Source of the DNA: Pseudodesulfovibrio pelocollis
Lineage (GTDB): Bacteria > Desulfobacterota > Desulfovibrionia > Desulfovibrionales > Desulfovibrionaceae
Length of the DNA stretch: 34,439 bases
Assembly (NCBI RefSeq): GCF_030282845.1
Contig: NZ_JASTWE010000041.1
Coordinates: 1 to 34,439, forward strand
Reading direction: 5' to 3'
In this document: positions 1 through 34,439 of the stretch, one piece after another
How positions within the stretch are numbered: position 1 is the stretch's first letter
Layout of the letters: every line of letters starts with the position of its first letter
The notes under the pieces: model-generated
Databases searched by the model: none
Told to the model about the DNA's origin: nothing
The model's input: only the letters and a program-made list of their open reading frames with translations
Made by a program: the position numbers and the translations under genes

Positions 1-2
1 GC

Positions 3-179
3 GCCGAGCGCGACCGGCTGCTGGCCGGGTGCGACTGGACCCAGCTGGCCGACGCCCCCCTGAGCGAGGACGAGCGCGACGCCTGGACCCTCTATCGCCA
101 GGAGCTGCGCGACGTGCCGCAGCAGCCGGGTTTTCCGGGCGTTGTGGCGTGGCCGCAGGTGGCGGAACCCGCCGCCTGA
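3..179 (+). CDS. Phage tail fibre assembly chaperone, C-terminal fragment
   Basis: The reading frame is open from the window edge and stops at 177-179, so only the last 58 residues are visible. The string RDRLLAGCDWTQLADAPLS, then a DAWTLYRQELRDVPQQPGFP stretch and a final Trp-Pro, is the signature of the C-terminal domain of tail fibre assembly / tail assembly chaperone proteins of tailed phages. These proteins help fold or attach tail fibres. The 5' part lies outside the window. Its presence shows that a phage tail module ends here, just before a run of ordinary host genes on the opposite strand. Family recognition is from the motif; no search was run. Confidence 0.8.
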   Translation, partial: AERDRLLAGCDWTQLADAPLSEDERDAWTLYRQELRDVPQQPGFPGVVAWPQVAEPAA

Positions 180-197
180 TCGAACCAGCCCGAGCCA

Positions 198-234
198 ACA
201 AAACGGCCCGCTCCCCTTGGCCGGGTGCGGGCCG
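198..234 (-). terminator. Intrinsic terminator of the cupin gene
   Basis: An 8-bp GC stem (CGGCCCGC at 204-211 with GCGGGCCG at 227-234) is followed on the minus strand by TTTTGTT. It lies just downstream of the cupin stop codon, separating it from the convergent phage tail gene. Confidence 0.7.
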
Positions 235-261
235 CGCCTGTGTGCGCCACCACCAGCCGGG

Positions 262-777
262 CTACCCGGCCGTGAGGGGAACGATCCTGTCCGCAAAATC
301 CGGGTACGCGGCCAGCAGATGGGCACGCACCCCGTGGGCATAGTCCGCAAACTCGAAGCCCGGGGCCACGGTGCAGCCCATGAGTCCGAAGCCGCCGCCG
401 GGCAGAAGGCGCATTCCCTGCCAACTGCCACGGGGCACCACCACCTGGGGCCGCTGCCCGGCCAGCAGATCATGCCCGAGCACCACCACCTCGCCGCTGC
501 CGTCCGGGTGGAGCAGAAGCATCTCGCAGGGGTCGCCCATGTAGAAGTGAAAGATCTCGTCGCTGACCAGCCGGTGCATGTGCGAATAGGTCTGCGGGGT
601 GAGCAGGTAATAGATGGCCGTGGAGTGGCAGCGCTCCCCCGCATACCGCCCGGGCAGGGCGTGGGCAGCGTGCAACTCTGGCGACCGGTGGGTCTCGCGA
701 TAGTAACCGCCCTCTTCCGGGTGGGGCTCCAGGCCGAGGGTGTCGATAATTTCCCGTGCAGTTATTTTATCTTTCAT
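262..777 (-). CDS. Cupin, DUF985 family
   Basis: A 171-residue protein of usual length for the DUF985 (Cupin_5) family of small beta-barrel proteins. Motifs include HST at 51-53, SHMHR at 65-69, DEIFHFYMG at 73-81, PRGSWQ at 115-120 and GCTVAPGFEFADY at 134-146. Members bind small ligands in the barrel, but the reaction is not established, so no substrate is proposed. It lies 27 bases downstream of slyX on the same strand and could be its operon partner. A terminator follows at 198-234. The Shine-Dalgarno sequence before the ATG is weak. Confidence 0.85.
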   Translation of the reverse strand: MKDKITAREIIDTLGLEPHPEEGGYYRETHRSPELHAAHALPGRYAGERCHSTAIYYLLTPQTYSHMHRLVSDEIFHFYMGDPCEMLLLHPDGSGEVVVLGHDLLAGQRPQVVVPRGSWQGMRLLPGGGFGLMGCTVAPGFEFADYAHGVRAHLLAAYPDFADRIVPLTAG

Positions 778-804
778 TTCAAGCCATTCATGCTTATCGG
801 AAAC

Positions 805-1014
805 TTATCCATTGTAGTGCGGCGGCGGCGCGTCCGTCCCCCCGGCCTGGCCCAGCACATCATCCATTTCGCGCAGCTTTCCGGCCAGCCGTTCCACCTG
901 CCGGGCCAGGTCGGCCAGCTGCCGCTGCTGCTCGTATATCTCGTCGCTCAACTTCTCGATGGTCTGGTCCTGCAAGGCCACGAGGCTTTCCAGCCGTTCG
1001 ATGCGCGCTTCCAT
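805..1014 (-). CDS. slyX: SlyX-family coiled-coil protein
   Basis: A 69-residue protein starting MEARIERLESLVALQDQTIE and ending PPPHYNG, which is the SlyX pattern: a short antiparallel or trimeric coiled coil with a Pro-Pro-His-Tyr tail. The frame is open further upstream to 1152, but the ATG at 1014 is chosen because an AGGAGG site sits just before it and because family members start here. SlyX proteins have no firmly established biochemical role. It is the probable first gene of a two-gene unit with the cupin. Confidence 0.85.
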   Translation of the reverse strand: MEARIERLESLVALQDQTIEKLSDEIYEQQRQLADLARQVERLAGKLREMDDVLGQAGGTDAPPPHYNG

Positions 1015-1187
1015 GGTCTCCTCCTTGGTGTTTCGGGAGGATTGCGGGACTCCCAGCCCATAGTGCGTCAGCGTCAGGACAGGGTCAAGCGGCATCGCGC
1101 GGGCCGAATCGGGAAAAAGTTCAACCGCTGCTTGAGGTTTTCCGGGAGACACCGCGCTGCCGGGACCAGAGGGTCAAGGTCAGGCGG

Positions 1188-2075
1188 TCAGTGTCGATTG
1201 GTCAGATACACGCCGGAAACGACCATGGCCCCGCCCACCAGCAGGGAGAGGTGAATGGGCTCGCCCAGGATGAGGGCGCCCATGATCACGGCGAACACGG
1301 GCACGGTGTTGATGAAGATGCCCGCGCGCGACGCGCCGATGACCGAGATGGCCTGATAGTACCAGAAATAGGCCAGTCCTGTGGCCAGCACGCCCAGGAA
1401 GACGAGGCAAGCCCAGTCGATGGGGCGCGCCTTGAGCACATCCCCGGCCAGCCCGCCTGCCACGGCCGGGCCGAGGAGCATCAGGGTACCGAAAAAGCAG
1501 GACCAGGTCACGGCCGTGAGTGGCGAGAGGCGCTTCATGGCCGAGCGGCCGCCAAGGGAGTAAGCGGTCCAGCTGGCCACGCATCCGAGGATCATGACAT
1601 CGCCCCGGCTGACTCCGCCCGAGAGCAGGCCCAGGGGGTTGCCGTCCGCGATGACCACGGACACGCCCACCAGCGAGAGCAGCGCCCCGGCCACGCGCAC
1701 CGGGCCGAACCGCTCCTTGTAGAGCAGGGCCGAAAGCATGGAGATGCAGACCGGGATGCAGGCCACGATGAGGGCGGCGCGCCCGGCAGGGATGGTCTGC
1801 AGGCCGGTGAAGAAGAAATAGCTGTAGACAAAGACCCCGGTGGCCCCGAGGAAGAGCACGGGCAGGATCTGGCCGCGCTCAAGGCGCGGCATTCGGCCCT
1901 CGGCCCGGCGGCACATGACCGCGAGCATGACCGAGGCCAGCACAAAGCGCAGGAAGGCGGCGGACATGGGGTGGATGGACTGGGCCAGGACGCGCCCGGC
2001 CACCCAGGTGCCGCCCCACAGGGCCATGCTGAGGATGAGCAGGGCGTAGACCGAGGTGAGTGACTGCTGTTTCAT
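1188..2075 (-). CDS. DMT-superfamily transporter (EamA domains)
   Basis: A 295-residue integral membrane protein with about ten hydrophobic segments. They form two EamA repeats, roughly residues 8-142 and 155-290. The N-terminal LWGGTWVAGR and the second-repeat LATGLAYFWYYQAI segments are typical of drug/metabolite transporter permeases in the inner membrane. Substrates of these carriers (amino acids, metabolites, drugs) cannot be read from sequence. A GGAG lies before the ATG. An inverted repeat in the leader (2085-2109) may be regulatory. It appears monocistronic. Confidence 0.85.
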   Translation of the reverse strand: MKQQSLTSVYALLILSMALWGGTWVAGRVLAQSIHPMSAAFLRFVLASVMLAVMCRRAEGRMPRLERGQILPVLFLGATGVFVYSYFFFTGLQTIPAGRAALIVACIPVCISMLSALLYKERFGPVRVAGALLSLVGVSVVIADGNPLGLLSGGVSRGDVMILGCVASWTAYSLGGRSAMKRLSPLTAVTWSCFFGTLMLLGPAVAGGLAGDVLKARPIDWACLVFLGVLATGLAYFWYYQAISVIGASRAGIFINTVPVFAVIMGALILGEPIHLSLLVGGAMVVSGVYLTNRH

Positions 2076-2084
2076 GATGGCGCT

Positions 2085-2109
2085 CCGGCAGCAGGTATAT
2101 GCCTGCCGG
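2085..2109. promoter_or_regulatory. Inverted repeat in the leader of the DMT transporter gene
   Basis: CCGGCAGCAGG and CCTGCCGG arms surround an AT-rich TATATG centre, about 10 to 35 bases upstream of the ATG at 2075. The arms can pair with one bulged base. It could be a repressor operator or a leader hairpin. No regulator gene is adjacent, so the role is inferred from position only. Confidence 0.35.
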
Positions 2110-2221
2110 GCCGATTAATCCAGTGCCACGCCATGGGTTTTGCCGAAGGCCGGGTTCGCCCGGGACGAACGGTGCCGACCGTCCTTCGGGCAGGCAAGCC
2201 GCACGGCCCCAAAGCCTCGCC

Positions 2222-2512
2222 TCACGCCCTCCTGCCGCACCGCCGGGAATACGCCCGCTCCAGCGCCCGCCTCTGTGCGATACGCAGGGCCAGCCGGACA
2301 ATAGGCCGAAGAACCCAGGCGCACAACCCTCCCCCGATGACGCCGGGAAGGGCGGCGTTGCCTTCAGGAAGGCCGTCGAAGACGCCAGCGGACCAGGAGA
2401 CAAGCCCGACAAGAATTGTCAGGCCAATCACCCACGGGATTTCCGGCTCGAACAGGTCCGCTGCGGACAGACCCTGCCCGCTCTCCCTCTCCGCATTGTT
2501 TCGATTGGTCAT
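2222..2512 (-). CDS. Small hypothetical membrane protein
   Basis: A 96-residue protein with two hydrophobic segments (about 27-45 and 56-74), a polar N-terminus (MTNRNNAERESGQGLSAADL) and a very basic C-terminus rich in Arg (RRALERAYSRRCGRRA). The positive C-terminal end suggests it stays cytoplasmic. I do not recognise a family. It is flanked by a transporter gene and a hydrolase gene on the same strand with gaps of 146 and 70 bases, so it is probably transcribed alone. Moderate confidence that it is a real gene: the frame is clean and the composition is membrane-like. Confidence 0.6.
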   Translation of the reverse strand: MTNRNNAERESGQGLSAADLFEPEIPWVIGLTILVGLVSWSAGVFDGLPEGNAALPGVIGGGLCAWVLRPIVRLALRIAQRRALERAYSRRCGRRA

Positions 2513-2582
2513 GGCTTGCCCGTATCACGTTTCCCGTAGTCTGCCCACGGTTTCCACGGCGCTTCAACCCCGGCCAGCCTGC

Positions 2583-3227
2583 TCAGAAGACCAAAGCCGT
2601 GGCCCGCACCGGAGACCCCTCGCCGTCGCGGATGCGCAGGGGCAGACAGCAGAAGACGAACCCCTCGGGCGGGAGTTCGCCGAGGTTGCGCAGGTTTTCG
2701 ACGATGACCAGCCCGTGGTCCAGCAGGATGGTGTGGGCCTCCATGCCTGAGCCCACGGGATCGGGCGAGGGGGTATCCAGGCCCACGCCCTTGAGCCCGA
2801 GCCCGGCCAGGAAGCGGCAGGCCGTGGCGGTCAGGGTGGGGAAGTCGCGGAAGTACGCTTCGCTGCCCCAGCGGGCGTCCCAGCCGGTGCGCAGGAGCAC
2901 GAAATCGAGCCCGTCCATGTCGGCCAGCCGGGCCAGATGGGGCTGGTCCATGCGCAGGGCCGTCTCGCGATCAGCCGGGCCGGTCAGGTCCACCACCGCG
3001 CCCCAGCCCGTGAAGTTGTCCGGCCCGAGCCGGTCCAGGCCAGGGGCCTCGGCAAAGGCGTGGGCCGCGATATCCACATGGGTGCCCGCGTGGCTGTTCA
3101 TGGCGATGGAGGTCTGGGCGTAGCCGTCGCGGTGGATGAAGGCGGTGCGGCGGATCAGGGTGGCCTCGTCGCCGGGATAGACGGGCATCCCGGTCTCGAC
3201 GGTGTGGGAGAGGTCGATGGCGCGCAT
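2583..3227 (-). CDS. Cyclase-family metal hydrolase (kynurenine formamidase-like)
   Basis: A 214-residue protein of the cyclase family (Pfam Cyclase; kynurenine formamidase-like fold). The metal-binding motif HAGTHVDIAAH is at 46-56 (His46, His50, Asp52, His56), preceded by DLSHTVETGMPVYPGD at 5-20, the usual N-terminal signature. Members hydrolyse formylkynurenine or related amides and lactones. No tryptophan catabolism genes are near, so the substrate is open. The ATG at 3227 is chosen for its GAGGAAATCGAG leader; the same frame runs open upstream through dus, which is a shadow. It starts 20 bases after dus and is probably co-transcribed with it. Confidence 0.85.
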   Translation of the reverse strand: MRAIDLSHTVETGMPVYPGDEATLIRRTAFIHRDGYAQTSIAMNSHAGTHVDIAAHAFAEAPGLDRLGPDNFTGWGAVVDLTGPADRETALRMDQPHLARLADMDGLDFVLLRTGWDARWGSEAYFRDFPTLTATACRFLAGLGLKGVGLDTPSPDPVGSGMEAHTILLDHGLVIVENLRNLGELPPEGFVFCCLPLRIRDGEGSPVRATALVF

Positions 3228-3247
3228 GCTCGATTTCCTCGGATGGA

Positions 3248-4342
3248 TCAGATGTTGAAAAGATTCATGTTGGGCCGCCGGACCAGCCGCAGACCGGGCA
3301 CCAGTTGCGTGCTGGCCGCCTCGCGCACCGCGTCCATGCTCTTGGCCGCCAGGAAGCGGGATTGCAGCGAGTGGCCGAAGGTGAAGTTGGCCGCGAAATA
3401 GATGGTGAAGAGCTTGAACCGCTTGAGCGCCCGGATGGGGTCGAAGTGGCGGTCCAGGGCATCGGCCAGCCGCAGGGCGTAGTCCCTGAACCCGTCCCCC
3501 GCCAGGACCTCGGCGGGCATCTCGCCCCCGGTCCACTCGGCGAAGAGCCAGGGCCGGGCAATGGCCATGCGGCCCACGGACACGCCCGCGCAGCCCGTGG
3601 CGCGGAGCATGTCCAGGCAGTCCTCGGGCGTGATCACGTCGCCATTGCCGAAAACCGGGATGGAGACCGCCCCGGCAACGGCCCGGATGTGGTCGCGCAG
3701 GGGCGGCCGGGTGCGCTTGTCCGGGGCCACCCGGGGGTGGAAGATCAGGCAGTCCGCCCCGGCCGATTCCATGCGCCGGGCCAGGGTCACGGCCGGTTCC
3801 ACCTCGGGCGACCAGCCGGTGCGGAACTTGACGAAGACCGGAATCGAGACCGCGCCGCGCACCGCGTCCAATGCGGCCAGGGCCGCGTCGTGATCGCGCA
3901 GCAGGGCCGCGCCAGCGCCCTTCTTGACAATGCCGGACACCGAGCAGCCCATGTTGATGTCCACGCCGAAGAACCCTTCGGCCTCCACCCGCCGGGCGGC
4001 CCGGGCCAGCTCGGCCGGGTCGGCCCCGGCGATCTGGCAGACCAGGGTGCCAAGCTCGGCATCGCGCCAGCGGAACACGGGCGAGACCCGGGGATTCTCG
4101 GTGGGCACGGCCCGGGCAGAGCACATCTCGGTGAAGGCCAGGCCGCAGCCGCCATAGTGGGCGAGCACCTCGCGAAAGGCCACATGCCCCAGCCCGGCCA
4201 TGGGCGCGAGCCAGAGCCGGTTGGCCACGCTCCGGCCCCGGAGGACCAGTGGGCGCGTGAGCAATGCCGCCAGTTCCGCGTGCGGTTCCAGGGCCAGATT
4301 CGGGCCCAGACCCTGGGTAATGACGTCGTCTGTTGCCTGCAT
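3248..4342 (-). CDS. dus: tRNA-dihydrouridine synthase
   Basis: A 364-residue flavoenzyme that reduces uridines in tRNA D-loops. FMN-barrel signatures are LAPMAG at 45-50, TEMCSARA around 71, the active-site loop DINMGCSVSGIVKKGAGAAL (catalytic Cys133), KFRTGW, and FGNGDVITPEDC. The residue after the catalytic Cys is Ser instead of the common Pro. The start is uncertain: the ATG at 4342 has no strong ribosome site, and a GTG lies four codons upstream. The cyclase gene follows 20 bases downstream. The gene is divergent from the holin module across element A. Confidence 0.88.
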   Translation of the reverse strand: MQATDDVITQGLGPNLALEPHAELAALLTRPLVLRGRSVANRLWLAPMAGLGHVAFREVLAHYGGCGLAFTEMCSARAVPTENPRVSPVFRWRDAELGTLVCQIAGADPAELARAARRVEAEGFFGVDINMGCSVSGIVKKGAGAALLRDHDAALAALDAVRGAVSIPVFVKFRTGWSPEVEPAVTLARRMESAGADCLIFHPRVAPDKRTRPPLRDHIRAVAGAVSIPVFGNGDVITPEDCLDMLRATGCAGVSVGRMAIARPWLFAEWTGGEMPAEVLAGDGFRDYALRLADALDRHFDPIRALKRFKLFTIYFAANFTFGHSLQSRFLAAKSMDAVREAASTQLVPGLRLVRRPNMNLFNI

Positions 4343-4370
4343 GGCCCGCACAGTCGCCTTGGCCCAGCCC

Positions 4371-4459
4371 CCTGTCAAGAGGCTTTCCCATACTCCTTTC
4401 GCCTCATTGCGCCCCTGTAGCGCCCGTTCTCCGCCCGGGCCGAAAACCGGGGCTAGACT
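4371..4459 (+). promoter_or_regulatory. Three-box control element A, upstream of the holin gene
   Basis: Box 1 CCTGTCAA (4371-4378), then exactly 42 bases, then box 2 CGCCCGTTCTCC (4421-4432), then 7 bases, then box 3 CCGAAAACCGGGGCTA (4440-4455). The same three boxes with the same spacing occur at 14977-15061 before the small virion protein and at 34344-34428 at the window end. It ends about 50 bases before the holin ATG. Box 3 runs into TAGACT, a possible -10. No consensus -35 is placed for it, so an activator-dependent promoter is the likeliest reading. This is inferred from conservation. Confidence 0.7.
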
Positions 4460-4507
4460 GGTGCCGTGCCCTGGAGGGAGCACAGGAAAACCAAAGGAGA
4501 CAAGACA

Positions 4508-4915
4508 ATGCCCATACCCGTATTCGGCGCCATCGCCGGACTGCTGACCACCGTGGTGGACGGCGTGGCAACACACATGAAGACCAAGCAGGAGCTGAAA
4601 AAGGCGGTCATGGAGAACCGCATGCGCCTGGCCGGGAGCGACCGGGAGTACAACCACGAATGGGAGATGAAGCAGCTGGAGAACGCGGGCTGGAAGGACG
4701 ACGTGCTCTTCTTCGCCTGGATCGGCTTCTTCATCTGGAGCGGGTTTGACCCGGACCGCGCCGGCGAGGTGCTTCAGGCCTGGGAGCGGCTGCCCGAGTG
4801 GTTTTTGCAGATCACCTTCTGGATCGTGGCCGCGGTGCTCGGGGTCAAAAAGATCGGCGACTACCTGCCCGGCGCGGTCAAGGGGCTGCGCGACGCGGCG
4901 AGGAGTGCGCGATGA
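4508..4915 (+). CDS. Phage holin, 3-TM type (GTA holin family)
   Basis: A 135-residue protein with three hydrophobic segments: about 3-20 (IPVFGAIAGLLTTVVDGV), 65-80 and 97-114. A charged helical linker joins the first two. The pattern matches the 'Holin of 3TMs, for gene-transfer release' family (PF11351), found in gene transfer agents and in phages. Holins open the inner membrane so that virions can be released. The ATG at 4508 follows AAAGGAGACAAGACA, a strong ribosome site. It overlaps the next gene by four bases (ATGA). No endolysin gene is visible in the window. Confidence 0.75.
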   Translation: MPIPVFGAIAGLLTTVVDGVATHMKTKQELKKAVMENRMRLAGSDREYNHEWEMKQLENAGWKDDVLFFAWIGFFIWSGFDPDRAGEVLQAWERLPEWFLQITFWIVAAVLGVKKIGDYLPGAVKGLRDAARSAR

Positions 4916-5124
4916 CCGCCCTGGAGCGGGCCGAAGTGCGCGACCTGCTGGCCCGCATCGACGAGCGGGTCAAGGCCATCCAGGAGGACATCCGGGAGAT
5001 CAACCTGTCACGCCGCTGCGCCTCGCACCACGTCAAGATCCGCACCCTGGAGCGCATGGTCTGGGGCTGTCTGGCCGGGCTGGCCGGGCTGGGCGCGCGG
5101 ATGCTGGTGGAGACCCTGCGCTGA
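4912..5124 (+). CDS. XhlA-like coiled-coil membrane protein (lysis accessory)
   Basis: A 70-residue protein. The N-terminal half is a charged heptad-like helix (EVRDLLARIDERVKAIQEDI) and the C-terminal part (about 48-66) is one membrane segment, ending LVETLR. This arrangement resembles haemolysin XhlA-family proteins, which accompany holins in phage lysis cassettes. The ATG overlaps the holin stop by four bases, so the two are translationally coupled. The stop lies only four bases from the convergent TPR gene, leaving no room for a terminator. Short proteins of this shape are hard to assign, so confidence is moderate. Confidence 0.6.
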   Translation: MTALERAEVRDLLARIDERVKAIQEDIREINLSRRCASHHVKIRTLERMVWGCLAGLAGLGARMLVETLR

Positions 5125-5128
5125 GGGG

Positions 5129-6145
5129 CTACGGCGAGGGCGAGGCCGGGGGCTCTTCGGCCTCAGGCGTCTCGTCCGCTGCCGGTTCCGGCGACGGCGC
5201 GGGCGCGGGCTTCGGCTTGGGCGCGACCTTGGGCCTTCCCGCATAGGCCCTGACCTGCTCCTCAAAGGCCTTTGTGGCCTGGGCGTCGCCCTCGGCCCGG
5301 GCCAGCCCGAGGGCGCGGCGGGCCGCGTCGGCGGCTGCGGGATAGTCCCCGCCCCCGGCGCAGGCCTCGGCCAGCAGGGCGTACAGGCCGCTGTCGGTCG
5401 GATTGAGGATCAGGGCGCGCCGGTAGTCGGCCTCGGCCCGGTCAAAGTCGCCAAGGTGCATGGACAGTGCGCCCCGGGCCATGAGCACCGGCAGGGAATG
5501 GGAATCAAGGGACAGGGCCTGGGTCAGATCGTGCAGCGCCTCGTCCTCGTCGCCCAGGGCCAGACGGGCCAGACCGCGATTGTAGTAGGCCTCGAAATGA
5601 GCCGGGTTCAGGGCGATGGCCTTGTCAAAGTCGTGGACCGCGTCGTCGGCCCGACCGAGCCGGGCATAGGCCGTGCCCCGCAGGGCAAAGGCCTCGGCCA
5701 CGGCGTCGTCCCGCCCAAGCACCTGCGAGAACTCGCGCACCGCCTCGGCCCAGGCGTCGCGCCGGTAGAGGATGTAGCCCAGGGTGAACCGGGCCTGGAT
5801 ATGGTCCGGCCGGATGTCAAGGGCATGGCGCGCGTCGGCCTCGGCCGCGTCCAGGTGGCCGCGCTCGAGGTACAGCAGCGCCCGCAGGTGGCGGGCCGTG
5901 ATCTGGTCGGGGTTCAACTCGATGGCCTCGTCGAGGTAGTCCAGGGCCATGTCCTCGTCCAGGTATTCGCCGTTGTGGTGGAGCTGCAGGGCCTTGTCCA
6001 GGGCCGAGGCGGCCATGGCCTCGCGCCGCTGGATCTCCATCTCGCGGTCGGTCAGCCCGGGCCTTGGTTGGCCCGACGAGGTCAGGCAGCCCGGCAGCAC
6101 GAGCAGGAGAAGAACAAGTAAAACAACCGGGCAGGCATGGCGCAT
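5129..6145 (-). CDS. TPR-repeat lipoprotein
   Basis: A 338-residue protein with a lipoprotein signal: basic start, Val/Leu core at 7-17 and lipobox LPGC with the lipidated Cys at 20. Residues from about 60 to 290 form consecutive tetratricopeptide repeats (for example AVREFSQVLGRDDAVAEAFA and AVHDFDKAIALNPAHFEAYY). The tail after about 305 is rich in Pro, Glu and Ala. TPR lipoproteins act as scaffolds in the periplasm or on the outer membrane; the partner is unknown. The gene lies antisense between the lysis pair and the terminase gene, and its 5' end abuts or overlaps the divergent terminase start. Confidence 0.8.
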   Translation of the reverse strand: MRHACPVVLLVLLLLVLPGCLTSSGQPRPGLTDREMEIQRREAMAASALDKALQLHHNGEYLDEDMALDYLDEAIELNPDQITARHLRALLYLERGHLDAAEADARHALDIRPDHIQARFTLGYILYRRDAWAEAVREFSQVLGRDDAVAEAFALRGTAYARLGRADDAVHDFDKAIALNPAHFEAYYNRGLARLALGDEDEALHDLTQALSLDSHSLPVLMARGALSMHLGDFDRAEADYRRALILNPTDSGLYALLAEACAGGGDYPAAADAARRALGLARAEGDAQATKAFEEQVRAYAGRPKVAPKPKPAPAPSPEPAADETPEAEEPPASPSP

Positions 6146-7489
6146 GATCACGAAATACCCGCGCCCGCCCCGCCCGTCAACATGAGGAACCACAACGTGA
6201 CATTGGAACTTTATACGCCAAGACCCCATCAGGCCGAGATCGAGGCCGGATTGGCCCGCTTCTCGGTGCTGGTCTGCCACCGCCGCTTCGGCAAGACCGT
6301 GCTCTCGGTCAACCGGCTCATCCGGGCGGCCAGGGACACGCAGCGCACCGACTGGCGCGGGGCCTACATCGCGCCCCTGTACAAGCAGGCCAAGACCGTG
6401 GTCTGGGACGAACTCAAGCGATACTGCGGCCTGGGGCTTGACGGCTGCACCGTGAAATTCAACGAGACCGAGCTGCGGGCCGACTTTGACAACGGCGCGC
6501 GCATCCGCCTCTTCGGAGCCGAGAACCCGGACTCCCTGCGCGGCATGTATCTCGACGGTGCGGTCTTTGACGAGGTGGCCCAGATGCCCCACCGCGTCTG
6601 GACCGAGGTCATCCGCCCGGCCCTGACAGACCGCATGGGCTGGGCCATGTTCATCGGCACGCCGCGCGGCAAGAACGCCCTTTACCGGCTCTGGCGCGAC
6701 GCCAGGCGCGACCCGGACTGGTTCGCGGCCATGTACCGCGCCTCCCAGACCGGTATCATCCACCCCGACGAACTGGCCGCAGCCGCCCGCGAGATGTCGC
6801 CCGAGGAATACGAGCAGGAGTTTGAGTGTTCGTTCACGGCGGCCATCCGGGGCGCGTACTTCGGCGCCCTGGTGGGCGAGGCGGAAAAGGCCGGGCGCAT
6901 CACTGCGGTGCCCTGCGACCCGGCCCTGCCCGTGCACACCGCCTGGGATCTCGGCATGAGCGATTCCATGGCCATCTGGTTCGTCCAGGCCCGGCCGGGC
7001 AACGCCTACGCGGTCATCGACTACTACGAGGCCAGCGGCGAGGGCCTCGACCACTACGCCCGCATCCTCGACGAGCGCCGCTACGCCTACGGCACCCACA
7101 TCGCGCCCCACGACATCCGGGTGCGCGAGCTGGGCACAGGCAAATCGCGGCTTGAGATCGCCCGCAGCCTGGGCATCCGCTTCGACATCGCGCCGAACAT
7201 CCCCATCCAGGACGGCATCAACGCGGTGCGGACCATGCTGCCCCTGTGCTGGTTCGACGCCACCCGCTGCGCCCCGGGGCTGGAAGCCCTGCGCCACTAC
7301 CGCCGCTCCTTCAACGAGCGCATGGGCGATTTCTCTGCCCGGCCCGTGCACGACTGGACCAGCCACGCGGTGGACGCCTTCCGCTACTTTGCCGTGGGCT
7401 TCCGCCAGCCGGGCACCGGCCAGCGAGCGGCGCGCACCGTCAACGAATACAACCCCTTCGGGAGGCCCCATGAGCGTGCGCGACAGTGA
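6137..7489 (+). CDS. terL: Phage terminase, large subunit
   Basis: Up to 450 residues, the usual length. The ATPase part has a Walker A-like CHRRFGKT at 47-54 and a Walker B AVFDE around 142-146. The nuclease part begins HTAWDLGMSDS (Asp271) and ends with the SHAVDAFRYF motif carrying a further acidic residue. It drives DNA packaging into proheads. Two ATGs are possible, at 6137 and 6182; neither has a good ribosome site. The first would overlap the divergent TPR start. No small subunit is visible beside it. Transcription from element A would have to cross the TPR gene antisense. Confidence 0.9.
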   Translation: MAHDHEIPAPAPPVNMRNHNVTLELYTPRPHQAEIEAGLARFSVLVCHRRFGKTVLSVNRLIRAARDTQRTDWRGAYIAPLYKQAKTVVWDELKRYCGLGLDGCTVKFNETELRADFDNGARIRLFGAENPDSLRGMYLDGAVFDEVAQMPHRVWTEVIRPALTDRMGWAMFIGTPRGKNALYRLWRDARRDPDWFAAMYRASQTGIIHPDELAAAAREMSPEEYEQEFECSFTAAIRGAYFGALVGEAEKAGRITAVPCDPALPVHTAWDLGMSDSMAIWFVQARPGNAYAVIDYYEASGEGLDHYARILDERRYAYGTHIAPHDIRVRELGTGKSRLEIARSLGIRFDIAPNIPIQDGINAVRTMLPLCWFDATRCAPGLEALRHYRRSFNERMGDFSARPVHDWTSHAVDAFRYFAVGFRQPGTGQRAARTVNEYNPFGRPHERARQ

Positions 7490-7844
7490 CCAACGGCCCA
7501 TGGCCATGGCCCATTTCCCGGACGGCGAGTACCGCTGGCTCGAACTGCACCACCAGGGCGAAGTGTACGGCCACGCGGCCCTGGCCGAGCGCGGGAACGA
7601 CCTGGAACTGCACCTGACCCTGACCCGCTGGGGGCCGCAGACCAGACGGCGGCTGGCCGAGGACGCGGCCTGGCTGCGCGCCGAGGCCGCCCGGCTGGGC
7701 AAGACGCGCGTCCTGGGCCTGCGCGCCTGCGCGGCGGACGGGTATGACCCCAAGCTCTTCCGTTTCGCCCGGCTCTACGGGTTCGGCCAGGCGTGGGTCC
7801 TCCAGGCTGCGGCCATGGAGTTGGATCGAAACAAGTCGCCATAA
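7470..7844 (+). CDS. Phage-type small protein, possibly GNAT-like
   Basis: A 124-residue protein whose ATG overlaps the terminase end by 20 bases and follows GGGAGG. It has alternating beta-like segments (EYRWLELHHQGEVYGHAALA, DLELHLTLTRW), a helix (DAAWLRAEAARLGKTRVLGL) and then the segment FRFARLYGFGQAW. Small acetyltransferase-like proteins ending with an 'R-A-R-L-x-G-F' segment are often found beside terminase or portal genes in podophages, and this may be one. The acetyl-CoA loop is not clear, so activity is not claimed. Coupling to terL points to a virion-module role. Confidence 0.55.
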   Translation: MSVRDSDQRPMAMAHFPDGEYRWLELHHQGEVYGHAALAERGNDLELHLTLTRWGPQTRRRLAEDAAWLRAEAARLGKTRVLGLRACAADGYDPKLFRFARLYGFGQAWVLQAAAMELDRNKSP

Positions 7845-7998
7845 TTGCGGAACATTCCACCATAAGCCAACAATTCCGGCTCATTGCACTGTGAACAAGG
7901 ACATTGCAGCGGGCCGGATTATTCTTGCGGCCGCTTCGGGAAGATGCTACGCGCTATATTAAGAAATAATAAGACCGTTGCGCGCAAGGGGATGTCGC

Positions 7999-10900
7999 AT
8001 GCCTGAAGCCACTCAAATCGGCGTGGTGACCATAGCCTATGGCACCGCCACCGCGGAAGGACCGGACGGAATACGGGACCTGGCTCCCGAAAGCCCGGTC
8101 TTTGTCGATGACATCATCACCACCAAGGGCGGGGCCTCGGCCGTGGAGATCAAGTTCGCCGACGGCGCGATCCTCTCCCAGGGGCCGAACTCCTCGGTGG
8201 TCCTTGACGCCTACGTCTTCAATCCCGAGCAGAGCGCGGGCGAGATGGCCATCAAGCTCGTCCAGGGCACCTTCCGCTCGGTCACGGGCGAGATCGTGGA
8301 CATGAACCCCGAGGGCTTCAGCCTTGAGACCCCGCTGGCCACCATCGGCATCCGGGGCACCACCACCGGCCACAAGATCGTCCCCGGCCAGCCCGAGAGC
8401 CACGTGGTGGTGGACTTTGTGGACAAGCCCGTGATCATCCGGCCCATTTCCGGTGGCCCGGTGGCCATCATCACCCAGGACGGCGGCATGGTCACGGCCA
8501 CCCCGGGCGGCCTGAGCCCGATCTTCATGGCCTCCCAGAACGAGCTGGCCCAGTTCGAGCAGCTCTCGTCCCAGTCGCTGCAACAGACCGCGCCCAGCCC
8601 TGACGACTCCGGCAACCAGGGCGATCAGGACGAGGGCGGCCAGGACCAGTCCGGCTCCCAGGACGGGGACGGCGGACAGGAGCAGGGCCAGGGAGAAGGG
8701 CAGGGCGAGCAGGGCGGCCAGGGACAAGGAGAGGGACAAGGCCAGGGCCAGGATGGCGGCCAGGAAGGAGATCAGGGCGGGGAGCCCGAACAACTGACCC
8801 AGGGCCAGGAACAGGGACCGGGCCAGGGACAAGGGCAAGGCCAGAACCAGGGCGGCGTCTTCAATACCGGCGCTGGCGTTGGCCAGGGCCAGGGGCAAGG
8901 CCAGGGCATGGGTGTCCAGCCGCCCAAACCGGCCGCGCCACCACCGCCTCCGCCTCCGCCGCCACCCCCGGCCCAGACCGGAGGCGCGGCCACCGGCGAC
9001 GAGGGCGACGAAACCCCGCCCGACAACACCCCGGCGCAACCGGCCGTGGTCACCACCCTTGATCTTTCCGGGTGGGATGCTCCCCTGACCGTGAACCTTC
9101 AGGCGTCCCCGCCCTACTATGAAACCACCGGCGACCAGTCCTCGCGCCAGACCCTGAACAGCTCGGGCACCACCACCTACGCCATCCGCACGGTCTTCGG
9201 CAGCGCCCACCACGACAACGACATCACCGGCTCGGCCCAGGGCGACAGCCTCTACGGCGGCATGGGGTACAATACCTTAAGCGGCATGTGCGGCAACGAC
9301 TATCTGGCCGTGGGCCACTACGAGAGCGAGTTCAACTCCTACATGCTCGGCCCCCTGAGCCCGTTCGACATCATCAACGGCGGGGCGGGCACCGACACCC
9401 TGGCCTTTGACGGCACATATGAGGGCGTAACCCTGGATCTGGAGAACGTCACCGGCATCGAGCACATCCAGCTCGGCAGCACCCCGACAGCGCTCATGGG
9501 CCATGACGGGTTGACCGATGCGGCCACCTTCTCCATCGACGCCTCGGGCATCGATCCAGAATATTACCACGGCATCTACTTCGAGTGGGACGGCGTCAGC
9601 ATCGAGAGCTTCAACCAGTTCATCGTCGGCTCGGGCGGCAACGACCTCATCGTCGGCGGCAGCGGGGACGACACCCTGTTCGGCGGCGCGGGTAACGACA
9701 CCCTTTTCGGCACCGGCGGCGACAACATCTTCTTCGGCACCAGCGTCGGCGACGACTCCATGACCGGCGGCAGCGGCAACGACCGCTTCAACATGGGCAC
9801 GCAACTGACCGCGGACGATGTCATCAACGGCGGCGATGGCGACGACTCCCTCTATTTCACAGGCAACACCGAAAACACCAATGCGTTGACCAACGTCACC
9901 AACATCGAACACATCATCCTCGGCAACGCCAGCACGAGCCTCATCTACAGCCCGACCGGAACAGGGACCATCACCATCAACGGCTCGGCCATCACCTCGC
10001 CCAAAACCCTGAACTACAACGGCTCGGGCACAACCCGGGATCAGCACATCATCGGCGGCGCGGGCAACGACACCATCACCGGCGGCACGGGCAACGACAC
10101 CATTCAGGGCGGCGCGGGCGCGGACAACTTGAGCGGCGGCACCGGAGGATTCAACACCCTGTCCTATGCCTCAAGCACGGCAGGGGTGAACATCAACCTG
10201 GCCGCCAACACGGCCTCGGGCGGCCACGCACAGGGCGACACCCTTGCTTTGGGCACCTTCCACGGCGTCATCGGCTCGGCCTACGCCGACAGCCTGACCG
10301 GCTCCGAGAACGCCGAGCGCTTCGAGGGCGGCGCTGGCAACGACCTCATCATCGGCGGCGGCGGCGCAGACACCATCTACGGCGGCGCGGGCAACGACAC
10401 CATCGTCATCTCCACCGAGGTGGCTGAGGAAGCGGAGTATCACGGCGGCACCGGCACCAACACCCTGAGGATCAGCGCCAGTTCCGCGAGCTTCTATGCC
10501 GCAATTGTGACGGGCATCAGCGTGGTTCTCTTCGAGGCAAGCGCCAGCGAGGCCTTTTTCAACTCGGACCAGATGGATTCATGGTCAAAAATCACCACCT
10601 CTGGCGCCCCGGTCTCCATCACCATCGCAGACACCGAGGGCAACGACACCATCGACCTGAGCGCCCTGACCTTCGACAACTGGAATTGGGAGGAAAGCGC
10701 AATCACTGTATCCTCGTCGTATGGTGGCGAAGACCTCGTCAAGGCCTCGGCCGCAAAGGAAATCTTCGAGGGCAGTGACGGCGACCTCACGGTGGATTAC
10801 AGCGCGTCCACAGCGGGCGTGACCGTCAACCTCGCTGACGGCGAAGGCTCGGGCGGCTACGCTGACGGGGATTCGTATTCCTACGTCAAGGCGTTTGTCG

Positions 10901-12849
10901 GCTCGGCACACAACGACACCTTCATCGGGCAGGATGACGCGAACAACTACTTTGAGGGCGGCGCTGGCAACGACCTCTTCATCATGTCCACCTACCTGGA
11001 CGAAAACGACACCATCAGCGGCGGCAGCGGCACCGACACCCTGACCTTCACCTACAACGGCGGCGCGCCGCTGACCAATGTCACCGGCATTGAGCACATC
11101 ATCCTCGGCGACGCGGCGACCACCCTTGTCGGTCACGACGCGTTGGCCGACCCGGGCTCCATCTTCACCCTCGACGCCTCGGGCATCACGGGCGACAGCT
11201 ATAACCTGGAATGGTCCGGGGCTCCCATCTTCAGCTTCAAGCAATACATCATCGGCTCTGACGGCAACGACTCCATCATCGGCGGCCAGGGCAACGACAC
11301 CCTCCTCGGCGGCGACGGCGACGATTCCCTTTATGGCGGCGACGGCAACGACTGCCTCGTGGGCGGCAGCGGCGACAACTGGCTCGAAGGCGGAGCAGGC
11401 AACGACACCCTCATCGGCGGCGACGGACAGGACTGGCTCGAAGGCGGCCCGGGCAACGACCTCATCAACGGCGGCGGCGGAGACGACCCCGTCAGGCGCC
11501 TGTTCGACGTGGCCTCCTACCAGCACGAAGGGTACGCCATCAACGTCAACCTTGAGACGAACCGCGTCACGGGCGGCGACTACACCGACACCCTGGTGGG
11601 CATCAACGCGGTCATGGGCACGGCCCACAACGACACCTTCATCGGCAACGACGCCCCGATCAACGTCTTCTTCTACGGGGGCGGGTCGAACACGGTTGAC
11701 GGCAACTCGGTTCACGACCCGAACGGCGTCACCGGCTTTGACGTGGCCTCCTACCACTATTACCAGACCCCGGGCGACAATATGGGCATCTATGCCTCAA
11801 TGGGGGGCACCAGCGGCTTTGTCACGGACCATGAAATCGAAGGGAACAGGACCTGGACCGACGACCTCTCCAACATCGACATGGTCTGGGGCTCGATCTA
11901 TGACGACACCCTCATCCACTCCGGATCGGACGACTTCGAGTTCATGCCCGGCACGGGCAACGATACCGTGACCGGCAGCGTCAACGGCTGGACCAATGTG
12001 ACCTACTGGGCGCTGGACCAACTCGTCGATGGCGTCGGCATCACCGCCAGCTGGAACAGCGGGCACTGGGAGGTTGAGGGCTCGAACTGGACCGACACCC
12101 TCATCAACGTCAATTCCATCGAGGGCACCGCCGGAAACGATGTCTTCACCGGCGCACCCGGGGTCTTTGTCGAGTTCCGGGGCTGGGCCGGGAACGACAC
12201 CTTCAACGGCAACACCAACGACGGCTTCGTCACCGTGTCCTACGAGGACGACCCGGATGGGGTATACGTCGATCTCTCGACCGAGAACGATTTCGAACAC
12301 GGCTATGCCTACGACGGCTGGGGGGACACCGACACCCTCAACGACATCCGGAACGTTACAGGCTCGGACTTCAACGACACCCTCAAGGGCAACGAGTTTG
12401 GCAACCTGCTGGTGGGCAACGACGGCGACGATGTCCTCTTCGGCAGCAGCGGCGAGAACACCCTGATCGGCGGCGAAGGCTGCGACACCTTCGTCTACGA
12501 GAGCTTCGGGGGGGGTATGGATATCATCGCGGACTTTGACAAGAACTTCGACAAGATCGGCCTGCACCCGATGGCTTTCTCCGAGTACCTTGATGGCGAA
12601 GGCAAGCTCCTAGAGGAGTACTTTGTTTTCGACGATGCAGAATCCGGCCCAGATTGGAACTATTATTCTGAAGAACTAGAATACACCGGTTTCATCTATG
12701 CCAGCCAGACGGACAGCAGTGTCGGCAATCTCTACTTTTTCGAAGGCGGAGAGCACTTCCTCATGGCCACCATCACCGAATACGACGATGGCGTCCCGGG
12801 TGACAACAACCTGACCGCCGACTCCTTTGTCGAATACATCATGGCCTAG
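7999..12849 (+). CDS. Giant FecR-domain RTX protein (type I secreted adhesin-like)
   Basis: A 1616-residue protein. Residues about 45-150 are a FecR domain (IKLVQGTFRSVTGEIVDMNP, TPLATIGIRGTT). About 195-325 is a Gln/Gly-rich tract followed by a long proline run. About 395-1500 holds many calcium-binding RTX nonapeptides of the GGxGNDTL type, with repeated blocks such as NVTGIEHIILGDA. The end (TFVYESFGGGMDIIADFDKN onward) resembles RTX C-termini that carry the type I secretion signal. Such proteins act as large surface adhesins, for example in Desulfovibrio biofilms. No ABC transporter, membrane-fusion or TolC gene is in the window. The ATG at 7999 follows AAGGGGA. Confidence 0.85.
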   Translation: MPEATQIGVVTIAYGTATAEGPDGIRDLAPESPVFVDDIITTKGGASAVEIKFADGAILSQGPNSSVVLDAYVFNPEQSAGEMAIKLVQGTFRSVTGEIVDMNPEGFSLETPLATIGIRGTTTGHKIVPGQPESHVVVDFVDKPVIIRPISGGPVAIITQDGGMVTATPGGLSPIFMASQNELAQFEQLSSQSLQQTAPSPDDSGNQGDQDEGGQDQSGSQDGDGGQEQGQGEGQGEQGGQGQGEGQGQGQDGGQEGDQGGEPEQLTQGQEQGPGQGQGQGQNQGGVFNTGAGVGQGQGQGQGMGVQPPKPAAPPPPPPPPPPPAQTGGAATGDEGDETPPDNTPAQPAVVTTLDLSGWDAPLTVNLQASPPYYETTGDQSSRQTLNSSGTTTYAIRTVFGSAHHDNDITGSAQGDSLYGGMGYNTLSGMCGNDYLAVGHYESEFNSYMLGPLSPFDIINGGAGTDTLAFDGTYEGVTLDLENVTGIEHIQLGSTPTALMGHDGLTDAATFSIDASGIDPEYYHGIYFEWDGVSIESFNQFIVGSGGNDLIVGGSGDDTLFGGAGNDTLFGTGGDNIFFGTSVGDDSMTGGSGNDRFNMGTQLTADDVINGGDGDDSLYFTGNTENTNALTNVTNIEHIILGNASTSLIYSPTGTGTITINGSAITSPKTLNYNGSGTTRDQHIIGGAGNDTITGGTGNDTIQGGAGADNLSGGTGGFNTLSYASSTAGVNINLAANTASGGHAQGDTLALGTFHGVIGSAYADSLTGSENAERFEGGAGNDLIIGGGGADTIYGGAGNDTIVISTEVAEEAEYHGGTGTNTLRISASSASFYAAIVTGISVVLFEASASEAFFNSDQMDSWSKITTSGAPVSITIADTEGNDTIDLSALTFDNWNWEESAITVSSSYGGEDLVKASAAKEIFEGSDGDLTVDYSASTAGVTVNLADGEGSGGYADGDSYSYVKAFVGSAHNDTFIGQDDANNYFEGGAGNDLFIMSTYLDENDTISGGSGTDTLTFTYNGGAPLTNVTGIEHIILGDAATTLVGHDALADPGSIFTLDASGITGDSYNLEWSGAPIFSFKQYIIGSDGNDSIIGGQGNDTLLGGDGDDSLYGGDGNDCLVGGSGDNWLEGGAGNDTLIGGDGQDWLEGGPGNDLINGGGGDDPVRRLFDVASYQHEGYAINVNLETNRVTGGDYTDTLVGINAVMGTAHNDTFIGNDAPINVFFYGGGSNTVDGNSVHDPNGVTGFDVASYHYYQTPGDNMGIYASMGGTSGFVTDHEIEGNRTWTDDLSNIDMVWGSIYDDTLIHSGSDDFEFMPGTGNDTVTGSVNGWTNVTYWALDQLVDGVGITASWNSGHWEVEGSNWTDTLINVNSIEGTAGNDVFTGAPGVFVEFRGWAGNDTFNGNTNDGFVTVSYEDDPDGVYVDLSTENDFEHGYAYDGWGDTDTLNDIRNVTGSDFNDTLKGNEFGNLLVGNDGDDVLFGSSGENTLIGGEGCDTFVYESFGGGMDIIADFDKNFDKIGLHPMAFSEYLDGEGKLLEEYFVFDDAESGPDWNYYSEELEYTGFIYASQTDSSVGNLYFFEGGEHFLMATITEYDDGVPGDNNLTADSFVEYIMA

Positions 12850-12874
12850 CCCCGGCCCATCGCACATCCGACAC

Positions 12875-12913
12875 GGCGCGCCCGTCCATCATGGACGGGC
12901 GCGCCTCTTTTTG
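12875..12913 (+). terminator. Strong intrinsic terminator of the RTX gene
   Basis: A perfect 13-bp stem (12875-12887 with 12893-12905), a five-base loop ATCAT, then TCTTTTTG. It stands between the convergent RTX and glycine-rich genes. On the minus strand no T-run follows it, so it is an efficient terminator only for the plus strand. Confidence 0.92.
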
Positions 12914-12945
12914 TCTCTCGCGGGCAGGGTCAGGCGTTGCCCAAA

Positions 12946-14814
12946 TCAGGCGTTGCCGACAAAAAGGCTGCCGCCGGAGCGCTCCGGGGCCTGGATGACC
13001 TGGGTCAGGTGAATGGTGGTCGAGTTGTCGAAGGTGTAGACCGGCTCCTGCGTGGTGGACAGGCTGACGCTTCTGTCGTCCACCATGTTGACCACCGAGT
13101 TGTCCTGGTCCACGAAGCGGTTTTCCACGTTGCGCACAAAGTCCTGGGAGTTGTCCACCACCACCTGCCGCGTCTCGGGATAGGCCACGGTCATCTCCCG
13201 GTTCTCGATGAAGCTGGTCTGGTGGCGGGTCTCCTGGATGTTGACCGAGTTGTCCACCTCGGTGACGTTGGTGCGGTTCTCCGTATGCTCGGTGCGCGAG
13301 TTGTCCGCGCTGATGGACACGGTGTTGTCGTTGTGGACGGTCGTGTCCCGCGATTCGACGTACGTGGTCGAGTCGCGCTCGGTGACGCTGTTGTCGATGT
13401 GGTTCTCCTGGCGGTTGTCCACGCTCCGGTTCTCCACGTTGACCGTGGACTGGTTGGTCACCTGCTCCACGCTCGTGGAGTTGTCCACGCTCCGCTCCGA
13501 GCTGAAGTCCTGGCTGTTGGCTGTGCTGGTGTCGTAGGAATTCTGGTTGAGGGTGGTGTCCGAGCGGTGGACCGCCGCGTTCATGGACATGTCGAAGAGC
13601 GCGTCCACGGTCTCGCTGTTGTTCACCTCGTGGTAGCGCTCGATGTTCTGGGTCTGGTCCACGTTCATGGAATAGGACGAGGACATGTCCACGGCCGTGG
13701 GGCGGCCCGCCTGATCGTCGAAATCGAGCTTGGGCAGGCCCAGGGGCTCGGCATAGCCGTCTGCCGTGGGTATCCACGGGGCCTGGAGGGTCTGCTTTGG
13801 CTGGAAGCCGTAGGAGTGGACCGTGTGCTGGAACACGTCGCTTGGCCAGTTCTGGGTATGGCCGAAATACATGCCGTGGGGATTGGTCATCCGAAACGCC
13901 TGGACATGCCCGGCGGGTGTCGAAGGCACCACCCCGACCATGCTCGGCATGGAAAAGCCGATCTGTGGCGCTATGGGCACGAACCCGGCAGGGGATATGG
14001 GCTGGATGCCAAGGGACGGGGCAATGGGCACATGGCCGCCCATCGACACAGAGCCCGAGCCGCCCGGCTGCACCGACCCGCCGCCACCGCCGCCCGCCGA
14101 GCCTCCGCCCGTGCTGGGCGCGACAGGTGTCCTGCCCGACTCGGTGGAGATGGGCACACTGGCCCCGCCGGACACGCTGCCGCCCCCCGTGGTGCCGGGG
14201 CTGACAGTGCCGGAGCCGCCGCCCGTGGTGCCCGAGCTGCCGCCGCCCGTGGCCTGACCCACGGCGTGGCCGCCGGTGTTGTCGCGGGCCGAGTCGCCCC
14301 CGCCGCCACCGCCACCGCCGCCACCGCCGCCACCGCCGATTTGGACCGCGCCAGTGTTGATGGCTCCTGCGCCGCCACCGCCGCCGCCAGTGCCGCCGCC
14401 ACTGCCGATGTGGGCCGCGCCTACGCCGCCACCCACGGCCGCACCGCCGCCACCGCCGCCACCGCCGCCCTGACCGATCATGCCGACCATTCCGGCGCCC
14501 GGGCCACCCGGGCCGGCAACACCGGGACTCCCGGCCACACCGCCGCCACCCACAAAGCCGCCCGCGCCGGACATCGCCCCATGCATCAACCCCGGGTGGG
14601 CCGCATAGGGAATCCTGGCTGGGGTAGTGTCGATGGGAACGCGAGCCGGAGTGGTGTCGATGGGAACGTGGGCCGGAGTGGTGTCGATGGGCACATGTCC
14701 AGGCTCGCCGGTCACCACGCGACCGGCCTCGCTGGCCATGAACGATCCGGCCGGTCCCGCCGTCACCTGCCCGGGAGGCCCGGCCACGATGAAGTCGGTC
14801 ACGCTGGTTGACAC
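12946..14814 (-). CDS. Glycine-rich, fibre-like repetitive protein
   Basis: A 622-residue protein of unrecognised family, starting at GTG (14814) after GGGAG. Residues 1-70 include three copies of a nine-residue VPIDTTPAR-type repeat. About 85-250 is mostly glycine, with poly-Gly runs of ten or more. The last 230 residues are Asn/Asp/Ser-rich, with recurring VDNS, VENR and HNDN units alternating with hydrophobic residues, suggesting a beta-solenoid or trimeric fibre. There is no signal peptide or membrane segment. It is encoded against the flanking phage genes and has its own promoter. A virion fibre, spike or surface protein is plausible but unproven. Confidence 0.7.
   Translation of the reverse strand: MSTSVTDFIVAGPPGQVTAGPAGSFMASEAGRVVTGEPGHVPIDTTPAHVPIDTTPARVPIDTTPARIPYAAHPGLMHGAMSGAGGFVGGGGVAGSPGVAGPGGPGAGMVGMIGQGGGGGGGGGAAVGGGVGAAHIGSGGGTGGGGGGAGAINTGAVQIGGGGGGGGGGGGGGDSARDNTGGHAVGQATGGGSSGTTGGGSGTVSPGTTGGGSVSGGASVPISTESGRTPVAPSTGGGSAGGGGGGSVQPGGSGSVSMGGHVPIAPSLGIQPISPAGFVPIAPQIGFSMPSMVGVVPSTPAGHVQAFRMTNPHGMYFGHTQNWPSDVFQHTVHSYGFQPKQTLQAPWIPTADGYAEPLGLPKLDFDDQAGRPTAVDMSSSYSMNVDQTQNIERYHEVNNSETVDALFDMSMNAAVHRSDTTLNQNSYDTSTANSQDFSSERSVDNSTSVEQVTNQSTVNVENRSVDNRQENHIDNSVTERDSTTYVESRDTTVHNDNTVSISADNSRTEHTENRTNVTEVDNSVNIQETRHQTSFIENREMTVAYPETRQVVVDNSQDFVRNVENRFVDQDNSVVNMVDDRSVSLSTTQEPVYTFDNSTTIHLTQVIQAPERSGGSLFVGNA
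14627..14707 (-). repeat. Three tandem 27-bp units in the glycine-rich gene
   Basis: Units at 14627-14653, 14654-14680 and 14681-14707, the first two nearly identical and the third diverged at its end. Each encodes a nine-residue VPIDTTPA(R/H)-type motif. The count may vary between strains by slippage. Confidence 0.8.
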
Positions 14815-14888
14815 TGTCCGTCTCCCTGCCAAAGCGCACCGTCCCTGGTTCGCGCAGCGGCCCGAAAAGGGCTTTTTGGCATATACAC

Positions 14889-14916
14889 AATATACGCCCC
14901 GGACCTGACCCGTCAA
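14889..14916 (-). promoter_or_regulatory. Sigma-70 promoter of the glycine-rich gene
   Basis: On the minus strand TTGACG (14911-14916) and TATATT (14889-14894) are separated by 16 bases, a near-consensus vegetative promoter about 75 bases upstream of the GTG start at 14814. It is divergent from element B. Confidence 0.75.
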
Positions 14917-14976
14917 GAGGCATCGCCGCAGGACGATCACCGCCTCCTGCCCCTGTCCGCGGCCCCTCCCGAATAC

Positions 14977-15065
14977 CCTGTCAACAGGCAATGTCCGCCC
15001 TGTTTCGCCCGTTTTCATCCCCCTCGCACCCGTTCTCCATTCGGGCCGAAATCCGGGGCTATGGT
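14977..15065 (+). promoter_or_regulatory. Three-box control element B, upstream of the portal operon
   Basis: CCTGTCAA (14977-14984), 42 bases, CACCCGTTCTCC (15027-15038), 7 bases, CCGAAATCCGGGGCTA (15046-15061), then TATGGT overlapping the end as a possible -10. Spacing is identical to element A. A second box-2-like CGCCCGTTTTC lies exactly 21 bases upstream of box 2 (15006-15016), about two helical turns, which suggests paired activator sites. It ends about 30 bases before the ATG at 15096. Confidence 0.7.
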
Positions 15066-15095
15066 CCGAAAAACCCTTTAACAGGAGGATTCATC

Positions 15096-15389
15096 ATGGG
15101 AGGAAGCCCGGCACTCATCACCTCGGTCTTCAGCAGCGTGGTCGGCGCCCTCGGCTCGGGCCAGCAACGGCAATCCGGATCGGACCGGTCCGCCGAACTG
15201 GCGGCCGAACGCGCCCGCCAGGAAGAGGAACAGCGGCTCAAGGAGGCCCGCGAGCGCAAACGCGAGCGCGAAAAACTGCTCGAGGCCAGGACCGTGGACC
15301 AGAAGCGGCTGGCCCAGGCCACGGCCGGGGCAGCGTCGGACGACGATGCTGCCGCCACCGGCACGCTCAAAACCAAGCTGGGGGAATAG
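15096..15389 (+). CDS. Small phage protein upstream of portal
   Basis: A 97-residue protein starting MGGSPALITSVFSSVVGALG, with a very charged middle helix (about 35-65, rich in Arg, Glu and Lys) and ending TLKTKLGE. Small proteins with a glycine/hydrophobic start and a 'T-L-x-x-x-L-G' end commonly precede the portal gene in T7-like and BPP-1-like podophages; their role in the virion is poorly known. AGGAGG precedes the ATG. It is the first gene after element B and sits two bases before the portal start, so the two form an operon. Confidence 0.65.
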   Translation: MGGSPALITSVFSSVVGALGSGQQRQSGSDRSAELAAERARQEEEQRLKEARERKREREKLLEARTVDQKRLAQATAGAASDDDAAATGTLKTKLGE

Positions 15390-15390
15390 C

Positions 15391-17175
15391 ATGCACGCCA
15401 CGGAACTCGCCCGCTCGCTCAAGGCCCGGTTCGCCGGGCTGGAGGAGGCCCGCCGCCCCTGGCTCGCCTCCTGGCACGAGCTGACCGATTACATGCTGCC
15501 CCGCAAGAACAGCTTCGCCGGGGCCGACCCGCTGGTCACCCGGGGTCGCGTGGGAGACGAGCGCATCTTCGACTCCACGCCCAGCCACGCCCTGGACCTG
15601 CTCGCCTCGTCGCTGGGCGGGCTGTTGACAAACCCGGCCATGCCCTGGTTCGACATCCGCGCCCGCGACCCGGCTCAGGGCGACGCGGCCGGGGTGCGCA
15701 CCTTCCTGCAACAGGTCCGCGACCGCATGATCGCGCTCTTCAACACCGAGGATACGGGATTCCAGACCAATGCCCACGAACTGTACCTGGACGTGGTCCT
15801 GCTGGGCACGGCGGTCATGTACGTGGAGGCGGACCCGGACACGGTGGTCAGCTTCCGCACCCGGCCCCTGGGCGAGGTCTTTGCGGCCGAGTCGGTGCGC
15901 GGCTCGGTGGACACGGTCTACCGCCGCTACACCCTCACGGCCCGGCAGGCGGCCCGCGAATGGGGCGCGGCCTGCTCGGACGCCACCCGGCGCAAGGCCG
16001 AGGAGCGGCCGGACGAGAGGGTGGATATCCTGCACGCCGTGTTCCCGCGCACAGACCGCGATCCCTATGCCCTGGGCGCGGCCCACTTCCCCTGGGCCAG
16101 CGTCTATGTGGAGACCGGCGCGGACCATGTGCTGGAGGAATCCGGCTACCTGGAGATGCCCTACCTCGTGCCCCGCTGGGCCAAGGCGGCCGGTGAGACA
16201 TACGGACGCGGGCCGGGCCAGACCGCCCTCTCCGACACCCGGGTGCTCAACGCCATGGCCCGCACCGCGCTCATGGCCGCGGAGAAGATGTCCGACCCGC
16301 CGCTGATGGTGCCTGACGACGGGTTCCTCGGGCCGGTCCACTCCGGGCCGGGCGGGCTCTCCTACTACCGGGCGGGCAGCCCGGACCGCATCGAGGCCCT
16401 GCCCGTGACCGTGGACCTGGCCGCCACCGAGCGGATGATGGAGCAGCGCCGCCAGTCCATCCGGCGCATCTTCATGGGCGACCAGCTCGCGCCGGACGGC
16501 CCGGCCGTGACCGCCACCGAGGCGGTCATCCGCCAGAGCGAGCGGATGCGCGTGCTCGGCCCGGTGCTGGGCAGGCTCCAGGCCGAGTTCCTCAGCCCCC
16601 TCATCCGCCGCGTATTCCGCATCATGCTCCGGGCGGGCGCGCTGCCCCCCTTCCCCGAGGGATTCGGCCCGGACGACATCGAGGTGCGCTACACCTCGCC
16701 CGTGGCCCGCGCCCAGAAGGAGTTCGAGGCCCGGGGACTGGCCCGGACCATGGAATACCTGGCCCCGCTGGTGGGAAGCGCCGATCCCTTCGGGATCATG
16801 GACAACTTCGCCACCGACCGGGCCGCCCGGCACGTGGCCGAGCTGTTCGGCACCCCGCCCGATTACCTGCGGCCCGAGGCCGAGGTGGCCGAGGCGCGCG
16901 CCCACAAGGGCCAGGCCGCCGAGATGGCGCGCATGACCCAGATGGCCGCCCAGGCGGCAGAAATGGCCCGCGTCCTGGCCGAGGCGCACACCGACAGGCC
17001 CAGCGTGCTGACCGACCTGTGGTCCCTGCTGGCCGCCCGGTTCGGCGGCGGCGCGCCCCCCGGTCCCCGGGCCGGCGAAGCCTGTCGGGAAACACCGGAC
17101 AACGGACCCGGCCACGCGCCCGAGGCCGCGATCCATCCGGTCCCGGACGACAGGGAGGTCAGCCATGCCGGTTAG
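15391..17175 (+). CDS. Phage head-to-tail connector / portal protein
   Basis: A 594-residue protein of the head-tail connecting (T7-type portal, PF12236) family. Signatures are WLASWHELTDYMLPRKNSF near 27, RIFDSTPSHALDLLASSLGG near 60, LLGTAVMYVE near 138, the ETYGRGPGQTALSDTRVLNA segment near 268, and a mid-region MMEQRRQSIRRIFMGDQL. It forms the dodecameric ring at one vertex of the head through which DNA passes. The C-terminal 90 residues are Ala-rich helices and a Pro/Gly-rich tail. It overlaps the next gene by 11 bases. No lesion is visible. Confidence 0.92.
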   Translation: MHATELARSLKARFAGLEEARRPWLASWHELTDYMLPRKNSFAGADPLVTRGRVGDERIFDSTPSHALDLLASSLGGLLTNPAMPWFDIRARDPAQGDAAGVRTFLQQVRDRMIALFNTEDTGFQTNAHELYLDVVLLGTAVMYVEADPDTVVSFRTRPLGEVFAAESVRGSVDTVYRRYTLTARQAAREWGAACSDATRRKAEERPDERVDILHAVFPRTDRDPYALGAAHFPWASVYVETGADHVLEESGYLEMPYLVPRWAKAAGETYGRGPGQTALSDTRVLNAMARTALMAAEKMSDPPLMVPDDGFLGPVHSGPGGLSYYRAGSPDRIEALPVTVDLAATERMMEQRRQSIRRIFMGDQLAPDGPAVTATEAVIRQSERMRVLGPVLGRLQAEFLSPLIRRVFRIMLRAGALPPFPEGFGPDDIEVRYTSPVARAQKEFEARGLARTMEYLAPLVGSADPFGIMDNFATDRAARHVAELFGTPPDYLRPEAEVAEARAHKGQAAEMARMTQMAAQAAEMARVLAEAHTDRPSVLTDLWSLLAARFGGGAPPGPRAGEACRETPDNGPGHAPEAAIHPVPDDREVSHAG

Positions 17176-17395
17176 TCCGCTGGAACTCCATCGCGCCTAC
17201 CGGCGGCTCTTCGAGTCCGCTGACGGCCGGGCGGTCATGGAGGACCTGGAGCGGCGCGGCTCGTTCATGCGCTCTACCTTCTCCACCGACCCCGGACGGG
17301 CCGCCTTTGACGAAGGCCGCCGGTCCCTGGTGCTGCACGTCAAGCACATGCTTGACCAAACCAACTTCATCAACCTCAAGGAGATCACCCAATGA
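17165..17395 (+). CDS. Bbp19-like phage protein
   Basis: A 76-residue protein (LHRAYRRLFESADGRAVMED, then FDEGRRSLVLHVKHML) resembling the small Bbp19-type protein that sits between portal and scaffold genes in Bordetella phage BPP-1-like podophages. The 'E-G-R-R-S-x-V-L' string is the characteristic part. Its function is not established. The start overlaps the portal end (preceded by GGGAGGTCAGCC) and the stop overlaps the scaffold start by four bases, so translation is coupled on both sides. Confidence 0.65.
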   Translation: MPVSPLELHRAYRRLFESADGRAVMEDLERRGSFMRSTFSTDPGRAAFDEGRRSLVLHVKHMLDQTNFINLKEITQ

Positions 17396-18231
17396 CCACG
17401 ACCAAGGAAACCAACGACTGGCGGGCCACCCTGCCCGAGGAATGGACCGTGCGCCTGACCGGCGAGGACGGCGAGGAGCGGGAAATACCCCTGCGCGAGC
17501 ACCCGGCCCTGGCCCGCTACGAGAGCAAGGACGAGGCGGTCAAGGCCCTGGTCCACGCCCAGAAGCTGCTGGGCAGGACGCCCGAGGGCTACATCCGCCT
17601 GCCCGGGCCTGACGCCAGCGAGGAGCAGGTGGCCGCCTTTCACGCCGCCCTGGGGCGGCCCGAGAGCCCGGACGGCTACACCCTGCCCGAACTGGATTTG
17701 CCCGAGGAGCTTGAGCTGCGCGAGGAGCTGCTCTCGGGCCTCAGGGCCAAGGCCCACGAGCTGGGCCTGACCGCGACCCAGGCGGCCGGGCTGTACGCGT
17801 GGTTCCTGCCCCTGGTGCTGGACGCCCACCACTGCCTGCGCGACGAGGCCCAGCGGCTGCGCGACAGCGAGCTGGAATCCCTGCGCGCCGTGCACCGGGG
17901 CGAGACCCCGCGCCTGCTCGACAACGCCCTGCGCGCGGCCGAGGCCATCGGCGGCGGCGACCTGCTCGACGCCCTGACCCGCACCGGCGCGGGCGACCGG
18001 GCCGCTGTCATCAGCGCCTTTGCCAAGATCGCGCCCCTGGTGCTCGAAAGCGGCCTGCGCGGCGCGCCCTCGGGCTGGGGCGAGGAACTGAGCCGCGACA
18101 CGCTGCGCGAGATGATGCAGGACCCGCGCTACCACGACCCGTCCCGCCGCGACGATACCTACGTGGCCAAGGTCCGCAAGGGCTTCGAGGCCCTGTACCC
18201 CGGCAACTACATCCCCGGCGGCCAGATCTAG
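17392..18231 (+). CDS. Phage scaffolding / capsid assembly protein
   Basis: A 279-residue, acidic, mostly helical protein. Its N-terminal part has the pattern common in podophage scaffolds: WRATLPEEW, KYxSKDEAVKALVHAQKLLG-like, YIRLPGPDASEEQVAAFHAA, LGRPESPDGYTLPELDLPEE. The C-terminal half has helices and a short basic end (VAKVRKGFEALYPGNYIPGG), suited to binding the inner capsid surface. Scaffolds guide prohead assembly and then leave. Position directly before the expected capsid gene supports the call. The ATG overlaps the previous stop. Confidence 0.75.
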   Translation: MTTTKETNDWRATLPEEWTVRLTGEDGEEREIPLREHPALARYESKDEAVKALVHAQKLLGRTPEGYIRLPGPDASEEQVAAFHAALGRPESPDGYTLPELDLPEELELREELLSGLRAKAHELGLTATQAAGLYAWFLPLVLDAHHCLRDEAQRLRDSELESLRAVHRGETPRLLDNALRAAEAIGGGDLLDALTRTGAGDRAAVISAFAKIAPLVLESGLRGAPSGWGEELSRDTLREMMQDPRYHDPSRRDDTYVAKVRKGFEALYPGNYIPGGQI

Positions 18232-18249
18232 CCGCGCCGCCCCACCACC

Positions 18250-18277
18250 CCGGGCCGGGGCTCGTCCCCCGGCCCGG
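18250..18277 (+). other. Strong hairpin between scaffold and capsid stub
   Basis: A perfect 11-bp stem (CCGGGCCGGGG at 18250-18260 with CCCCGGCCCGG at 18267-18277) and a six-base loop, with no T-run after it. Hairpins ahead of capsid genes in phages can stabilise or process the mRNA. Here it precedes the ribosome site of the capsid stub. Confidence 0.7.
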
Positions 18278-18296
18278 CCAGATAAGGGAAATCTAT

Positions 18297-18395
18297 ATGT
18301 TCGACGCATTCAATACTGACAAATACACCCGACTGCGCTACGACAACACCACAGGCGGGCAGAATCGCCAATTGCGCAATTCTTCACTTCTTTAA
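18297..18395 (+). pseudogene. 32-codon stub, probable remnant of the major capsid gene
   Basis: An ATG with an AAGGGAAA ribosome site opens a frame of 32 codons (MFDAFNTDKYTRLRYDNTTG to a TAA stop). It occupies the place where the major capsid gene follows scaffold in related phages, and a start with 'F-N-T-D' is seen in some capsid proteins. The frame ends 15 bases before a dispersed repeat element. I infer that a deletion or rearrangement at the repeat removed the rest. It could instead be a genuine tiny gene; the assignment to capsid is from position and a few residues only. Confidence 0.5.
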
Positions 18396-18410
18396 ACAGC
18401 ATCTTCCTAC

Positions 18411-18532
18411 AGGCTGTTCAAAAATGTTCGAGTGCAAGGCGCAAAAAAAGGGCAAGGCCGAAGCGTACTCAAGGTACGCGAGGGTTTGCCCTTTTTGAAG
18501 CAACGCAGCAATCGGGCGTTTTTGGGCAGCCT
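18411..18532 (-). repeat. Dispersed structured repeat, copy 1
   Basis: A 122-base element, inverted relative to copy 2 at 30201-30401. Its first 32 bases match copy 2 exactly (30370-30401 reversed). Its ends are themselves a diverged inverted pair (AGGCTGTTCAAAAATG and the complement AGGCTGCCCAAAAACG). Inside, AAAAAGGGCAA pairs with TTGCCCTTTTT, and GCGTAC-TCAAG-GTACGC forms an inner hairpin. The folded element ends in T-runs on both strands and could stop transcription both ways. It carries no reading frame of its own. Confidence 0.85.
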
Positions 18533-18579
18533 GCTATGCGGATGGTATGCATGAGCCGGTGCGCAAGGAGGGCGACCTG

Positions 18580-19278
18580 ATGAAAAAGAGCCGCACGAAC
18601 GCCCCTGCCGAAGACTGGTGGGTGACGGAAAAACCGCGCGACTGGGACCCCCGCGACCACGGGTTTGGGGTCACTCTCAACCACGACCCCGGCGGCACGG
18701 GGGATAAACCGGCCCGGCCCGGAGTTGCCCTGAGCACCGTGCCCTGGCAGAAAGAGGCCGTGGCCTTCGGAGCCGCCAACGCGAGCAAGCCCGCAGACGC
18801 GCAAGGGCTCGGCCTTCCGGGCGACACCAACGGCAGGCGCGCCCCCGGCGGCAGCCCCGCCCCGGCTCGCCCCCTCGGCTCCCTGCTCGCCCAGGGTTCC
18901 CAGGGCCTCCGGGCATTCGAGGCCAGCACCCCGGCCGCTGCCCAGGCCCCCCAGCGCAATTCGACCCAGGACGCCGAGGCCCTGAAACAATGGGAAAAGG
19001 GGCAGAAACCGGGGTCTGACGCAGAACGCGAGTCCGAATCATGGGCTTACAAGTATCTTCTCCGGGACATCTACAAACCCGACGGCCACCCAGACAAGGA
19101 GCGGGCACGAGAGTGGATAACGGGGGTCATGAAAGATGAAGCCGGTGGGTGGGGCCAATCAATGTTGCTGGCCAGCCCCTGGTATGCCGAGACCCTCAAA
19201 AAATACGGTGAAGGCAACGCGACGGCAAAAGATCTTTTAAAGGCGACCGGAAAAGGCATGCTCCCTCTGGTCCCATAA
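18580..19278 (+). CDS. Hypothetical protein, disordered N-terminus
   Basis: A 232-residue protein of no recognised family. The ATG at 18580 is chosen because AAGGAGG lies eight bases before it; an in-frame ATG at 18547 has no such site. Residues 1-145 are low-complexity, rich in Pro, Gly and Ala. The C-terminal 80 residues look folded (WAYKYLLRDIYKPDGHPDKE, then REWITGVMKDEAGGWGQSML). There is no signal peptide or membrane segment. It sits just after the dispersed repeat and before three membrane-protein paralogues. It may be a virion-module gene left next to the lost capsid, or a later arrival. Confidence 0.6.
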   Translation: MKKSRTNAPAEDWWVTEKPRDWDPRDHGFGVTLNHDPGGTGDKPARPGVALSTVPWQKEAVAFGAANASKPADAQGLGLPGDTNGRRAPGGSPAPARPLGSLLAQGSQGLRAFEASTPAAAQAPQRNSTQDAEALKQWEKGQKPGSDAERESESWAYKYLLRDIYKPDGHPDKERAREWITGVMKDEAGGWGQSMLLASPWYAETLKKYGEGNATAKDLLKATGKGMLPLVP

Positions 19279-19290
19279 ACATAACTCAAA

Positions 19291-19309
19291 GGGGAGGCTA
19301 TGCCTCCCC
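19291..19309 (+). terminator. Perfect 8-bp hairpin after the hypothetical gene
   Basis: GGGGAGGC (19291-19298), loop TAT, GCCTCCCC (19302-19309). An A-run precedes it but only GACCATTT follows, so termination would be weak. It lies 12 bases before the chosen start of the first membrane paralogue and contains an ATG (19300) and a purine-rich arm, so it could also modulate translation. Confidence 0.5.
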
Positions 19310-19320
19310 GACCATTTGCC

Positions 19321-20046
19321 ATGAACAAACTCCTCATCCCCCTGCTGCTTGTTGCGCACTATCTCTTCCTGTTCAATACCAACGTATTCCCGAATCTCGA
19401 CGCATATCAGTCCACAAACGCACTGATCTGCTTCATGATCAGCACAATGGTTTACGGTGTCTCTTTTTTTGCAGTGGGCAGGGCGACATTCGTCCTTGCG
19501 TTCTGGTATTATGTGGCTGTATTCAACCTGTTGTCGTATCTGGAAATGATTCAACCGGGGATTCCTTTCATGATCGTGTCGGCCCTGGTGGTGGCACTCG
19601 TTTTAGGCATCACCAACACCATGCGTCAACAGCGGTCGATGCCTCTGCCGCAGACCCCTTTGCAACGGATATGCCTCGCCATGTGGATACTGGTTCTTGG
19701 CTTGACGGCGTTTTCCGTCTTTGCCTGGGCCAAGTGGAGTGCCGTGGACTCCCTGCGGTTCGCCGTTCCCGGCTCGCTCATCTTTGTCCTCACCCCGGCC
19801 ATGCGCACGGTCCACAAGTGGCTCACCCCGGTCCAGCTCTATCTGCTCTCGTGCATTGCCATCAATCTCGGGCTTCCAAACCTGACGCAATTCGACATAT
19901 TCAACACCACGACATCCCTTGCTTTTTTTGTGACCGTCGCCGCCTTCTGCACCCTGGGCTGGGCCTACGTGCGGTTTTTCATGGAAAAACGTGCGCAGCG
20001 CGCCACGGCCCGCCCCTCCGGACCGGGCGAGGAGCCCCGGGCATGA
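19321..20046 (+). CDS. Membrane protein paralogue 1 of 3
   Basis: A 241-residue integral membrane protein with about six or seven hydrophobic segments, beginning MNKLLIPLLLVAHY. Motifs shared with its two neighbours are NLLSYLEM near 69, SMPLPQTPLQRICLAMW near 106, LTPAMRTVHKWLTP near 157 and the final TLGWAYVRFF. A short basic, Pro-rich tail follows. The ATG at 19321 is chosen because both paralogues start MN(K/R)xLIPLL; a start at 19300 would add seven residues. I do not recognise the family. The TGA overlaps the next ATG (ATGA), so translation is coupled. Confidence 0.75.
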   Translation: MNKLLIPLLLVAHYLFLFNTNVFPNLDAYQSTNALICFMISTMVYGVSFFAVGRATFVLAFWYYVAVFNLLSYLEMIQPGIPFMIVSALVVALVLGITNTMRQQRSMPLPQTPLQRICLAMWILVLGLTAFSVFAWAKWSAVDSLRFAVPGSLIFVLTPAMRTVHKWLTPVQLYLLSCIAINLGLPNLTQFDIFNTTTSLAFFVTVAAFCTLGWAYVRFFMEKRAQRATARPSGPGEEPRA

Positions 20047-20771
20047 ACAAACTCCTCATCCCCCTGCTGCTTGTGGTTCACTACGCAGTTGTGACAAACG
20101 AACCTGTGATGACACAATTGCACGGCTATCACTTCATCAACGCCATGGCCTGCTTTGCCATCAGCACCGTGGTCTACGGCGCGTCGCTGTTCGAATGGCA
20201 CAAGGCAAAGCTTGCCATCACCTGCTGGTATCTGGTTGTGGCCTACAACTTGCTCTCATACCTGGAAATGACGCTTTCCGGGTCATGGTTCCTTCCCGCC
20301 TCGGCCGGGGTGGCGGCCCTGATTCTCGGCATCATCCACACCCTTTATCAAAAACAGGCGCTCCCCTTGCCGCGCACCCGGCTGCAACAGGTCTGCCTCG
20401 GCCTGTGGCTTTTGTCCCTCGGCATGACCGCATACACAGCATTTGCGTGGTCGCTGATAAGTCTCGACCATTCCCTTCAATACGCCTTGCCGGGATTTCT
20501 CGCCTTTCTCCTCACCCCGGCCATGCGCGCACCCCGCTTGTGGCTCACTCCGATCCAGCTGCTCCTGCTTTTCCACCTCGCCGCATGCCAGGGCATACCG
20601 AGCCTGACCGAGCTGGAGTTTACCGAGATCATGCGGATCATCGCACTGGGGTTCATCGTCTCCGGCTTTATTGCCCTCGGCTGGGCCTATGTGCGGTTTC
20701 TCGTCCAGCGAAGGTTTGAAAAACGACAAACGATGCACCCGGCCACGCCCAGCGAGGAGCCCCAGGCATGA
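20043..20771 (+). CDS. Membrane protein paralogue 2 of 3
   Basis: A 242-residue membrane protein, clearly paralogous to its neighbours: MNKLLIPLLLVVHY start, VVYGASLFEWHKAKLAITCW near 43, NLLSYLEM, ALPLPRTRLQQVCLGLW, LTPAMRAPRLWLTP and ALGWAYVRFL. Compared with paralogue 1 it lacks the conserved HKW and DSLRF residues (it has PRLW and HSLQY), so it may have diverged in role. GAGGAG lies eight bases before the ATG, inside the end of paralogue 1. It overlaps the next gene by four bases. Function is unknown. Confidence 0.75.
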   Translation: MNKLLIPLLLVVHYAVVTNEPVMTQLHGYHFINAMACFAISTVVYGASLFEWHKAKLAITCWYLVVAYNLLSYLEMTLSGSWFLPASAGVAALILGIIHTLYQKQALPLPRTRLQQVCLGLWLLSLGMTAYTAFAWSLISLDHSLQYALPGFLAFLLTPAMRAPRLWLTPIQLLLLFHLAACQGIPSLTELEFTEIMRIIALGFIVSGFIALGWAYVRFLVQRRFEKRQTMHPATPSEEPQA

Positions 20772-21463
20772 ATCGATTCCTCATCCCCCTGCTGTTCGTC
20801 GTTCACTACGCGATCTTCGTGTATCTTCTCCTGCTGATGACTCTTGACGACAGCCAATTCAAGGTTGCGGTGATCTATTTCACCATCAGCACCGGCGTCT
20901 ACGCCCTGTCCTGTTTCGAGTTGGGACAGGCAAAGCTGGCCGTTATTTTCTGGTACATCTTTGTCGCCTTCAACCTGCTGTCGTATCTGAACATCCTTAT
21001 TCGCGGCGTCTTTTTCATGATCGCGGCGGCACTGGTGGCGACATTGATTGCGCGAATTGTCCAAAATATCTACCAGAGACCGTCGCTGCCGCTACCCCAA
21101 GCCACCTTGCAGCGCATCGCTCTGGCCCTGTGGATCGGGGCGCTCGGGCTGGCCGCGTCTTCAGCTTCATCGTGGACCGCATGGAATGCACCGGATTCCC
21201 TGCGGTTCGCCATTCCCGGCTTGCTCGCGCTTCTCCTCACCCCGGCCATGCGCACGGTGCATAAGTGGCTCACCCCGGCCCAGCTCGCCCTGCTCATTCT
21301 CCTTGGCGTGTGCCACGGCCTCCCGGGCCTGGCTGATTTCGACATCATCGAGGCGACAACCCTCACGGCGCTGTGTGTCACCGCCGCCGCCTTCTGCACT
21401 CTTGGCTGGGCCTATGTGCGATTTCTGAAGGGTGAGAGGGGAGCGCGTGACCCTGCCGCTTGA
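20768..21463 (+). CDS. Membrane protein paralogue 3 of 3
   Basis: A 231-residue membrane protein of the same family: MNRFLIPLLFVVHY start, GVYALSCFELGQAKLAVIFW near 43, NLLSYLNI, SLPLPQATLQRIALALW, DSLRFAIPG, LTPAMRTVHKWLTP (identical to paralogue 1) and TLGWAYVRFL. The C-terminus is short and basic. Its ribosome site GAGGAG sits in the end of paralogue 2, copying the arrangement at the previous junction, as expected from tandem duplication including the junction. The stop codon lies in the predicted -35 box of rlmN. Confidence 0.75.
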   Translation: MNRFLIPLLFVVHYAIFVYLLLLMTLDDSQFKVAVIYFTISTGVYALSCFELGQAKLAVIFWYIFVAFNLLSYLNILIRGVFFMIAAALVATLIARIVQNIYQRPSLPLPQATLQRIALALWIGALGLAASSASSWTAWNAPDSLRFAIPGLLALLLTPAMRTVHKWLTPAQLALLILLGVCHGLPGLADFDIIEATTLTALCVTAAAFCTLGWAYVRFLKGERGARDPAA

Positions 21464-21487
21464 CACGGGGCCGGGTTGCATTAGTGT
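21460..21487 (+). promoter_or_regulatory. rlmN promoter, possibly giving a leaderless mRNA
   Basis: TTGACA (21460-21465), a 16-base spacer and TAGTGT (21482-21487). The start codon at 21497 lies only ten bases after the -10, and no ribosome site precedes it. Transcription would begin at or within a few bases of the ATG. The -35 contains the TGA stop of the preceding gene. Confidence 0.55.
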
Positions 21488-21496
21488 CTGGCTCGC

Positions 21497-22531
21497 ATGC
21501 AAAATCTCATCGAGCTGACCAAGAGCGACCTCGAAGCCTTTGTGGCGGACGAGCTGAAGGAGCCGCGTTTTCGCGCCGAGCAGATATGGCAATGGCTGTG
21601 GCAAAAGCGCGTGCGCGACGTGGCGGCCATGACCAATCTCTCCAAGCCCCTGCGCGAGAAGCTGGCGGCCATGGCCACCGTCGCCTGGCCCGAGGTGGCC
21701 AGGGTGCAGCAGAGCGGGGACGGCACCATCAAGTTCCTGCTGCGCCTTGGCGACGCCAAGCTGGTGGAGACCGTGCTCATCCCCATGCAGGACCGGTACT
21801 CGCAGTGCCTCTCCACCCAGGTGGGCTGCGCCATGGGCTGCACCTTCTGCAGCACCGGCAGGCTCGGCTTCGAGCGCAACATGACCTACGGCGAGATCCT
21901 GGGCCAGGTGCTGGTGGGCCGCCAGTATCTGGAAGACCGGAACATGAACCCGCTCAAGAACCTCGTGTTCATGGGCATGGGCGAGCCGCTGCTCAACCTC
22001 GACACCCTGCTTCAGGTGCTCGACGACCTGCCCTGCGAGCGCGGGCTGTCCCTGTCGTGGCGGCGCTCCATGGTCTCCACCGTGGGCTTTCCCGAGCAAC
22101 TGCGCATCCTGGGCGAGCGGGAGGTGGCCCTGCCCGCCATCTCGCTGCACGCGCCCACCCAGGAGCTGCGCGCCCGGATCATGCCCAAGGCCGCCCGGGT
22201 CCACCTCGATGACCTCATGGCCGCGCTCCGGGCCTATCCCATGCGCCCGCGTGAGCGCATCACCTTCGAGTATCTGCTGCTCAAGGATGTCAACGACTCC
22301 CTGGAACACGCCGACCAGCTGGCCCGGCTCATCGACCGCAAAAAGGGCAAGATCAACCTCATCGCCTACAACGCCATCGAGGGCATGCCCTACGAGGCCC
22401 CTGACCGCGACCGGGTGGAGGCCTTTGAGAAGCGGCTGTGGGACCACGGCCTGACCGCCTTCATCCGCCGCTCCATGGGCGCGGACATCAAGGCCGCCTG
22501 CGGCCAGCTCAAGGCCGCCGACACCGATTGA
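21497..22531 (+). CDS. rlmN: Dual-specificity RNA methyltransferase RlmN
   Basis: A 344-residue radical SAM enzyme that methylates C2 of A2503 in 23S rRNA and A37 in some tRNAs. The cluster motif CAMGCTFC places Cys at 111, 115 and 118. The GMGEPLLN motif and a C-terminal GADIKAACGQL follow, with the methyl-carrying Cys at 335. The N-terminal RAEQIWQWLW domain is typical. Length is normal and no residue is missing. It may be translated from a leaderless message, as described for the promoter. Confidence 0.95.
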   Translation: MQNLIELTKSDLEAFVADELKEPRFRAEQIWQWLWQKRVRDVAAMTNLSKPLREKLAAMATVAWPEVARVQQSGDGTIKFLLRLGDAKLVETVLIPMQDRYSQCLSTQVGCAMGCTFCSTGRLGFERNMTYGEILGQVLVGRQYLEDRNMNPLKNLVFMGMGEPLLNLDTLLQVLDDLPCERGLSLSWRRSMVSTVGFPEQLRILGEREVALPAISLHAPTQELRARIMPKAARVHLDDLMAALRAYPMRPRERITFEYLLLKDVNDSLEHADQLARLIDRKKGKINLIAYNAIEGMPYEAPDRDRVEAFEKRLWDHGLTAFIRRSMGADIKAACGQLKAADTD

Positions 22532-22668
22532 TCGCCCCGGATCAGCGCTTTTCCAAAAGTTGTATCGCCTCTACCGCCCTGCGGGTCGGCGCGGGCTTTT
22601 CAATGGGGGCGGACATGGGGTATGCTCGCCCGATCGCATGATCGCACCGGGCGCAAGGAGACCACCGC

Positions 22669-23478
22669 ATGGAGTATTTCGCCACCCTCTCCCCCATCAT
22701 CCAGGCCCTGCTGGCCACCCTCTTCACCTGGGGCATGACCGCCCTGGGCGCGGCCGTGGTTTTTGCGGGCAGGGATGTGAGCAAGCGCACCCTGGACATC
22801 ATGCTCGGCTTTGCCGCAGGCGTGATGATCGCGGCCAGCTACTGGTCGCTGCTGGCCCCGGCCATCGAGATGAGCGAACACATGGGCGCGTTCAAGTTCG
22901 TACCCGCGGCCGTGGGGTTTGTGCTCGGCGCGGCCTTCCTGCGGCTGGTGGACATCTTCCTGCCGCACCTGCACATCCACGCGCCCCGGTCCGAGGCCGA
23001 GGGTGTCAAGACCGGCTGGAACAGCTCTGTCCTGCTGGTGCTGGCCATCACCCTGCACAACATCCCCGAGGGGCTGGCCATCGGCGTGGCCTTTGGCGCG
23101 GTGGCGGCCGGGTTCGACTCGGCCACCCTGGGCGGGGCCGTGGCCCTGGCCATCGGCATCGGCATCCAGAACTTCCCTGAGGGCACGGCCGTGTCCGTGC
23201 CGCTGCGCAGGCAGGGACTGTCGCGCAAGAAGAGCTTCTTCTACGGTCAGGCGTCCGGCGCGGTGGAGCCCATCGCCGCGGTCATCGGCGCGGCCACGGT
23301 CTTTCTGGCCGAGCCCATCCTGCCCTATGCCCTGGCCTTTGCCGCCGGGGCCATGATCTTCGTGGTGGTGGAGGAGGTCATCCCCGAATCCCAGGCCTCG
23401 GGCTACGGCGATCAGGCCACCATGGGCTGCATCTTCGGCTTCACCGTGATGATGATCCTGGACGTGGCCCTGTCCTGA
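22669..23478 (+). CDS. ZIP-family metal transporter
   Basis: A 269-residue inner-membrane protein with about eight segments. The two metal-binding helices carry [11 protein letters not shown] (His130) and [11 protein letters not shown] (Gln167 in the place of a second His), the signature of bacterial ZIP proteins of the ZupT/GufA type, which bring zinc and other divalent metals into the cytoplasm. A further acidic segment, [11 protein letters not shown], is near 225. It starts at ATG after AAGGAGACCACCGC. No metal regulator is adjacent. It ends 16 bases from the convergent GNAT-nitrilase gene. Confidence 0.9.
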
Positions 23479-23494
23479 CACACGGACTCCCGGC

Positions 23495-25033
23495 TCAATC
23501 GCCACCCTTCCAGCGCAGCTCGTAGAGATCGGTGCGGCGGCTCCTGACGTTGCGCACGCTGCCCTGGGTGCGCAGCTCCTTGAGCAGGTCCATGTCCACG
23601 TCGGTGATCAGGGTGGTCTCGATGCCCGGGGTCACCTCCGAGGCGATGGCGTCGTGGGGAAAGGGAAAGTCCGACGGCGTGAAGATGGCGGACTGGGAAT
23701 ACTGGATGCCCATGGTCTCCACCTGGGGGATATTGCCCACGCTGCCGGAGATGGCCACGAAGCACTCGTTTTCGATGGCCCGGGCCTGGGCGCAGCGGCG
23801 CACCCGCAGATAGCCGGTCTTGGTGTCGGTCCAGAAGGGCACGAGCAGCAGCTTCATGCCCCGCATGGTCTGCAGCCGGGCCAGCTCGGGAAACTCCACG
23901 TCATAGCAGATGAGAATGCCCACCTTGCCCACATCGGTGTCGAACACCTTGAGCTCGTTGCCGCCGGTGAAGGCCCAGTGGGCGTCCTCGTCCGGGGTGA
24001 TGTGCAGCTTGGACTGGCTGTCCCAGGTGCCGTCGCGGCGGCACAGATAGCTGACGTTGTAGAGCTTTCCGTCCTCGCTCAGTTCAGGCACGCTGCCCGC
24101 CACGATGTTGATGTTGTAGCTTAGGGCCATCTCGGTCATGGCCTGGCGCATGGGCTCGGTGTATTCCGAGAGCTGGCGCATGGCCTCTGACGGATGGCCG
24201 TCGTAGTGGCGGATGAGCGGCGCGTTGAGCAGCTCGGGGAAGAGCACGATATCGGCCTTGTAGTCGCTGACCGTGTCCACGAAGAACTCCACCTGGCGCA
24301 TGAACTCGTCGAAGTTCTCGAACCGGCGCATCTCCCACTGCACCACGCCGATGCGGGCGATGGACTTGGTGCGGCCCACCAGCCGCGTCTTCTTCTGGTA
24401 GTAGATGTTGATCCACTCCAGGAGCACGGCATTGCCACGCGATTGACGGTCGCCGGGCCAATAGTCGTCGAGCAGGGTGCGCACGTGGAAGTCGTTGGAC
24501 ATCTGGAAGGTGAGCACCGGATCGTACAGCTCGCGGTTCTTGACCTTGAGGATGTACTGCTGGGGCGACATCTCGGCCGAGACCTTGTGGTAGCCGGGGA
24601 TGCGGCCGCCGAGCATGATGCCCTTGAGGTTCAGGTTCTCCGCGATCTCCTTGCGCGCGTCGTACAGACGGCGGCCCAGGCGCATGCCCCGGTACTCCGG
24701 GTCCACGAAGACCTCGATGCCGTAGAGATAGTCGCCCTCAGGATCGTGGGTCGAGAAGGAATTGCGGCCGGTGACCTGATCATAGGAATGCTGGTCGCCG
24801 AACAGGCTGAAATCTATGACGATGGACAGGGCTGCGGCCACGGGCTCGCCGTTGTCCTCGATGCACACCTGGCCCTCGGGAAAGATCGAGGTCAGCAGGG
24901 CCAGCTGCTCGCGCGTCCAGAAGGTGTCCACGTCCTTGTAGATGCGGGCGTGAATGCGGCGCAGGGCCTCGTAGTCCTCGATGCGCAGGTGGCGCGTTTG
25001 CAGTTTGTGTTCGGTCTCTTCGGTCATGTCCAT
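23495..25033 (-). CDS. Fused GNAT acetyltransferase / carbon-nitrogen hydrolase
   Basis: A 512-residue two-domain protein. Residues about 15-200 are a GNAT domain (YGIEVFVDPEYRGMRLGRRL holds the acetyl-CoA loop). Residues about 225-490 are a nitrilase-superfamily amidase with the catalytic Glu in LFPELLNAP, Lys in SKLHITPDE and Cys in ILICYDVEFPEL. This fusion is a known bacterial architecture, but its substrates are undefined. It follows the codA-like gene by 72 bases on the same strand, so a shared role in nitrogen-compound breakdown is possible. Confidence 0.92.
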   Translation of the reverse strand: MDMTEETEHKLQTRHLRIEDYEALRRIHARIYKDVDTFWTREQLALLTSIFPEGQVCIEDNGEPVAAALSIVIDFSLFGDQHSYDQVTGRNSFSTHDPEGDYLYGIEVFVDPEYRGMRLGRRLYDARKEIAENLNLKGIMLGGRIPGYHKVSAEMSPQQYILKVKNRELYDPVLTFQMSNDFHVRTLLDDYWPGDRQSRGNAVLLEWINIYYQKKTRLVGRTKSIARIGVVQWEMRRFENFDEFMRQVEFFVDTVSDYKADIVLFPELLNAPLIRHYDGHPSEAMRQLSEYTEPMRQAMTEMALSYNINIVAGSVPELSEDGKLYNVSYLCRRDGTWDSQSKLHITPDEDAHWAFTGGNELKVFDTDVGKVGILICYDVEFPELARLQTMRGMKLLLVPFWTDTKTGYLRVRRCAQARAIENECFVAISGSVGNIPQVETMGIQYSQSAIFTPSDFPFPHDAIASEVTPGIETTLITDVDMDLLKELRTQGSVRNVRSRRTDLYELRWKGGD

Positions 25034-25105
25034 AGTGCTCCCGTCTTTGGCCCGGCAATGGGCGGGTTGTCTGTGGTCCTGGCGTGTGTCGTCGCGCTTC
25101 GCCTC

Positions 25106-26377
25106 CTAGCGAAAATCCACACGCATGGGGCCGTTGCCCAGGTCCACGCTGGCCGCCACCTCGGGGGTGGAGGCGATGACCCGGCCCCGGCGGATGACAT
25201 GGAGCCGGGCCGGACGCAGGCGCAGGGCCTCCATCTTCGAGGCCGCCTGGAGCACCACCATGTCCGCGTGGCAGCCCGGAGCCAGGCCGTAGCCGGTCAG
25301 GCCCAGCGTCCTCGCCCCGTTGACGGTCACGGCGTCAAAGAGCGCCTCCTGCTGCTCCACGCCGGTCATGTGCAGGGCGTGGGCGCCCATGTGGGCCACC
25401 TCGAGCATGTCGTGGGTGCCCATGGGATACCACGGGTCCATGACGTCGTCGTGTCCCAACGACACATTGACGCCGTGGGCCATCAGCTCGGGCACGCGCA
25501 TCAGGCCGCGCCGCTTGGGATAGGTGTCGTGGCGGCCCTGGAGATTCATGTTCACCAGCGGATTGCAGACGCAGTTGACGCGGGCCTCGGCCATGAGCGG
25601 CAGGAGCTTGGACACATAGTAGTTGTCCATGGAGTGCATGCTGGTCAGGTGCGATCCCGTGACCCGGCCGTGCAGGCCCAGCCGCTGGGCCTCGAAGGTC
25701 AGGGCCTCGATATGGCGCGACAGGGGGTCGTCGGACTCGTCGCAGTGCATGTCCACCATCAGACCGCGCTCGCTCGCCAGCTCGCACAAGAGCCGCACCG
25801 ACTCGCGCCCCTCATCCATGGTCCGCTCGAAGTGGGGGATGCCGCCCACCACGTCCACGCCCCGGTCCAGGGCGGCGCGCATCAGGCCCATGCCGTTTCT
25901 TGACCGGAGCAGGCCATCCTGGGGAAAGGCCACCAGCTGGATGTCCACCACGTCCTTCATCTCGTCGCGCACCGCAAGGAGCACGTCCACGGCCATCAGG
26001 CTCGGGTCCGTGGTGTCCACATGGGTGCGGATGGCCAGATTGCCCCGGGCCACGGCCCAGGAGATGAGCTTCATGGCCCGGGCCTTGATTCCCTCGGCGG
26101 TCAGGTCGGGCTTGAGCTCGCCCCAGATGCGGATGCCTTCGAGCAGCGTACCGTCGCGGTTGAGCCGGGGCATGCCCATGGACAGGGTGGCGTCCATGTG
26201 AAAATGGCTGTCAACAAAGGGCGGGGTAACGAGGTTGCCGCCAGCGTCCACCTCGCGGGCCGCCTTGGCCTCAATGGCCGGGGCCACCTCCACGATGCGC
26301 CCGGCCGCGCAGGCGATGTCCATCAGCACCGGCTCGCCGTGCAGGGCGCAGTTTCTGACTATCAGGTCAAGGGTCAT
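25106..26377 (-). CDS. codA: Cytosine deaminase-like amidohydrolase
   Basis: A 423-residue metal-dependent amidohydrolase. It has the metal motif SHFHMD (His58, His60), MHCDESDD, the GSHLTSMHSM segment and GHDDVMDPWYPMGT, all arranged as in E. coli CodA; the NPLVNMNLQGRHDTYPKRRG segment is almost the same. CodA turns cytosine into uracil and ammonia in the cytoplasm. Related enzymes act on isocytosine or creatinine-like rings, so cytosine is the best but not the only candidate. CGAGGAACACCC precedes the ATG. No CodB permease is nearby. The GNAT-nitrilase gene follows. Confidence 0.88.
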   Translation of the reverse strand: MTLDLIVRNCALHGEPVLMDIACAAGRIVEVAPAIEAKAAREVDAGGNLVTPPFVDSHFHMDATLSMGMPRLNRDGTLLEGIRIWGELKPDLTAEGIKARAMKLISWAVARGNLAIRTHVDTTDPSLMAVDVLLAVRDEMKDVVDIQLVAFPQDGLLRSRNGMGLMRAALDRGVDVVGGIPHFERTMDEGRESVRLLCELASERGLMVDMHCDESDDPLSRHIEALTFEAQRLGLHGRVTGSHLTSMHSMDNYYVSKLLPLMAEARVNCVCNPLVNMNLQGRHDTYPKRRGLMRVPELMAHGVNVSLGHDDVMDPWYPMGTHDMLEVAHMGAHALHMTGVEQQEALFDAVTVNGARTLGLTGYGLAPGCHADMVVLQAASKMEALRLRPARLHVIRRGRVIASTPEVAASVDLGNGPMRVDFR

Positions 26378-26442
26378 GGGTGTTCCTCGTGGTCTGGGTC
26401 ATTGGTTTCCGCCCCCTTCTACCCCACGGCGCGCCAATGATA

Positions 26443-26466
26443 AAGGGGCCGGGCCAGAGGAGCCCC
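26443..26466 (-). terminator. Second hairpin downstream of trmI
   Basis: On the minus strand GGGGC and GCCCC arms (26462-26466 and 26445-26449) enclose a 12-base loop, followed by TTTA. It may back up the terminator just upstream at 26486-26518. Confidence 0.4.
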
Positions 26467-26485
26467 GACCCGCCCCCCCGGAGAA

Positions 26486-26518
26486 ATGGAAAAGGCCCGC
26501 CTCAAAGGAAGCGAGCCT
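26486..26518 (-). terminator. Intrinsic terminator of trmI
   Basis: On the minus strand AGGCTCGC (26511-26518) pairs with GCGGGCCT (26493-26500), including one G-T pair, with a ten-base loop and a TTTTCC tail. It lies about 30 bases after the trmI stop and separates it from codA. Confidence 0.7.
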
Positions 26519-26545
26519 GTGTTGTCTGCGGCGATGCGGGCCGGG

Positions 26546-27439
26546 CTACTCTTGGTCCAGATCGTGGTCTTGGCCGGGGCCAATGTCGTCGCCCATGTCC
26601 TGCTCCAGGTCGGGATCGATTTCCGGGTCGGCGGCGGGCGCCTCTCCGTCCTCAAGGTCGGCCGACGGGCAGGCGGGCTGCTCCATGTAGCGGGTGAAGA
26701 CGAGGAATCCGGTGTGGGCCACCATGCGGTCGTCCGGGCGCAGGCGGTCGGCCACGGGTTTCCAGCGGCGCACCAGGATTTCGAGCACCTCGGTCTCGGC
26801 AAAGGGACCGGCCTCCAGCCCGCGCAGCAGGTCGCTGACCTGGTTGACCGTGGGCAGCAGGAAGCCGCACATGGCGCCGGGGATGACCGCGCCCGGGATG
26901 CTCCCCAGGTATTCCCACGGGGTGCGCACGTCGAGAAAGAGCGCGTCCGCGCCCGAGTGCAGAAAACCGTCCTCGATGTTGCGGTTGACCTGCTCCACGC
27001 GGGCGGCCAGGCCCACGCGCTCCAGGTTCTTGCCCGCCAGCTTGTAGAAATCCGCCCGCCGCTCATAGGTGATGACCTTGCCCGTGTCGCCCACGAACCA
27101 GGCCAGGGCCGTGGTCAGCCCGCCCGAGCCGGTGCCCGACTCGATGACCGTGGAGCCGGGACCGATGCCGAGCTTCATCATCAGGTACCCGATCTCCTTG
27201 GGATACATGATCTGGGTCTGGCGCTTCACGCCCTTGATCAGGTCGTGCAGGGTGGGCTTGAGGGTGAGGTAGGACCGGCCCAGATGGGTCTTGACGTACT
27301 GGCCGAATCCGGCCTCGGCCACATCGTCCATGAGCAGCCTGCCGTCGTGGGTGTGCACCTCGCCGCCCGCCTCCAGCTTGCGCAGGTAGCGTTTGCCCTT
27401 GTGGCTGATGAGCAGCACGAGTTGTCCGGGTTCGATCAT
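26546..27439 (-). CDS. trmI: tRNA (adenine-N1)-methyltransferase, TrmI type
   Basis: A 297-residue enzyme that uses SAM to make m1A at position 58 of tRNA. The N-terminal small beta domain (about 1-70) is followed by the Rossmann domain with SAM motif VIESGTGSGGLT at 98-109 and the catalytic region DALFLDVRTPWEYL near 165. HDLIKGVKRQTQIMYPKEIG at 65-84 is a family signature. The last 35 residues form an Asp/Glu-rich tail beyond the usual end. The ATG at 27439 is chosen over an upstream extension for its AGGAG site and family match. Confidence 0.9.
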   Translation of the reverse strand: MIEPGQLVLLISHKGKRYLRKLEAGGEVHTHDGRLLMDDVAEAGFGQYVKTHLGRSYLTLKPTLHDLIKGVKRQTQIMYPKEIGYLMMKLGIGPGSTVIESGTGSGGLTTALAWFVGDTGKVITYERRADFYKLAGKNLERVGLAARVEQVNRNIEDGFLHSGADALFLDVRTPWEYLGSIPGAVIPGAMCGFLLPTVNQVSDLLRGLEAGPFAETEVLEILVRRWKPVADRLRPDDRMVAHTGFLVFTRYMEQPACPSADLEDGEAPAADPEIDPDLEQDMGDDIGPGQDHDLDQE

Positions 27440-27579
27440 GTCCTTATGCTCCTGGTGAAAATATGGCTTGGGGTACGGCCCCCGAGGCGCGAAGTCAAGG
27501 AAAAGCGCCGCGGCCCGGCCGGAGCCGACATGGAACGGCGGCACAAAGCCCTTGCCAGCGCGCCGCCCGGCCTGTAGGT

Positions 27580-27592
27580 TTCACAATGTGAA
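27580..27592. promoter_or_regulatory. Short palindrome between trmI and the radical SAM gene
   Basis: TTCACA-A-TGTGAA is a perfect 13-base palindrome in the 277-base divergent spacer. The arms resemble half-sites of helix-turn-helix regulators such as the CRP/FNR group. It lies about 40 bases upstream of the promoter at 27633. Such a short palindrome can be chance. Confidence 0.3.
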
Positions 27593-27632
27593 GAAAGCGC
27601 GGGGCGAGGCAGGCGGACGGGGCGGACTCCCC

Positions 27633-27660
27633 TTGACATGCGCGCCCTGATACTTAATCT
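27633..27660 (+). promoter_or_regulatory. Probable promoter of the radical SAM gene
   Basis: A perfect TTGACA (27633-27638), a 16-base spacer and a weaker TAATCT (27655-27660). It lies about 57 bases upstream of the ATG at 27717 and probably also serves the RNase gene downstream. Confidence 0.55.
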
Positions 27661-27716
27661 TCCTTGAGATTTTTCCGGGACCACACCCCCGAACCCCTGC
27701 GAGGTACGCCCGACAC

Positions 27717-28694
27717 ATGGCATACGCATACGTCTTCGGACCCGTCATGAGCGGGCGGCTGGGCCGGTCCCTGGGGCTGGACCTGCTGGGCGGACGCGTC
27801 TGTTCCATGGACTGCGTGTACTGCGAGGTGGGGGCCACCCGCGACCTGACCCTTGAGCGCCGGGAATACGTCCCGGCCCGGGCCATCCTCGACGAGCTGG
27901 CCCACTGGAAGGCGCAAGGGTTCGAGCCGCCGGACGCCGTGACCCTCGGCGGCCTTGGCGAACCGACCCTGAACACGGCTATGGCCGAGGTCATCAAGGG
28001 CGCGCGCGCCCTGTTCCCGTCCGTGCCCGTGGCCGTGCTGACCAACGCCACCACCATGACCGATGCGCAGGTACGCCGCGAACTGGCCCTGGCCGATGTG
28101 GTCCTGCCGAGCATGGATTCGCTGGTGGAGGCAGAGTTTGCGGCCGTCAACCGCCCCTGCCCCGGGGTGACGCCCGCGGCCGTGGCCCAGGGGCTCCTCG
28201 CCTTCCGGCAGGAATTCACGGGCAGGATATTTCTGGAGATTTTGCTTGCCGAGGGAATCAACGATTCCGACGAGAACCTGGGCAGGCTGAAGACTTTCTG
28301 CCAACAGCTCGCCCCTGACCGGGTGGATGTGGTCACCCTGACCCGTCCGGGCACGGTCCGGGGGGTGCGCCCCGTGGACGGGGCCATCTTGAGCCGCTGG
28401 CGCAAGGCGCTCGGCGCGGGACAGGCCCGCGCCGGGGAACGCAAGGAGCCGACACACGCCACGCTGGACGAGGCGCGGACACGCGAGTTCGTGCTCGCCT
28501 CCCTCGTGCGCAGGCCCCAGACCGTTTCACAGTTGGCCCAGGCACTGGGCGCGCCGCAACACGCGGTGCGCGCGGCCGTGGAAGCCCTGGAGCGGGCGGG
28601 CGACATCGTTGCCCGCGCCGACAGGGGCGAAGTCTGCTACCACGGCTCGGGGCATGTCCTCGAAGACGCGCGGGGCTGCGGACCAACGCCTTGA
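27717..28694 (+). CDS. Radical SAM protein, COG0731-like, with winged helix
   Basis: A 325-residue protein. The N-terminal YVFGPVMSGRLGRSLGLDLL and the cluster motif CSMDCVYCEVG (Cys29, Cys33, Cys36) mark the COG0731 Fe-S oxidoreductase group. LGGLGEPTLN near 80 is the SAM-binding GGEP-like segment. After about 245 there is a winged-helix domain (TREFVLASLVRRPQTVSQLA), which suggests nucleic acid binding or regulation. The substrate is unknown; relatives act in tRNA wyosine pathways but bacterial members are uncharacterised. It is 34 bases upstream of the RNase gene, in a likely operon. Confidence 0.85.
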   Translation: MAYAYVFGPVMSGRLGRSLGLDLLGGRVCSMDCVYCEVGATRDLTLERREYVPARAILDELAHWKAQGFEPPDAVTLGGLGEPTLNTAMAEVIKGARALFPSVPVAVLTNATTMTDAQVRRELALADVVLPSMDSLVEAEFAAVNRPCPGVTPAAVAQGLLAFRQEFTGRIFLEILLAEGINDSDENLGRLKTFCQQLAPDRVDVVTLTRPGTVRGVRPVDGAILSRWRKALGAGQARAGERKEPTHATLDEARTREFVLASLVRRPQTVSQLAQALGAPQHAVRAAVEALERAGDIVARADRGEVCYHGSGHVLEDARGCGPTP

Positions 28695-28728
28695 ATTATT
28701 TCATACATTTTTTTGACACGAGGATTTC

Positions 28729-30198
28729 ATGACCGACAAGAAGAAACGGCAGAAGATGTTCATCTCCGTGCTGCCGGGAGAACAGGTCGAGGTGGTCATC
28801 GCCGAAGAGGGCAAGGTCGACGAGTATTACGTTGAGATGGTCCATCAGGCCAAGACCAAGGGCGACATCTACAAGGGCTACATCCACAACATCGACAACG
28901 GGTTGCAGGCCGCCTTCATCAACTACGGGGCCGAGCGCAACGGATTCCTCCAGATCGACGAGGTCCACCCGGAATACTACATGGGCAGCTACCCCATGAA
29001 GAAGGGGTCGCGCTACCCGCTGATGCAGAAGGTGCTCAAGGCGGGCCAGGAGGTGCTGGTCCAGGTGGTCAAGGAGCCCACGGGCAAGAAGGGCGCGTTT
29101 TTGACCACCTATCTCTCCCTGCCGGGCCGCAGCTTTGTCTACACCGTGGGCCGCAGCCAGATGGGCGTGTCGCGCAAGATAGAGAACGAGAAGGAGCGCG
29201 AGCGGCTCAAGAACATCATCGAGACCTTCCCCACCACCGAGGGCGTGGGCCTCATCGCCCGCACGGCCGCCGTGGGCCAGTCCAAGGTCGCCCTTGAGCG
29301 CGACTACAAATACCTCAACCGGCTCTGGGAAGACATCCGGGCCAATGCCCAGAAGGTCAAGGCCCCGGCCATGGTCTACCAGGAACTGGGGCTGGCCGCC
29401 CGCGCCGTGCGCGACTACCTGACCCTGGACGTGACCGAGGTCTGGGTGGACGACAAGGACACCTTCGAGCAGGTCAACCAGTTCGTCAAACTCGCCTTCC
29501 CCCGCAAGAACAGCCTGGTCAAGCTGCACGAAGACACGGACCTGAGCCTGCTTGAGCGCTTCAACCTCGTCAAACAGGTGCAGGAGATCTACACCCGCGA
29601 GGCGTCCATGCCCTCGGGCGGGCGGCTGGTCTTCGACGCCACCGAGGCCCTGACCGCCATCGACATCAACTCCGGCAAGATCGGCGGCGAGAAGAATTTC
29701 CAGAAGATGGCGCTCAAGACCAACCTGGAGGCCGCTGTGGAGATCGCCCGCCAGCTGCGCCTGCGCGACATCGGCGGCCAGGTGGTCATCGACTTCATCG
29801 AGATGAAGAACCCCAAGGACTGCCGCGAGGTCGAGAAGGTCATGAAGGCCGAGATGAAGAACGACAGGGCGCGCACCGATGTCAGCCGCATCTCGCCCTT
29901 TGGCCTCATGGAGCTGGTGCGCCAGCGCCTGGGCTCGTCGGCCATCGCCATCTCCACCGAGCCGTGCCCCTGCTGCAAGGGCACCGGCATCCGGCGCAAC
30001 ATGGAATGGCAGGCCATGCAGGCCCTCAAGGACATCCACCGCGAGGCGCGCAAGCCCGGCAACGAGATGGTGGACTACACCTGCGAGGAAGAGCTGGCCA
30101 TCTACCTGCTCAACAACAAGCGCGGCGTGCTGGCCGACCTGGAAACCCGCTACGGCAAGCGCATCCACGTGGATATCGAGTACGAATACGACGAATAG
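28729..30198 (+). CDS. rng: Ribonuclease, Rne/Rng family
   Basis: A 489-residue endoribonuclease for rRNA maturation and mRNA decay. An S1-like RNA-binding domain is near 40-125 (GDIYKGYIHNIDNGLQAAFI). The catalytic metal site is Asp312 in AIDINSGK and Asp355 in VIDFIEMK, 43 residues apart as in E. coli RNase E. The zinc link CPCC with Cys413 and Cys416 allows dimer pairing. The length fits RNase G; there is no long degradosome tail. ACGAGGATTTC precedes the ATG. The structured repeat begins three bases after the stop. Confidence 0.92.
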   Translation: MTDKKKRQKMFISVLPGEQVEVVIAEEGKVDEYYVEMVHQAKTKGDIYKGYIHNIDNGLQAAFINYGAERNGFLQIDEVHPEYYMGSYPMKKGSRYPLMQKVLKAGQEVLVQVVKEPTGKKGAFLTTYLSLPGRSFVYTVGRSQMGVSRKIENEKERERLKNIIETFPTTEGVGLIARTAAVGQSKVALERDYKYLNRLWEDIRANAQKVKAPAMVYQELGLAARAVRDYLTLDVTEVWVDDKDTFEQVNQFVKLAFPRKNSLVKLHEDTDLSLLERFNLVKQVQEIYTREASMPSGGRLVFDATEALTAIDINSGKIGGEKNFQKMALKTNLEAAVEIARQLRLRDIGGQVVIDFIEMKNPKDCREVEKVMKAEMKNDRARTDVSRISPFGLMELVRQRLGSSAIAISTEPCPCCKGTGIRRNMEWQAMQALKDIHREARKPGNEMVDYTCEEELAIYLLNNKRGVLADLETRYGKRIHVDIEYEYDE

Positions 30199-30200
30199 TC

Positions 30201-30401
30201 CGGCTGTTGAAAAACGTCCGATTGCTGCGTTGCTTCAAAAAGGTCACAAATCCGCAGGACAGCGGATTTGGACGTCGGCTCCTGCCGACGCCCCGAAGGG
30301 GTGAGCCCCAGGACGGGGCGAATCAAATCCTCGCGTACCAGGAGTACGCTTCGGCCTTGACCTTTTTTCGCGCCTTGCACTCGAACATTTTTGAACAGCC
30401 T
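30201..30401 (+). repeat. Dispersed structured repeat, copy 2, with hairpin insert
   Basis: This copy matches copy 1 (18411-18532, reversed) over both ends and the inner GCGTAC hairpin, here GCGTAC-CAGGA-GTACGC. The inner stem is AAAAAGGTCA with TGACCTTTTTT, where copy 1 has GGGCAA with TTGCCC, so a base pair has changed on both sides together. About 80 bases are inserted between the stem and the inner hairpin and hold four successive small hairpins (30247-30319). It fills most of the gap between rng and queH and probably ends transcription. Confidence 0.85.
30247..30319. repeat. Array of four hairpins inside repeat copy 2
   Basis: Four stems in 73 bases: CAAATCCGC/GCGGATTTG (30247-30270), CGTCGGC/GCCGACG (30273-30290), CCCC/GGGG (30291-30301) and GCCCC/GGGGC (30305-30319). 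They are absent from copy 1, so this is an insertion, perhaps a nested palindromic element. Confidence 0.75.
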
Positions 30402-30455
30402 AATTAACCCCTTCAGGGATCAGGTTGCGTGTCGGTCAAGCAGCCGAAAAGACAC

Positions 30456-31046
30456 ATGAAACGCCTTCTCCTGCATATCTGCTGCGGGCCGTGCGCCATC
30501 ACCACGCTGACCACCCTGCGCGACCAGGGGTTCGCTGTCACGGGGCTGTTCTACAACCCCAACATCCACCCCCTGACCGAGTACGCCAGACGGCGCGACG
30601 GCTGCCTTGAGGTGGCCGGGCGCCTGGGCGTCCAGGTCATCGTCAAGGACGACGAGTACGACCCAAAGGTGTGGTTTCGCGACGTGGCCCAGCGCGAGAC
30701 CAACCGCTGCTTCCACTGCTATGCCCGCCGCCTGGAGCGCACTGCGGCCATCGCCAGAAAGGGCGGGTTCGACGGCTTTTCCACTACCCTGCTCTATTCC
30801 AGGCACCAGAAGCACGAGGTCATCGCCGGGCTGGGCCGGGACATGGCGACCAAGGCCACCCCGTTCGTCTACCATGACTTCCGCCAGGGCTGGAGCGAGG
30901 GCATCGAGACCTCCAAGGCCTGGGGCGTCTACCGCCAGCAATACTGCGGCTGCCTCTACAGTGAAAACGAGCGCTACGCCCGGCTGCTCAATGGCCCGAA
31001 ACAGACGGCCAACAGCGCGAGGCCGGAAACAGAGGGACGCGAATGA
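30456..31046 (+). CDS. queH: Epoxyqueuosine reductase QueH
   Basis: A 196-residue protein that performs the last step of queuosine synthesis in tRNA, reducing epoxyqueuosine. The family's cysteine sets are all present: HICCGPC (Cys9, Cys10, Cys13), CFHC (Cys85, Cys88) and YCGC (Cys164, Cys166), which hold the iron-sulfur cluster and a metal. The ATG at 30456 is chosen because family members start close to the CC motif; a GTG at 30429 would add nine residues. It overlaps the next gene by four bases. Confidence 0.9.
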   Translation: MKRLLLHICCGPCAITTLTTLRDQGFAVTGLFYNPNIHPLTEYARRRDGCLEVAGRLGVQVIVKDDEYDPKVWFRDVAQRETNRCFHCYARRLERTAAIARKGGFDGFSTTLLYSRHQKHEVIAGLGRDMATKATPFVYHDFRQGWSEGIETSKAWGVYRQQYCGCLYSENERYARLLNGPKQTANSARPETEGRE

Positions 31047-31417
31047 GCCGCCGCGATCTCGCCCTGGTCCTCTTCGTGGCCGTCACCGCAGCCGAGGGCC
31101 TGGCCCACGGCCTGACCCACAACACCACGGACGCCTGGACCACCGGCCTCCTGGCCCTGGTCGTCTTTTCGGCCCTGAGCTGGATGGCCCGGCAGGGGCG
31201 GCCCATCCCCCTGTGGGCCGTGGTGGTGGTCATGCTGGTCACGGCCACGCGCCATCTGGTGGCCGGGGCCATCATCCTGACGGCCGACCCGGCACTGGCC
31301 GGGCCTGCCACGGAATCGACCGCAGCGGGCCTCATCCGGCTGGCGGCCGGGGCAGCCCTGATCTGGGCCGGATTGACGGTCTTTGTCGGCCGACACCGGC
31401 GGGACGACCATGGGTAG
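31043..31417 (+). CDS. Small four-segment membrane protein (PsiE-like at best)
   Basis: A 124-residue inner-membrane protein with four hydrophobic segments (about 5-20, 32-48, 56-76 and 95-115) and a polar, charged tail ending RRDDHG. Segment spacing and the 'RHLVAGAIIL' string vaguely recall PsiE-like proteins, but I would not assign it to a family. It is translationally coupled to queH (ATGA overlap) and its 3' end overlaps hemW by eight bases, so it belongs to a queH-hemW operon. Confidence 0.65.
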   Translation: MSRRDLALVLFVAVTAAEGLAHGLTHNTTDAWTTGLLALVVFSALSWMARQGRPIPLWAVVVVMLVTATRHLVAGAIILTADPALAGPATESTAAGLIRLAAGAALIWAGLTVFVGRHRRDDHG

Positions 31418-32690
31418 GATCTACGGCGAGGACGTGCCCACCCGCCCGGCCTTCCCGGACGCCATGGGCAAGGGCGCGGGCAGGAAAAGCCCCGGGCGCA
31501 AAGGCTCCGGCGACCCCGAGGGCGCACCTCCGGCCGACCACGACAAGGGGTTGCTCCTCTACATCCACGTGCCCTTCTGCCGCTCGCGCTGCCACTACTG
31601 CACCTTCCACTCCCAGGCCTTCAACCAGGTCACCTTTGCCTGGTATCACAAGCTGCTCCTTGAGGAGATCAAGCTCTGGGGCGCTCGGCTCAAGGGGCCG
31701 AAGCTGCGCACCATCTATTTCGGCGGCGGCACGCCGAGCCTGATCCCCCTGACCCAGCTTGCGCAGATCATGCAGGCCCTGGACAAGGCCTTTGTCCTTG
31801 GCCCGGCCATGGAAGTGACCCTGGAGGCCAACCCTGACTCGGCCACGGATGTCAGCTATTTCCGCGCCCTGCTTTCCATGGGCATCAACCGCCTCTCCCT
31901 TGGCGTGCAGAGCCTGAGCGACGCACACCTGCACGCCCTGGGCCGCCCCCACTCGGCGGCCATGGCCCACGCCGCCTTCACCAGCGCGCGCCAGGCCGGA
32001 TTCGGCAACATCGGCCTCGACTTCATCTGGGGGCTGCCCGGCCAACGCCTCAAGGGGTGGATCGACCAGCTGACCGTGGTCACATCCATGCGGCCCGAGC
32101 ACATCTCGGCCTACAACCTGACCCTGGAGCCGGACACGCCCATGACCGCGCTCTGCGCCGAGGGCGGTCCCCTGACCCTGCCGCCGGACAAGGAACAGGG
32201 GCGCATGTTCGTCTACGGCGCGGAATACCTCGAATCCATGGGCTACATGCACTACGAGGTGTCGAACTTCGCCCGCATGGGCTTTGTCTCGGCCCACAAT
32301 TCCGGCTACTGGAGCGGTGCCGACTACCTGGGCCTGGGGCCGTCGGCGGTGTCCACCATCGGGCGGCGGCGCTTCGAGAACCCGCGCTACATGGACGAGT
32401 ACGACGCCTATGTACGCGGCGGGTTGGTTGGCCGCGAGCACGAAACCCTGACCGACGCCGACCTGCTGCGCGAGCTGGTCATGCTCTCCCTGCGTACGGC
32501 CAAGGGGCTTGACCTCAAGGAGTTTCGCAAACGCGCCGGGTTCGACATGGTCAAGCGCCACGAGCGGCTCATCGCCGCTTTGCACCGCGAAAATCTCGTG
32601 CGCATCAACCACGGCTTCCTGCGCCTGACCAAGAACGGCATGCTCGTGTCCAACGTCATCATCCGCCGCCTCGCCTTTGACGAGGAATAG
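31410..32690 (+). CDS. hemW: Heme chaperone HemW (radical SAM)
   Basis: A 426-residue protein. The motif YIHVPFCRSRCHYCTF has Cys57, Cys61 and Cys64, with Phe at the fourth position where true HemN oxidases have Cys, which marks HemW. GGGTPSL, LEANPDS, LSLGVQS and GLPGQ follow in the usual order. HemW binds heme and delivers it to respiratory proteins. An N-terminal tail of about 45 residues, rich in Gly, Lys and Pro, precedes the domain. The ATG at 31410 overlaps the preceding gene by eight bases. Confidence 0.88.
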   Translation: MGRIYGEDVPTRPAFPDAMGKGAGRKSPGRKGSGDPEGAPPADHDKGLLLYIHVPFCRSRCHYCTFHSQAFNQVTFAWYHKLLLEEIKLWGARLKGPKLRTIYFGGGTPSLIPLTQLAQIMQALDKAFVLGPAMEVTLEANPDSATDVSYFRALLSMGINRLSLGVQSLSDAHLHALGRPHSAAMAHAAFTSARQAGFGNIGLDFIWGLPGQRLKGWIDQLTVVTSMRPEHISAYNLTLEPDTPMTALCAEGGPLTLPPDKEQGRMFVYGAEYLESMGYMHYEVSNFARMGFVSAHNSGYWSGADYLGLGPSAVSTIGRRRFENPRYMDEYDAYVRGGLVGREHETLTDADLLRELVMLSLRTAKGLDLKEFRKRAGFDMVKRHERLIAALHRENLVRINHGFLRLTKNGMLVSNVIIRRLAFDEE

Positions 32691-32792
32691 CACCCCCGCA
32701 AGGCCGCAACAGCGGGCATCCGGTTGCGCCCGGGGCCGTGTCAGGGTAGACGTATGGGCGTTTGCACCCGGCCCCAACGACGAGGAAAACCC

Positions 32793-33305
32793 ATGCGCAT
32801 ATCCATACCCAAGGTTCACGGCGATTCCCCCAGGGAAAAGCTCATCCGCACCCTCGCCCTGGTCCTGATCTTCGCCCTGGTGGCCTGGGCCTTCATCAAG
32901 AACAACGAGCGCGTGCTGGACACCCTCCACCGCCAGGGCACGGTCTACGACGAAACCGGCGTCCTCAGCGAGGAGCAGCGCAAGTTCATCGTCTCCTTCA
33001 CCCGCGCCCTCAAGGAGGAGTTCGGCATGAACTGCCGCGTGCAGGTCTTTGGCGGCGATTTCGTGGTCCCGGAGCTGGACGCCAAGACCATGTACATGGG
33101 GCTGGCCCCGGCCATTGGCGCCGTGGAGCTGCGCTTTCCCCCCATGATGAGCCGCGCCCTGGGGCCGGAATTCATCGAATCCCTCAAAACGGAGCATCTC
33201 TTGCCATCACTCGCAACCGACGATTGGCCCATGGAAATCCAGATGGTGCTGGCCGCCATCTATGAAAAACTGACCCAGCTCGAAGGAGACACCCCCGGTG
33301 AGTAG
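32793..33305 (+). CDS. TPM-domain-like membrane-anchored protein
   Basis: A 170-residue protein with one N-terminal membrane segment (about 20-36) and a soluble domain starting [19 protein letters not shown]. This resembles the beginning of TPM (DUF477/YgcG) domains, where 'D-x-x-G-V-L-S' opens the fold. TPM domains occur in Psb27-like and periplasmic proteins and no general reaction is known. The ATG at 32793 follows GAGGAAAACCC. It overlaps rnhA by eight bases, so the two are an operon. Confidence 0.65.
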
Positions 33306-33780
33306 CCGCGTGACCATCTACACCGACGGCTCCTGCCTGGGCAATCCCGGCCCGGGCGGCTATGGCGCGGTCCTCATCCACGGCGAATACAAGGGCATGA
33401 ACGCCGACAACTACAAGGAATTCTCCCAGGGCTACCGCGATACCACCAACAACCGCATGGAGCTTCGGGCCGTCATCGTCGGTCTCTCGGCCCTGACCCG
33501 CCCCTGCGCCGTGGACCTGTGGACCGACTCCAAATACGTGCAGGAGGCCATCACCAAGAACTGGATAGGCAACTGGCAGCGCAACGGCTGGAAAACCGCA
33601 GCCAAAAAGCCGGTCAAGAACCAGGACCTCTGGCAGCAGCTCCTCCCGCTCATCAAGCAGCACGATGTCACCTTCCACTGGGTCAAGGGCCACAGCGGCC
33701 ACCTGCTCAACGAACGCTGCGACGTCCTGGCCCGCACCGCCGCCGCCGGCCCGAACCTGCTGGACGACACGGCCCCATAG
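33298..33780 (+). CDS. rnhA: Ribonuclease HI
   Basis: A 160-residue enzyme that removes the RNA strand of RNA-DNA hybrids. All catalytic residues are present: Asp10 (YTDGSC), Glu55 (NNRMELRA), Asp77 (WTDSKYV), His132 (VKGHSGH) and Asp142 (ERCDVLAR). The basic region [20 protein letters not shown] binds the hybrid. The start is GTG at 33298, with AAGGAG ten bases before. The end lies 50 bases before the next small membrane protein. Confidence 0.95.
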
Positions 33781-33829
33781 GCTCAGGCCTATATTTGACA
33801 TCCGCACCAGCCTGCCGCACAGTCGCCGG

Positions 33830-34297
33830 ATGTTGCCCGGAAGCGGAACCATTGGCAAAATCGCCCAGTTCTCCCTGCGTTTGCTCCTGGGCGCGGGCCT
33901 CGCCGCGCAGGCCGCCTATGTTGGATTCTATTTCTTTGGAATAACATTTATTTTTCTGCTCGACACCCTGTCTCTCAGCTTCGCCTATTGGCACACTATG
34001 CCTTGGCTGCTTTACGGTGCTCTGGGATTGTTTGTCATTGGCAGCATCCACCTACTGGCGCGGCTTTTCCGCCAAGGGCCGGAAAAATTCCGCAAGCGGC
34101 GGCTGGACGCCCTGGCCAGCCTCGCCTGCATCGCGCTGCCGGGCTGGGTCAACGGTTCCCTGGCCCTTGAGGGAAATCTGACCCTTGAGAGCCACCTGTT
34201 TTATGCCTGGTTCACCGGCTTCAACCTCCTCGTCCTCTGCCTGATCGCTATCCCCCGCGCCCACGGGTATGTCTTCGGGTTGGGCGGGCGTGAATAA
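33830..34297 (+). CDS. Hypothetical membrane protein
   Basis: A 155-residue protein with about four hydrophobic segments (roughly 12-45, 50-70, 88-105 and 118-140) and a basic loop (RLFRQGPEKFRKRRLD near 80). No family is recognised. The start is uncertain because no clear ribosome site precedes the ATG at 33830. Base use is less GC-rich than in its neighbours around 33910-34040, a common trait of membrane segments. It is probably transcribed with rnhA. Confidence 0.55.
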   Translation: MLPGSGTIGKIAQFSLRLLLGAGLAAQAAYVGFYFFGITFIFLLDTLSLSFAYWHTMPWLLYGALGLFVIGSIHLLARLFRQGPEKFRKRRLDALASLACIALPGWVNGSLALEGNLTLESHLFYAWFTGFNLLVLCLIAIPRAHGYVFGLGGRE

Positions 34298-34343
34298 CTG
34301 GACCTGCCGACGCGAAAGCGTCACGTCGATGTTTTCGGCAAAC

Positions 34344-34432
34344 CCTGTCAAGCGGACTTCTTAGCCCTTTGCACCCCTTTCCTGCCCTGCTCGCGCCCGT
34401 TTTCCGTTCCTCTCCAAAACCCGTGTTATCCA
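34344..34432 (+). promoter_or_regulatory. Three-box control element C, at the window end
   Basis: CCTGTCAA (34344-34351), 42 bases, CGCCCGTTTTCC (34394-34405), then TCCAAAACCCGTGTTA (34413-34428), which matches box 3 of element A at 10 of 16 positions with no gap. The spacing is the same as in A and B, and TATCCA follows at the -10 position. The gene it controls lies beyond the window; by analogy a phage-type module is expected. Confidence 0.6.
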
Positions 34433-34439
34433 GCCGTCA

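What the first reader, a model, noticed from the sequence alone, without database searches (positions are those of the whole stretch)
4371..34432. Three copies of a fixed-spacing, 85-base control element in front of phage-type modules
Seen: CCTGTCAA-N42-C(G/A)CCCGTT(C/T)TCC-N7-CCGAAA(A/T)CCGGGGCTA at 4371, 14977 and (less exact in the last box) 34344. The gaps are identical in all three. The first two lie 30-50 bases ahead of the holin and portal-operon starts. No host gene in the window has it. Inference: an activator-dependent promoter that switches on separated virion modules together. I know of no described element of this form, but could not search.
Basis: partly seen in the sequence, partly recalled or inferred. 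Interest (0 to 1): 0.85.

Follow-up and report, generated by a model that had tools for sequence, protein, structure and literature searches.

The report
Scattered phage-particle genes sharing one promoter
A fixed-geometry promoter that seems to be inherited from a bacterial virus sits before the scattered genes of a phage-like particle and several toxin-like proteins in a group of sulphate-reducing bacteria, and probably switches them on together.

Summary
The host genus is Pseudodesulfovibrio, judged by titles of relatives. A profile of the element finds 8 strong copies in this genome and matches in 36 of 36 congeneric genomes. Of 127 examined copies with downstream DNA, 123 precede particle genes (capsid, portal, tails, holin-like, tail lysozymes) or short Rhs and MuF-like genes with variable ends; 4 are unassigned. 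GTCAA lies 79-81 bp before a TAnnnT -10 hexamer in 114 of 129 copies and one helical turn closer in 9.

Five prophages of the same lineage have the same layout, GTCAA 80-82 bp before a -10, at the head of the late operon, close behind a gene for a small winged-helix protein. A diverged homologue of that protein exists in 34 of 36 genomes, beside DUF5675 and a divergent S24-type repressor.

Best reading: a phage late promoter, copied to each piece of a split-up virion gene set; a domesticated, gene-transfer-agent-like regulon that also makes toxin-like cargo. Promoter activity, protein binding, particles and DNA transfer are untested.

The parts
4371..4455 (+). element copy 1 (GTCAA at 4374, CGCCCGTT at 4421, AAAACC box, -10-like TAGACT at 4454-4459)
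   Evidence: R1 73 bits, E 4e-20 for the whole genome
14977..15061 (+). element copy 2 (GTCAA 14980, CGCCCGTT 15006, CACCCGTT 15027, -10-like TATGGT 15060-15065)
   Evidence: R1 79 bits, E 4.5e-22
34344..34428 (+). element copy 3 (GTCAA 34347, CGCCCGTT 34394; no full TAnnnT); its gene lies beyond the contig end, in relatives a MuF-like gene
   Evidence: R1 52 bits, E 1e-13; relatives L056 and G003
4508..4915 (+).
   Evidence: homologues follow the element in 11 examined copies
4912..5124 (+). 70-aa partner of the previous gene, kept in the prophages
6137..7489 (+). terminase large subunit (true start may lie about 16-19 codons further in); no element of its own
   Evidence: PF03237, phrog_2 and phrog_2472; 34 of 36 genus genomes; no R1 match nearby
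15096..15389 (+). 97-aa protein before the portal gene, first gene of module 2
15346..17175 (+). portal / head-tail connector
   Evidence: PF12236 E 3e-155, phrog_332
17165..17395 (+). 76-aa protein of the portal operon, kept in prophages
17392..18231 (+). scaffold- or protease-like head gene
   Evidence: phrog_3742, phrog_458; PF05396 only below cut-off
5129..6148 (-). TPR-type lipoprotein gene, antisense between the holin-like pair and terminase; the same arrangement in L111
   Evidence: reading frame and repeats by eye; start approximate

Best explanation
The element is an RNA-polymerase promoter with a sigma70-type -10 hexamer (TAnnnT) and no -35 box, which needs an activator. It descends from the late promoter of a temperate short-tailed phage. 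In that phage lineage the late promoter stands at the head of the late operon, close behind the gene of a small winged-helix-turn-helix protein; I take that protein to be the late activator. In Pseudodesulfovibrio and some related genera the virion operon has been split into pieces scattered between host genes, and each piece carries its own copy of the promoter, so one activator can still switch on capsid, portal, tail, lysis and other genes together. The same promoter also stands before several copies per genome of short Rhs proteins, MuF-like proteins and tail-lysozyme-type proteins with interchangeable ends, probably particle cargo. Upstream, a divergent repressor with an S24 (LexA/CI-type) domain probably holds down the DUF5675-activator operon. 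Shown by sequence: element, geometry, genes behind it, prophage layout, conservation of regulator locus. Inferred: promoter activity, which protein binds which box, repression, particles, cargo loading, DNA transfer.
For: 8 strong copies in the own genome, matches in 36 of 36 genus genomes; exact-pattern scan 78 matches in 25 genus genomes against 4 for the reversed pattern. Genes behind: 123 of 127 virion or cargo. 59 of 60 copies found by the profile keep GTCAA, 58 of 60 a -10. GTCAA to TAnnnT 79-81 bp in 114 of 129, 69-71 bp in 9. MCP loci from named records: element 60-260 nt upstream on the coding strand in 20 of 21 loci with at least 67% identity, the 21st being cut off, and in 0 of 6 alphaproteobacterial loci. 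Five prophages: GTCAA 80, 82, 82, 81, 82 bp before TAcacT-like hexamers ahead of the late operon. Activator candidate: homologue in 34 of 36 genomes, profile-profile 98%, PF12728 HTH_17 above cut-off in one of three tested, model with pLDDT 86 of the winged-HTH type; beside DUF5675 in 19 of 19 loci. Outside the genus element and activator co-occur: 14 both, 5 element only, 10 activator only, 188 neither of 217; all 10 genomes with 4 or more elements have it. Virion genes kept: MCP 35 of 36, terminase 34 of 36; dN/dS 0.09-0.34 for four genes.
Against: No transcript, footprint or particle was seen. G043 has elements and MCP but no activator match; G008 (82% complete) has none either. G020 lacks MCP and terminase but keeps elements and activator. 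Ten genomes outside the genus have the activator without a profile match. Prophage promoters match only the first half of the profile, in 3 of 5. The prophage 88-aa protein has no Pfam hit; the model of the genus-type protein alone was poor (pLDDT 53); no structural match reached E 0.001. The exact pattern is absent from IMG/VR. Co-occurrence is not corrected for kinship.
Confidence: 0.66

Rival explanations
1. The element is a loading site for a Q- or AlpA-type antiterminator: the promoter itself works without help, and the small protein binds the box just upstream of the -10 and lets polymerase pass terminators further down.
For: In P. aeruginosa an S24-type repressor AlpR controls AlpA, whose binding element lies between -35 and -10 (passages of PMC7969949 and PMC9371919); here the conserved AAAACCGGGG box lies directly before the -10. 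Module 1 would have to be read through about 1 kb of antisense TPR gene to reach the terminase gene.
Against: Leaders from the predicted start to the ATG are 21-62 nt in 21 of 25 folded copies, with room for no terminator in the shortest; only the four MCP leaders are about 140 nt. Without any -35 box an unaided promoter is unlikely. The candidate is 68-85 aa, whereas AlpA's DNA-contacting residues are numbered 128-142 behind an N-terminal ring. Conserved boxes reach 92 bp upstream, further than a loading site needs.
Confidence: 0.15
2. The particle is a weapon rather than a gene-transfer agent: a phage-derived particle that carries Rhs-, MuF- and lysozyme-type effectors into competitors, DNA packaging being secondary.
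For: 64 of 123 assigned copies precede variable-ended families (Rhs 34, lysozyme-type 20, MuF-like 10). All 20 Rhs proteins scanned match the YD-shell; lysozyme-type ends match VgrG3-like C in 4, CHAP in 3 and phage lysozyme in 2 of 14; one MuF-like protein ends in Ntox44. MuF toxins are known from temperate phages (listing and start of abstract of PMC5576092).
Against: Terminase and portal are kept under purifying selection or in nearly all genomes, which a protein-only device would not need. Loading of these proteins into particles is unproven, and the lysozyme-type proteins could simply be ordinary ejection proteins.
Confidence: 0.25
3. An old prophage has merely been broken up by rearrangement; the copies are remnants of an active phage's late promoter under the control of resident prophages, with no host function.
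For: Complete-looking relatives sit as prophages in five genus genomes, including this one. In G000 one Rhs copy and an additional half element on C11 are remnants; G003's third-module gene is broken.
Against: MCP in 35 and terminase in 34 of 36 genomes, open frames, dN/dS 0.09-0.34; copies persist with one promoter each; only 5 genomes were seen to hold a prophage of this kind by the MCP search, yet all 36 have elements.
Confidence: 0.1
4. The element is a mobile repeat or a binding site of a global host regulator.
For: Up to 25 profile matches per genome.
Against: The copies are oriented towards, and 20-240 nt before, a narrow set of gene families, flanks differ, and the same place before MCP is kept across genera.
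Confidence: 0.03

Closest known systems
CcGTA of Caulobacter crescentus (RogA - GafYZ - GTA promoter)
   Same: A LexA-like S24-domain repressor holds down a small activator operon; the activator acts on the main cluster and several distant loci (passages of PMC9632790, and PMC11150451). RogA lacks the key catalytic residues, as 7 of 12 full-length repressors here seem to by eye.
   Different: CcGTA structural genes lie mainly in one cluster; here each piece has its own promoter copy. The activator is an HTH_17-type protein of about 75 aa beside DUF5675, the virion genes are of short-tailed phage type, and no common 85-bp element is described in the passages seen.
AlpR - AlpA - alpBCDE of Pseudomonas aeruginosa
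   Same: S24-type repressor, small positive regulator, lysis genes, binding box next to the -10.
   Different: AlpA is an antiterminator with an N-terminal ring; the present protein is too short for that, and the element extends to about -92.
Late promoters of temperate phages with a dedicated activator
   Same: Five prophages of this lineage have the same geometry at the head of the late operon.
   Different: A phage has one late promoter here; the genus has 2-25 profile matches per genome, before scattered modules.
Dd1, the GTA of Desulfovibrio desulfuricans
   Same: A GTA in the same order (passages of PMC11841831 and PMC6854486).
   Different: Its predicted small terminase gene Ddes_0720 sits directly upstream of the large one; I did not compare its genes with the present ones.
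Pelagibacter podoviruses (HTVC010P group) and Vibrio podoviruses
   Same: Closest named phages by capsid and portal, 34-44% identity; one unannotated human-gut phage fragment reaches 55% for the capsid.
   Different: Ordinary compact phage genomes.
MuF polymorphic toxins of temperate phages
   Same: Cys-rich module followed by variable ends; the name is my recall plus listing and abstract start of PMC5576092.
   Different: No MuF Pfam match was obtained for the one member scanned (only Ntox44); stand-alone genes under a shared promoter.

Membership tests
gene transfer agent | phage-type virion genes including terminase, portal, capsid, tail | tested here: met
gene transfer agent | long-term vertical inheritance with the host | tested here: met
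   35 and 34 of 36 genomes; rank correlation of identity with host RlmN 0.51 for MCP (32 genomes) and 0.50 for terminase (30 genomes), modest and not corrected for kinship
gene transfer agent | virion genes not linked to integrase and replication genes | tested here: inconclusive
   no such gene was noticed beside the modules in the gene lists of the window and G003, but the neighbours were not all scanned against family libraries
gene transfer agent | packages random host DNA and transfers it | not testable with these tools
   needs particles
temperate phage late promoter | stands before the late operon of a phage of the same lineage, same geometry | tested here: met
   5 of 5 prophages, 80-82 bp from GTCAA to -10; the full profile does not match them
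AlpA-type antiterminator system | regulator with N-terminal ring and C-terminal HTH | tested here: not met
   68-85 aa with the HTH/wing in the first 60 residues; AlpA size from passages of PMC9371919
AlpA-type antiterminator system | S24-type repressor controlling the regulator gene | tested here: inconclusive
   divergent S24-domain gene present; repression not testable
GafA / GafYZ activators | sequence homology to GafA, GafY or GafZ | not tested
   no Gaf sequence was compared
HTH_17 (PF12728) DNA-binding proteins | profile score at or above 27 bits | tested here: inconclusive
   28.8 bits for G010's protein, 22.7 and 19.7 for two others; none for two prophage proteins
S24-domain (LexA/CI-like) repressors | Peptidase_S24 score at or above 23.3 bits | tested here: inconclusive
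   25.0 bits in G000, 18.1 in G002, none in G009

The most novel reading that the evidence does not exclude
A domesticated short-tailed phage whose single late promoter was multiplied to at least eight places in this genome, so that a phage switch (S24 repressor, DUF5675, winged-HTH activator) now governs a dispersed regulon that makes a phage-like particle together with a changing arsenal of Rhs-, MuF- and lysozyme-type effectors: a gene-transfer agent or particle that may deliver toxins as well as, or instead of, DNA, spread through at least three genera of the family.
Probability: 0.4. Interest if true: 0.95.

Novelty: new variant of a known kind. Interest (0 to 1): 0.85.

Why it matters
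Gene-transfer agents are hard to recognise, and most known ones are single clusters. A promoter signature that marks every piece of a scattered virion gene set gives a way to find such systems, to list all their parts, including unsuspected cargo, and to name a regulator to delete. The prophages in the same genus let one compare the phage promoter with its multiplied descendant directly, so how a phage operon becomes a host regulon can be tested. If the variable Rhs-, MuF- and lysozyme-type proteins travel in the particle, GTA-like particles and interbacterial toxin delivery would be linked.

Tried and rejected
Sigma54, FliA and ECF promoter types were set aside by inspection of the consensus (no GG-N10-GC, no FliA or ECF boxes; consensus forms recalled). 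An IHF site for the GTCAA box was set aside by eye: the recalled consensus WATCAA-N4-TTR does not fit the spacing. The prophage 72-aa HTH_17 gene as activator: outside the three prophages its profile A3 gives only weak generic matches (best 6e-6, many genomes). A terminator in the leader: not seen in short leaders. Element upstream of terminase or of the DUF5675-activator operon: none. Strict pattern in IMG/VR: 0. First structure model, of the genus-type protein alone, was too poor to use; the combined alignment gave pLDDT 86. A dN/dS value for host RlmN was not obtained because the script stopped. CI-like gene near the modules in G003 (C3:248535) was looked at and had no counterpart in the other regions compared. 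Not in print, as far as searched: 'gene transfer agent' with Pseudodesulfovibrio 0 papers; other listings showed none with this element or system; subscription journals and preprints are not in the library. Papers: passages only of PMC11841831, PMC12724379, PMC9662315, PMC11150451, PMC9371919, PMC7969949, PMC6854486, PMC9632790; all others by listing or start of abstract only.

Rows dropped before counts: of 78 genus pattern matches, 9 were not fetched (G003:C6, G011:C23, G019:C79 and C83, G013, two of G015, two of G021; mostly two-mismatch rows unlike the consensus, two at contig ends); one fetched row (G005:C109) was missed by my script's fixed GTC; one element is counted twice (L091/L092), so 123 of 127 is 122 of 126 distinct. 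The 60 profile matches were chosen by me from the capped list (E at most 5.6e-9, plus G000:C50 at 2.6e-8). G005:L067-type variant: L067 was left out of alignment A1 by choice (65 of 66 offered).
Full report
OBSERVATION. The two-box pattern occurs three times in the window against 0.01 expected. In the own genome (3.43 Mb, 138 contigs; the window is contig C41) the pattern with up to 3 mismatches gives nine places, of which seven look like the element; two three-mismatch places do not. In 25 genomes of the genus a shorter form with up to 2 mismatches gives 78 matches against 4 for the reversed pattern; in 16 genomes of other genera of the order 1 against 4. The host genus follows from titles of near relatives, mostly Pseudodesulfovibrio; the window's own record is unnamed.

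ANATOMY. I aligned 65 copies and profiled them. Numbered from the predicted start (7 bases behind the hexamer, an assumption) the boxes lie near -92 (GTCAA), -66 and -43 (CGCCCGTTTTC, 21 bp apart), -23 to -14 (AAAACCGGGG) and -12 to -7 (hexamer). A sigma70 scan finds no -35/-10 pair at the element. The distance from GTCAA to the hexamer is 79-81 bp in 114 of 129 rows, 69-71 bp in 9, 77 in 1; 4 rows had no hexamer in the search range and 1 no GTCAA. The short class, mainly in G023 and G009, has lost one helical turn. This phasing suggests proteins bound on one face of the helix (inference).

GENES BEHIND THE ELEMENT. A sequence-only covariance model R1 finds 8 strong copies in the own genome: C41 (three), C50 (two), C23, C40 and C11. 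At E up to 0.01 all 36 genus genomes have 2-25 matches. I fetched 129 rows, 69 by pattern and 60 by profile. Two lack downstream DNA; 123 of the other 127 have, on the coding strand within 900 bases, a homologue of: Rhs 34, lysozyme-type 20, tail protein phrog_376 14, capsid 13, holin-like 11, pre-portal/portal 11, TTA-like 10, MuF-like 10. Four are unassigned (L090, L095, L097, L214); L097 begins like a cut-off Rhs protein. One element is counted twice. In named records the element stands 60-260 nt before the capsid gene in 20 of 21 loci at 67% identity or more, among them Pseudodesulfovibrio, Salidesulfovibrio, Humidesulfovibrio and Desulfocurvus titles (some are weak, E up to 0.016; the 21st locus, L112, is cut off), and not before the six alphaproteobacterial relatives.

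DISPERSAL. In this genome terminase, portal, capsid and tails lie on different contigs; in G003 they lie on one contig over about 70 kb between host genes. In locus L111, a Desulfovibrio-titled metagenome, holin-like gene, terminase, capsid, portal and scaffold are still close together in 9 kb, with one weak element before the capsid gene and a partial one before the holin-like gene. In Pseudodesulfovibrio capsid and portal pieces are apart and each has its own copy. So promoter copies seem to accompany the splitting of the operon (inference). Virion genes are kept: capsid in 35 and terminase in 34 of 36 genomes (G020 lacks both, G008 the terminase); G047's terminase match and five second capsids at 39-62% belong to other phage copies as far as I can tell. 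dN/dS between G000 and G003 is 0.09 (capsid), 0.18 (tail), 0.29 (portal), 0.34 (scaffold). Capsid and terminase identities follow host RlmN only moderately (rank correlation 0.51 and 0.50).

PHAGE ORIGIN. Five genus genomes, this one included (contig C49), carry compact prophage regions with the same virion genes in phage order. At the head of their late operons stands GTCAATAGG(A/T)AAT, with a TAcacT-like hexamer 80, 82, 82, 81 and 82 bp behind GTCAA. R1 itself matches only the first half, in three of the five. In four of five the GTCAA box starts 8-17 bases behind the stop codon of an 88-aa gene, in G009 about 400 bases behind it (coordinates). In four of five a terminator-like hairpin lies between GTCAA and the hexamer (by eye).

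REGULATOR. A profile of the 88-aa protein finds, besides the five prophage copies, a diverged homologue at E 3e-10 or better in 34 of 36 genus genomes, not in G043 and G008 (three further matches near E 1e-3). All are about 68-85 aa; G051's copy has a stop in the matched frame. Profile-profile comparison gives 98%. Pfam HTH_17 passes its cut-off in one of three tested. A model of the prophage protein with 17 aligned sequences has pLDDT 86 and resembles RacA, excisionases and MerR-type winged helices, though no match is below E 0.05 by much (best 0.049). MerR-type proteins bind promoter spacers (recalled), where AAAACCGGGG lies. In 19 of 19 fetched loci the gene lies directly behind a DUF5675 gene; DUF5675 also precedes it in four of five prophages. 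A divergent gene starts about 160 bases upstream; my start pattern recovered it in 13 of 19, and in the other six the same reversed frame is visible by eye. It reads as an XRE-like N-terminus plus S24 domain (25.0 bits in G000, below cut-off in G002, none in G009). In G001 it stops after 59 codons and in G041 my reading gave 213 aa. Of 12 copies longer than 200 aa, 5 keep the lysine I take for catalytic and 7 have arginine (by eye; the dyad is recalled). The intergenic stretch is conserved, with GTTGACT-N5-6-ATAGTCA and AATGTCTAAAG, fitting a repressor-operated promoter pair (inference). No element stands before this operon.

CO-OCCURRENCE. In 247 genomes drawn from the order, R1 matches (E up to 1e-3) occur in 49 and the activator (E up to 1e-5) in 53, each in 11 of 51 genera. 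Outside the genus 14 of 217 have both, 5 the element only (single weak matches), 10 the activator only, 188 neither; Fisher p 4.7e-12, kinship not corrected. All 10 genomes with four or more elements have the activator. Element-led genes in two such genera were again MuF-like, Rhs, capsid, holin-like, portal and tail genes where assigned.

CARGO. The Rhs proteins (20 of 20 with the YD-shell) end in different sequences behind the DPLG border. The lysozyme-type family shares about 220 N-terminal residues and ends in VgrG3-like C (4), CHAP (3) or phage lysozyme (2) domains of 14 scanned. MuF-like proteins share a Cys-rich first part, one with Ntox44. That they ride in the particle is inference from shared promoter and phage context.

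VERDICT. Its circuit works like the RogA-GafYZ control of CcGTA (passages) and like AlpR-AlpA (passages), but it is filed under neither: Gaf homology was not tested and the AlpA architecture is not met.

Noticed in passing
L313:19074-19820 and the S24 repressors of 11 other loci: The residue I take for the catalytic lysine is arginine in 7 of 12 copies longer than 200 aa, so self-cleavage may have been lost in several species; G001's copy stops after 59 codons.
   Followed up: partly
window 7978-14940: An RTX-repeat adhesin-like gene and a large minus-strand gene sit between the two virion modules of the window; G003 has the same neighbours.
   Followed up: no
window 5129-6148 minus; L111:6349-6978 minus: A TPR-type gene lies antisense between the holin-like pair and the terminase gene in two distant loci, so the arrangement is old and may matter.
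   Followed up: no
L247-L256 (prophage regions): In 4 of 5 prophages a terminator-like hairpin lies inside the late promoter, between GTCAA and the -10; the GTA-type element keeps an imperfect inverted repeat there.
   Followed up: partly
Rhs leaders, e.g. L061, L070, L072: A short hairpin (TTCCCGG...CCGGGAA type) directly behind the predicted start recurs in Rhs leaders of several genomes.
   Followed up: no
G020: This species has no capsid or terminase match but keeps elements, the TTA-like gene, DUF5675 and the activator: perhaps a system in decay or with replaced head genes.
   Followed up: no
L013:5073 onwards and L313:7013-7066: In this genome the Rhs copies on C11 look like remnants: one 78-aa start and one half element with a short Rhs match.
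   Followed up: no
L090, L095, L097, L214: Four elements without an assigned gene; L095 precedes a 170-aa secreted-looking protein.
   Followed up: partly
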